Source: Heterotrichella gracilis
Taxonomy: Eukaryota > Sar > Xanthophyceae > Tribonematales > Xanthonemataceae
DNA: 64,000 nt
Reading direction: 5' to 3'
Assembly (NCBI GenBank): GCA_032358255.1
Contig: JAULBX010021077.1
Coordinates: 1 to 64,000, forward strand
Shown: positions 1 through 64,000 of the stretch, one piece after another
Numbering within the stretch: the first letter of the stretch is position 1
How the letters are laid out: each line of letters starts with the position of its first letter
The notes under the pieces: model-generated
The model's input: the letters and a program-made list of their open reading frames with translations, nothing else
Database searches by the model: none
Told to the model about the DNA's origin: nothing
Program-made: the position numbers and the translations under genes

Positions 1-2212
1 CGCCCCCATCACCGGCCCCACCATCCCCCACGCCCCCATCACCAGAGCCCCCATTGCCAACACCGCCGTCGCCGACACCCCCCTCCCCCACACCGCCTTC
101 ACCCACACCACCATCACCAGAGCCACCGGTACCAACACCGCCATCGCCAGCACCCCCATCGCCCACACCTCCTTCACCCACACCAACACCGCCATCCCCA
201 GAACCACCCACGCCACCATCCCCAGAGCCCCCAACGTCGTCATCCCCCTCCCCACCCACAGTGCTGCCCCCCCCACCATCCCCGGTTGTACAGCCACCAC
301 CATCCCCAGAGCCCCCAACATCGCCATCCCCATCCCCACCCACAGCGCTATCCCCCCCACCATCCCCGATTGTCCAGCCACCACCATCCCCAGAGCTCTC
401 AACATTGCCATCCCCCTCCCCACCAATGTCACTGTCCCCACCACCATCTCCGGTTGTCCAGCCATCGCCATCCCCTACCACTGTGGCTGCACCCGCACCC
501 GCACCCACCGATTCCCCAACCAGCGGGGGGGTCATTGGGGATCCCCACATCAGCGGGTTTGATGGCCGCTGGTTCGACTTTGAAGGCCTGCCCGACAAGG
601 TGTTCAACCTGCTCACTGAGCCCCGGTACCAGGTCAGTACCTTAACCTAAACCCTAAACCCTAAACCCTAAGCCTTCCATGTCAGCATGCCAACCCTGCA
701 CTGAACCCTAGCAGCTGCATGCTGGCATTGGGAGGGTTGCAGCATGCTCAATTCTGAACCCTGCACTCTGCAATTACCCTAATTACCCTACACTCAATCC
801 TCCCAATGCTAGCATGCTCAATTATGAACCCTGCACTCGACCCCACCCACGCCAGGACGCCAACCCCTCCCTTCACTCCCTGCAGGTGAACGCGCTCTTC
901 TCCAACCTGGGCAACACCCAGGTCATGAACAACTACATGACGCTGGTGGGCATCAGCTACGAGAGGGTGCGCATCGCAGTGGAGGCACGGGGCAACGGCA
1001 GGCTGGGAGGTGAGGGCTTTGATGGTATTGTGAGGATTTGTCTTTGTGGTCTTTTAAGTGCTGTGCACACAGCTTTTTGGTTGCCGCATTGCAGCCAGGG
1101 ACCTGCCATTGGCATGCTCCTCAAGAAAATGCTTTTATCCTGCACAGTTTTGGTTGCACCATTGCAGCCCGGGGCCCTCCTATGACATGCACTACCTGTT
1201 TTTTATGCATCCATTAAAGCATCCTTTTCAATGGCCTCATCGCTTAGATGATCATCTACATGAAGTTGCCACTGCCTTTCTTCCTACACCTCTTTTAATC
1301 ACCTGATTCTCCCCTCTTTACAGTGTACCTGAACAACGTGGACGTGACCGCCCACCTCATGCTGGACATGCCCATGACCCTGCGCAAGGCCCACCCGGGC
1401 GTGGTCATAGTGCGCAGCCAGGTCACCACCCCCACCCAGGCGCAGCGCGTCACGGTGCACATGCCCGAGCTGCGCTTCACCATCCTCAGCGCGGTGGGCG
1501 AGGACTATCTGGACGTCAAGGTGGCGGTCATGAAGAGCAAAATGTGAGTGCATGAATTTTCCCCCCTCGAAATTTTTGAACTTCAAACAAATATCTATAT
1601 TTGTTTGGAATGTACATATTTCTTGAAACGTAATAATATAGAATGACTGCAACTGACCAGTAAACCCTTGTTTAGGGTTTGACACCCACCTGCATATTGT
1701 TAATGATGGCGAATAATGACACTTGGGAAGTGTTCTTGGGTAATGGATGAAAGAATGTATGAATTAAGGAGAGCGCTGCGCCTTGTAGGCAATGCGGGCA
1801 GTTGCACCTGCTATGATCTCACCTTGACCCAAGCCCTACACCCTAACCCTTACCCTCCTCACCCCGCAGGCCCATCACCGACATGCACGGCGTGCTTGGC
1901 CAGACCTGGAAGAACGGAAGGGCTGTGTCCCTCCCCACCTCCGACGGCACCCACGTGGTTCTTGGCCAAACTGAGGACTATGTGGTGGAGGATGGCATCT
2001 TTGGCACGCACTGCGCCTTCAACCTGTTTACCTCCCAGGGACCGTCCCAGTCCCGGGCGGCTGGGCATGGCGGCTCGGCAGCCGTGCAAATACCCCGGCG
2101 CATGATGCTGGAACCAGGCGTGGCCCTTGTGGTTGCGCAAGGGGGTGGTTTGAGCGTCTTGCATGCAGGGGAGGAGCCCCAAGCTGTGGCTGGGTTTAGC
2201 ACCACCGCTTGA
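1..2212 (+). CDS. Wall-type hydroxyproline-rich glycoprotein with VWD-like C-terminal domain, copy 1 (5' partial)
   Basis: The reading frame is open at the window edge, so the 5' part is missing. Exons are 1-632, 886-1009, 1324-1543 and 1870-2212, with TGA at 2210-2212 (438 residues visible) and matching phases 0, 1 and 2. The first about 170 residues are Pro-Pro-Ser-Pro repeats, the classic arabinosylated rod of green-algal cell-wall or extracellular-matrix proteins. This is followed by [17 protein letters not shown], which resembles the start of a von Willebrand factor D domain. The remaining about 230 residues match copy 2 nearly exactly. Likely role (inference): structural extracellular matrix protein. 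It differs from pherophorins, whose globular domains are different. Its intact C-terminal frame makes it the probable functional member of the pair. Confidence 0.8.
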
Positions 2213-3010
2213 AGCACTTTCACTTTCAATCTCTCTTTAGTGTAGCCATTTTACCCCTTTTTTTGACAAGGCTTTGCCTTGTGTTCCTGCTGTTCGGTGG
2301 CTGGTCTGCTGTAAAACTCTAAACCTGTGCCTCAGTGGAAAACCCTAAACCCATTTTCCCGCCGGGTCAGCCACCTGTGAGCATTTCCTTTCGTTTTCTT
2401 TTCCTAGTACTGTAGATAGCATAGTAGCCACGCGAGAACCCTTACAGACTGTACACTCGAGACCTTCCCTTTTTGCTTGCACTTGACCATTCTTAAACCA
2501 TGAGGGGGAAGTATTGACGCCAGTCATACTTGTGGATCTTTACCTCAAATGCAGCTGCTGGCCGGTACTTACCCGTACTGTAGTTGCAGCCCTGGTGCGA
2601 GCTGCGCCCCAAACTCAGCAGCCTACCCGCAACTATGTCAAGTCCTTTTCCTCCCAGAATTTGCCCGTTGACCCACTGTTGATTTCCTTTGCCGGTCCAG
2701 CATGTTGTCACCCGTGCACCTTTGAGCCATAGTCTGTATAGACGCCGACTGCTGTGTATAACACCAGAAACCACCATTTCTTCAACTCGTGTGTTTCATA
2801 CCTGGAGAAAGTATTTTTCTGCTGCAATCTTGCAGCGTGATCTGAGCATGGTCAATAATGTGACCCCAATCAATAAATGGTTGTACTGTTATTAGATTGG
2901 GGTTCAACATCATTTGTAGTGCAAGGGTACACTCTTTTTTTACTGAGGCTCAGCAGGCCTCCACCGTGGCCTCCATGGAATGCCTTTCTGATATTGATCA
3001 ACGCCAGGCC

Positions 3011-3015
3011 TGTAA
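3011..3015 (+). promoter_or_regulatory. TGTAA polyadenylation signal, copy 1
   Basis: TGTAA is the usual poly(A) signal of volvocine algae. This one lies about 800 nt after the stop, in flanking sequence that is still alignable with the same position downstream of copy 2 (8790-8794). Conservation in both copies supports it as the true 3' end, which implies a long 3' UTR (2213 to about 3030). Confidence 0.45.
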
Positions 3016-3030
3016 CTTGTTGAATATTTC

Positions 3031-3562
3031 CTCTCATGTGGACCTTCCCAACTACCACCGGTAGTCCAATTAGGTCCGAGCCTAACTCAAGGCGCACAAG
3101 AAGTTATGGCCCAGTATCGCAAGCTTCCAGAAGAAAGAAAGAAAGATCTTGATCAATTGGAATTCAAACACTGTTAGATACGCCCCACACATGGCGGCAA
3201 ACCCCCAGCCAGACCAAGACACCAAGGCAAATCAATATGATCTGGAACGCCCCATGCGAAGCTTACAAGGGAGGTATGGTACACATTGAAAATACCCCCC
3301 GCACCGAATGCGAACCGACTTTCGACAGGCTGCATTGCCCTCTCTCACACGGTTGCAGCCAATGTTTTCAGCGAGCCTCCACTCATCAGCGAACAAATAT
3401 ATGTCCACAAAGCTTTGCGCAGCCTTGGCACTTAGGGTAGAACTTGTAACGCGCTTCGCACTCCAAGTTACCCAGGGCGTCCCCTTGACACACAAACATT
3501 GCAACCCACTTATAATTTAGTAAGCTGAACTGAAACCCTGCCCACGGGTGCTTCACTTCACG
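3031..3562. other. Short intergenic spacer before copy 2
   Basis: About 530 bases between the inferred 3' end of copy 1 and the start codon of copy 2. It must contain the copy 2 promoter and 5' UTR. No convincing coding potential or recognisable promoter element was seen. Confidence 0.4.
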
Positions 3563-6500
3563 ATGCAGGCAAACCAGTGGCCTTGGCTGTTTCTGGTGGT
3601 GCTACTGCTCTCTGCGGCGTTGCAAGGGGCTCGGGCAGGTGGGTACCCAGTAGGATCCACATGCATGCCATGGCTAGCAATTGCGTGTGTGTACGCTGTG
3701 CTGCAATTGGGCTCGTTCACAACGCACCACTGTCCTTGCAGCTCAGTTGCCGTCTGTGATTAACACCACCACCTTCGCACTGTCCTCTGCACGCTAACTT
3801 GTCTGCGGAAAACCGGGTGCACTCGGATCCCCCGCCCGTCGAGGCCAAGCGGTAGGCCATGCCAATGCGGTCGGCATTCCGCAACGTCACACCTAACCCG
3901 CCGCTATTTTGTCTCGTTGACCCAGGTGATTGCCCCTTCACTGCTCGGTGGCACTGTTCTGCCGTGGACAACAGCGCGGGCTCGCTCGCATGGGGGTGGG
4001 ATGGCGAAGCCAAGGGGGGTATGGCTAAGGGCAACTGGAAGGATTGCTGCCAGACATGTAGGCAGTCAAAGGGCTGCAAGTTCTGGAACTACCTAGAAGC
4101 CAACGGCAAGGGCAACCCCATCGACTCGCAATAGAACGAAAAGGTGGGTGCAGGAGCCCTTCCCCTCGAGCCACAGCACTTGCACCCTTGGTGCACTTTT
4201 GGCACAGTGCTGCACTTTAGTGCTAGTGCTGCACCAGGACTTGCAAGTGCTGAAGTGGTAGCAACTCACTGTGACTGTCTCACAATTTATTGACCTTGAT
4301 GCAGTCAGTTGTTTAGGGTTTAGGGCTTAGGGTTTGGCAGCGTGCACCTGCCTGTCGCCCAGGCTGCTAGGACTTCGCCCTAAGGGTGGGTGAAGGATGT
4401 GCATTTCCCCCTGCCTGCACTTCTGAAAGCAAAGTATTGCCTGTAGATTACCCACTTAAATGGAGATACAGACCATTGCCTGCAAGGTGACCCACTTGCT
4501 TGATGAGTGTCCGGCAGTGGTCAACATGGTTGCAGAGACTAAAATAGACTAGCCCCAAAACCCTAAACTCTATGCCCTATAAACGCACCCGGTGGTGGAC
4601 TGTGACCGAGCCTATGCCAACTGCCACTGGTATTTGCAGGAGTGCTGGATTTACAGCGTCGACCCTAAGGCGGTGCATGACCCCCCCATAAACGAGGCGC
4701 TCTTCCCCTTCCCCCCTGCGACCACCGCTCCAGGCTACTTTGCACCCAACTGGAAGTGTGGAACGCCCGATGACACAGGTCCGCACCCGCCTGCCTGTCT
4801 GGCCTGCCTGGTGAATAATTTAAGATTGCAGTGATACTGAGTCCATTGCACGCCAACAGTGGCTATACATGCCACATGTGCTACTAAAGTATTGTAGGGC
4901 ACGCCACTCCCATAGATGTGACAGAACTCTGACAGAGCTTGTCTGCAGATGCCTGCACATGGGATCACTTCTTTAGAACAAACTTGTGCATCAGCTTGAA
5001 TTTAGCCATTGAGACATGCTGTTGTGCTCTGGTACAGGCATTGATGCTCCTTTCCCGCCGTTCCCGCCAACCAACCCTTCACCACCATCACCAGCACCAT
5101 CCCCACCGTCGCCCACCCCGCCGTCCCCATCGCCATCTCCACCACCATCACCTAGCCCGCCACCAAGCCCCTCACCACCGCCATCGCCAACGCCACCACC
5201 ACCACGGCCGTCGCCACCACCATCCCCAAACCCACCACCCAAACCTCCCCCAAGCCCATCACCCCCTCCATCACCCCAACCACCCCCGCCACGCCCACCA
5301 CCACCACCATCTCCAACACCACCATCCCCAACACCGCCATCTCCAACACCGCCATCCCCAACACCGCCATCCCCAACACCCCCATCCCAAGCACCCCCAT
5401 CCCCAACACCTCCACCGCCGTCTCCCATCCTATCCCCACCGCCGTCGCCGAAGCTATCCCCCCCTCCATCGCCGGTGCTGTCCCCACCTCCATCACCAGT
5501 GCTATCCCCACCGCCATCGCCGGTGCTATCCCCACCACCATCACCAAAGCTATCGCCCCCGCCGTCCCCAGCTCTATCCCCACCACCGTCGCCAGTGCTA
5601 TCCCCACCACCATCCCCAGTGCTATCCCCACCCCCATCTCCAAAGCTATCCCCACCACCATCGCCAGTGCTATCGCCACCACCATCGCCGGTGCTGTCGT
5701 CACCACCACCGTCGCCAGTGCTGTCCCCACCTCCATCGCCAAAGCTGTCCCCACCACCATCGCCGGTGCTCTTCCCCCCACCCTCGCCAATGCTCTTCCC
5801 CCCACCCTCGCCAATGCTCTCCCCCCCACCCTCACCCAAGACTATCCTTCCACCCACCGGGGGTGGCAGCAGCCCATCCCCGTCCCCAAACATAATACTC
5901 CCACCCACCGGCGGCGGCTCAAGTCCAGTGGTTGTTTCTTCACCACCACCATCACCACCACCACCATCGCCATCACCACCATCCCCCTCCCCACCATCCC
6001 CAGAGCCCCCATCGCCAACGCCGCCATCCTCAACGCCCCCATCGCCAAAACCACCGCCATCGCCAGTGCTGTCCCCACCCCTGTCCCCAGTGCTGTCCCC
6101 ACCACCATCCCCAGTGCTATCGCCATCACCGTCCCCAGTGCTGTCCCCACCACCATCGCCAGTGCAATCGCCGCCACCATCGCCAAAGCTGTCTCCGCCT
6201 CCATCCCCAGTACTATCCCCACCATCTTCACCAGTGCTGTCCCCACCGCCATCCCCGGTGCTGTCTCCACCCCCATCTCCGGTGCTTTCCCCGCCGCCAT
6301 CCCCAGTGCTATCTCCACCACCATCCCCAGTGCCATCGCCACCGCCATCCCCAGTGCTGTCCCCACCGCCATCCCCGGTGCTATCCCCACCGCCATCACC
6401 GGTGCTGTCCCCACCACCATCCCCTTCCCCACCCACAGCGCTATCCACACCACCATCCCCGATTGTCCAGCCATCGCCGTCCCCTACCACTGTGGCTGCA

Positions 6501-8057
6501 CCCGCACCCGCACCCACCAATTCCCCAACCAGCGGTGGGGTCATTGGGGATCCCCACATCAGCGGTTTTGACGGCCGGTGGTTCGACTTTGAAGGCCTGC
6601 CCGACAAGGTGTTCAACCTGCTCACCGAGCCCCGGTACCAGGTCAGTAGCTTCAAAAAACCTAAACCCTAAACCCTAAGCTGAGCCTTGTATGTCGGCAT
6701 GCCAACCCTGCACTGACCCCCTAACCCTACACTGACCCCTAACCCCCATGCCAGTATGCCCTAGACCTAACTACACCCATGTCAGGACGCCAACCCCTTC
6801 CTTTGCTCCCTGCAGGTCAACGCGCTCTTCTCCAACCTGGGCAACACCCAGGTCATGAACAACTACATGACCCTGGTGGGCATCAGCTTTGAGAGGGTGC
6901 GCATCGCAGTGGAGGCGCGGGGCAATGGCAGGCTGGGAGGTAAGGGTTTTGATGGTGGTTTGAGGGTTGTCCTGGTGGTCCCCAATTGCACGTCACAAGT
7001 GCTGTACAAAACTGCTTTGGTTGCTGCATCACAGCCCGTGACAGCTTTTAACATGCACTAAAAAACACTGTTACTTCTGAAATTAAACTATTTTAAATTT
7101 TAAAATACAAAACATTGCACGGTTTCAGTTTCAATAATGCCTTATATCAAATTTATTTTGCTTTCTCTGAATTGGTTCCCTTTTCTTCCTCCGCAGTGTA
7201 CCTGAACAACGTGGACGTGACCGCCCACCTCATGCTGGACATGCCCATGACCCTGCGCAAGGCCCACCCGGGCGTGGTCATAGTGCGCAGCCAGGTCACC
7301 ACCCCCACCCAGGCGCAGCGCGTCACTGTACACATGCCCGAGCTGCGCTTCACCATCCTCAGCGCGGTGGGCGAGGACTACCTGGACGTCAAGGTGGCGG
7401 TCATGAAGAGCAAAACGTGAGTGGTGCATTTTTCTTGTTCTCAACAGCTTAAATGTCAAAAGCATTACAAGATTGTATGCCCTGAATATTAATCACTGCA
7501 ATTGACCACTAAATCCTTGCTGAGGGTTTGGCACCCACCTTCTTTGCTGTCCAATGATGGCGCCGATGTTGATCAATCGATCAGGCGCTCTCTGTCAAAT
7601 TAGAAAATGAATGCGCACACCCTGCAGATCAGAGTGCATTCACTTGCACCCGCACCTGCTATTACCCTGCCACAACCCTGACTGCGTGTGGTGCCCCAAA
7701 CCCTAGACCCTAACCCTTACCCTCCTACCCCCGCAGGTCCATCACCGACATGCATGGTGTGCTTGGCCAGACCTGGAAGAACGGAAGGGCTGTGTCCCCA
7801 CCTCCGATGGTACCCACGTGGTGCTAGGTCACACCGAGGACTATGTGGTTGAGGATGGAATTTTTGGCACGCATTGTGCCTTCAACCTGTTTGCCTCCCA
7901 TCCGGCTGAGGACGGCACCTCGGCAGCCGTGCAAATACCCCGGCGCATGATGCTGGAACTAATCGTGGCCCTTGTGGTTGCACGTGGGGAGGGTTTGAGC
8001 GTCATGCATGCAGGGGAGGGCCCCCAAGCACTGGCTGGGTTGAGTACTACCGCTTGA
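3563..8057 (+). pseudogene. Signal peptide-PAN/Apple-Pro-rich-VWD-like glycoprotein, copy 2, interrupted
   Basis: Tandem duplicate of the preceding gene with its 5' part visible. Exons: 3563-3638, 3926-4143, 4640-4778, 5038-6641, 6816-6939, 7197-7416, 7737-8057; phases match throughout. The ATG at 3563 starts a signal peptide (MQANQWPWLFLVVLLLSAAL). Next comes a Cys-rich PAN/Apple-like module (NWKDCCQTCRQSKGCKFWNY, then ECWIYS), a Ser-Pro rod of about 470 residues, then the VWD-like domain. Two lesions are seen. An in-frame TAG at 4132-4134 interrupts an exon whose donor (AAG/GTGGGT at 4143) and phase otherwise fit. The last exon lacks 4 nt relative to copy 1 near 7797, giving an early TAG at 7825-7827, while the old frame stays open to 8055-8057. 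TAG ends other genes here, so reassignment is unlikely. This is either a decaying duplicate or assembly errors. Confidence 0.7.
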
Positions 8058-8789
8058 GGCACTTTTTAGTTTCAGTCTCGCTTTAGCACGTGTAGCCTTT
8101 TAATCCCTTTTTTTTTTACAAGGCTTTGCCTTGTGTTCCACACTATTTATGGTGTCTGACCGGCTGAAAACCCTAACCCCGGGTTTTTGTCGGGCGTGTC
8201 ACCTGTAATTCGGGCATTTCCTTTCGTTTCCCTTTTCTTATACAGTAGATAGCATAGTAGTCAAGCATGTTAGCAGCACCTAGTTGCCGCTGACTGAATT
8301 CTTAGAGATTGTATATTCCAGGCCTTTTCTTTTCCCTTTATGCTTGCACTGGACCATTCTTAAACCTGGAGGAAGTATTGACGCCAGTCATACTTGTAGT
8401 TTTTTACCTCAAATACAGCCATCTGCTGGTATCTCCTTACCTATGCTGTAGCTGCAGCCCTGGTGCAATAGGTGCCCCACAACTTGGCAACCTACCGCAC
8501 GTATTTCAAACCCCTTTTCCTTCCAAACCTTGCCAGTTGACCCACTGTTGTTTTTCTTGATGACATCCGGCATGTCGTCACCCGCGCACCTTTGAGCCAC
8601 AGTCTCCATGTACAGCTGCTGTGTAGAACACTAGAAACCACCTTTTCAAAACCCGTGTGTTTCATCATTAGCTGCTCCAGTCAAGACAGCATAGTGTCCT
8701 TAATGTAGAAACACGTGCACGGCAAGGGCACAGCCTATTTCTAGACTCAACAGGCCACCACTGTGCTTGTCTGAAGTCAACGCCCGGCC

Positions 8790-8794
8790 TGTAA
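8790..8794 (+). promoter_or_regulatory. TGTAA polyadenylation signal, copy 2
   Basis: TGTAA about 730 nt downstream of the copy 2 stop, at the position homologous to 3011-3015. The flank 8058 to about 8820 is alignable with 2213 to about 3050, so the duplicated unit includes the 3' UTR. Confidence 0.45.
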
Positions 8795-8824
8795 AATAAA
8801 GAACTTCAGGACCTTCCCCAACTG

Positions 8825-10227
8825 TGCCCTCCATGGCGCATAAGGCACTAAGTGCCAATGGAAGCACCTGCCTGTCACTGTGACAAGTACCCCAAGACAA
8901 ACAGAAGCCGGACCACAATTTAGTCACTAACTCACCCTGTTGCCGCCCCTGCACAGTCGTTTTGGGCACCCAACTGGCAACTGAGACGTTTATGCCACTT
9001 TATGTCAACAGCATAAATTTAGGAGATTTAAACGCCCAATTCACAGTGGCACATGGGCAATATGGTCTCCGGGTTGAGGTGTTGCATGAAATTAAAGGTT
9101 TAGGGTCAACCATTGAAGGCTTTATGCACAGTAATTTAAGGGTTCGTTACGATGCATGCATGCGGAAGTGTGGGACTATATTTCCGCACTCCCAAACTCA
9201 GGCTCCAGCCCTGTCTCCTCAGCTTGTTACACAAAGCAGTCCTTGGCTCGACAAAAGTATCCTTGGCCTGGGTTTGCTCGTGCAGTCCACTCTGCAGCCA
9301 GAGATGACTCGAGGGGAAGGGGACGAAATTAAATCCCCGCCATTAAACAGGGGACGTAAATATTGAAACGACTGCGGAAAATTGGCGTCTTCTTCTTTTT
9401 GCTTGTAAAAACCACGACCCAAAACTTTTGGCAAAAGGGACGACACATCGCCACCAAGTTGCAACCTGTTCGCTATTCGCGCTCGATTACTTACCGTTCA
9501 AGGTACGGAGGCGTCCCCAGCCCTGGAAGGAAAGGCAACACCCTGGTCCGTGGTTTGTGACCCCTTCAATTCGGTACGCAGGAAATCCCCACAAAACGCA
9601 CCTGCACGCTTTTTTTCTTAGAAGTAGAATCCCAGGAACTTGCACCTCCACCTGTAGTCCCTTCCCATACCTTGATGGCGTTGCAAAGGACACGATCCAG
9701 CCCTCTTTCGCACCTCATGTGTTTCGCCCCCCTTAGTTCGCCTTCTCCACACCACCTGTTGAAATCTCTTTCCTCGACAGTATCCCATCTGTCTTTTCGT
9801 TTGCACTTTGGTGGGCCACCTGGCGTAACGCAACGTACCTTGTCGCTGGTCTTCTATAGTTTTATGTTGACACTCGATTTTGCTGCGAATCTAGCAACCG
9901 CCCTCCATTGTGGCGCTTAAAATCTGTCACCAGTGGTGGCTTGAAAGTTCCACAGCGTGCTGCACCTGCACAATTCACCACAAAATAAGTCCCCCTCTTA
10001 ACACTTACTGGGCCGTATCACCACTGCCAGCCCGCCTTTCGTCTGAATTTCCTGCTTCTGCTCTGCTTTCATCGCCCCTCTCTTCCCCTCCCTCTGCTAC
10101 CCAGGTCACTCCATCACTGGATTCAGAACCCTACTAGGGTATTCCCAACAGCACAGTGGTAACAGTCCCCACCAGGCCCCACCTTCTGTCCCCACCTTGC
10201 CATCAGTCAAGGGCAGGTGCAGCAGCT
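8825..10227. other. Intergenic region, no gene recognised
   Basis: About 1.4 kb with only short, unconvincing open frames, no repeats of note and no RNA gene that could be recognised. It presumably holds the promoter of the gene starting at 10228. Confidence 0.4.
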
Positions 10228-13200
10228 ATGGTCGACATATCACAGGAGGCGCACGCGGAGCAGTACATAATGCAGGTGCGTGGCGAAAACAGCAGGCAGC
10301 AGGCAAAGTGTCTTTGAGCTGTATCACAGATATGCTGGTTTTCAGAAACACCAGCTTTCTTTTCACTGCCTGTCGGCTCCTGGTTGATGCTCACGAAGTG
10401 GCTTCAACCCCCACTCCCCCACCAACCACCCCCCTTGGCGCACGTGCAGGCCGTTGACCAAGCCTCCCTCCCCAACACCCCCACCGCGGCAGCAGCAGCG
10501 GCGCAGGTGGTGGCGCTTCAGGACGCGGTCATACCCATCCCAGCCACAGGCAGTGCGTGCCTGCAACCCAAACCCCAGTGATTACCCTAGCAAGTAACCC
10601 AGCTTAGGTTATAGCCCTGCAGGACGCGGTCATACCCATCCCAGCCACAGGCAGTGCGTGCCTGCAAACTAAAACCCTGGCGAAACCCTAGTATTGACGG
10701 TGGCAGGTCAAGGTCATACGCATCCCAGCCACCGGCAGTGGGCATTGGTATCCCCTAAACCCTGAGGAATACCTTAGAGAGTACCCCACCTTAGGTGATG
10801 GCCCTGCAAGACGCTGTGATACCCATCCCAGTCACAGGCAGTGCGTGTCTGCAACACAAACCTGGCGAAAACCCTACGCTAGGTGACTGCCATCCCATTG
10901 TGCTTGCTATGGCATCACCGAAAACCTAGGTGGAGGTAGTGACGTGGCAAGGAGGTCGTGCACAACCCTGTTCTTCACCTCATTACCCTCTCCATCCCCA
11001 CCCCGCAGGCTACTCCTCCCCCCTGGAGGACCACGGGGGCGACCACCTCCACGGCTCCCACTCCAGCGGGCCCCCCGGGGCCATGCAAGGGGATGAACAC
11101 GAGGACAGGAGCAGCCTGGCCAGGGGGGTTATTATAGCCGAGGTGGAAGCCAACCTGCGGCCCCTCCTCGAGCCGCTGGATGAGGTGCAGCTGGCGGACA
11201 AGCACGCAGCGCTGCAGGTGGGGTTATATTAGGTTTTTTTGTCGTTTTGATAGTGCGGGATGGGAATGTATTATTGGGAAGTTGGATGAGGGTAGTGAAA
11301 TGGGTTAGTTGCCCTATTTGGGGCGGGAGGCGGGTCTGCGGCCCCTTGTTGAGCCGCTGGATCAGGTGCAGCTGGCGGACAAGCACGCAGCGCTGCAGGT
11401 GGGGTTTGTGTTTGGGCGAGGAACGTGGTTAAGGGTGCTGAAGGATTATTTCTGGGGGTGTTGTTAGGCCCAAGCCAATTCCAGTGCAGCCTGGCCAGGA
11501 GGGTTTAGGGTTTAGGGTCATCATAGTCGGGGTGGAGCTGCAAAAGTGTGGTGCACCTGCAGTGAGGCGTTCTTGATCGGGCTTACACCCCTCACCCCCT
11601 TGTACCCCCCGGCTCACAGATTGAGCTGACCCTCGCCTCTGACTCGCACCATCGCGCGCGCGACCGCCTCAAGGCAGTGGACGCGCAGCGGGCAATCGCG
11701 CGCGACACCTACCGCGCAGACCAGTCCTCCCCTGACAAGCAGCGCCTGTGGAAGCACAAGGTGGGGCGGGGTTTGAGATTAACCCTAAACCCTGTGGGAG
11801 CACAGTGTGGGGCGCTGTTCATAACCCTAAACCCTGTGGAGGCACAAGGTGGGGCAGAATCCTCATGACCTCTGTACCTTTGAAAATCCAATTCCGCTAG
11901 ATCCAAGATGGCATTTTTGACTGTCAAGCTCTGTATTTTAACCCCTGCACCCCCCCCTAGATCCACAAGTACAACAAGCCCAGGAGAGCTTTCGCGCCAC
12001 ACCCTCACGAAACCCCAAAACCCTACAGCAAACCCTCACCAAAAGCCTACATACCCCCAGGTGCACGAGTACAAGGAGGCCCAGGAGAGCATCCGCGCGG
12101 CTCGCACCGACTACTACCGCGCCCTGGCTGCCGTGGAGGCTGTGGGGGCTGAGATAAAGAGGAGGGCAAAGGAGACAGCGGTGGGTGGGGTGGGGATGTG
12201 GAGTGGGGAGGGGTGATGGGGAAAATCCAGTGGGGGCGAAGGAGCTGGCGCGCAGGTTGATGGTGTGACGGTGATGGGGTAGTTTGCATTGGTGCGGCAG
12301 TCGGGGCCAAGATAAAGTGGAAGGAGACAGCGGTGGGTGGGGTGGGGAAGTGTGTGGGGTGTGTGTGTGTGTGATGCACGCCACTTAGCCAACATACAGG
12401 TTTGTGAACGAGTGCCCATCCTGACCCACCCGCCCCGCTCTCCTCCCCTTGCAGACCGCCAACAAGGCCCAGATGGCGGAGATGCGGTCGGGGGGCAAGC
12501 GCAAGCGCAGCCACGCCCCCGAGGAGACCTGCCCCTACTGCAACCACAACTATACAGTCAGGGACGGACTGTCGGCAAAGACAGACGAAAACGTGAGTGG
12601 ACCCTAAACACTTAACCCTAGACCCTGAGGAGACCTGCCCTTGCTGCAACCACAAGTGCACGGTCAGGGACGGGCTGTCGGCAAAGACAGACGAAAACGT
12701 AATCTGACCCTACACCATACACGCTAAACCCTAGACCCTGAGGATACCTGCTCTACTGCAATCACATGTGCATGGTCAGGGACGGGCTGTCAGCAAGAAC
12801 AGACGAAAGCGTGAGTGGAGCCTACATGTTTAAATACTCACATTAAACCCTAAACCCTAAACCGTGAGGAGGCTTGCCCGGAAACAATTCGCATGCACCA
12901 GATACCCACCGCCTGCATTTGATGCGCTGCCGGTGCTGAGAGAAGGTGCCCCCATGCCCACCCACATGGGCACCATTGCCACACCCTAATGGCCACCCTA
13001 CCCTCCCCGCCTGCACCCTTGCCACTGCCACCACCACTCAGTGCCCCCCATCTCCACCACCCTGACTCCCTACCACACCACCACTACCCCAGGGCCACCG
13101 CCTGCACCTGCGCCGCTGCCAGTGCCGCGAGAAGACGCCCCCCTGCCGCAACTGCCCCACATGCCGGGAATCCCCCGAGCTCATGGCGCTGTCCAACGAC

Positions 13201-15555
13201 CCCAACCTGCAGTACCAAGTGTGCCAAGTGAGGGTCAAGTGCGCAATTTGCGCCTGCAAGTGAGTGCCTGCTACACCCTAAACCCTACGCAGATCACCCT
13301 TGACCCTAATAGTGAACCCTGTGCCCTAGCACATGCAATTTCCCAGCTTGTATAAACCCTGGGTACCAACTCCGAAATCAACAACACCCCTATGCCAACA
13401 ACATCCACCCCTCGCATCCCACCACCCACACACTCCACCCACTACCCTGCGCAGATGCCCCGCAGTGGACAAAGTTGGTGGATTTCCACCCCGACACACG
13501 CCCCAACTTTGCTGCGCGCACCGTCCTTCTTGCTCGCTAGGCTTGTTTTCCGTGTAAAATGTGCTCCATGTGTGATGGTGACAACGCCACTTGTGCACCA
13601 ACCCACCCACCACCCACCCACCCACCATCACCACCCTGCGCAGGTGCCCCGCGGTGGGCAAGTGGGTGGAATTCGACCCCGACACCCGCCGAAACTTTGC
13701 CGCGCGCACCGGGCAGCGCCACGGGCAGCTGAACGCAATGGGGCTGCTGGGTGGGGGTGAGGGGCTGGCGGCACAGGCGGCTGCGCTGGCAGGGATGGCG
13801 GGGGTGGAAGGCGGGGCCAGCGGTGGGGGCAAGAAGGGGAAGGGGAAGCCGGCCAACATACTCAAGCGCCTGCCGGCGGATTTGAGGAGGCAGGTGGGTG
13901 GTGTAGTATGGGTGGGCGAGTGGAGGTGGAGGGGATGGTGTGCTGGAGGATATGAGGGAGCATGTGGGTGGCGCCAAGGTTCTCAAGCGCCTGCTGGCGG
14001 ATATGAGGGAGGATGTGGATGGGGGTTGTGGGAGGTGATGTGGTGGGGTGATGTGGTGGTGGAGAGGGGGGCAAGGCGCCTGCCTGCAAGCTTGAGGAAA
14101 ACGGTGGGGCCATTAGCAGGATTTCTTGCCCATTGGGTTGGCACGGTCATTACAATCCGTTTCACCCAAATAGCAAACTTCAAGACGAACATGCTCTACA
14201 ACTTCTGCCTACGGAGCCTAATCCCCGTTTCCTCGTTTTCCATCCCCAGGTGGAGTCCCTGCAGATGCACCAGGCTGCCATGGAGGCGGGGGAGGTGGGG
14301 CCTGGGGCGCTGATGGGGGTGGAGGGAGGCGAGGGGATGGGAGGGGAGGGCACCCCCGACATGGCTGCGGGGGCTGCTGCGGCTGGCGGCTCAATGAGCA
14401 AGGCATACCCAGACCTGCCACACGAAGGTGCGGATTGGAACCCTAAACCGTAACCCTAAACAGCTTGGCCGCGGTCAATTCAACGTGATGCACACCCGGA
14501 CCTGCAGCATGGTGCATGACAGAAACGCTGCGCCCTGAGCACCTCTGCCCCCCTCTACCTGCTTGTGGAAAGTGGTGTTCTTGGCTATCTTGCAGAATAC
14601 TCTTGCCACTGCCTCCCCCGCCACTGCCACTTTCCAAAGGGCTCCCCAAACATGTGTGCTGCCAAAGTGACTCCGATACAGTCACAACCACTAACCCCCG
14701 TCATAAATATCCCCCACCACACCTGTTTGAAACGATACACTTTGGGTCGGGACACGACATGGGTCACTACAAACCCTTAACCCCCTCCCCCACCCCACCC
14801 CGCAGTGTCCAACCTTGTTGTTGAGGTGTTTGAGGGCGCTGCCGGCGTGGGTGCTGTGGCTGCTGTGCGCGCATACCTGCAGGTGCAGCGGGTGACTGCG
14901 CTGGCAGACCTGCAGTACCTGCACCTGGACTGGCTGTGCAGGTGGGTGGGGAGGAGGGGGGGGTTGGAGGTGGTGGGGCAGAGCATGCACCCGGACTGGC
15001 TGTGCAGGTGTGTGTGATGGGGGGTGGATGTGGGGTAGGGGGGGGGTCGGTGGTAGGGGAATGTGCAGGTGAAGAAGGGCAGAGCCTGCACCTGGACTGG
15101 CTGTGCAGGTGGGGGGTTGGGGTGTGGTGGGAAGGGGTGTGTGTGTGTTAGGGGGGGTTGGAGTTGGGGGGCTGTGCAAGGAAAGGAGGGTCAGAGCTTG
15201 TACCTGGACTGGCTGTGCAGGTGGGGTGGGGGAGGAGGGGTTTGGAGGGCATACTGTCCTAGCATCTCTCCATGTACTGCTCAATAGGTTCCTCGCCCTA
15301 ATCTCCTCTATCACCCGTACAGGGACCTCCAGCCCTAAATCATCCAGCCCTTAAACCCTACCCCTACAGGGACCTCCAACCCTAAATCATCCAGCCCTTA
15401 AACCCTACCCCTACAGGGACCTTCAGCTCGGAAACCCTACATTACTCTAAACCCTAAAACCCTGCCTCCGCAGGGACCTCCAGCCCCAGGGCTTGCCCCC
15501 GCTGCTGCTCAACAAGTTCCTCACTCTGGCTGCCAAGAAGCTGTCAGAGATCTAG
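10228..15555 (+). CDS. Uncharacterised coiled-coil/Cys-rich protein, 11 exons
   Basis: Exons: 10228-10275, 10450-10549, 11009-11217, 11620-11760, 12061-12180, 12455-12592, 13093-13259, 13644-13893, 14250-14427, 14806-14941, 15474-15555. Total 1569 nt, 522 residues, all phases consistent; stop TAG at 15553. Residues about 100-240 are charged and helical (probable coiled coil). Residues about 260-340 form a Cys/His cluster: CPYCNHNY, GHRLHLRRCQCREK, CRNCPTC, CQVRVKCAICACKC, which looks like a binuclear zinc-binding module. A Gly/Ala-rich linker and a C-terminal helical segment ending AAKKLSEI follow. I do not recognise the family. It is probably intracellular, with no signal peptide or membrane segment. 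Exon 2 is closed by a CAG/GCAGTG donor, an apparent GC-AG intron, the only donor that keeps phase. Almost every exon of this gene has degenerate copies in the adjoining introns. Confidence 0.72.
10613..10860 (+). repeat. Three echoes of exon 2 3' end
   Basis: The exon 2 end plus its GC donor (about 10513-10576) recurs as degenerate direct copies at 10613-10676, 10702-10747 and 10799-10860, all inside intron 2. The copies share the core TACCCATCCCAGCCACAGGC with substitutions. Short CCCTAA-like strings lie between copies. Confidence 0.85.
11338..11540 (+). repeat. Two echoes of exon 3 pieces
   Basis: 11338-11409 repeats the exon 3 end and its donor (11158-11228) almost exactly. 11483-11540 repeats a middle part of the same exon (11106-11160). 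They are in direct orientation within intron 3, with a doubled TTTAGGG at the second copy. Confidence 0.8.
11791..11857 (+). repeat. Two echoes of exon 4 3' end and donor
   Basis: 11791-11814 and 11831-11857 both repeat the CTGTGGAAGCACAAGGTGGGGC junction sequence of exon 4 with changes. Each copy is preceded by AACCCTAAACCCTG, a telomere-type heptamer run. Confidence 0.75.
11953..12350 (+). repeat. Echoes of both ends of exon 5
   Basis: 11953-12003 is a degenerate copy of the exon 5 acceptor and 5' end (12056-12110), upstream of the exon. 12303-12350 is a degenerate copy of its 3' end and donor (12150-12195), downstream. The genuine exon 12061-12180 lies between them. Confidence 0.75.
12627..12813 (+). 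repeat. Two echoes of exon 6 3' half
   Basis: 12627-12700 and 12738-12813 repeat the last about 75 nt of exon 6, encoding the CPYCNHNY module, plus the donor AACGTGAG. Both copies follow CCCTAGACCCTG strings. The first copy retains most codons, while its donor has drifted to GTAATC. Confidence 0.85.
12896..12960 (+). repeat. Echo of exon 7 5' end
   Basis: A degenerate direct copy of the exon 7 acceptor and first about 55 nt (13087-13145), lying upstream in intron 6 and preceded by three CCCTAAA units at 12845-12863. Confidence 0.7.
13443..14107 (+). repeat. Echoes of exon 8: one upstream, two downstream
   Basis: 13443-13532 copies the exon 8 acceptor and 5' end (13638-13725). 13977-14033 and 14069-14107 copy its 3' end (13858-13900). 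The genuine exon 13644-13893 sits between the upstream and downstream copies. Confidence 0.75.
14979..15435 (+). repeat. Symmetric echo arrays filling intron 10
   Basis: The exon 10 end with donor (14915-14950) recurs three times near 14979-15015, 15077-15115 and 15188-15230. The exon 11 start with acceptor (15469-15490) recurs three times near 15317-15340, 15364-15390 and 15412-15435. The acceptor-side copies are joined by CCCTTAAACCCTA strings. Confidence 0.85.
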
Positions 15556-18460
15556 GTGGCAACACCGCAGAGGCACAAGGGGTGAACTCCTCACCTCGCA
15601 AGGGGCACATAATTGTATGTTGGGTGAGGAGGGTCTGCAAGGAACGCTGTCAGGGGGGGGGGTTGATGATGTGCTGCAAGGAGGTAGAGAACTTGTGCAA
15701 GGGTGGGTTTAGTAGCCAGGCATTGCTGCGGACGGGGCCTGGTGAGGGTGGGGGGAGGGAGGGGGGAGGGCTGGTGGACGGCATGCGCAGCATGTGGTTT
15801 GGCTTACTGGAGGCAGGTGAGCGCACGGCAGTATTGTTGTAGCAATGCGGTGGCTGCGGCGTGTAGGGCGCACGCGTGGCAAGGGGGGAGGGCACAGGGC
15901 CAAGGAGGACTTGTGTGGGTGAGGGTGCTGTGCGGTGCGGTGTGGCCAGGCCTTGCAGTATGTGGTGGATGAGGGGGAGTGGGTAGAGGGAGGACGGGGC
16001 ACCAGGCACAGTCGCAACCACGTGTGCAAGGAGCCCTGCTCACTGTCCGCCAAACAGTGGAGGTCGAGGCTGTCTGTTCATGTTGTTTGTCAAACTCGCG
16101 TTTCTGGTTTCTCTGTGGCTGGGTAAGTGAGTGCTGGCGTGGCCTTTGGACCGTGATGAGGTTCTGTGGAACTTGCGGCACGTGAGGTGCCAAATTGAAT
16201 TGAACGGCATCTATGTATGAAGAGGCTCAGCCTGGCAGGACGGAAAGTAACCCAATTTCATTACGTTGAACGCACTATTGCGCACTGTGGGGCTCATTAT
16301 CTTGTGTGTGCAAAGGTTTTTTTAATGTGTGTTTTATTGGTGAGCAATGAACTTGGAAGCCGTGAGAAACGGCTGTTTTGCTTTGAGTACCCTTTCGGCC
16401 ATATCTGTGAGTGTGGGGGAACTCCGGCAGCACGCCTTTGTCCCACATATATTACGGGTGTCTCGATGTTCAGGCGGTGTCTTGAAACTCTGCTTGTTGA
16501 GGTGCTGTTGCAAAGGCAGACTGAGTGAAACAATGCCCCTGGCAAGTCTTAGACTCGGTGAATCAAAATGCCTGGCATTGCCTGCCTGCGCAGTGTCGGT
16601 ATGGAACGCCAGTCGCGGCAGTAGGACTGCTACACTTGCACAGACCACCACTGTGGATATGAGCAGTTCACCTTTGTATAAATGGCATATACCTGTGCAG
16701 CGTCATGCTAGAACCGGGCCTGTCATGGGCACCAGGGCTTGTGGCAGTGGGCATGCAGTGGGCACCTGTGCCTTGTAAGAAGGTGAGCAACCGCTGCAGG
16801 TATCTGCACCTGACGGCACGAAAATATTGAAATCACTGCTTGCCCCTGACGCGCCAGCAGAGGGAGTGCCGCCAACCTACCCCAGATGTGTTCAAGCCGA
16901 ACCTGTCTCGCAAGCTTGCGATGCATGCACATCAGGGGCATGCTGTGCTATGGACTCGCGTTCATTCTTCTGTTCAAAGACGCAGTAGACCACTCAAACG
17001 GTACATAGACGAACGGAGCGGCACGGCACTTTGCAGAGTCCGAACCACCACTGCTGTTATGCTAGTTCGCGGATGCATGCATGCATGTGCCGCTCAGCTC
17101 ACAAAACAATAACTCCACTACCCTGGCCACAGAACCCTCGCAGTCACGACCCAAGAAGGAAATAGACTTGGGTTCGGACTGTACGTCCCCCATCGTGCAA
17201 GGTTGGTGCGCTACTGATCCGCTGGTCGATGAAAGGAGGCCGGGGTGATGACAAGTGTCCTCCGAGCTAGCATGCGTGTTGCGACCGGATACTGAACGCT
17301 TGCCGCCTCAACGACACAAGGTTATACCTCGATACACTACCAGAAGTGCTTAGTAACCTACCGCGCGCGACAATCTGGCGGTTTCGGGTAAGTGTTGACG
17401 CTGCAGGCACAAAAGTTTTGGCCATGGCTGCAGATACCGTTTCCACCCTGCAGATACCTAGGCCTTTTCTAGAACATGTGCCAGCACAGAACTGAAGCTG
17501 TCCGCGACAGGTTTCAAAGGCCGCAAAGTTCAAAAACGATATCATGGTCTGCGTTCGATTGCACTGTTATCTCGAAGGCATCTTGGATGGTGTATATTCG
17601 TTGCAGCGCTGCTTGCATGAGTGGAAGAGGTTCTAGGTTCCCTCTTGCTAGCACTATTGTCGTGCACTGTCGTTACTTTTTGAGACGCTACTAGGGTCCC
17701 ACCTGGAGGAGATTTTGTCCAGAAGCCAGCTTTCGGGCCGCTTCCTGTGTAAAGCTCTCGCTCCTGCCGCACAAAAGGCACACATTGGTTGAACCCATGA
17801 CTGGAAGGCACGTAGGCTGAAAAAGTGGGCTCCGCTCGCCTGCAAGGACCCTGCAAGTGCTCGAGCGGCCATGGCACTGTGGGTTGGCAAAGGTCCCAGC
17901 ACTGGTTGGGTGGCAAGCAGAGCACAGTCCCTGGCCTCTCCCATATAGCTAGTGGCATGGTGGCATATTTCAAGGGGCAACGAGTGTGGTGTTAGTGGTG
18001 TGAGGTAACCATGGCGACCTGCTGCATATTCTCGCAGCTGTGTGTGCAGCTGCAGACCTTATTCTGCGGTATTGGGTACCATGCCTGCACTGCACCGTAT
18101 TATGCCCCGCACTGCAAGCCATGACCTGCAGTACCGAGTACCGTTGTGGTGTGCCGCCGTGTGTGTGCCTTCTTTCTCTGTCGTTGGCACTGCCATGTGG
18201 TACCAACCAAGCCCTGCTGTATAACCCCAGTGGCTGACACCCACCTGTGTGCTCTCAGGCTTTGGAGCCTCCACCTGAAGCTTCAATCCCAACAATGGGC
18301 TTCCAACCCGCCTGACATGTTCAACACCACCCACACCCCTGACTCCCAGCCTTCCCTGGCACCCCACTCCTCCACCTACTACACCCCAGTAGTAGCATCC
18401 CCCTCCCCCTCCTCCTCCTCGTCCTAACCCCTCTACCCACTGCCACCACCCCCCCTTGCA
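15556..18460. other. Intergenic region, no gene recognised
   Basis: About 2.9 kb. The first few hundred bases are G-rich and probably 3' UTR or flank of the upstream gene. Open frames here are short, lack paired splice sites and show no recognisable motif. Confidence 0.4.
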
Positions 18461-21400
18461 ATGGCGGTGGCCTCAAGGACGTCCCTGGCCTCAACCCTCT
18501 CCTCAGCCACTTCCGATGGCTCCTCCAGCGGCATCTTTGGGATCCCCATGGGGATGCCGGTGCTGTCTGGGGATGGCATCGAGGAGGGCCCCGGTCCCCA
18601 GGAGATGGCGATGCCCAGCGCCCCCGCAGCGTGGTGGGAGACCCTCCCCGCGGCGCCTGCGCCACCAGTGGCACCTCAGGTATGTGCTCAGGGTTGGATG
18701 TCCGCCGGCTCTCAGTACTTGCAAGAACGCAGGTGGTGTGGCCAGCAGTGGCGCTGCCCTGCACAGTGGGTTAGGTTTTAGGGTCTTGCAGGATGCAGTT
18801 TGCCGAAGAATGGTGGGGGTTGCCCAGTATGCCAGGGAGTATTTTTCTCCCCTCTGAGCCCTAGGCTTGCACTTGTGCCCCCCAGTTTCTGCCGCGTAGT
18901 GTCCCTTTCTGACGCCTCTCTCCACACCATGGTTTGCTCTAGTTGCTCTTTGCCCCACGTACTTTTACACTGAGTGCTGGGTGTGCCTTGTGCGCCGGCT
19001 ATGCATGCAAGCTTCCAGTCCGGCTACTGCAACCTGCTCCCCTTTCTTCCTTCTTGAAACTCCCCTACCATATCTAAAAGCAGGAAAGAGCATGATCCCA
19101 AGAGAGGGAGATTCCTTTCTTCCTTCCTGAAACTCCCCTATGGCTGCATAGCCTTTAGGGGTTAAGAGCACCTGTACGTACTCCTTCCATGCAGGCGCCT
19201 GGCCCCGCACTGCGGTCAACCAGATCCATGGAGAAGGCACCATTGAGCGGCAGGTCAAAGCTGACGTCATCAGATTCTGGCCTAAGTAGGATGAGCATCC
19301 AGTCGACCGAGTCTCGTGCCCCCCCTGAGGAGGTTCCCAACCAATGCCTGTGCCCCATCACCCTGGAGATCATGCGCGACCCGGTGCTCATCCAGTCAGG
19401 TAGGGTTTATGGTTAGGGTTAGGGTTAGGGTTCAACGTTTACCCTTGTCATCACTGTGGATATCATGCGCGACCCGGTGCTCATTCAGTCAGGTAGGGGT
19501 TAGGGTTTGGAGGTTAGGGTTCAACGTTACCCTTACGGGTCATGTGCATGCGGCGCCCGGTGGACATACACAAGGGCAGGGTGTAAGGGTGTGAAGTGTT
19601 GGGTTGGGGGGTTGATGCTTACCTATGTCATCAAGATTTGGTGGCCATGGAAGCAGGAATGCTGGTTCTGACTGTTCTGGCTTGGTTCTGTTAAATATAT
19701 TGTAATACATTACAGTACATTATATATTATACCGTATATACGGTCTGCTGGGGTAGCTGGGGGGCTTTTGGCGATTGGCTAGTTTGGCCAGCTAAGCCTT
19801 CTCCTTGGTACCCTAAACCATAAACCATAAACCCTAGTTTGGCCAGCTAAGCCTGCTCCTTGGTACCCTAAACCCTAAACCCTATTTTGGCCAGCTAAGC
19901 CTGCACCTTAGTCCCGTTTCAATTCCCCTGCCAGGAGGGTCTCAGTGAAAACAAATAATCTAGTATATGAGGTGTTCGCAATAAAACCCTCCCTCAGGGT
20001 ACAGACCCACCGCTCCATCGTCTTGCGTCCTCGGATCCACCTGTATCCCACAACCCTCTTACCCCAAACCCAAAACCCTGCTGGTTCCCGTTCAACTGTA
20101 TAGGCATCGGACATGCAAATCGCGAATAAGGACATATATCTACTGTAAAATCAGTTGCAGTTGTTTTGCACAGTCAATGATAATTTTCATGTTTTTGCAC
20201 AATCAATAGTAATTTTCATTTTTTTGCACAGTCAATGATGATTTTCATTGTTTTGCAGGGCACACGTTTGAGAGGGAGGCCATCGTGGACTGGTTCGCCA
20301 AGAACGAGCCCCCCACCTGCCCCATCAGCCGCACCCCCGTGGACCCAGCCTGCATGTTCAGCAACTTCTCACTGCGATCCCAGTGCCACGATTGGCTGGC
20401 GCGGGAATCCGTGAATTCCACCCTGGGGTCCCTGTCCCTGGGACAGTGCGCGCTGCAGTCGGTTGATGGGCCCCCCTCGGAGGTTTCGGAGGAAAGCGAG
20501 GAGTTTGGGGATTGCGACGAGTCCCCCGAGGGATTTGGTGGTGCTGGGGAGGGGCAGGTGCCGATGACGCCTATCCGCATTCCGGAGGTACGTGTGGCGG
20601 CTGTAGGGGTTGGGTCGGGTAGGGCAGTGTAGGCATTAAGCAGGGGCATTATAGGGATTATGCAGGGGCATGGTGGGGATTGGGTAGGGACGTCACAGGG
20701 ATTGAGCAGGGGTGTTTTGGCATAGCTTGCCTGTGGGGTTGGTTTGCAGCCGACTTGCGCGCATGCGCTGCGGCGGGTATGGGTATGTAATGGTACCTGT
20801 GCTTGCCTGGGTATATAACACTGTGCTTGCATCTGCCATAACCATATATCTCAAGTTTATGAGTTGTATTGTCTCATATATATGTGGTCTGGTTGTCACC
20901 AGCTGCATCCTCACTCCTCCATAGGACCAAAATAAATAAGTAATTAAATAAATAAATTATTCATGTTTAAATAATTGCTATCTTGTGTATTTTACTTTTG
21001 TCACCAGCTGCATCCTCCGTCCTCCACCGGACCAATATAAAGGATTCATGTTTAATTAATTGCTATCTTGTGTATTTTCCTAACATAGGACGTTTGATTC
21101 CAGGCACCAGAGGCCCCCCCAGCAGCCGCGCTCCCCCCTCCCCGCCTGGCCACCATGCTACTCTCTAGGCACTCTTCAAACTCCTCAATGCAGTCACCGG
21201 CGCCAGCACCGCCCTCCCCACCCACACAACCAGCGGGCGCGCCCCTAGTGCCCCCTCCCACGAGCCTGGCTGGCATGCTGCTCGCCAGCAGGAACTCTTT
21301 CAACATGCCGCCCCCCGTCCCCGCGCCGCCACCACCAGCCAACATGAGGATCCCCTTTACCCCCGACGTCCCTCCCCAGATCCCCGCCATGGCTGCGCCG

Positions 21401-22477
21401 GCTCCACCGGTCCCAGTGGCGCCACCTTCCCCACCAGCACATGCCGCCTGGATGCCGCCCCAGAACCCAGCCGTACACGCGCCCCTGCCGCCGGCGCCCG
21501 CCCTTCCACCCCCTCCCCACCACCCGGCCGTCGTGGTTCAGGCGCCGCCACCCGCCGCGCCCCCTGCTGCGGCCCCCGCTGGGCCGCCACTGCACACCCG
21601 GACCATGCTCATGCTGCTCGACACCAACCAGATCGGGAGGGCCCTGGGCGGCCTCGAGGCGCAGCCCGCGCAACAGCAGAAGGAGTGCCTGGAGGCGCTC
21701 GCCGAGTGGTGCGACCCCGTGGGCAAGTTCTTTGACACGCGCGCCGCCGCCCTGGTGGCCGCGGGGGCGCTCCACAGGCTGGTGCACATGGCGTCGGTGG
21801 CTGACGGCGGCAGGGAGGCGTGCCAGGCGGGCGCCGCGCGCGCGTTGGGCAACCTCGGCACCTGCTCGGAGGCGATCAAGAACGCGGTGGTGGCCGCGGG
21901 CGCCATCCCCCCCCTGGTGGCGATGCTCAACAGCGACAACATTGAGTGCCAGGAGCAGGCCGCGCGGGCTCTGGCCAGGGTAGGGAAATTCTTTGGGAAC
22001 CCTCCAACCCGCATCGAGGCCTTCGTGGCTGCAAGTGCTATCCCCCCCCTGGTGCGCCTGGTGGAGAGCGCCAATCTCGCGTGCCAGCTGCAGGCGTCGC
22101 GCGCGCTGGCCAGCATCGCCGCGGGGTTGAACCAGCACCGGGACGCCATGGTGGCGGCGGAAGCCATCCCCGCCCTGGTGCGTGTGCTGGGCAGCAGCAG
22201 CAGCGCGGCGTGCCAGGAGCAGATTGTGGGTGCTCTGAACTGCTTTGCGCAGACGACCAAGCCCCATAGGGACGCGCTGGTGGCCGGCGGCGCGATCCCC
22301 CCGCTGGTGCGATTGATGGGGACGAATAGATTTGCGGGGGAGGCGGTGCAGCACATGATGAAGAACTCGAAAAAGGGGAAGAAGGCGGCCCAGGCGGCGA
22401 TCCTGGAGCTTCATAATGCAAGCAACCAGATGTCGCCGGAGTGGAAGGCCTGCTTGGCCCAAGCTCTCAGTTTTTAG
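18461..22477 (+). CDS. U-box E3 ubiquitin ligase with armadillo repeats
   Basis: Exons 18461-18679, 19195-19399, 20259-20587, 21104-22477; 708 residues; stop TAG. The U-box spans about residues 120-190 and crosses two introns: CLCPITLEIMRDPVLIQS, then GHTFEREAIVDWF, then PPTCPISRTPVD. This fold recruits an E2 without zinc. A Pro-rich linker follows (residues about 250-405), then tandem armadillo repeats to the end (AGAIPPLVAMLNSDNIECQE; SAIPPLVRLVESANLACQ; EAIPALVRVLGSSSSAACQE; GAIPPLVRLMG), which should bind substrates. The architecture matches plant PUB-ARM ligases, probably cytosolic or nuclear. The last exon is a single long GC-rich block. The specific substrate cannot be inferred. Confidence 0.9.
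19403..19432 (+). repeat. Interstitial TTAGGG/TTTAGGG-type run
   Basis: Three tandem TTAGGG units directly after the exon 2 donor, between the genuine exon end and its echo. Comparable short runs occur at 641-673, 4312-4338, 12843-12862, 24716-24739, 34963-34985 and many other introns, in either orientation. Confidence 0.8.
19438..19500 (+). repeat. Echo of U-box exon 2 3' end
   Basis: A direct copy of the end of exon 2 (19355-19410), including ATCATGCGCGACCCGGTGCT and the donor AG/GTAGGG, placed 40 nt into the intron after a run of three TTAGGG-type units. Confidence 0.85.
19789..19905 (+). repeat. Tandem repeat with telomere-type linkers
   Basis: Three copies of TTTGGCCAGCTAAGCCT(T/G)C, about 57 nt apart, the first two followed by runs of CCCTAAAC(C)C. 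They lie in intron 2 of the U-box gene and are not exon-derived. Confidence 0.75.
20163..20258 (+). repeat. Three 32-nt repeats ending at the exon 3 acceptor
   Basis: Three copies of a T-rich unit (TTTTTGCACAGTCAATGATG with substitutions) abut the genuine TTTTGCAG acceptor at 20258. The polypyrimidine/acceptor region itself has been tandemly copied. Confidence 0.75.
20896..21081 (+). repeat. AT-rich tandem duplication in intron 3
   Basis: Two copies of a block of about 85-100 nt (20896-20993 and 20999-21081) that share GTCACCAGCTGCATCCTC and ATTGCTATCTTGTGTATTTT. The segments carry no coding sequence. Confidence 0.75.
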
Positions 22478-23469
22478 GGTTGAGGACTGAGGATTTTTAG
22501 GGTTGAGGCCTGCTGGGCGAAAGCACTCATGCTGTGGTGTGAAATTTCATGGCGGGGAATTAGTAAAGAAGCCAAGGTGGCAGCGATCAAAAGGGTTAGG
22601 GTTTAGGGCTCAGCGCCAACTTCGGCCACTTGCCTGGCCAGAGCATATCCTGGTGCTTTGCTTGCATTTTGATATCACATGATTTACTTGCATTTTAGTA
22701 TTACAGCCAGAGCAGCAGTCAGCCTGACACAAGCTGCGCTGCGGCAAAGGAGGCACCATGTGTACCGTTGGTTGGTCGTGCGCATTCCAAGGTCCTGCTG
22801 TATCAATTCCAACCACGTGATCTTGATTTTCTCTGCCCTCTTTTCCCTACGTGCTTGACCAAACACAACAAGATTCTGGCAGGCCTGGAGGGGCATGCTT
22901 GGCACCAACTGGCAGGGTTTTGGGTGCAGGTTTTGAGAAAATTGAGATGCAGCCTAGACATTTAGGAGGCACGAGTTATTCAAGTCTTCAGGCAAGCGTC
23001 GCATCCATCTTGTGAGCAGCGCAGCCTAATGTCCCTGAGCCACATACAACCGCAAGGGCACTTTTTCATATTAAGACGTGACATGTGTGTGTACCATTTC
23101 CAGTTTTTTCCATCCCCAGCGTGATTTTCATGATTTTGGGGTCCTAAGCAGGTGGAGTACTTTCAACTTCGGTCGAACAAGGTTGGCGGAAAATAGAATG
23201 CGACGAGCTGGCCCGCAGAGCTTCTTTTTCAAGGAGGTACCGGTCAAGGTTGACAATGTCAATCAAGGGTGGTGGAGTTGTTGGTTGGGCTTTGGAAGGC
23301 AATTACAGTGTGAGACGATGTGGTCAACTGGTGGATGGAGTGATTGTTTGGCGCACAAGCGTTTACCGGAATCTATCGTCTGGATATTTTATGGCTGGCA
23401 GCTTTAGGCCTGAGTTAGGCCTAAGCTGAGCTTGTGTACATTAGTATGTGCCTCTGTGGGCTGCGCTGT

Positions 23470-23597
23470 TGTGCAACATCATCACAAAGACAAGAAATGT
23501 CAATTGAGGGATTCCGCAAAGATTGGCAACACGTACATGCACATTTTTTACGGAATCCCTCAATTGAGTTGTCTTGTCTTTGTCATGGTGTTGCACA
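23470..23597. repeat. Long near-perfect inverted repeat (hairpin)
   Basis: Left arm 23470-23516 and right arm 23551-23597 pair over 47 nt with about five mismatches, around a loop of about 34 nt. A transcript of either strand would fold into a long stem of the size of an algal miRNA precursor. A solo fold-back MITE remnant is an alternative; no flanking target duplication was identified. Confidence 0.8.
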
Positions 23598-24189
23598 GCA
23601 TCATGGTTGGCGATGTAAAGTATTTTGACGTTGACAATGTGGTAGTTGTTGTAGTCGCTCGCTGTTGGCGAATGCCGCATGTGGTGGGTAGGCCGTGTTG
23701 TACGTGTTAATTATCTCCAGTTTCATTGGCTTTAAGGCTCAGGATGGCTTAAGAAAGACACTAGGCGGGACGTCTTTCAACCTTTAAAAAGGCGCCTATT
23801 ATGCCGGTGCATTTCAAATAGTACTTGTAAAACAATTGTGAATTTATGTTAATTTACTACTGAGGATAATTGATTAATTTTTAACAAAACTTGACCTAAT
23901 TGTTCAATACTGCTCTCCCGCCACAGCCCATGGCAAATGCATTGAATGTCAGAGGGGTCACCCACTCGAAGGATGAAAAGGTGGAGGGTAGTCTCCCCCA
24001 CACCTTCCCGCCTAGCACCACCGTGGCCCACAGTGGACCACCAGTCTGGTGTGACACCGCTCCCCCCTCCGAGGGATGCTAAGCCTGAGGGATGCTGCCC
24101 AGTTCCAGGGTGTTGCCGTCGGTTAGGCCAACTGCTAATGGGTACACATTAACATTTCTTATAAGTATACTATTATTTATTCTCATCCC

Positions 24190-24560
24190 CATACTGCCCG
24201 CCATCAGTGGTTGCCACCACCACCACCACCACCACCACCACCACCACCACCACCACCACCACCGCCGCCGCCACTGAAACTAATTAACCCCCGCCCCGGC
24301 TCGCCCCTCCCGGCGTGTTGGGCGGTGCACCCCATACTGCGCCAGGTCCGCCGTTCAAGGCCACTTTTGATCATTTTCGACCTATTTTCCTGCTGGTAAT
24401 TATCGTCATGACTATTCTCATGCCCAAATTGTCCGCCAGCAGTGATGGCCACCACCACCACCACCACCAGTGTTGCTGCCGCCGCCGCCGCCGGTATATT
24501 ATCCACCCCCAGCTGGCCCCTCCCGGCGTGTTGGGCGGTGCACCCCATACTGCGCCAGTA
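24190..24560 (+). repeat. Tandem duplication carrying CCA microsatellites
   Basis: Two units, about 24190-24360 and about 24420-24560, share CTCCCGGCGTGTTGGGCGGT and flanking sequence. Each has a (CCA)n tract, the longer at about 24211-24262. An open frame runs through it but is low-complexity. Confidence 0.7.
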
Positions 24561-25589
24561 TGGCTGCAGCCTCAGCCCCCACCAGCAGCTGACCATCCTC
24601 ATCCAGCATCCCCGCACACATGCTGCCACCAGGGCGGCTGGCCTTGCCTGCAGTGGGTGGGCGAGGGTGCACATGCGGTCAGTGGTTGGGGGGGGGTATG
24701 GGGGTGGGATCCGCGGTTAGGGTTTAGGGTTTAGGTTTAATCTTAAAGGTCACCAAGCCAGCAATGCGCATCAGGGCAGCTGCAAGCATGGCTTTTGTAA
24801 CCAAGGCCTCGCAAGGTGCGATACTTATTTTTAACATTCAACTTATTTGCAGGCAACACTGCACATCCCCAACTAGCATCCCCGTGGCTGGACTTTGTTT
24901 GAAGCACTGGGCAAGTGGGGAGGGGGAATGAGGAAATACAGCCAAGGAAATTGCTTTTATGAAGGCAAGCCATGTTTTATGTGATGTCATTTTCACATTT
25001 CTTATCATGCTGTAGGAGGGTTGCAAAATCCGTGCAGCATTGCATCTTAATTAACACAATCACCCACTTGGAGAATCTTCACCCCCGCCACCACCGCCAC
25101 CACCGCCACCACTTCCCGCTGTGGGTACACCCCCCACCGCTGCCCCTGTGCTTGAGCGCCCCCCACTGCCTGTCAGACCTCCCACCGCAGACCCCACCGC
25201 ACGCACGCCATGGGGCACTGCGGCCGCGGTCGACATGTGGGTGGTGGCGGTGGGTGGGGGGTGCTGGTGGGTGGCGGGTGGCGGTGGCTGCAAGGGGGCT
25301 GGTGCGCTAAGGGTGCCTATGGCTGCTTCAGAGACGGGGTCTAGGCCACACATGCCCACATCCAGGTGCTTGGGGGTCCTGGGGTGTGGGGTGTGGGGGA
25401 TTAAGGGTTTTGAAAGGGAGCTGTTGAGTGATTAACATTGATGGTACGTGGGAAAATGGGCTTGGGGGTTATGTGTATCTGCTGGAATTTCCCACTGCTT
25501 TGCTTGATGTAAAATGTACGCTCACTTTCTATCAGGTGAAGAGGAATTCAGGCGGATTTTTCAGTAAAAGTCTATGCATGCATAAATAA

Positions 25590-28500
25590 TTATTTAAGCT
25601 TCTTGAAGAAGCACACACCCCCACGCACCCACCTGGCCTCCCTCAGAGCCCCTTCCAGCACCGCCCCCGCCTCAGACCCTAGAGGGTTTCCAGCCGCCAC
25701 CACCTGGCGCAGACGACCGCCACCCGCAACAAGCTGGGCCAGGGCAGGGAGCGCCTGGAGGAGGGGAATTACAGTTAGGTGATTGTAAGGGGGAGCACCG
25801 GTGTGGCGGAGGTGAAGGTGGATGGGTGGGTGGGAGATGCGGAAAACCTTGCCCTGGGGGGATTGTTTCAGAGTGTGCCAAGATATTCTTGACATGTAAA
25901 CAGCGGCGGTCGTGGCAGTATGTATCGCTGCACATACATCTCAATGCATGCACTAGCATGATGCCCACCGCTCATGCAATGCAAGTACCATGACCAACCC
26001 CCGCCCCCCACTCTCCACATCTGGCCATGCCTGGTTCCCGGTTAGGTCCAGCCACACCACCCCCTAGTTGAGCCCCTCCCCATAACCGCATGATGCTCAT
26101 TGTACAAAGACTACAAGGACTGAGTACACATGCCATGGCAATGCAACGTAATCCACATGTACGACCCCCCGCCACCCCAAACCACCTTTGACCCCGCCCC
26201 ATCCCCATTCCCCACCTCTGGCCCCGCCTGGTTCCCGCTAATGTCCAGTACCACCAGCGCCTGGTTGAGGCGCAGCGCCTCGCACAGCCGTGCCACCCCC
26301 TCGCCACCACACCGGTTCAGGCCCCTGCAGGGGGGGGGGGCGGGTCCGGGGGTGGGTGGGTGGGTGGGTGGGTGGGTGGACACAGGGGTGGGGTGGCGGT
26401 CACACACGCGGGGGGCGATGCGAGATTCCACACGCATTTGTATGCATTTAATTTGGACAATAGCCCGCTGCAGGTGCGCTACAATGCAGCAGGTTGGCAT
26501 ACAAGTGGTTCAGAAGCTTGCTGATAATGCATGATGGGCTAAAATGAGGTGATGTGAGGCATTTGCAGCCTGGAAACGGCACAATCGTAGTGATATTCGC
26601 AGAGTGCAGATAGTCCATAGAGATCTTGGCAAAGCCTGTAAAATACTTTCGCAGAACTGAATGATCATAATATGATATTATCCCGTCCAGCACGGCAATG
26701 GCAATGCCAGCAATTTGAGGGTTTCTAGGGATTTGTCCTGCACAACCTAGGGTTTAGGGTTTGGCCACGTACATGTGCAAAGAAGTGAGTGTGATGTTTC
26801 CCGCCAGCGCGTGTGCCAAGTGAGCTGCCCCATCAGGTCCAACCTGCAGGCAGTGAGGCGCAGATGTGGTAGATTAGGGGGCAATTGGGCCCACGGATTT
26901 GGGTTAAGGTTTGCTACTGCGTGCATCTGGCAGTCAAGCCCCTCGTTCCCAACCCAACGCATTTACAGCATGCTGCAGCCGTAGGGTTTCAATTGGTTTA
27001 TGGTTCCCAATATTTCCAGGGATTTCCTCCCTCCCCACCTGGTTGTCTGTGATGTTGAGCATGGCCAGTGCAGGGTGTTGCTGCAGCAGCTTGGCCAGGG
27101 CACCAGCGCCTCGATCGCCCACCTGAAATTACAACCAAAAATGTCATTTTGTGGAAAAATAAGACAAAGGAAGAAAAAGAAGAAAAATCTTGAAGAAAAA
27201 ACTGACAGCACGTAAGTGCCAGCCCCTTATTCACTGCCTTGCCTGTCTATTCTCCCTATTTTCCCTTGTGCATCTGTTGCTCAAGTTCACCCTAGCATGC
27301 ATTGCTTTAGCCTGAATCCTTCCACTTCATCTGTGCTGCAGATGCTGGCTGCAGCAATTACAACAATCAATGATCCATCTAGATGGTGACCTTCAGCAAA
27401 TTTGCCTCACAATTTTCATCTTGCCTCACAATCCCCATCTACCCCATCTCACCGGCCCCACCTTGTTGTGCCTTAGATCCAGGCTGGTCAGGCCAGTGGC
27501 AGCACCTAATCCCGCCACCAGCTGCCCCAGCCTGTCGTCATCGATCAGGTTGTTGGCCAATCGCAGGCTTGACAGCTGGCAGGTGAGGCGCTGCATGATG
27601 CGGGTGAGCGCCGCGGCATCCGCCGCGCGCATTCCAAAGCGGAGGGGGTCATAGTCGGCGGCCCCCACGGCGGCGTCAGCGAATGTGAGGGACAGGGACT
27701 GGAGCCTGTGGGTGGGGTTTGGGGAGTGGGTTTGATGACGCACGTGGGGTGGGTAGGGTAGGCGGTGGGGGTGAGTAACCCAGGGGAGGTGCGTGTGCTG
27801 GGGGCATGGTGCGGGTGAGCATTTAGAGACTTAATTAAATTTGGCAAATCTGCTAGTGATGAATTGTTGTGACCCAGCTAAACCCTAAACCCTAAAGCCA
27901 TAAAGCCAATTAACCCCCACCTTGTGAGCGGGTCCAGCACTGAGTAGAGGTCCACCCTCCCCGGCACCTGGGTTGCATCCAGGCGGGTGACGTGCGCCTT
28001 GCAGAGAGCCAGCAGGGCCCGCAGGGAGATGGTGTTGGTGGGGCTGTGGGGGTCGTACCTGCAGCGGGGGGGTTCATGTTTATGTTTATGTTTCATACCG
28101 TCCGTGGCTATCAAGGTTTGGTGGTCAAAAATTGGCTGTCAGGGATATATGGGTTGGGTGCACATGCCGGGGAGTGCAAAGTCCATTTTCAATGCGTTCC
28201 TTACCTCTGCAGGCAGTCCTGTAGGTGCTGTTCAAAGAAGAGCTGTTTCCATGCGGTCTCCTTCTGGGATACAATGGATCCCCACTTTGCCTTCGTCCTC
28301 CGCTTCCAATACTCTCCATCAGGAATTTGCTGCATACACACAGAGAGTTTAACCTTCTTGCAAAAAACGTTATTGATACTGAGTTCGCCCAACTGACGAA
28401 GATTGCAGACTAGACCTGTTGTGGTCAGTCCAGTGGGTATTGGTTTCAGGCCTTATCCATGCATGGTGCTATATTCACTGTGGCAACAGCTTATGGCCCA

Positions 28501-28689
28501 AGTGTGCAGCTATATATCTCCTGTTGTTTTCTAAATAAGGTAATGCTGTGTGAAGCGTACCTGGGCAGCAATATCAAGGGGAATCTCAAGGCTCAAGACA
28601 CCATACAAGAGACTCTTCTGCTGTTCATCGAGGCCATTCAGGCTCGGACTCCTCTCAAAGTGTTTTGCAACCACCTGGGTGCTCAACGC
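25590..28689 (-). CDS. DRC5: Dynein regulatory complex subunit 5 (TCTE1/FAP155-like), 5' end not located
   Basis: Exons in transcript order: 28561-28689, 28205-28329, 27921-28058, 27462-27705, 27039-27122, 26773-26843, 26216-26324, 25590-25754; phases match; 354 residues of the C-terminal part; stop TAA. An N-terminal block (DEQQKSLLYGVLSLEIPLDI; EYWKRR..W; AWKQLFFEQHLQDCL) parallels the pre-LRR region of TCTE1, which has the same YW...WKRMFFERHLE layout. Then leucine-rich repeats follow: LSSLRLANNLIDDDRLGQLV, LTSLDLRHNKVGDRGAGALA, LAMLNITDNQVGPDGAAHLA, LHMGLNRCGGEGVARL, LVVLDISGNQAGPE. DRC5 is an axonemal nexin-link component needed for normal flagellar beating, so its presence implies a flagellate. 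The first exon lies somewhere in 28690-30515. Other ribonuclease-inhibitor-type LRR proteins are the main alternative. Confidence 0.8.
26003..26080 (-). repeat. Echo of DRC5 LRR exon 3' end
   Basis: A degenerate direct copy of 26200-26280 (end of the seventh exon in this model and its donor), placed downstream in the last intron. Confidence 0.7.
26331..26381 (+). other. G-run/GGGT repeat, potential G-quadruplex
   Basis: Ten or more consecutive G followed by about seven GGGT(G) units on the + strand. On the DRC5 coding strand this is the C-rich tract right before the acceptor of exon 26216-26324. Confidence 0.6.
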
Positions 28690-30515
28690 CTGCAAGCAGA
28701 GCAACAAAGGTGCTTGTAAAGGACCCAGCTTGGGCTTGACTTGGACTTGGATGAACGGTTTCCTGGGGTCATCCAAGTCACCTCCAACAAACTCTCGAGC
28801 TATCTACAACGTGCTCACCTTGAGAGAACCCATTGGATATCACCACAGAGCTTCTGTTATATTATTTGGTGTGGTTGGAATACTTGTTTTGATGTCCACG
28901 CCTTACAATGGCGCTGCCTGAACTTGTTGACCTGTATTCAAGAAGGTCCATTCCAACCCATGCCACAAAGCATGCCACGAAGCCAGCCAACAAATTTGGC
29001 GGATAGGAATAAGGATAGAACCTCTATGTAATTGAGTTTTGGTGTATTGGGTGAACAGCTGGAACCAACGAATAGCAAACACGATTCAGCGGGAAAGACA
29101 GTCCTGACTTGCAAGTTCAAATTGACGGTTCTGCTTCGACCCACTTTGCCCAAGTCCGATCAGCACGGCCAGCCACCGTGGACGGCGATCCTGGGTCCCA
29201 GGCTGGTATGGCACAAAAGCAAACAAGGGTCTTGCCAGCAAACTTGGAACGAAGTGCTCGTGTGTGATAGCTGCATTTTTCTGGCCAGCCCATCGGATGA
29301 CGTCATTACTAAACCCTAACCTGGGGTTTTGATTTGCCACTGACACACCTCAACCGCCGACCTTGTGCACACGCATAATACGCGTGATTCAGCCTCTGTC
29401 GCGCAGAATGCCCCACAACCTGCCAACCTCGGTACCCTGCTGTCGCCAGGACCCCACCAGCCAGCAAGCGTTGCAGATCCACGCCCAGACGCTACCACCC
29501 ACTGGTGTGGCCCTGTCACACCCAACGGTAGCTGAACAGAAAGATAGCTCAGCGAGGACCTTTCTCTCTCCCCAGAACGGCCGTGCACGGCGTTTCCCTA
29601 CTCTATTTGGTGAGCAATACCTTGCGTTTGCGACCTGCAAGGCTGCGACGTGCTCCAAATGTCCATTCATTTGCTGGGCGTTACAAACCCCATTGCTGCA
29701 TGTGCATTCGCATGGGGAACGGGAATGGCCCACTGCGTTGGGACCTCGCCTTGCACCCACTCCGTATCTTTTATTGTGTTTTGTTATAATGGGTTGTTCT
29801 GCAGGTGTACGGTGGGCAAGATTCGGGGGACGAGGCATAGTGGGTTACACAACCCCATTTACAGTTGGTGACCCCACCCCCCCAACAGCGCTTGTAAGGT
29901 GGCCAACCAGCAACATGCACAAAACACAGGTGAGTGCAACATAAACCACTACTGGTATCGTCTCCCAATACCACTGCGTTTTTGCGAAGGTGTGACGCAG
30001 TTGGAAATAAACCAATCTCGAGGGTGGGAGTGCCCTCCGGTTGTCACTGCCTATTGTGCACCCTACCTTGTCCCCTGGGTCTGCATGGTTCACAGTATGG
30101 CCAGCGTTGGGAAGCAGGATGCATCTTCCCCTCAAAACGCGTCGTTTGTCCCAACAAACCACTGTCCTGCTGCCACTACGCATCCGCTCACCAGCACAGA
30201 CACGATTAGTAACCACCTACATGCAAGTAGGGCTGGTCTGTACCAGCCCACAACCCTGTTTCATGCGCCTTGCACCCAACATCGCCCACCTTGCAATTCC
30301 TCCACTCTGCACACGCCTCACACCCCTGGGCACCACCGAAACACATCAAACCCTCTTGTCATAACCTAATTAACCACTTGGTCATCACCCACTGCTGCCC
30401 ACCAGCCACCCAGCCTCTCCTGCACCCCTTGCAGGCACACTAACCATACCATGAGCAGCCATCACCACTTACCAGCCTAAAAACACCCACCACCAGCCAC
30501 ACCCACCCACCAGCC
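28690..30515. other. Divergent intergenic region
   Basis: About 1.8 kb between the first located DRC5 exon (-) and the start of the PC-esterase gene (+). It should hold the missing DRC5 5' exon and both promoters. No candidate first exon with a phase-0 donor and DRC5-like sequence was convincing. Confidence 0.35.
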
Positions 30516-32747
30516 ATGGCCTGGGCACGGCCACAGCCCACCCCCTTCACAGCAGCCCTCGCCACCCTCCTCCTCCTCCACACCACCCTCCTCACCACCC
30601 CCTGCACAGCCACCACCAGCCGGAAGTTCTACCAAACAGTCTCCCATGTACTGGTCAAAGACTCCGCAGCCTCCTCTACAGAGGTGGAAGTCACAGTCAC
30701 CCAATCTAGCTCGTCCGAAGGGAGCTCCAGCAGCAAAAAGCAGTACAAAAGCGAGGAGGAGACAGGGTCACCCAGCCTCAGCACACATGACGCCGCCTGC
30801 CCCTTCGACTACCCTCCCATCACCCTAGAGGACATCCGCAACGGCACCAAACCCTACATCCTGGGCGGCTCCCGGCCGGGCTGCGTCAATTGCAACGCAG
30901 AGAACTCTGAGTGGGCGGACTTCTGCCAGTTCAAAATCAGCCAAGAACACGTCTGCCCGGCCGAGAAACAGGCCTCGCTGCTAGCCTTCCTCTTGGAAAA
31001 TGGCTACGAGCAGCACCTCACGTTGTCGCCATGTGACCTGTGGCAGCACATTCGGGGGCGCACGCTGTGGCTTGCTGGGGATAGCCAGATGAAGGATTTC
31101 TGGAAGGCCACCGCGTGCTTCATGTACGAGTTCTGGGACCTGCAGGTAGGAGAAACCCTAAACTCCACGCAAGGGTAGCAGGAGGGTCAGTACCTAAGTA
31201 GGGGAGGCAGTGCACAGCAGTGTGATGTTCAGGGTTGGGGCAATGCTGGCATGAGGTGGGTGCATATGGTAGGGGAGATAGTGCATTGTAGGGCAGTGCG
31301 TATGGTATGGGAACTCCCAGTGGACAGGAGCGCACTGCCTTGTTTTCCTGGCAAGCTACCTCCTCGCACCCAACGTGCCTGATCACGAACAGGCTGCTAC
31401 ATACTAGGCAGTACTCGTTCCAACGAAGACATTCAAATAAGCAGCGCCAAGCGATTTGATTTTGGCCCTGTTAACCGTTTATTCATCCGGCTGCTAAATT
31501 TAGTCAATAAAGCATTCATTCATGAATGTAAGAATGTCCAGTTCCTTATCCCTTTTATATGTGGGACCTGCAGATCTACAAGCCCGTGGTGGATGACAAG
31601 CTCAACTACCTCATGCGCAACGGCACCTTCCCCATGTGCGTGCACCTGCCGGAGGGCACCCGCATCTGCTACATGCGCTTCAACCACGGCCAAACCTTTG
31701 TTGAGAAGGTGCTGCCCAACTTCCATAAGGTCGGGCGCCCCGCCAGCGACTTTTTGGTGTTCAACTATGGGCTGCACCACTACGAGAACTACAAGGAGGT
31801 GCGGGAATAGTGTGGATGAATAGCCTTGATAACTGCATTGTGGGTAGCTGATGCCATGCATCCCAGCATTTTTGTCAGCATTTTGTCGATTTTTGTAAGG
31901 TTAAGCGGCCCCCCAGCGACTTCCTTGTATTCAACTATGGGCTGCACCACTACGAGAACTACAAGGAGGTGCGGGAATTGTGTAGTTACTTCGGCTAGAT
32001 AAATGCATTCCGGAATTTGGTAGCTACAAACTTGCATCCCAGCATTTTAGTCAGCAGACTTTGATTCCGGTCAATGGGTCTCAGCAGTGCATCCCGGTCA
32101 GCCATGAGCAAGCATGCGCTACTCAATCCTGTCTGGCACCCCGTCTCTTTGTAACTAATTGCCCTCGTTCTTCTCGTCCCCAGGTGCTGGAGTACTTTGC
32201 CGACGAGTATTCCAAGGCCCTCTTCACGCCGTACCTCATCTGGAAGGACACCCCCCCACAGCACTTCAACCTGAGCACCGAGGGCAACTACGTGGCGGGC
32301 GCGCAGCCGCCCTTCACATGCGCCCCCATCGGCCACGTGGCGCGGGTCAACGGTGGACCCCTGGTGAACGGGCGCTGGGCGCGGGAGGGCCAGAAGACCG
32401 TGGTGGAGGGCGGGTGGCGCAACAAGGTGGCCAAACCCTTGATGGAAACCCTAACCGTGCCGGTGGTCCAAGGGTGGAACGATACGGTCCCGCTGTGGGA
32501 GTACCACAGGGACAATGGCAAGGGATACGAGTGCACGCATTACTGCCACCCCTCGGGCCCGCAGCTGTGGATCAAGAGCCTGATGGACGTGCTGGTGGAG
32601 CGTCGGGGCGAGATCTGGACGCACTACAAGCTGGGCAAGGCGCTGTACAAGACCGCGCGGCGGTGGCCCCAGCAGTCGCTGCACGTGGACACTGAAGAGG
32701 AGATGGCGGCCAAGCGGCTGAGCTGGAACGACACCCTACAACCCTAG
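30516..32747 (+). CDS. Secreted PC-esterase/TBL-like putative glycan O-acyltransferase
   Basis: Exons 30516-31145, 31574-31798, 32184-32747, all phase 0; 472 residues; stop TAG. Residues 1-33 form a signal peptide or signal anchor (LATLLLLHTTLLTT). A Ser-rich stem (40-85) follows, then the globular domain. This carries a GDSL-type motif LAGDSQMKDFW at about residue 190, and near the C-terminus a TBL/PC-esterase-like second motif CTHYCHPSGPQLW in place of the usual DCxHWCxPGxPDxW. The serine of GDS and the histidine of the second motif are the expected catalytic residues. Plant TBL relatives acetylate wall polysaccharides in the Golgi. By analogy this enzyme may modify wall or secreted glycans, but the substrate is unknown. 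The position usually held by Asp of DxxH is Glu here (ECTH). Confidence 0.78.
31900..31981 (+). repeat. Echo of PC-esterase exon 2 3' end
   Basis: Near-identical direct copy of 31727-31806, including GGGCTGCACCACTACGAGAA and the donor GAG/GTGCGGGAA. It lies 100 nt into the intron. The following about 60 nt also recur (TGCATCCCAGCATTTT). Confidence 0.9.
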
Positions 32748-34246
32748 GCGGGGTGCAGCCCCGCATCCGCCGCACAAGCGGGGCATGTGTGCTTGTGGGC
32801 CTGCGGCTTGCATCACAGGTGGATGGCTTGGTGGACATGTAGCGTTGCGCAGGTTGTTGCAGTAGTGGGTAGCGCGCAGGGTGGGGCAGCACATGCGTCC
32901 ATGGAAGGTTGCCTCAACCAGGGGGACTCACACACCCCCTGGTGCGCCTCAGCAGCAGTGAGTGCTTTTTTTTTATACATCTTTTTGCTATTTTTGAGTT
33001 TGATGTTACAGTACCCATGACAACTTGACTATGCTAGATTGACCACCGCCTCGAAACTGCCACATTTGACCACTTGGGGGGTTTCCCCAGGTCTGTTTCC
33101 ATACCTGACATCCCCATACCCAAACCTGACTCTTACTAGGTAGGTATACTACAGTAATAATGTTGACATGTGACGTGTGACCACCATTTTTTTTTTGGGA
33201 GTTTGGCATGTAGTGTGGTGCGTCCCCTTTTCTATAGATGTTCAGCCCAGATTAGCCGCTGGGGCCCAGTGTGCAATTTGGTGGATTGCAAAGCACCGGA
33301 ATGTGCCGGCAAATACCTTTGACTAGTGGATCAGTGTGATGATTAGGGATGACTGACACCCTGGCTCTGGTTACCGGTACCGTACACGTTTGCTAGTTAG
33401 TCCCTGCATGCGCTTTGACCACCCAGCGTCAAGCTTTGTCATGTACCAGCCTAGGCCTGGGATGAATCATCCGCTTTGACTGATGTCAGTCGACAGTTTG
33501 TTCAAGATTATACTGCCAATTTGTCGCCAGTATAATGTTATTCTGATCTCGAGTTTCACAGGTTCAGTGACCATCACGCCATTGGCGCTGCGCAGATTTC
33601 ATTGTTCACTGGATTGCAATGAACCCTGGATTGCCTGGACCAGGCAACTTAACACATGGACCATAAGTTATGGCCCAGCGCTGTAACACCTAGACGGTAT
33701 ACTCCGTCAAATGCATTATCGATAGCTTGCGGAATAATTGCCAGTTACCGTATTTTACGCATATTGTGTCATGTGGCTGCAGCACATTTGACAAGCATGT
33801 CAATAGTATTGTCATGTCAACACTAACTCAAATTTGCCACTTGAAGTAAATTTTGCAGTGCAAAATTCTATTTTGGTCTGGCCCAGGGCTTGCCTGGCAG
33901 TGGCCCACTGAACGCGAGCATGGCACCTCATTAATCACTGATGATCCGCAAACTCACTCAGAAATCAGGTTTCTGCCAATTTGCCAAGCCCTTCTGCCGC
34001 AGTGCCCAATGCTGTCTATGCACTGGTGGGTAATAGCGTATCTGCTTCACTGAGACATATACGTGCATTGGCCATCACGGGACATTCCTATCCTAAAAAG
34101 GCAACATTGCAAACCCAGTCAGCCACTGCTCATAAAACATTGCACGGCGATGGCATGGCTCCGCTTCCCAAGAGACGGACTCTGAGAAAAACAGCAGCCA
34201 TTGGCCTGGTCACAATGTTCCTGGCCCCCCCACTCCCCAGCCAGGC
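32748..34246. other. Convergent intergenic region, no gene recognised
   Basis: About 1.5 kb between two convergent genes; presumably both 3' UTRs. A TGTAA occurs near 33680. No coding sequence was supported. Confidence 0.4.
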
Positions 34247-37200
34247 TCATCGTCGCCTGCCCTTGCCCCCTCCCCGCTTGCCGCTGCGCGCCCCGCCCGA
34301 CCCCCGCTTGCGCTTGGTCCCCCTGGCGCTGCCGCTGCCACCGTGTGCCCCACTGGCCACCCCTGCCCCTGCGCGGTATGCGGCCTGGCCTCGCAGCTTG
34401 GTGCCATCAGGGCACACAAACACCTGCACAGGTAGTGAATGGGTTGAGATATTAAATAGGTTTATTGAAGTCCTAGTCCTAAGGAATTCCAGCGCGGTAT
34501 GCGGCCTGGCCTCGCAGCTTGGTGCCATCAGGGCACACAAACACCTGCGCCAAGAATGGATGAGATTAAATTATCATGGATTGTAATTGGAGTCCGGATT
34601 GGCTGCTCACGCAATCTCCGGAGCTTGGTCCCATCAAGGCACACAAACACCTGCGCCAAGAATAATTGAGAATAAGCCATAAGGTTCAACCAACTGGGTT
34701 GTGGTGCCCTGGTGCGAGCCAGTAACCCCTAACTCCGTCTTTCTGGGAATGGGATACAGGTCCACCACACCCCCTCGGGCGTTGGCCAGTGTGGATCTGT
34801 ATATCACACACCCCCAATGGGGACCTGAATATTATTCCCTTTCTGTTTCAGGGTCCCACACCCTGTTTTTCCCAAAACCAGTGTTCCACTACTGAGCTTC
34901 CTCTGCTTCTCTATGCCAGCAATATACCCCTCACCTTTGCGCCGCACTCGGTGACCCTAAAACCTAACCTAAACCCTAAACCCTAGACTCACCCTGGCGC
35001 CGCACTCGGTGAGCCAGTGCCCAGCCCCGCTGTCCCTCCCCTTGGCGGCCTTACTCCCCTTGGCCCTCACACCCACACCGGGGGTGTCGTCCCCCCTGGC
35101 TGAAGAAGCATGCAGGGCGTGAGCCGCAGATCCCTCCCCAGAAAACTGTTTTTTGTAATCGATGTACACCGGGGTGCCATCCCTGGGATTCCTGCCCCCG
35201 GCCAGGGCCCCCACGGGCACGAAATCTGGGAACCGGTGCCACCAGGGGGGGGCGTCGAATTGCGGGGCGCTTGGGGAGGGGTGAGGATGGGGCGCGGCAG
35301 CCCCCTCCGGTGGGTGTTGTCGGGAGGCGGGTGTGGGGCGAGCGGTGGGTGGTCCTGGATGATCCTGGGGGAGGGAGGGCGTGAAGGGAGGGGTGTCAAC
35401 ACAGGCTGGCGGTGCATATGGTAGAAGAGTGCGCGCCGGCAGGAGCGCCGCTGCTTTAGGTTTGGCATGAACCATTGCCCACCGGTTGCCCCAACAGACT
35501 GGCAGCACCCAATAGCGCGTGATCCACACCGTATCACAGCGAAGCATGACCATTGGTGCCTTGGGCACTGCATTGGGCAGGATGATTGGCGCATGGCATG
35601 CCAACTGCTTCAGCGCCAAATGCTTCACGCAGCGTGCATGGCTTGACCCCAACCATGCTCCCTCACAAGTGATGCATGGACCTCCATGCGCTGCTGTGGG
35701 CAGGGTTGTATTAGGATCCCACTAGGGTTGAGCGCGTGACGTATGTCCTATCTGCACCGGCTCGCTCACGGTATCGCTGTCGCACAGGTCCATGGTTTAC
35801 GGTTTGGTGCAGGGTTTCAATAGGGTTAAACCCTACCTGCGCCGGCTCTGTGTCGCTGTCACACAGGTCAACCACAGCTGCTGCTGCGCTGGGACCAGGC
35901 GGGGCCCCACCCGACGCCTGCACTGGGCGCCAGTGGTCCGATACTGCTGCACCTCGCACTTCATGCTCTGCATGCTGAGCTGCTGCACTGGCCATGTGGC
36001 CATGGGACTTGCCTTGGCCATGCTGTGCATACTGAGGTGGTACGCTGGCCCCACCATACCGCGCCTGCTGGGCCGCTGGGTCCATCCTGGCCATGGCTGC
36101 ATCCCGACACGCTGCGCGCTGCGCATCCCAGGGATCGGTTGCATCTCCATCCCCTGCCCGATGCGCATGCCGGGGATCGGATCCACGTCCTACACCATGG
36201 CCGCCGCGGTGGTCGGTCCTCAGAGGACCATGGCTCTCGTTGCGGTCGGTCCATTGGCGATCATGCTCCTCGCTGTGATCGTTCCTTTGAAGACCGTGAT
36301 CGGCCCTTTGATGGTCCCAATCACCATCCGCCTGCTGATCACACTCCCAGGGATCAGACCTGCCACACTCCCCACCCTGCCTGCCCCTGGGATGGAGATC
36401 CGCAGCAGCTGGCTCACCAGGTCCCTTCCACCAATTCAACCCACGATCGGAGGGACCTGCCGACCGATCCAACCCTCGATCAGAGGGGCCGCCCGCCGAC
36501 CGATCCAACCCTCGATCAGAGGGACCCGCCGATCGATCCAACCCTTGATCAGACCCACTGCCAAGCTCCCAGCAGCCCCCATGCTGCCACGATCGCAGCG
36601 AAAGGGACCCAGACGCACCCCCGTCACCATCTGGGTCAGGCGCACCAGAACCACCACAGTCAGTTTCGTTGTCGGGAGTGGGGAGGGAGGATGGGCCGGG
36701 GTTTGCCAGCCGAGAAAGGGGCTGGTTCTGCGTGGAAGCCTGTGGGTGGTACCAATGGAGGGTGGAGAGGGCGCTTGACGGGGTGTGGTGGGGGTGGATG
36801 GCGGGTGGGGCGGGCGTGGTGGTGGTGGAGGGGTGCTTGGTGGGTTTGCGGTTGAGTAGCGCTTGCAGCATGTTGGATGTGGTGGCTGACGCAGGCTTGG
36901 GCTTGGTGGCTGGCAGGCTAGGAGGATGCTGCACCTGTCAGCAGGGGAGGAAAGGCACTGTTTAGACAGCCGAGCCTATCAGGAGCTCATTGTAAAGTCC
37001 GTTACCAGGTCCATTCAAATTCATCATCTTTGATCATCATAGCAGAATTCGACTTTGAAATTCCTAAACCTTGATAGTTTTATTCTGTTGTATTATTTTG
37101 GACTTCAATTTTGGCAATCGTATCTTGGAGTTTCTATTTTCATCATTGATAGTTTATAGTGTATCACGCTTGGATGGAGGGAAGAAGACTACTGAGAGGA

Positions 37201-40200
37201 GCTACCAGCCATCAACGTAGGATGCTTCCCAAGTCCATTCAACACAAACGCATGGATATCACGGCAACAACAGATGGGATGTGTACCTTGGCGGGCTGTG
37301 CGGCTTTGCCTGTGGCAAAGGGGTTGCTGAGCACCCGTTTTCTGGCCTGGGTCGGGGGTGGGTTGTCAAAGTCGTCATCACTGCTGTCACCTGCAAGGCA
37401 ATAAGTCCATAAATGGGTGGTGGAACTCTTTTAACTGCTGGCGCGCGCCAGATTTGTGATTGAATTGGTAGTTGCAAGCAGACCTTCCAGAAATGGATGT
37501 GGAATCATCAGAGGGTCTTGGGGCTGCCAAGTGGTGTCGCAGACAGGATGCAACCCTAAGGCTTGCAGCACCTCACTACATCGCAACATGAAGGGTAAGC
37601 AATCCCATGATTATGATTCCATTGCCTCTACTCACTCGCAATCACAGGAACCCTCTTTTTCTTCCCACTAGTGCTGGCCTTGGGGGCAGACTTGGGCTGC
37701 CCTGCCCCAGACCCTGGTTGGGGTACGCTTTGCCCCCCTGGGTGTGAGGGCAACGGGTCATCGCAGGGCATATCAGGAGTGTGCTCCACATCCTGGTCCC
37801 AATCATGTGGAGCGCTGCGACCCTCTTGGCTCTGGCGTGCAAGGCTGGCCGATCCCACGCCAGCATCCCTGCAGGCAGCAGGCTTGCCTGCGCCATACAT
37901 AGAATTGTTTAGGGTGTGGGATTTAGGGGGCAGGCTTGCCTGCGCCAAACACAGAGTTTGCATGACCCTGGTGCAGGGTGCGGTGCATCTGCAGCTGCAT
38001 CGACTGCAGTCAGTGAGCTGCTTCCTCTCACTGGAACGTATCAGCCCTGAACCCTACATTCTTACCCAAACCGCTAACTTTTGAAGTAAAACACACCTGC
38101 CCTATCAGCATCAAAAGGTTGCGACACCACTGCAGGTATTGCTGGTGCTGGGAGTGGCGCATCTGCAGCGGCTGTGGCTGCAGCTGGGTCAGGAGACTGT
38201 GCGCCATCAGCAGCGTCCTCGTCAGGTTGGGTTGGCACTCCCCAGTAGTCATACTCCTGCACAGGTGCGGCATGCCCACACGCACTCAAATCCAGCATGT
38301 TGTACATTCCTCTTGGCAAGCCTCATCTGATATATGCAGGGTTCCCCCACACTAAAAATTCAAATTGCGAAGAGCATGAGCCGTTTCTTGTGCCAAAAAT
38401 TACCCAAGTATGAAGCAATCCACATTGCCGAGTCATCCAATAATGACTGCAAGTAGCCACAGGACATGTGAAGACATTATACAAATCCATATTAATTTAC
38501 ACATCATACCTCCTCAGGCTCGTCATCGTCATACAGCGACTTGATCTCCTTCACAACCCTCGTGCGCATGGATCGCCCCGTCCGTGTGTAGCTGCCGCCC
38601 CCTCCAGTGCCATCCCCATCACCCCTGCTGGCTGCATGGACAGGTGTCACATACTGCTCCTCGCCCATCCCTGGGACTGTAGAATGCGCGCCCATCCCAG
38701 CACCAATCCCAGAATTAGCGCCCATCCCAGCGCTAATCCCGGAATGAGCGCCCACCCCAGCACTGTTCAGCAAGGCGCTCCTGTGCAGTGTGGGATGCGT
38801 GGGCCGCTCCTGCTGTTGTTGCATGGGCATAGGCCTGCCGGTGGTGTTACCCAGCTCGCTCAAGGCAGGCCTGGCTGCCCATTGGCTGTCAATCCTGCCT
38901 GGTTTGCTGAGGCTGGGGGTCCAATTCGGACCCTGGTGTGGCGGGACTGGTGCGCCGCTAGTGCTCGACCATGTGCCATTCTCCCTAGGATGCTGCTGGG
39001 GAGCCAAAGCATCACTGTCTCCATTACCCAAAACAAGAGGTTGTGCCGAGGAGTGGCCGCCAATCCCAGATGGCGCACTGTGATTTGGGGTCCAATCTGC
39101 TGGGCCCTGATTTGGCAGATTGCGTGCGCTGCTTGAGTGTACCCATGTGCCAGGCTCTCTGGGCTGGTCCGTGCCAGTGGCTGTGCTGTGCAGTCCAGTC
39201 TGGTGTGCGGCACTGGGCCTACCCCTCCCCCCTGACCCCTGCATGCCAATGGGGAGGTTCAGCCACAAGCCGCCTTGCAGAACTGGGATCAAAGCACGTG
39301 CTTCAGGGTGGGATGTAGGGTTTAGGGTTTGAAAATAGGACTCAGGGATTTCATCCATATGTCACCGAGAAAGCAAGGTTCAAGCACATGCCGCATGTGC
39401 AAGGCTGGCATTTCTTTTGGCTGCTCTGCATGAATGGGTGTAAACAATTGACAAAATGAACTTGCATTGCCGACAAAGGTCATCGCTCAACAGATGGAAA
39501 GCGCCTTAATTTGCAAACAGTGGAAGTCTTCTTTTGTTTTCATAAATAGTGCACAGGGTGTCACCTCATTTGTGGTTGATGTATAGGCCCCAGAATGGAT
39601 CCGCTCCACTGCAGAGCTGAAGCCTGTCTCCATGTGACTTCTGCCACCAGCATAAGCAGTGCCTTCAACACCCTGACCATCCCTGCAGCTCTGCCACTTG
39701 CTGCCAGTGGCAACCACTCCTGCAGCCATGGGCTCAGCTGTACCCACGCCTGCATCCCACTGCGCGCCTGGGTTCAGGTCTGAGCCTGGGTCCAGACCAC
39801 CGTTGGAAGCTGGTCCTGCAGGTCCTGGGCCTTGCAAGGGAGCCTGTCGGTTGTCAAGGGCACGCAAGGCTGGCCGTTGCCAAGGCTGGCCAATGCCAGC
39901 AGCCTTATTGCAGACCCTGGACTCCGTTGCGTTGCCAGCTGCAGCACCTGAAGGTGCGGTCAAGGGGCTGTGTGCGGCTAGGGTTTCTGCTGGGTGGTGA
40001 AGGGGTAGCTGTGCAGCAGGGCTTGGTGCTGATGTGGGTGGGACCCAGCTGGCTCCAGTCACAGGTTTAGGTATGAGTCCCTTGTCCGGTAGCAAAGCTG
40101 GTCTGCGCACGGGTTTGCTGCCAAGAAGAGGCTGGGACCCCAGCAGGTCGTCGTCCACCACTTGGAAAGCAGGGGCGTCGTCATCGTCACTGCACCCTCC

Positions 40201-40389
40201 GTTCCTGTAGCCCCTCTGTCTCGCTCCCCCAAGTCCTCCCAGCCTGCTGGGTCCTGCCAGGCTCCTAGGGGGGACGAAGGGACGCCTCAGCATGCCTCCA
40301 CCATGCCGGAACCCTCCTGGGTGCGACCGCGCAGGGGCCTGGTTATGGGCAGAGCTGGTGCCCAAGGTGGAGTCTGGTGGCTTCTCCAT
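34247..40389 (-). CDS. Large, mostly disordered protein with SUMO-interaction-like motif and basic tail
   Basis: Exons in transcript order: 39565-40389 (ATG at 40389), 38510-39238, 38097-38256, 37636-37887, 37287-37390, 35837-36934, 34993-35364, 34247-34423; 3717 nt, 1238 residues, phases all consistent. An acceptor-like TTTGCAG near 40450 with an open frame allows an extra upstream exon, so the start is provisional. Most of the protein is Pro/Gly/Ser/Gln-rich and low complexity. Distinct segments are IKSLYDDDEPEE, QEYDYWGVPTQPDED, SDSSDDDFDNPPP, Asp/Arg/His repeats (DRGLDRSAGPS), a SIM-like AVVDLCDSDTE at about 1045, a folded-looking block (HRFPDFVPVGALAGG, GHWLTECGARVFVCPDGTKL) and a Lys/Arg tail TKRKRGSGGARSGKRGG. 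A nuclear, SUMO-linked role is an inference. I do not recognise the family. Confidence 0.62.
34490..34662 (-). repeat. Two echoes of the last exon's 5' end and acceptor
   Basis: 34490-34552 and 34615-34662 copy 34376-34428 (start of exon 34247-34423 plus acceptor CACCTGC). The nearer copy is almost identical over about 55 nt. Confidence 0.88.
35748..35800 (-). repeat. Echo of the SIM-coding exon end
   Basis: A degenerate copy of 35835-35880, which encodes the DLCDSDTEPAQ segment and donor, placed downstream in the intron after AACCCTATTG-type sequence. A small acceptor echo of exon 37636-37887 also occurs at 37929-37946. Confidence 0.75.
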
Positions 40390-40449
40390 GAACGTTATTG
40401 TTATTGTCGAAGACTCGGTCCACCCCAAGGCTCCACCATCAGCAGTTAC

Positions 40450-41504
40450 TGCAAAGGAAGCTGGGATGATATCAAGACCTGGACATTGGTGGCAATGGTT
40501 CTAGGGACTAGCAGACAGCAGGCAGTTCGAATGGCTGGCATTCCACCAGGCGTTGAAAGATGGACAGTACAAAGCGCACCTTAACTGGACGTGACAGCGA
40601 AATGGGCAGTGTACCCAAAGTAAGGCTGGGCATTGCTGCAACCCCTGTAGGACACCACCGGGCTGCAATGCTATGCGTGGGCAGGCCTCGTCCCCTCCAC
40701 GGCCACCAGGTCGCTCCTCTTTCAAGCAGTAGAACTTGAGAGTAATTCTATTAGGAAATCTACAGCACAGTTCTTTTACTGGAAGCAATAAGGTTTCGTG
40801 CTCGAGAGCTTTATGCTGAAACGGCAAAATGCATGCATATGACAACTGGTTGACTCCGTGAGAGATACATTCACACAAAGCTACTCCGTTCAGCAGTCAC
40901 TGCTTTCAACGTAAAGTTTGCAGCCGTTGCTGCCGTTGTACGAACGTCCCAAAACGCAAAACGCAAAACGCTTAGGCTGCAAAACCTAGGCTGCATAGCA
41001 ATGCAACGTTACAATCTGCAGCTCAAACGTTTGAAAGCTGTCCCTGGACCTGATCACACGACTGATCAGCGCTAATTAGCCTCTGATCATTTCCAGGTGG
41101 CAAAACGGGAGCAACCGGAAGCTGCAGCAGGTGGCAGCATGGAAAAACACCATTGGCTAAACTGGCTTAGGCACAGGCGCCTGTGCACAGCTGTGGCGAA
41201 GCCTTGGAAAAGCAGGAGTCTACAAGTGCTCTTAAAAGTGGCGTCGCCAGCTCGCTATACAACCAGTCCAGGTCGTTGAACGGTCAGCAGAAATTGACGT
41301 CACAATCACCTTTGCTTTGTCTGTCGAGTCTGTCAGTCCTATAGCTTGCTTTCCAAACACCACACACACAGTGCTTACACCTGGCGCCTTACACCCCACT
41401 CCCTTCGCCAATCTTTGTTCAACAAGCTACCTCTCTTCCTCTTGGTTGGGTTCAAACTCCAGTCTTGAGGGTTTTGCCACGAGTGCGAATCGTTCCAGTG
41501 GTGG
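40450..41504. other. Divergent intergenic region
   Basis: About 1.05 kb between divergently transcribed genes, expected to contain both promoters and possibly a 5' exon of the minus-strand gene. No gene is supported. Confidence 0.35.
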
Positions 41505-43702
41505 ATGCCTGCAAAGCACTCGCAGCCCACCTGTCAGATGTTGCAGATGATGCACCAATACGAAGGTCAGGGCTTCCCCTTTGGTCGCCAAGGGGCTTAC
41601 GGTAGCAACCCACACATTTTACAACACGAGAGCTGGCTGTCAAGCCCCACCCAAGGCTCCTACCAGGAGCAATGTGACGCATCCCAGCGAGTCGATGAAG
41701 GTAGGTAATCCCCCAGGTTGTCACACCTAGTTACGAAAGGGATCGAAGGAAGCATGCGAGCGCGTCTAACGGGAGCGGTATCTCTGTAAAGGGGTATAAG
41801 AGTTGTTACACAATAGGTTTCGGGCTTGTGGGCTAGCCGTTGCTTCAGTGCTGGCTACCTGTAGTCGGACCGACAGGGCAACTGTGGATATGCATGCGCA
41901 ATGTGTGGCCATGGCCCACTGCCAAATATCGTCGCTGCATACACACCGCACCTCCAGGCACCTCCACAACCCCTTGTAGTTTTCCCAACGTATCCTCCTG
42001 TGTTTTCCCAGGTTCTGGCGCAAGCCTAGGGAGCAGCGACTGCAGCTCTCATGGCCAGCCAATCGCCCCACCGTTGACCGGACCACCACCTGGCAACGAC
42101 CCCTTCTACTACCGGCACCTGGCCGCCGCTGCGGCCGTGCCACCTGACGCCCGCCCGACTGGACACCAGATCATCAAGCCACTGGCACAGAGGGTGGTTT
42201 CAAAGCGCTCCAGGCCAGGCGCTAGCGCTTCGTTCAACGGGCCACCACCACCGGCGCCACGTGGTCCAATGCGGGGCCCGGCCTCCGATCGCGACCATGC
42301 CCCGGCCTCGCCCACGCAGCCGATACCCTACAGAGCTGCAGTACCCTCCAGGCTAGGGCGGTCACGTCCCCCACTCGCACCCGTCCCCCGTGCGCCACCT
42401 TCCGCCGTGTCGCATCCCAGCAAGGCCAAGCGCAGCCCGCCGCCCGCAGCAGGGGCGTTGACGTTCGAGCTCACCAGGCCACTCAAGAAGCGCCACGTGC
42501 CCCTCGCCCCCCCGCCCCCACCCGCCAGCAAGGCGCACGTGCACCCACCCACCTCCACCCCCCTGTGGGAGCAGCTGGTCGCCGTCGCCGCCTCCGCCGA
42601 GGAACCACCCGCTTCCCCCACCACCCCTACCATCACCCGCCGCTCCAGCAGTGGCCTGCTGGATGATGAGCTCGAGCAGTGCTGCCAGAATGAACCCTAC
42701 GGTAGGGTCTATGGCGGGGACGGCAGCCAGCCCACCACCAGCGCTGCCGGACCCTACCCTAGGGTTCACGAAGAGCACCGGGGTTATGCCAGTGGTCCAC
42801 CTTCAAGCGCACCGGTGTCCGCTTTTGGTGCACAGGCCATCTTTCCCGGTGCCATCCCCACAGCTGGATCCCTACCAGCGACCGCTAGCGGTGGTGGGGG
42901 CGGCTATCCGGGGCACAAGCAGCCGCACGGCCCACCACCACCACGCGCCACCCACTCCGGCACCCACCACCCACCACCACCCGCCAAGGACCCCGAGGCA
43001 CTCCAGAAAGTGGTGCGGACCAAGGAATGGCGCGGCATGGTCAAGACCGGCCCCACAGAGACCTCCCCGCCTCTGGACATTTGCCACCTGACAGGTGTGT
43101 TTGCAACAGGGGAGCAAATCAATTTACTGAAGTGTAGGGTGTGGTTCAGGAGTGGGTATATCGGGGCGCAGGATGAGGTGTATTGGGGTTTAGGATTTTG
43201 GTGTGTGTACCCAAGCAATCTAAGCAATTTGGTGATGCAATGTGCACAGCATTGGCGGCTGGGGTGCTTCATGTATTTCTGTAACCTGGTGCTTGTTCAA
43301 AGGGTGTTTACAGCCCGTGCACTTGTTCCTTCACGTGTTTCCCCCTTGACATGTCTTCTAATCAGTTGTTTCTAGTCACCAAGATGGTGACAATCTTGTT
43401 TGCAAAACTGAAATTTGCTTTGTCTCCCACCTGCAGGCCTCATCCCAGAGACCTTCCTGGAGCAGATGCCGCCCACCCTGTTTGTGTCGGGCTATGTGAG
43501 CCGCGCCAAGGTGGACGTGGGCAATCATTACGTCATCCAGTGCAGGCTGGGGGCCCTCTCCCAGGACCAGATGGCCAGGCTCTGCCACCTGGCAGAGACC
43601 AGATCGGTGGCGGTGTGCCAGCTGCAGCACTGCATGCTCATGCTGGTGGCCTATGTGGGCGCCAAAGGGCTGGGGGTGGTGGGGTTTCTGGTGCCGCAGT
43701 GA
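41505..43702 (+). CDS. SPOC-domain protein
   Basis: Exons 41505-41700, 42012-43094, 43437-43702; 514 residues; phases 1 and 1; stop TGA. The first 370 residues are Pro/Ala/Ser-rich and probably disordered, with basic patches (SKRSRPG, RPLKKRHVP) that may act in nuclear import. The C-terminal about 130 residues resemble a SPOC domain: WRGMVKTG at its start, LFVSGYVSRAKVDVGNHYVI, then LMLVAYVGAKGLGVVGFL, like the final strand of Spen/FPA-type SPOC domains. Such domains bind phosphorylated C-terminal repeats of RNA polymerase II or co-repressors in nuclear RNA processing and transcription. No RRM or PHD finger is visible, so this is a short SPOC protein. Start ATG at 41505 has no upstream in-frame support and is tentative. 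Confidence 0.7.
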
Positions 43703-44060
43703 GGGTGTAGGGCTGAACTTAGGGTTTCTGGTGCCACTGCATGCTCATGCAGGTGGCCTACGTGGACGCCAAGGGGCTGGGGGTGGTGGGGTTCCTGGTG
43801 CCGCAGTGAGGGTCAAATATAGGGTTTCTGGTGCTGCAACGAGGGTTTTATTTTCTGGTGCGGGTTTTGGGGTCCAGGGTTTTCTGGTGCCGCTGTGAGG
43901 GTGTAGGATTTCTTCTGGTGCCACAGTGAGGGTGGTGGAATTAGGGTTTCTGGTGCTGCAGAGAGGGTTGAGGGTTTCTGGTGCCACACAGTGAGGGGTT
44001 AGGGTTTCTGGTGCCGCAGCGAGGGCAAGAGTGGAGGTATGGCAGCCAGTATGTGGTCCA
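43685..44060 (+). repeat. Minisatellite derived from the SPOC gene's last codons and stop
   Basis: After the stop, the end of the coding sequence is repeated. One longer copy (43734-43808) reproduces 43626-43702, then about seven further copies of TTTCTGGTGCCGCAGTGAGG follow at intervals of about 25-35 nt with TTAGGG-like linkers. A fragment near 44040-44070 resembles 43520-43550 inside the exon. Confidence 0.85.
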
Positions 44061-44069
44061 GTGCAAGTA

Positions 44070-46297
44070 ATGACTCCCATGTGGGATGCATGTATATATT
44101 TTTTAGGGGGTCAAGGCTATTTGGGGCTCATAAGGGCTGGACAAGTAGCACCACCTTGGGTGTGCAACCCCCGGACCATCTAGGAAACATGGTTGGGTGT
44201 AGGGTTTTAAACTAGGGTTAAGGGATAAGCACAGTCTGTATGCAAGCGATAACTACAGCTGGGTCAGGGGGTTTGGGACAGTTGCAAGGCACACTTAGGT
44301 TGACCTGCAGGTAATCAGAGGGTATGGGAGAGGACAAGCCATTTCAGGAGGTGGCGTGTATGGCCTGAGCGCCACGCACAGGCGGAACCTCTTAGGTGTT
44401 TTCGCTCCCGTTTTCAGAATTTTTTGTGCACGTGATCACTGTCTAAGACCGTGGCATGCACTTCAGTGTTGGACTCTGCCAGATTCAATCAGTGTGCTTT
44501 TGGTTTTAGTTTTGTTTTTGCAGTGCCAAGCAGTGCCCATGTTGTGTTGCGCCCGTACTCGGGACAGTGTATGAGTGACCAGTCAAGTTCATGAATGCAG
44601 TATTCATGCAATGCGTTTTCCCTGTTGCCATCATAGTACAATGCATATGTACAATTGTGTACAAGCTAGCAGAACTGAAATCATGTCGCATGCGTGTGTG
44701 CACCTCTTGTGCAACCATTTTACATGCAATATTACAAGTCATTGTTGCACACTGTTGAGCTTTATGGTGCTCTTTAGAAGTTAAAAGTTGTCACAGTCAG
44801 TTTGAGCATTGTGTGTCCGAACTGAACTTCGTAAGTTATGTTCACAATAATGTTCCACTGGCATGGTGTGGCGGTACCGTAGCGTCCAATTAATCCCGCC
44901 AAATTGCGCGATTGATCTGATTAATCCCAGTTAATTCTGAAGTAAAGGAACTCTTACGGCTATTACCTTCAAGACAACAATTTGCAACGGCCGGCATGCC
45001 CAAAGTTTGAAAGGGCATTGGTGGCTGCGCTGCCTGTTGCGGCAACTGCAACATGTCATGTTGCGCCGCAACATGTTGCGGTTGTTGCTCAACAGATTCT
45101 GAAGAAGAATAAAGAAAGAAAGGGAACCCACAGAGGCGTATTTAGGGGACCACTGGCTCGTACCAGGGCAACATCTAAATTAATTTGGTGAACATCTGTA
45201 ATTGTCAATGAGTTGTTTCTTTGACTGCCACCAGCCTGGAGAGTATGGAGCTCCTAAGTACTCAGCAGTTTGTCTGGCAATGCCGATTGCCTTACACGGT
45301 GTAAGAAATTGTCAATAAGAATCATGTTACATTATGTCTGCCGTGGTACTAATTATTATTGACACTATTCATGCTGTAAGCCCATTCACTAAGTCGTAGA
45401 AGCGTTAATCAGCAGTGTGCACGTGCTGCCGTGCAGCCACACACTGCATACATATGGGTTTGCCACGGTATCTTTTGCATACAGGCCAAGTTGCTGAGTA
45501 CTGTACTACTAACAAACCACATCCAACCTGAGGAGGTGGTCCATCAAGGCTGCCGAGACGAAGCTGCCAGTATCCAGGCTCAAATACCGCTGGATGCACT
45601 GATTCAGCTGGCAAGAACACAACGATGGCAGAAAGGAATGTAACATCAAACGCGCTCCCAACTAGTGAAATGAATATATAATGTCAGTACAATAGCAAGC
45701 TCCTGCCCTGCCCTAGGGTGCATGGCCCAGGGTTTCCCTGCCGCCCTGGCCCTAATGCCGCGCTGCATCAGCATGTGGTATTTACCCCAATCCCTAAATA
45801 GTGAACCGCGTGCGCATCTGCACCTCAACAAAGCAGTGCACCTGCGGCGTGAGTGTCTCCCCGCGAAACAGCCGCGTATAGGCCTGCGTGGTATATCCCC
45901 AAACCCTAAACCCTACACGTGCGGCTGCCTGCCTGCAGCTTGCTGCCCCACCCCACCCCACAACATTGCCGTTGCGCCTGGCGGGTGGTGGGTATTGGGG
46001 AGGCTTTGGAGCTGCTGGGGCAAGAGACTGCTGCTTCGGTGTCGCTCCGCCTTGCCAGCCTGTTTGAGGCGGCAACAGATGCCTGGTATATGGCTGGCCT
46101 GAACTGAAGTTCTGGCATGACGAGACAGGCACCTCCCTCCAGGTAGTTCTGACTACAATTGCGAATCCCAATCATGGCGATGATTGGAGGCCTTCACATC
46201 AATTCATCGTTGCCGCATCCCCCCCAGGTTGGTTGCGTTGGAGTCCATGACTGTGCTTGTGGCGCTCCACCCAAACGCAGGTTTTCTACTCCTGTTG
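44070..46297. other. Intergenic region with two possible orphan exons
   Basis: About 2.2 kb. Two + strand stretches look coding and end in stops after good acceptors: 45485-45643 (KLLSTVLLTNHIQPEEVV) and about 45950-46107 (EALELLGQETAASVSLRLAS). No start, linking exons or family could be assigned, so they are not called as a gene. Confidence 0.3.
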
Positions 46298-48296
46298 CTA
46301 TGGCTGCAATGATGGCTGTGATTGGGATGACTCAGGCTGATTGTCCTTGGGTTCCCCCCCTTGGTTGTAAGATGTGGCGATCAAGGGTGGGTGGATGGCG
46401 GGGCTGGAGGGGGCTGCGGCTGCGGCCGTGGCAGTGGCGGTGGCTGGTGGTGGTGGCAGGGCGGGGATGCCCAGCGGCACTGACAGGGATTGGGACTTCG
46501 ACGTGGTGTTTTCTGCCACCTCTGCTGCCTTTTGAGTGTCGAACTTCCCTTGCATGACTGACAGGATGACTGTCCAGCCAAAGGAGACTGCGGCCACTGT
46601 GGGGAGGTGAAAAACGGGGTTTAGGGTTTAGGTTTCAGGGGGAGCGGAAGGTAATATAATGTAGGTGATGCAGGTGATGTAATAGGAGCATGGTAGTGAC
46701 AGGCACCAACCCCAACCCATCCACCCCCTAAGCCTTAAAGACTGCACCACGGATGCAAATGTGACCTCCAAACACCCTCCTCGAGACCCTAATTCCCACG
46801 CCCCTGCACGCACCGTAGGGTATCCTCAAGTGGCGCGGCACGAATGCAAAGTCGGCCAGCTGTGCATGCACCCACTCCATCCACAGCGCCTTCACTCTGT
46901 CCCACATGTCCAAACCCTACACCCTTCCAAACCCTGCCCCCACCAACTATACCCTCACAGACCCTAAACCCTGATCCCCATATTTGCCACGCACCGTAGG
47001 GTATCCTCAGGTGTCGCGGCACGAACGCAAAGTTGACCAGCTGTGCCGGCACCCACACCATCCACAGCGCCTTCACGCTGTCCCAGATCTCGGTGCGGTA
47101 CTTGTCAGCTGCCCAGCTCAGCGGCTTGCCCTGAACCAGCGCCTTGAGGGTGAAGAAGGTGGGGAAGTAGACAAAGGGGTGGCTGCAGAAGGGGGGGAGA
47201 AGAGGGTAGTTGTGAGGAAGGGCGAAGGATGGTGCGTGCATGTGTGTGAGTTGTGTGTGTGTGGGGAGAGGGTTAGGATGAGAGGCGGGCGAGGCTCCCT
47301 GCCACTCCTTGCATCGCCAGCGTGACATGCGTAATCCCCATTTTGTGAACTTCAAAACGAACATGCATTTCGATATTTTACGGCATGTTAGAGGGTTAAT
47401 GCGCGTGGGATGTAGGGTCTCAATGGTTTCATGGCCACGCACTGAATGGCCTGGTCCAGGAACACCTTGACTGGCGCCACCCCCTTGTGCCCCACAGTGG
47501 CGGTGATGCCCGAGCACCACTGCGTGAACTTGACGTTGTACAGCCAGTACTGGAAGCCGCCCAGGTAGGCAAACCCAAAGGTGCAGAACACCGCGTGGCG
47601 CCGCCAGTCGATGTGCTCCCGCTTCTCTATCACCTGAGATGAGGGGGGGATGAGAGAATGAGACAATGGCATGGAGTTCCCCAAATATCCGTACCCATTT
47701 TACACATCTGTTTTCCGGTATATGTGAACCTTTTTTATTTACTGAGACACGCCCAGGCATGCAAAGCCAAGGGTGCAGAACACCGCGTGGCGCCGCCAGT
47801 CGATGAGCTCCCACATCGCGCTCCTGCTTCCGCTTCCTGAAAGCTTGACACTTCAATCCCAGCTCACCTTCTGTGCCCACAGACCCTAAAGCCCAAACAG
47901 CAACCCTACATCCAAATCCTACACACACACCCTCTCCATGCCAGCTCACCTTTTGAGCAAATAGGTCAGCGGCACTGGTCTTGACCCCGGTGGTAATGAT
48001 GGCTGTTACCACGGGGTGCGACTTTGCTGGCCTGTCTTACCACATGGCCGTGCCCACAAACCCTAAACCCTAAAGCACCTTGCATCCAACCCTCAAACCC
48101 TTCAATGCAATGCCTACCCCCCCCCCGCTCCACGCCAGCTCACCTTTTGTGCAAATAGGTCAGCGGCGCTGGTCTTGATCCCGGTGGTGATGATGGCTGT
48201 TACAACTGGGTGTGACTTTGCTGTCCTGTCATACCACATGGCGGTACCCACAAAGGGGGCTGCCACAGCCTTCCCCGCACGCACGAGGCGAGACAT
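46298..48296 (-). CDS. Mpv17/PMP22 family membrane protein
   Basis: Exons in transcript order: 48144-48296, 47443-47633, 46995-47182, 46298-46596; 276 residues; ATG at 48296; phases 0, 2 and 1 match. The family signature is clear: HPVVTAIITTGIKTSAADLF at the N-terminus, DQAIHHPFVYFPTFFTLKAL in the middle, and the hallmark KALWMVWVPAQLVNFAFVP-R-HLRIPY, followed by VAAVSFGWTVILSVM. Four membrane helices are expected. Relatives reside in mitochondrial inner, peroxisomal or chloroplast membranes and may form small channels. The last about 75 residues are an unusual Pro/Ala/Ser/Gln-rich tail absent from typical 180-200 residue members. No clear targeting peptide can be assigned. Confidence 0.9.
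46808..46912 (-). repeat. Echo of Mpv17 exon 3 3' end
   Basis: About 100 nt direct copy of 46989-47085, including donor CACCGTAGGGTATCCTCA, placed downstream in intron 3 with ACCCTAAACCCTGA between. Confidence 0.9.
47768..47835 (-). repeat. Echo of Mpv17 exon 2 5' end
   Basis: Direct copy of 47578-47640, sharing AACACCGCGTGGCGCCGCCA, placed upstream of the exon in intron 1. Confidence 0.88.
47950..48056 (-). repeat. Echo of Mpv17 exon 1
   Basis: About 107 nt copy of 48137-48250, covering the donor and most of exon 1 but not the start codon. Roughly nine in ten positions match. It is joined to the genuine copy through AACCCTAAACCCTAAAG. Confidence 0.92.
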
Positions 48297-50461
48297 GGCG
48301 CCTGGGTGGGTGGATAGAGGCCTGGCGTTGTGCGCGCTGGCTTTGTAGTGGTTGACGTGTGGTGGTTGGTGTGGGGGTTTTGCTGAAGGTATGGTAAAGT
48401 ATGATGGCTGAGGCGTGGCTGACCCTTGATTTGCCTATGTGGTCTTCCTCCAAAGTTGGCGGGCTGTTATTGCTGGCAGCTGCCCTGCACCTGGTGGGGC
48501 AGCAGGAAATCCTGCAAAAACCCTTAGGTGCTGCAGGCAAGGGTTCCTGAGCCGCAAACCCTAGCACGTGCACTTGTGCTGAGCAGCAATTCCTGGCAGG
48601 TATATGGCCACAGCTGTTGGCTAGGTGGTGGCTGGATGGCTGGGTGGATGGCCACAGCTGTTGGTGGTGGGCCAAGTCTTCACAGGTTGGGCTTTGCCAG
48701 GGATCCTTGCAGCCTTCAGGCTGGTTCACAAAGTGCTGCGAACCATTCAAAGAGCCTGCGCAAAGTGGCAGATCACGCAGGGGACGGGTCTCACTGCCAG
48801 GTGGCGCCCAAAAGGGAGTGAAGTGATCTGTGAATTGGACGCAGCTCTGTAGGGGAAGCCTGTAGATCAGCTAGCTGAGGTGTCAATGACTTGTCCCTGG
48901 AGTGAAGGCTGTGCTTGGTGGTTGTGTCCGATGGCTGATCTTGCTGGGTTCCTGGGTGTTTGCACTGGCACCTTGCAGGGGATGTCACCTGCAGTGGCCA
49001 CTTCACCTTTTGAACGAGTCTGGTTGCAAGCAAGGGCCTGGTGGGTATGCAGACGAGATACAGTTGGCATAATCAGTGGACACAAACGCCTGGATACGGT
49101 ATCTTACCGAAGACTGCTGGGACTGAGAACGCTGGGAATGTGCATGGTGGGTTCACTGCGTTTTTTTTTTTAAAACGTGGAGACCCACAGCAGCACACGG
49201 CCACTCCTTATTAAGTGAACGCACACAACGAACTTGCTTTACATAGTCCACGCCGTTGCGCTGCGCAGGGAAACAAAACTCTGGGCGTTGTAGATGTTGG
49301 CCGAAGTGATTTGGGGTGGTCCAAACATGCAAAGAGCACCTACAGCGTTGTAACCCTACATTTAGCCCAACTTGAAGTACCTTGAATAGCAGCCTGCGAC
49401 TCTGCACCTGACTTGGCTGGCTCCTTGCAGGGCGAATCGTTTCCTCCCAGCGTTGTAGAGGGCTGCAGCCAGAAGCTGCAGTGCAAAAGGAGAATCTGCA
49501 ATTGTAATTAGTGTGAAACTCCTTTCCTTTTTGGAAAGGCCTTTTTGGAAAAGCTTGCTTATTATGCAGCAGGACTCCTGGTGTTGCTGTCTCACACATG
49601 TTCACAGTCTATTTAAGTGGGATCTGGGCTACAGATGGGAGCAATATGCCAACGCTGTTGGCAGAAGTCACAATGGAACGTCACAAGCACGGGACACTGG
49701 CTTCATTAGCAGCAATTGCCACTAGGCCTTGCTGCGGCACTCAATCAGACTCTGCCAACATCTGATTACTAATAGGACAGGTCCATGTGCTGTACCATTC
49801 CATGGCGTCGTGCGGCAAGTACATTACAAACAGCTTCAGAAGTCGAGCCTCCGAGAAAAGGTTACAAATTCACTTAAAGAGTACCAATGTGTCTAAGAGC
49901 TGTACGCCATGTGATACCCATGCCTGCAACGCGTCGTATCTCCTAGACTAGAAGTGAGTTTGCACACCCACAGGTGCATAGTATCAACAGTGCAGAACTC
50001 AGCATAATGCTTGTTCCTTGATTGTAGTGCATCAACAGTACATGTGATGCAGTAACTGCACATGTTCACTGCAGATCAGATATATGACACACAGTGTGCA
50101 AATGCATCAGTCTGGTCAGCTTGCTACCTCAGCTATTCTATTATACATTGAATAATATTATATTCAAACTTTTACCGCCCCTGACCTTGGGAAAATGGCC
50201 GAACAAGGCTGCTAACAAAAAAAGCATTTTTGTGTGCTGCAGCAGCTGCGCACCTACGTTGTGCGGTCTTGGTCTGAGTGCAAAAACATCAGTCTGAGAA
50301 GCAAAAACTCATTTCTCCCGTCCCCGTCCCCAGGAAAAGGCTGAAAACGCTTATGTTGAAGCTGTTTTTAATTATGCTGCATCAATACAGAATGAAATAG
50401 ACAAGCATGCCATTTCCAGGCTTCTTTCTGTCAAAAAGAAAATACAGGAGGACTTCACATT
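48297..50461. other. Intergenic region, no gene recognised
   Basis: About 2.2 kb between two minus-strand genes. It should contain the Mpv17 promoter and the kinase 3' UTR. No coherent coding sequence was seen. Confidence 0.4.
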
Positions 50462-53400
50462 TCACATGAGACATTGACCTCCAGTCCTCAAGGAGGTGTC
50501 CATGTCTGCTGCCTGCCAGGCTGCTTGGCACACTGCTTCCACCACCTGCTCCACCTGGCGCTGGCTCTGCACATGGGCGGGGATGGGCACCTCCAGCAGC
50601 ACCTGGTTGAGGATCTGCACCAGAAACATGGTAGCTATCTTTATTATGTATTTACTTGATTATCTTATCTTTTATTTCAACCGGCAATTGTATTTCAACA
50701 GGCGATTCTTCCATGATCCGATATGATTCCGATCGGTTGGCATCCAACTTCCAGAAAGTTGCCCTCAGGTTCCATACTGCCGCCCTCACCCCTAGGTTTT
50801 ATCCCAGACAACAAAGCCTGACCTCAAAGTTCTAAACATCCCCCTTGAATGCCAGGATGCATCATGCACTCTCATGCTAAAAGCAGCGTGTAGGCTGCAC
50901 ATTCATGTTTACCGGCAGGTTGACGAGAAAGCACAGTGCTGCATGACAGTAGCTGCATAAATCACCGTGATGCAATTAAGGCCTTTCAGAAGCACCAGAC
51001 CCTAAACCTCCTAAGCGCCAGGGCGCGTGCATTGTCTTGCTAAGGGAGCATGCAGGCCGCACCTTCATGTTGACGGGCAGGTTGACGAGGAACCACGGGT
51101 GCCACATGATTTCCGGGATTTTGATGCGCTGCTGGGGATCCACAACCAGCATGCGCCTGATCAGGTCCCCGCACAGGGGCGGGATGCCAGGGGGCAGCTG
51201 GTAGTCGCCCGCAAGGATGCGCGGGAGCACCGTGCTGAGCCGAGACACGTCCTGCAAGGGCGCATCCCCCTTGCGGTAAAACGGGAACCTGTGAAGGCAA
51301 AACGGAATAATTTTATTGGATCCGATCAGAACAATATAAGCGCGGCGAGCCTGCGCTAGAGCAGCTGTTTGCACTGGGGCGATGCGCCAGTTGGCAGGTG
51401 GTGGCTCCATGCGCGATGTCCTGCCGAGTCGTACCACTTTTGGGCTGTCTTGGCTGTTTTGGCAAGCTCGCGTCTTGTCTAAGGTTGGCTGGCGAACGAA
51501 TGCACACGCACATACTGGCCAATGGCGCAAAGAGGTCTTTGAGATGAGGAGGACATTCAACTAACTTTGTGACCAAGAAATGCACACTTACTGGCCACAC
51601 ACAAAGATGTATAGGAGCACGCCGCAGGCCCACACATCCGCTGCCTTGCCGTCAGTCTGGTTGCATCCGCCCAGCACCTCAGGCGCGATGTAGTCGGGAG
51701 TTCCTCCGCATGTCTTAGGCATCGAGTCAAACAACTCTGCAAGAGTGTTTTATGTCAACAACACAACTTATTTAACAAGGGTTACAGAGTACGCAATATT
51801 GACAAATGTCAAAAGACGTGCATGATATGACATTGCAGCATGACAAAACAAAAAGGTAACCAGTGATATTGCTTTGTCTACACACTTGGGGCCAGGGTGT
51901 GCAGTGCTGCATGCATGTGCGGGGCGGCCCATTCACAGTTACAAGTGAGGCTGTACCCAGTTGAACAATGCTAGCAGTAAGGAAATTCATGTATGACAAT
52001 AAGAGTTCATTGTTGTACCACATTGCAAAGAAGAGTGATACATTAAGGCAAAAACGGTTGTTTACTAAGTGGTAATTCATCTAGATATCCCTCACCATTT
52101 TTGGAGTAGCCAAAATCGCAGATCCCGAGCAGTGGCAGAGGTCTCGAGCTGTCCAGCATGATGTTTTCCAGCTTGATGTCGCGGTTGGCAACCCCTTTCC
52201 GGTGGCAAAAGTCCAGTCCCAGCACCAGCTGCTGGAAGAACCAGCGGGCGAAGGACTCGTGCATCCCCTTGCCCACCAGGCTGCGCTGCGCGTGCATGAA
52301 GTAGTCGCACATGTCGCCACCCTGCAGGACACGTTGGCGCCAGGTTGACATAGGATTAGGGCTTTGAGTTTAGGGTTGGATTCAGGGTTGCCCACCAGGC
52401 TGCGCAGCGCGTGCATGAAGTAGTCGCACATGTCGCCACCCTGCAGAGCACATGCTAGTTAGATACGAAGGTACATAACTCGACCCCGTGCATTCTCTGT
52501 GTGCGGTGGAAGAGTCTACGGCGCCGCACTGGTGACAACAGGCTGCTGAAACAACCACTCATGAGTCTTGCGCTGTGCCCGGAGAAAGTGGTCGCACACG
52601 TCGCCATGCACCTTGCGGCACACGTTGACGCCAGGTTGGCTCGGTATCATGGTCTTGTATTAGAATCTTGTATTACATTTTGACATTTGTAGCTCAATGG
52701 CGGCCCATTACAATGGCCGTTTTGTTGGAGTACAGGTGCAGGAAAGCCGTGCATCATTGCACGTTGTGCAAATGAACAGCAGGCATACGGTGGTCAAAAC
52801 CCTCCAGAGCCACCAGCACAGCTACTGCCACCACCACCACAGCCCCCATCACCACTACCACCACTGACCTGCATGCACTCCGTCACTATACAAGCAGCTT
52901 ACTTGGATGTTTAATGTTTGAAGACCCTAATCACTGACCTGCATGTACTGCATCACGATCGCCAGCTCTGTGTGGTACTGGAATACCTCGTAGAACTGCA
53001 CCACGTGCGGGTGAACTGCAAGCATGCGCTGGTTCAAAACCTCCTGCGCCAGCTGTCGCTTCATGGCGGGCTTGACCCGCACAAACTTGATGGCCACGTG
53101 CTCACCGGTGTTGAGGTCCAGGGCAAGCTTGACAGTCGCGGTAGAACCTGGGGAATGGAGAGCACATTTCAATAGTTTCCACGTTGTGCAAAGTGTTTGC
53201 CTCTGGTGAGCAGCTAGAGCAGCGCATATGATGGGGGTGCTAATGCCAATTGTTTCCTTTATACTTTTGCACATGTTTTGTCGCCAAACAACAGCACGGC
53301 TGATGGCCATGTGTTCCTTGGTATTCAGGTCCAGGGCAAGCTTGATTGTGGCGGTGGCATTGGTGGCACCTGGGGGATGATTAGGGTCCCTGGAGGGTTT

Positions 53401-56400
53401 GACATCTTCAAACATTGCATCCAATGCTGGCGCTTAGGGTGGTCTCCAATGCATTACAAGCATTTATGCAAATAGCAGCAGCTGGAATGCCATGTTGCTA
53501 CATAACCACCGAACTGTTCAGGATTTCCATTTGACCTTTAAACACCTAAACCCCCTTTTGATGCTTAAATAATTACAAACACAGCAGCAGGTGGCTGCTG
53601 CATGCGTGGTAAGCATTGAATCAAACATGAAATTTGATGTTCATGGCCACCTACTCGGGATCCCCGCTGATCAGGTCCAGGACAAGCTTGACAGTGGCGG
53701 TGGCACCTGCGGGGGATTGAAACACCAGTTTCACGACGCACACGCTGCATTGTGTTTGCCTCTAGCATGCGGTGCATCGGATGTGGGTGCTAAGTTGCTA
53801 CACTCGGCCTTGTGTAGCTCATCTCATGGAGCCTACCACCCACCCTAACCCATTTAACCCACCTGTGCCCAGTTCTAAGAGTTCATGGTTTTATGTGCCG
53901 AAGCATGAGCGTGCTCATGCAGGGCTTGGTCTTCAAGGGCTCCAGTGCATGTGGCTTTGTGTCCAAGCACACCACTTAAGGTGAAGTTCTATTGCAGGGA
54001 TTCGTAGGGTTTGTAGGGCCCAGGGTTCAAGGGTTGTGCCTGCCACCCACCTTTGCCCAGCTCTGCAACCACGTGGTACCGCCCGTTGAGTATGCCGTCA
54101 TACAATGCCTGTGGCACTTGCGTGTGGCTGCTCAGTGACTGCACCGAGCCGCATGGACTAGCCACTGAAGCCCTGGTGAGCGCTGTTGCACCCAGTTTGA
54201 CAAGCTCACTGTGGGCATCGGCTTCAGACAGCCTGGGGTCCCTGCGTGAAAGAAACAGCACAACATGTAAAAGATGGTAGGACACCATATTTACTTTTTC
54301 TATCTGTTCCCAATCTAAAATATTTGCAGCCAGCTGCAACTGGGCACGGATTGCCTCGCTGCTGGCCATCCAGGGGTTATATGCCTGGGTTTAGGGTCCA
54401 GCGTCTGGACATACCTGGTTGCGCCCATCTGTCGCAGCTTGACGAGGTCATCGCATGCATTGGCGTGGCTATCAAAAAACTCAGACCGCAGTAGTACATT
54501 AGTTTTTTCTTCTTTTTTCCCCCCTGGGATTGATCGCAGCAAGCTATTATTGGCCACATGATACCCACCTGGTTGTGCCCATCTGTCGCAGCTTAATCAG
54601 GTCATCATATACGTTGGCTAGCCTGCGTCCATCAAGTACCGCGGTGTGCGCCTCAGTTTGGATGCCAATCGAGTCACGCTCCACCTCAGCACAGAAGCTG
54701 CGCCACGGACCAAAAATAATTCATATTCATTGTCATATTCCTTTCCACTTCCATATTTTTCCTTTTAAAAAGTCGTAATACGTAACATGTTCAAAACCAA
54801 CCGGGGCACACCCCGCAACCCTTGTGGCAGGTTGTTTGGTTGGTTGGTTACACACATGGGAGTGTGGACACAGAGACCAGCAGTGCAGCAATTGCAACCA
54901 GCGCAGCTTGGCGGGACCCTCCCTGTCACCACATCGCCACAAAACACCCTACACCCTACACCCCAAAGCGTACCCACCTCATTGACACAATCACTGGCAC
55001 CAGCCCTGCCACAGCATGAAGTCAATAACCATAAACTGTACACCCTACACCAGACTAACACCAAACCCACCTCATGCATTCACTGGCGCCCGCCCTGTCA
55101 CCACACCCGCAGCTCCCGTTGTGGCACAGTTCTGCATAGCCCCGCATGTCAGATAATACCAGGCAAAGCAGCGACACCAGGTCCTCCCTTGCCTGCTGTG
55201 TCTCACACGAGTGGTTGGCCCTGTAAATTGTGGAAATCAGCGGTCATTACATAATACAGGCAACAGCTAAAAGAGAAGCATAGCCAGTTCCCAATGTGAA
55301 GGCTCGAGGTTTTTCGCCACCGGGAATGGTACGAGGCCTGCAGGGTGACTCAATAAGGCGCAAACCCCACTTTAAATAGCTTTGTCCCTCACTCACTCTG
55401 GGAGAGTGAGTGACGCTGTGTCTCCCGCGTGTGGGTGGCCCTGTGAAAATAAGAACCAGCCTCAAACAGAAACACTATGCCATAGGCCGTTTCCAATTAT
55501 TATTATTATTATTATAGGCCGTTTCCAATTATTATTATTATTACTATAGGCCGTTTCCAATTACATAAGCCTTGAGCCCTGCCAGCAGGCAACTGGCCGC
55601 CATTTCCGCTTCCAGGCTTGCTTGCACCCTAGACCCTACAATCCTAAACCTCAAAACCCTAGGCCCCCTTTCCGCACCACTGCGCTGCAGCTCTTCCAGC
55701 CTTGCTTGCATGTTGGGCTCTTGCAGGAAGTCGGCTGCGGCTGTTTAAACCCTAAACTAACCCTAAACCCTAAAGTAGCCAATCAACTAACCAAACGTAG
55801 TTGCCCACAGGGAGGGATACCAAGTGCAGCCTGACCCCTTTATGCACCACAGCTGCTGAGGTTTTCGCTCTTAAAACCCTACAACCCTAAACCCTAAGTA
55901 CCTAGGGCACCCTCACGCACCACTGCAGCTGCGGCCGCAGCTCTTCCAGGCTAGCTTGCATGTTGGGCTCTTGAAGTCGCCTACAGCTGTTTGAACCCTA
56001 ACCTCTTCACCCTAAACTAACTGACTGTAAACCCAAAACTAGTTAACCAACTAGCCAATTCGTAGTTGTCCACAGCAGGGGACTGATACCGAAGTGCTGC
56101 CTGACTCCCTCACGTACCACTGCTGCTGCGGCTGCAGCTCTTCCAGGGTTGCTTGCAAGTTGGGCTCCAGCAGGAAGTCGCCTGTCTCCAGCACGGTTCT
56201 GGCTGCCAGCGCTTTGCAGCAGCCCGCAACCTCCTCCAGCCACCCCCACAGCTGCCGCTCCATGCACCCCCTGCCCAAGTCCCTCAGACTGGGTGTGCAA
56301 ACAAAAACATGTGTCAGTGCCCTTCTAGAGAAGCTCTGGGATATGTTTAAGGGTTGAGGGCATGGTGAATTTATTTTGGGTTATCAGCCTGGGGACATGC

Positions 56401-56907
56401 CATATTCAAGGCTTAAATAGTAGGGTGTACGGTTTTGTCTGGGATATGTGTCAGGATATGCAACAACTGTTTCAAGGTCTTCAGGCTGGGTATGCACGAG
56501 AGCGTGCGTGCGGTTGGAAAGGGAAGTGTTGGCGTGTTTCAAGGCAATGAGGAGGACCTTGGTGGGACCGTCTGGTGGGACCTGTGGGCCATCAAGGCTC
56601 TTTGAAGGCTGACACACAGGTTATGGGCGCCCCCCAGTGGTGCAGCCACCACTCACCTCTACTATGTTTCTGTTTTAGTGGTGCTTAGGGTGCTAAGACC
56701 CCAATGGTATCCGTATTCATATGTAAAGCCACCAAACTGCCACACACCTTTGTGGAACTTCCATGGAACATTCCATGGCAGCACGGTCCATGGATCAAGG
56801 ACGTACCTTGTAAGCAACCCATGCTTGCCAGACAAGTCGCCGCTCTTCAGCTGAAACTGGACGGCCTTCAGCTTGTGTCCGAGGATCAGGGTAGCGTGAG
56901 CACCCAT
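50462..56907 (-). CDS. SnRK2-like Ser/Thr protein kinase with long N-terminal extension
   Basis: Exons in transcript order: 56807-56907, 56118-56288, 55071-55220, 54569-54697, 54051-54241, 52939-53147, 52096-52321, 51592-51736, 51063-51288, 50462-50614; 1701 nt, 566 residues, all phases consistent. Residues about 240-510 are the kinase: glycine loop [13 protein letters not shown], catalytic Lys in HVAIKFV, catalytic loop [16 protein letters not shown], activation segment [32 protein letters not shown]. The [14 protein letters not shown] and YIAPEVL combination is typical of SnRK2 (osmotic, ABA or sulfur-stress signalling in plants; sulfur acclimation in Chlamydomonas). The N-terminal 240 residues ([52 protein letters not shown]) are helical, unrecognised and absent from ordinary SnRK2s. 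The loop lacks the third canonical Gly. The start ATG at 56907 is the first giving matching phase. Confidence 0.85.
50893..50932 (-). repeat. Echo of kinase exon 51063-51288 3' end
   Basis: Degenerate copy of 51045-51090 around the donor, in the last intron (shared GGCAGGTTGACGAG). Confidence 0.65.
52386..52650 (-). repeat. Two echoes of the catalytic-loop exon 5' end
   Basis: 52386-52452 copies 52273-52332 (exon start plus acceptor) nearly exactly. 52558-52650 is a more diverged copy with GTCGCACACGTCGCCA and CACGTTGACGCCAGGTTGGC. Both are upstream of exon 52096-52321. Confidence 0.85.
53308..53714 (-). repeat. Two echoes of the glycine-loop exon 5' end
   Basis: 53308-53378 and 53644-53714 copy 53100-53160 (exon start and acceptor), sharing GCAAGCTTGAC/TTG(A/T) and the GGCGGTGGCACC segment. 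They are upstream in the intron. Confidence 0.82.
54408..55012 (-). repeat. Echoes of N-terminal exons 3 and 4
   Basis: 54408-54462 copies 54562-54615 (exon 4 end and donor, CCCATCTGTCGCAGCTT). 54950-55012 copies 55063-55120 (exon 3 end and donor). Each lies downstream of its parent exon. Confidence 0.75.
55485..55563 (+). repeat. Three tandem units with ATT microsatellite
   Basis: GGCCGTTTCCAATTATTATT-type units repeated three times with (ATT)n tracts in an intron of the kinase gene. Confidence 0.85.
55665..55985 (-). repeat. Two echoes of kinase exon 2 3' end
   Basis: 55665-55742 and 55908-55985 copy 56112-56190 (exon end plus donor), sharing GCAGCTCTTCCAG and CTTGCATGTTGGGCTC. CCCTAAA runs separate the copies. 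An upstream echo of the same exon's acceptor and start occurs at 56470-56500. Confidence 0.88.
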
Positions 56908-57500
56908 CACGCCTTGGAACCTTTCAGTGAGTTGTAGGCGATGGCCAGGTGTCGTGCGCCAAGAAGCAAACCACGGGTTTTGTATTCAGCTATCGTACAA
57001 AGGAGATGGGCGCTATTGCGTTGTTGCTACGCCGAAGTCTGCACGCCTTGGCGGTGGTTTTGTTTTCGGCGTTGGGTATCTTCCAAACACAAAGCTACTC
57101 CGCGGAACGCAACGCCTCGATGCTGCAGCACCAATATTACTACCCTCGGTATCAAGTACACTGTACCACAAAATGAACGCTTCAGCCACGTTTGGGTAAA
57201 ACAGGTGGTCAGCGACGCCTTGAAGTGGATACCACAATATCCCATTCTCCGCCTATGTCCTAGTATTGCCTTTTTTATGCGACGTCTCGACATGTATTGT
57301 ATTGGTCCAGCGCCACCGTGACTACCGTTTGGTACTTTAACCAGGCACTTTTGTAAACACACCGCTGCTTTATCTACACAAGTGCCTGTATTTCTTTAGC
57401 CGTAAGTAGATCTTCTGGACACAAGCAACTGGGTACTTGAAACCCACAGCAATTCCTCTAAAGATCTGGTCCAGCACCCATTTTGCCATCTTGGAATGCC
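56908..57500. other. Divergent spacer between kinase and XRCC4 genes
   Basis: About 590 bases separating two divergently transcribed genes, so it likely carries both promoters. No motif could be assigned. Confidence 0.4.
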
Positions 57501-60500
57501 ATGTCCCACTTTTTCAAGCAAGTCAGTGACAGGGCAAGCGGGAAGACCTATTATGCCCTGGTGGACTTTCGAGAGGCGAAAGACGATGTTGAGAGCTCAG
57601 GCTTCGACGCCATCGTGGCGAACGTCAGCGATCAAGGGGCGTGGACCGTGTGGGAGGCCAAAGGTTTGAACCACTAGTCGGAATGCACCTGCAATCAACC
57701 CATCTTTCCCCAGTGCAGTGATGGGATTTTCGAGTGTTGCGTGCCAACAGTGACGACGAGTGAAAAAGCGCTTGTTGGGTTGTTGTTGGCGAGTGGGGAG
57801 TGCCAGGCATGCGTATTTTGCCAGTCCAAGCATTCACACCGGCAACCCATCTAAGCACCACTGGACCGACACCAATCCTTGAATAGCAAAAGTTTCGTAC
57901 GGTCATACATAGTATGCAACTGTGAACCTACACAACACACACGGTCTGCATGCACACATCGGGTGCATCAATGCATGCATGCATAAACACCACACCAATG
58001 CTCGCATACAGCAAACGGTGGCATGCCACCTGCTGCCCTGATGCCAAGGCCTCTTCATTGGTAAACAAACCGCACAGAGCCCCATTCCATAACCCACTCT
58101 CACTCTCTCCTTTCCCACATACCAGTACAAAGCCTTGGCACACTTTCAAAGAGGCACCCTGCCCAAGCTTGGGCAAAACCACCAGCCGTAGAAGCACCCG
58201 TACGCACACATTCCTCAACCCAGAAAGAACCCTCGTTCCTGTGCAGCAACCCAGCACAGCATTATCGCCCTCCCCAACCCCCCTACCCCTCCCTCCCCAG
58301 AGGACCGGTGCCATAACCAACCCACACTCACCGGCATTTCACCACTCCTACAGACAACGCCCTCTCATCCCCATACCCTCTCTCCCCACAGACCAGTACA
58401 AGCCAGCGGGCACTTTGGTTACCGACTGGATGGCGCACTTCAAGGAGGCATGGGCAGTGAATCCCAAGCACTGGAAGCACCCCTACGAGTACCTGCTAGG
58501 AGCGCCACCGGGGGGGGAGGAAGGGGGTGGGCCCCCGCAACAGCTCAACGTGAGTTTTTTCCCTTCAATTTTTGGTTGGATGGCTACGGGCGTTCCAGTG
58601 GTACAGACAGGCTGGAGGTGAGCCCACCACAAATTGGCAATTGCAAATGAGCCCCAAGTACTAAAAGCACCTCCTTCGAGTACCTGCTACTGCCACCTGG
58701 GGGGAAGGCAGGGGGTGGTGGGCCCCCGCAAGAGCTCAACTTGGGTCCAACCCTAAAGCCTAGATAGTCACCACTATGGCACGGGTTTGTACTTGCATGC
58801 GCTCCAGCCTGGTTGGCAGCCAGCCCTGCACTTGAGCCTGACACAACGTGTGGCTGTGGTAAAATAGGCAGGCGAGGCGTTTTGAACCTGAACCCGTTGG
58901 AGGTTAAACCCTTGGACTCGAAATCACGATTCCCCATCACCACCGCCTGTGAGCTGGCTGTGGCGGGACGGAGCAGGCAAGGCGCTAAGGAAGCAAATCT
59001 TTAAACCTAAACCATAAACCCTCCTGCAGGTGAGCTGGCTGTGGCGTGAGGGTGCAGGCAAGGGTCTGCAGCGCAGGGGGATGTTCCCCGCTACACGGCT
59101 GGAGGGGGGGGAGGGCCAGCTGGCGCTGAGGATGCTGGTGGAGGTGCTGGTGGCTAACACATGCGAGCTGCAGGTGAGCGCGGAAACCCTACACGATACC
59201 CTACCCTACCCATGATTTGCAACCCTGCCCTGGTGTTTATTCAGTGTGGGAGGCTGGTGGATGGGGAGGCATGGTGGGTGTTTAACATGCGGGGGCGAAA
59301 AGGCCCAGGTGGAGGACGATACAAGATTGGAAACCCCCAACAATCTACTGTACTGCACCTATCGGCTGCAAGCAAGGGGTGCTCGGCTTGGCGATTTTTC
59401 TTGTGATTTCAACTCCTTTGCATGCAGGACCTGAATGATTCCCTCCAGCAGCAGTGCACCCGATTGGCACAGGAGGCAGGGGCTGCCCAGTCCCAGGTGG
59501 AAGATTACGTGAAGAGGAAAAGGGAGAGGGAGGAGGAGCTGTACGTCAGGGTGGGTGCGTTTTTGTTAAGGGTTTAGGGTTGGGGTTTAGGGTTAATGAG
59601 GGTGCGCAGGCTAAGGTTGAGGAGTATGTGAGAAAGGGGGTAGAGGGGGAAGGGGGTGCCGTATGTTAAGCGGGGCACGGGCGGGGTGCAGGATGTAGGG
59701 TTTAGGGTTGCCGGTTGAAGCTGCAGGGAGGGGGTGGAGGATTGTGTGAAGAGGAAACGGGAGAGGGAGGAGGAGTTGTACGATGGGGTAGGAAACGGTC
59801 ACTTGTCAGGGTAGTCAGGGTTAAGGGCATACGGGGTACGGTGTAGGGTTTAGTGTTGGAGTCTGGGCCAGGGGAATTGTGCCACATGGTGCCACCGATC
59901 ATCCCCAATTCCGTAATCACTGATAGAACGCAATACCGCCAGCGGACGTTTCCAATGGCGGCACTCACACAGCGCTGCTACCACACATTGCTCAAGCCTT
60001 AAAGCCACCCCGCTGCTGAGAACTAGTACGAGCCCACTGTGACTGTACCTGTGTTGGTTCTCTTGTGCAATCTGTCTCTGCTTTTGATGACGAGAAGCGC
60101 AACCACTGTGTATTGTGATTGTAAGTAAACTTGTGCTTGTTTGTAGGATACCTGAATGTGCCTGTGGTTGTGTGCAGTTTGCTACGGTGCTGAATGAGAA
60201 GAAGCGCAAGCTGGTGCAGCTGAGGGGGGAGCTGGCGGCTGCACAGGAGGAGGTCGCTGCGGCGAGAGCAGGACAGGTGGGTGGCATGGGCATGGGTGGG
60301 GGGAAAGGGGGGGGAGGGAGGCTGGCGGGGTATGTGGGACTGACGGGTTGTGGTTGTCTGGGGGGGTGGCAGTGGGGTGTGGGGTGTAGGAAGGAGCGCA
60401 AGCTAGCACTGCACCTTGGAGGGATGCTGGCGGCGGCACAGGAGGAGTTGGCTATGGCGAGAGCGCGGCAGGTGGGAGGCATGGGCATGGGTTGGAGGAT

Positions 60501-62199
60501 GGTGGTGGTGTGGTGGTGTGAGGGGGGGGTTGAGGGGTAAATGTGGCACTGAGCGGATGTGGTATGCGGGCGGCTGGCAGTGGGGTGTGGGTTGTATGAA
60601 GGAGCGCAAGCTGGTACAGCTTAGAAGGGAGCTGGCGGCTGCCCAGGAGGAGCTGGCTGCAGTGAGAGCAGGACAGGTGGATGGCTGCGTGGTACTGGGG
60701 TGTTGGTGTGGGGAGGGGGAGAGGGGGTGGAGGGTGTGTGTGACCGTATGAAGGAGCGCAAGCTAGAGTGGCTTCTGGGCACAGGTGAAAATGTGATGGA
60801 TGTAAATCAGAGTTGATAACGTGTAATTGTAATTTGCATCTCCTGGACACGCCACCCCACCACCATGCAGGTGGATGATGAAGACGACGACTACAGCGGC
60901 TCCACCGAAGTATGTACTCGTAACTTGTATCTTCAGCATATGCACTCCTAACCCCACCACCACGCAGGAGGATGATGAGGACAACTACAGCGGCTCCACC
61001 GAAGCCACCCCACCCCGCCAGATGGAGAGTGGTGCTGCTTCGGACCCCGATACAGACATGGAGGACTCCCAGGGGGCAATGTCGATGCTGGCGGTGCGCG
61101 GGGGGGGAGGGGCTGCGGGAGGTGGAAGGGCGGTGGCGGGTGCTGAAGACAACCCTGTCCAGCAGATACACGAGCCAGGTGAGGGGATGGGAAGAGGCTT
61201 TTAGGGTTGAGGGTTAACGGATGCAAAGGGTTTAGGGTCCAAGTGCTGAAGAGAACCCTGTGCAGCAGTTACATGAGCCAGGTGCGGGGGAGGGGGGAAA
61301 GGGGTTTTTAGGGTTTAGGGTTTGCGGATGCAAGGGGTTAGGGTCCGGGTGCTGAAGAGAACCCTGTGCAGCAAGTACATGAGCCATGCGAGCAAGTGTG
61401 AAGAAACTTTAGGGTTTAAGGGTTTAGAGTGCGGAGGTGCTGTGGCGGGTGCTGAAGAGAACCTGGTGCAGCAAATACATGTGCTACGTGAGGGGATGGG
61501 AAGAACACCAGGGTTTAGGGTTTACGGTTGTGGTTGCAAAAGCTTCAGGTGATGAAGGGGTGAGGGTGCATGCACCTTGTATTAAAGATGTAGGGTTTTG
61601 GGTGTAGGCGCACCCATCCGATTACCCTCGCAAGGGTCTGTACTCACTTGGACCACCCTCTCACAAGCTGGAGATCCCTAGGGATGCGCACGCACTTCAA
61701 TTACCCTTACAAGGGGTAGGCACCCACAATAATTACCCCTGTGCCCACAGGTTCCTCTGCAGCGCCAATGGACATCATGGAAATGGCCACGCAACCCCTG
61801 GACAATACCCAGCCATCCACCCTCCATCCCCGGGACCCACTCCTTGATGCAGCAACCCAGCCACTGGAAAACGCATCCCCAGCCGCCACAGCAGCCCCCG
61901 CCAGAGCAGGCGCTTTAAATCCCGGCCGTCGCAAGCTCCATCCCCACCTAGACTCAGTCGGGGACAACCCATTGGTGGAAAAACCGACCACGCTCAACGC
62001 AGCAGAAGCCTTGAGTGTGGGGATTGTGACGGGGCAGGGTGGTGGCGGTGGGGGGTTGGGGGGCGGAGGGGGTAGCCAGGTCCCACCACCATCCCAAACC
62101 CAGTCCCAGTCCCAGTCCCAGAGAGGGGGCAGGAGTACCCCTGGGGGGAGGCGGGCGCCATCCTCCTGGGCAAAGTCAGGCAAGGGGGGTGACAAGTGA
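57501..62199 (+). CDS. XRCC4: XRCC4-like non-homologous end-joining factor
   Basis: Exons 57501-57663, 58392-58549, 59030-59173, 59428-59550, 60178-60276, 60871-60909, 60968-61178, 61751-62199; 461 residues (448 without the 39-nt exon); phases consistent; stop TGA. The head domain (SGFDAIVANVSDQGAWTVW) parallels the XRCC4 head's SGFxxxLTDGxSAWTGxV strand pair. A long coiled coil follows: LRMLVEVLVANTCELQDLND, KRKREREEELYVRFATVLNE-KKRKLVQLRGEL, the last matching the XRCC4 LYKRFxxVLNEKKxKI stretch that contacts ligase IV. Next comes an acidic linker (DDEDDDYSGSTE, DPDTDMEDSQ), then a disordered Gly/Gln/Ser tail with RRAPSSWAKSGKGG. XRCC4 scaffolds DNA ligase IV at double-strand breaks in the nucleus. 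ATG at 57501 is the first in the exon. XLF is less likely given the VLNEKK motif. Confidence 0.85.
58128..58990 (+). repeat. Echoes of XRCC4 exons 2 and 3
   Basis: 58128-58172 is a diverged copy of the exon 2 start, upstream of it. 58645-58745 copies the exon 2 end and donor (58455-58555), downstream. 58938-58990 copies the exon 3 acceptor and start (59025-59080), upstream of it. Confidence 0.82.
59598..59792 (+). repeat. Two echoes of XRCC4 exon 4 3' end
   Basis: 59598-59665 and 59730-59792 copy the Lys/Arg/Glu-rich end of exon 4 (59495-59555). The second retains GAGAGGGAGGAGGAG before the donor position. TTTAGGG runs precede both. Confidence 0.85.
60385..60775 (+). repeat. Three echoes of the XRCC4 coiled-coil exon
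   Basis: 60385-60475 and 60595-60680 copy most of exon 5 (60195-60285) with its donor; 60745-60775 is a shorter third copy. The second copy keeps an open frame (KERKLVQLRRELAAAQEEL) and GTGGAT donor, so alternative-exon use is conceivable. Confidence 0.88.
61225..61496 (+). repeat. Three echoes of XRCC4 exon 7 3' end
   Basis: Copies near 61225-61285, 61336-61392 and 61425-61496 repeat the end of exon 60968-61178 (GGTGCTGAAGACAACCCTGT with changes) and its donor, alternating with TTTAGGGTTTAGGG runs. Confidence 0.88.
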
Positions 62200-62270
62200 A
62201 TGCCGTCATGACGCAAGCCCTACACTGGGTGGGATGAGGGATCATCAAGCCCTTAGGGTTACCAAACAGG

Positions 62271-62275
62271 TGTAA
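62271..62275 (+). promoter_or_regulatory. TGTAA polyadenylation signal of XRCC4
   Basis: TGTAA 72 nt after the stop codon, the first such signal downstream. Confidence 0.45.
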
Positions 62276-63265
62276 TACTATTGCCAGGCTGGACTCCCAT
62301 TGAGTGACTGGTAGACAGCAACCTGTCAGATACGCTAGTGGGGTTTGGGAAGGAATAGCAGCCAGGTGCCTCCCCCTCCCTCTTGCAACGTATCGCGCGT
62401 GATTTGGTTTGGGCACACTCAAGCCACCCACCAACTCGAGGCTCGTCTTCAGGTGTGGGCCTGCCCTGCAGTTCTGATATGTTTCAGTCCCTAGGCTACG
62501 TTAGACCTGAAACCTTTCTGCATAGGTTTCTGACAGACTTCAAGAGGCCGCCCGGCGGCTGTTGTGCTTCCTGATGTATCAAAGCAATTGTCACCAGCTC
62601 GATGAGGTACAACGTACAACAGCCTGTTGCTGACACTGCGACGTGGTAAAATGTGTAATTTACAAACAAACTAACAAAGGCATTGCAAGCCGTAGTCGGC
62701 TTGTTGACGTGTTTATTATACTTAGAATTCAATTAAATTTTGTGGAAAGTGCTTTTTGCTCCCGAATGGTTTGCCAAATCGCCAGCATACTTCTGGGACA
62801 GGCTTTGTCACCGGTGGCCACAATTGCAGGAAATCTGCCTAATAAATGGCATCGCATTGCAGTGTGGTATACTGCATCAAATTTTGGTGTATACAGAGCA
62901 TACAGAATGATTCCTGAAGTGGATGGACTATACTGGCAATAAATACACCGTAATGGATGCTGGGTCTTCAGCATTAATAGCTGACTACGCCATGTTGAAT
63001 ATTTGGAAGCTGGCGAGCATGTTTTGTATTGCAATGCCCAAGGTGTTTCAGCTGGGCTCTGCCAGCAGTACTACACTGAGGCTCCAGCGCCCTCTAAACA
63101 AACAGCGCTGCCACATGCCAAACAGCACTGCCACATGCCAAACAGCACTAGCGCTTGTCCCTCCGCCATGGCAGCGTGCAACACGTCGTCCCATGGGTGC
63201 ATGTACAGCTGCTCTGTACATATCAAGCGCTGCCACATGCCAAGCAGCGCTGGCGTCCCTTCTGC
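62276..63265. other. Convergent intergenic region
   Basis: About 1 kb between the XRCC4 3' end and the ACLB stop. The part from 63106 holds ACLB-derived echoes; the rest shows no gene. Confidence 0.4.
63106..63245 (-). repeat. Echo of the ACLB last exon in its 3' flank
   Basis: 63106-63240 resembles 63224-63340, including the ACGTCGTCCCATGGGTGC segment encoding HPWDDV. It also holds short GCTGCCACATGCCAA repeats. It lies downstream of the stop codon, so echoes are not confined to introns. Confidence 0.8.
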
Positions 63266-64000
63266 CTACTTTGTGTAGAGCACGTCGTCCCATGGGTGCC
63301 TGTACAGGGGCTGCTGGAGGCGCTTTTGATCGAGGGCATGGCCTGTGGGGGGGTGGGGTTGGGGCAAAGGTGAGGCGCAGGCATGGGCATGAGTGCTCAG
63401 GTGCGGCTGAGAGACATCGTGGTGTGGGTGCGATGGGATGCCATGCTGTGAGGTGCAGTTGTGTGGTGAGCCTCCACCTCATGGTCGCACAGGCGACGTG
63501 TGTCGCCCCACTGTTTAGGGTTCATAATTAGGTTTTAGGGTTTGATTCAGGTAGGCTAACCCAAAACAGGGACCCGAATGCAGGAGTCCTGACCCTATGC
63601 ACCCTCACCTATGAGCCCGATGCTCCTTGCCAGCACAAACAGGCCGTTGAGGTAGCCGATCTTCACCACGTCCTGGATCTCAGCCTGCAGGGAGGGAGCC
63701 GATGTGTATTAGGGTCTGTGGTTAGGGTTTGGTTGGGCATCTACATGTCTTTCGATGCCAGCCTGCAAGGAGGAAGTCAAGGAGGGGTAGGGTCTTGGGC
63801 TCCCGGGTTAAGCTCAGGGGTTAGTGGATAGTTTTGACGAGTGCAGCAGGTCCAGAAACAGCGCGCCTAAAGCACCCCTCCTCCCACCCCCACCACCCAC
63901 CTCCCCCCACCAGCTTTGGCAAAGTAGACCAGTTCCAAATGCCACCATACCCCCCCCCACCAACAACCCCACCCTACCTCTGTGAACAGCTTTGAAGAGT
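63266..64000 (-). CDS. ACLB: ATP-citrate lyase subunit B, 3' end (partial)
   Basis: Exons in transcript order: 63978-64000 (runs off the window), 63609-63684, 63266-63342; 57 residues plus stop TAG. The sequence [30 protein letters not shown], then [24 protein letters not shown] is the conserved C-terminus of the plant and algal B subunit (human ACLY ends similarly with [21 protein letters not shown]). The enzyme is an A/B heteromer in plants and cleaves citrate with ATP and CoA to cytosolic acetyl-CoA and oxaloacetate. The rest of the gene lies beyond the window. An echo of the exon 63609-63684 start occurs at 63748-63778. Confidence 0.92.

Follow-up and report, generated by a model that had tools for sequence, protein, structure and literature searches.

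The introns of the xanthophycean alga Heterotrichella gracilis contain partial copies of the edges of the exons that they separate. These copies, referred to here as echoes, are real and widespread in the genome, and their scale is unusual. They are mostly direct, local and polar, and they are found in most of the sampled regions. The filler between the copies is enriched in telomere repeats, and the spacing from copy to copy is regular. Most likely, the echoes are a new variant of a known repair-driven duplication and not a new kind of element. With moderate confidence, they can be regarded as frequent short direct duplications that are largely blind to genes, that come from the repair of breaks, and that are filtered by selection.

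The window is the whole analysed stretch of 64,000 nt from one contig, and the genome searched is a 68.5-Mb assembly of 903 contigs. Genome-wide sampling was based on 24 other 10-kb stretches (240 kb) together with positions 10–64 kb of the window (54 kb). The first 10 kb of the window were omitted from most counts because of the coding repeats there. A pair of copies was called near when its spacing was below 600 bp, and duplication families were defined with the same limit.

Across the 54 kb and the 24 stretches, 171 near direct pairs were found (72 and 99, respectively), compared with a single near inverted pair with separate arms. Far pairs numbered 23 direct and three inverted. Sixteen hairpins were also present (two in the window and 14 in the sample), which shows that inverted structures do occur. 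Dinucleotide shuffles, made from the window tiles and the first 20 loci and passed through a filter that leaves out hairpins, gave no near pair. The pairs were grouped into 104 duplication families, of which 41 lie in the 54 kb of the window and 63 in the 240 kb of the sample; families are thus about three times as dense in the window as on average. At least one family occurs in 20 of the 24 sampled stretches, and the spacing is 260 bp or less in 102 of the 104 families. The identity between copies ranges from 67 to 100%. An earlier note on this DNA had described direct local copies of variable divergence as its core observation, and both parts of that description hold.

Five genes (A–E) were modelled from translation and splice-site phase, that is, from the sequence only. 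A Pfam search of genes A and C gave no match at 1e-3, and gene E matched U-box (2.1e-14) and Arm (1.7e-24). The features discussed below are as follows.

1068..1190, plus strand: intronic duplication in pherophorin-like copy A, spacing 75; single copy in the tandem paralog (7011-7056)
10228..15555, plus strand: gene A, 11 exons, 523-aa open reading frame, GT..AG introns
10228-10275, 10450-10552, 11009-11217, 11620-11760, 12061-12180, 12455-12592, plus strand: gene A exons 1-6
13093-13259, 13644-13893, 14250-14427, 14806-14941, 15474-15555, plus strand: gene A exons 7-11
10606..10862, plus strand: three echoes of the gene A exon 2 3' end with donor, spacing 101, 185 and 288
11336..11406, plus strand: echo of the gene A exon 3 3' end (63 nt) with donor (8 nt of intron), 94% identical, spacing 181
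11790..11855, plus strand: two short echoes of the gene A exon 4 3' end, with AACCCTAAAC ahead of each
11954..11997, plus strand: upstream echo of the gene A exon 5 5' end
12296..12359, plus strand: echo of the gene A exon 5 3' end with donor
12623..12879, plus strand: echo array of the gene A exon 6 3' end, period about 106, telomere-like repeats within the unit
12906..12958, plus strand: upstream echo of the gene A exon 7 5' end, spacing 189
13418..13523, plus strand: upstream echo of the gene A exon 8 5' end with acceptor, spacing 188
13973..14071, plus strand: echo of the gene A exon 8 3' end
14978..15248, plus strand: three echoes of the gene A exon 10 3' end with donor
15313..15459, plus strand: upstream echoes of the gene A exon 11 5' end with acceptor (ACAG|GGACC)
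19228..22477, plus strand: gene E (U-box and armadillo), exons 19228-19399, 20259-20587 and 21104-22477
19449..19534, plus strand: echo of the gene E exon 1 3' end with donor, spacing 93
19779..19915, plus strand: gene E intron-only duplication around telomere-like filler, spacing 103
20161..20257, plus strand: gene E intron-only duplication whose end is the exon 2 acceptor, spacing 58
20893..21081, plus strand: gene E intron-only tandem duplication, spacing 105
30516..32747, plus strand: gene C, exons 30516-31145, 31574-31798 and 32184-32747
31896..32056, plus strand: echo of the gene C exon 2 3' end that includes the donor and some 80 nt of the intron, spacing 170
46298..48296, minus strand: gene B (Mpv17/PMP22 family, Pfam 1e-20), exons 48296-48144, 47633-47443, 47182-46995 and 46596-46298
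46807..46910, minus strand: echo of the gene B exon 3 3' end with donor, spacing 181
47750..47812, minus strand: upstream echo of the gene B exon 2 5' part, spacing 192, 92% identical
47902..48060, minus strand: echo of gene B exon 1 (111 nt) with donor, spacing 194
48061..48095, no strand assigned: filler with two telomere units that directly abuts the gene B exon 1 echo
51063..54109, minus strand: gene D (protein kinase, Pfam Pkinase 4.6e-58), model incomplete
54109-54051, 53147-52939, 52321-52096, 51736-51592, 51288-51063, minus strand: modelled exons of gene D
50865..50946, minus strand: echo at spacing 163 of the gene D exon 5 3' end, donor included; the set of 42 tested edges does not contain this one
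52388..52638, minus strand: two upstream echoes of the gene D exon 3 5' end with acceptor, the nearer one 98% identical at spacing 119
53301..53712, minus strand: two upstream echoes of the gene D exon 2 5' end

For the exon 3 echo of gene A, 110 bp of unrelated filler separate the copies, and exon 1 of gene B offers a clear example of an echo that keeps its donor and directly adjoins telomere units. For a systematic test, up to 100 nt of each exon edge were compared with the gene's own intron, with the reverse complement and with the introns of other genes, and the cut-off was the score exceeded by about 1% of the other-gene comparisons. All five gene models bear echoes. A same-strand copy in the adjacent intron was found for 20 of the 42 edges, and a reverse-complement match for one of 42. 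Donor edges passed the cut-off in 12 of 21 cases and acceptor edges in eight of 21. The splice site is crossed by 18 of the 23 echoes that could be delimited individually, so the exon edge is indeed copied together with its splice site, as had been proposed. The layout is also polar. Edges of internal exons have a copy on the expected side in 17 of 32 cases and on the wrong side in three of 32. The three exceptions all belong to short exons of gene A (exons 2, 5 and 6, with 103, 120 and 138 nt), for which the 100-nt 5' and 3' queries overlap.

It had further been claimed that copies continue past the stop codon and that each echo derives from its own gene. The former was not borne out. The last exons of genes A, B, C and E, the four models in which this exon is complete, scored 19, 23, 19 and 28 against the 1 kb downstream, and the reverse-complement controls scored 18, 25, 19 and 25. 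The first exon of gene C scored 27 against the 1 kb upstream and 16 in reverse. The latter claim agrees with whole-genome searches of the two genes examined in this way. The searches used 5.4 kb of gene A and 2 kb of gene B, and they returned the window plus one short match each (38 and 99 bp). Consequently, no other genomic source is seen for the echoes of these two genes; further copies of genes A and B, which could have served as empty sites, were not found in the assembly either.

Arrays of at least six CCCTAAA units start at base 4–7 of contigs C70, C140, C526, C609, C717 and C770, which identifies CCCTAAA as the telomere repeat of this genome. A 17-mer of this repeat occurs 2437 times in the genome and its reversed control once. 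As in interstitial telomeres, the repeat in the fillers matches the repeat of the chromosome ends. An exact unit is contained in 26 of the 65 fillers of two-copy families, compared with 8.6 expected when fillers are relocated at random within their locus. When the relocation is confined to the same introns, 10 of 17 fillers contain a unit and 5.8 are expected (p 0.015). In the introns of the five genes, the density of telomere units per kb is 54.6 in filler, 22.5 in copies and 12.4 elsewhere, and it is 1.5 in exons. The telomere-motif count also correlates with the number of duplication families over 22 loci (Spearman 0.64, p 0.0014); loci L005 (GC 0.36) and L011 (4000 N) were omitted from this correlation and from the local 10-mer and composition scans described below. 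The units do not gather at one particular copy boundary (4 of 23 and 5 of 23 at the two, against a background of 0.119 per window of that test). A patchwork of local sequence was set aside as a source of filler: local 10-mers cover 183 (direct) and 168 (inverted) of 4503 bases, with about 119 and 97 in controls, a slight excess.

In 72 two-copy families, the start-to-start distance has two peaks, with component means of 99 and 189 bp and density peaks at 98 and 185 bp; in 102 families, the means are 100 and 189 bp and the peaks are at 103 and 185 bp. Two components are preferred over one with a BIC gain of 16 and 33 for the 72 and 102 families, respectively (10 and 18 on a log scale), and the Silverman test for one mode gives p 0.03 and 0.02. 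The trough at 132–168 bp is present in both sets of two-copy families (three of 28 in the window and two of 46 in the sample). The copy lengths and the filler lengths each vary widely. When the copy lengths of 67 families were shuffled against the filler lengths, both peaks were lost and none of 200 permutations matched the observed gain, with ranges (169–197 and 135–165 bp) that were picked post hoc and with permuted spacings that, unlike the real ones, were not cut at 260 bp. The two-component mixture comparison is free of the post hoc ranges and of the uneven cut. Because shuffling the parts destroys both peaks, it is the total distance, rather than the length of the copy or of the filler, that looks regular. 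One idea is that a chromatin unit lies behind this regularity; a scan for composition periodicity, as a sign of nucleosome spacing, found none near 189 bp.

A process of repair could proceed in the following way. A stretch of about 60–250 bp would receive breaks or nicks on both strands. Its ends would be copied and then joined, which would leave the original stretch, a filler that is often CCCTAAA-like and a second copy. A duplication within coding sequence would usually be lost. A duplication across an exon edge would be harmless as long as the original splice site stays in use, and the surplus copy would remain in the intron, downstream of the donor or upstream of the acceptor, where it would decay. 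The polar layout would then result from selection, which spares only those duplications that leave the mRNA intact. In this account, breakage at staggered positions, joining of the ends, a role of telomerase or the capture of telomere sequence, and selection as the origin of the polarity are inferred. For the earlier proposal of splice-junction copying, this means that the local edge copies are real, and a process that recognizes junctions is not needed, as exon-free duplications occur and selection would provide the polarity. The tandem pherophorin-like paralog, which lacks one intronic duplication, allows a comparison with a single-copy site. If copy plus filler had been inserted, such a site should look like the outer flanks of the two copies. 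It resembles the flank to the left of copy 1 with z 3.4 (filler 0.8) and the flank to the right of copy 2 with z 2.7 (filler 1.5), in one case that is not at an exon edge and has modest scores.

Blind repair does not account for everything. In the five genes, 19 edge families stand against three intron-only families, with an armadillo-repeat family set aside because both of its copies are coding. Random placement in the present introns would put 30% of families at an edge. Rough estimates that allow for faster loss of intron-only pairs and for shorter ancestral introns raise this expectation to 46–57%, and the excess persists (p 0.0001–0.003), so a blind process does not fully explain it. Either exon-anchored pairs survive much longer than was allowed for, or exon edges are favoured targets. 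The latter would apply if copying were directed to edges, through breaks or stalled forks at splice junctions (for instance at encounters of DNA with transcription, R-loops or the spliceosome) or through repair templated by unspliced RNA. This explanation is rather improbable. The excess of edge families (19 of 22) fits it, as does the fact that 40 of 78 local pairs lie inside the 15.9 kb of modelled genes, although the remainder includes genes without models. Selection together with a slower loss of pairs anchored in conserved exons would also enrich edges. Moreover, duplications without any exon exist, namely the three in gene E introns and two in a pherophorin-like gene, in stretches that the paralog alignment indicates to be introns. 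The copies are not clearly centred on exons: in 11 of the 18 that cross a splice site, more of the copy comes from exon than from intron (medians 42 versus 27 nt, p 0.058), and p falls to 0.003 when five copies that stop short of the splice site are included. Copies in spliced form, which also argue against the idea by their absence, are lacking at 20 of the 21 spliced junctions in an ungapped scan, and the other junction has a 12-nt repeat at the intron end. An origin from spliced RNA or a retrocopy was rejected on the same grounds. The Rogers model of intron gain by tandem duplication does not fit either, as a copy of the upstream exon end abuts the next exon in only one of 21 introns (gene C intron 1, 12 nt).

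The preferred total of copy plus filler is likewise not accounted for by simple fill-in in the blind-repair reading. Another rival is plain tandem duplication by replication slippage or unequal exchange, followed by very fast loss and replacement of intron sequence; the part anchored in the exon would then be all that can still be recognized, and the filler would be a decayed unit. The indels needed for such decay would blur a preferred spacing. Some arrays are plainly tandem, with the telomere-like part within the unit (12517-12879), and the matched exon blocks of the pherophorin-like paralogs are 90–97% identical while their introns are largely unalignable. Among 11 well-preserved pairs, the filler resembles the sequence following copy 2 in two (z 4.4 and 4.2). 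In the other nine, whose copies are 85–98% identical, the filler does not clearly resemble what lies beyond either copy (z ≤2.2), and the resemblance beyond the copy ends is weak when averaged across two-copy families. On balance, plain tandem duplication is unlikely to be the main source. A transposon or an introner with long target-site duplications is highly improbable, even though the order copy, filler, copy resembles an insertion with target duplication and one 292-bp filler (in L023) contains a dispersed 74-bp repeat that also occurs in L010 and partly in L024. Telomere-like repeats are the only sequence common among the 54 fillers of at least 30 bp, which argues against a single family. 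The filler and copy lengths are both highly variable, in place of the constant element and constant duplication length of a transposon, and a family of like intron-forming elements at many sites was not found among these 54 fillers. The view that the echoes are not introners, a transposon family or processed pseudogenes was therefore right, given the lack of a common filler element and of spliced-form copies apart from the 12-nt repeat. An assembly artefact can practically be dismissed: no point in its support was found, and most copies have diverged by at least several per cent, with distinct fillers and flanks.

Repair-driven duplication has precedents. Tandem duplications arise from opposite-strand nicks or staggered breaks via end joining (PMC5730883, where plant work by Schiml et al. 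is cited). Both those duplications and the echoes are direct and local, with occasional inserts and repeated rounds. Unlike them, the echoes are natural, occur in most sampled regions, often have a telomere-like filler and show spacing peaks at about 100 and 185–189 bp. In mammals, telomere repeats are inserted at breaks, and the loci with a duplication of the target number 6 of 130 in rodents, 4 of 25 in primates and 3 of 66 in the horse (PMC2246262, PMC7215372). These internal repeats, like the echoes, sometimes have a direct target duplication and random bases; the duplication is a minority outcome there, whereas here the motif is enriched between duplicated copies. One tandem duplication across an intron–exon boundary is reported in the potato RdRp gene (PMC4974935). 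Like the echoes, it spans a splice site, in one gene; it created a new intron, whereas the echoes sit inside introns, at 20 of the 42 edges tested. Introners account for large-scale intron change in eukaryotes, including green algae (PMC9860276), and the echoes differ from them in that the fillers contain no repeated element family and the copies come from the adjacent exon. No description of genome-wide exon-edge copies was found among the titles and abstract openings of a literature from which subscription papers were mostly absent.

The question of how introns grow and turn over is an old one, and clear intermediates are seldom available. In this genome, about half of the tested edges carry copies of differing apparent age with visible breakpoints, so that the size, direction and filler of the events can be measured genome-wide. 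The association with telomere repeats points to break repair, perhaps involving telomerase, as a major source of intron DNA, and the regular spacing is a physical clue to the intermediate. The echoed splice sites are natural tests of how splicing passes over decoys that are almost identical to the true sites, and they pose a risk to gene prediction. A bolder and doubtful possibility is that the introns of this lineage were largely built from neighbouring exons by a repair process with a ruler, which would repeatedly insert blocks of fixed total length (about 100 or 187 bp, perhaps set by chromatin), each made of an exon-edge copy and a telomere-seeded filler, at exon–intron borders. Introns here seem to grow out of the genes that they interrupt.

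The two pherophorin-like genes that lie in tandem in the first 10 kb of the window have conserved their exons and introns very unequally. The paralog alignment covered:

1-5000, first pherophorin-like gene
5900-10000, second pherophorin-like gene

Matched exon blocks were 90–97% identical, whereas most of the intron sequence could not be aligned, so turnover is far faster in introns than in exons.

In gene C (three exons, + strand), the last 12 nt of exon 1 recur where intron 1 ends:

31134-31145, 3' end of exon 1
31562-31573, end of intron 1

Such a direct repeat is the signature that would be expected from duplication-type intron gain.

Among the local repeats, hairpins form a second class beside the direct duplications. 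Fourteen were spread over 10 of the 24 sampled 10-kb loci (L005, L006, L008, L009, L010, L015 and L018-L021). The window itself contains a two-arm hairpin at 23467-23600 (arms of 59 nt each, 85% complementary), and no further copies of it were found across the assembly. Direct local duplications were absent from L005 (contig C1; GC 0.36), unlike most other loci; is this contig organellar or a contaminant?

AAACCCTA and its complement occur 75 times in the 64 kb window (44 + 31), compared with 155 per Mb reported for Arabidopsis (PMC3022908), although the counting rules may differ.

At 12517-12824, the two echoes of gene A exon 6 (degenerate direct copies of its edge) share bases that differ from the present exon, reading AAGTGCACGG/ATGTGCATGG against AACTATACAG today. 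Echoes may therefore preserve older states of exons.
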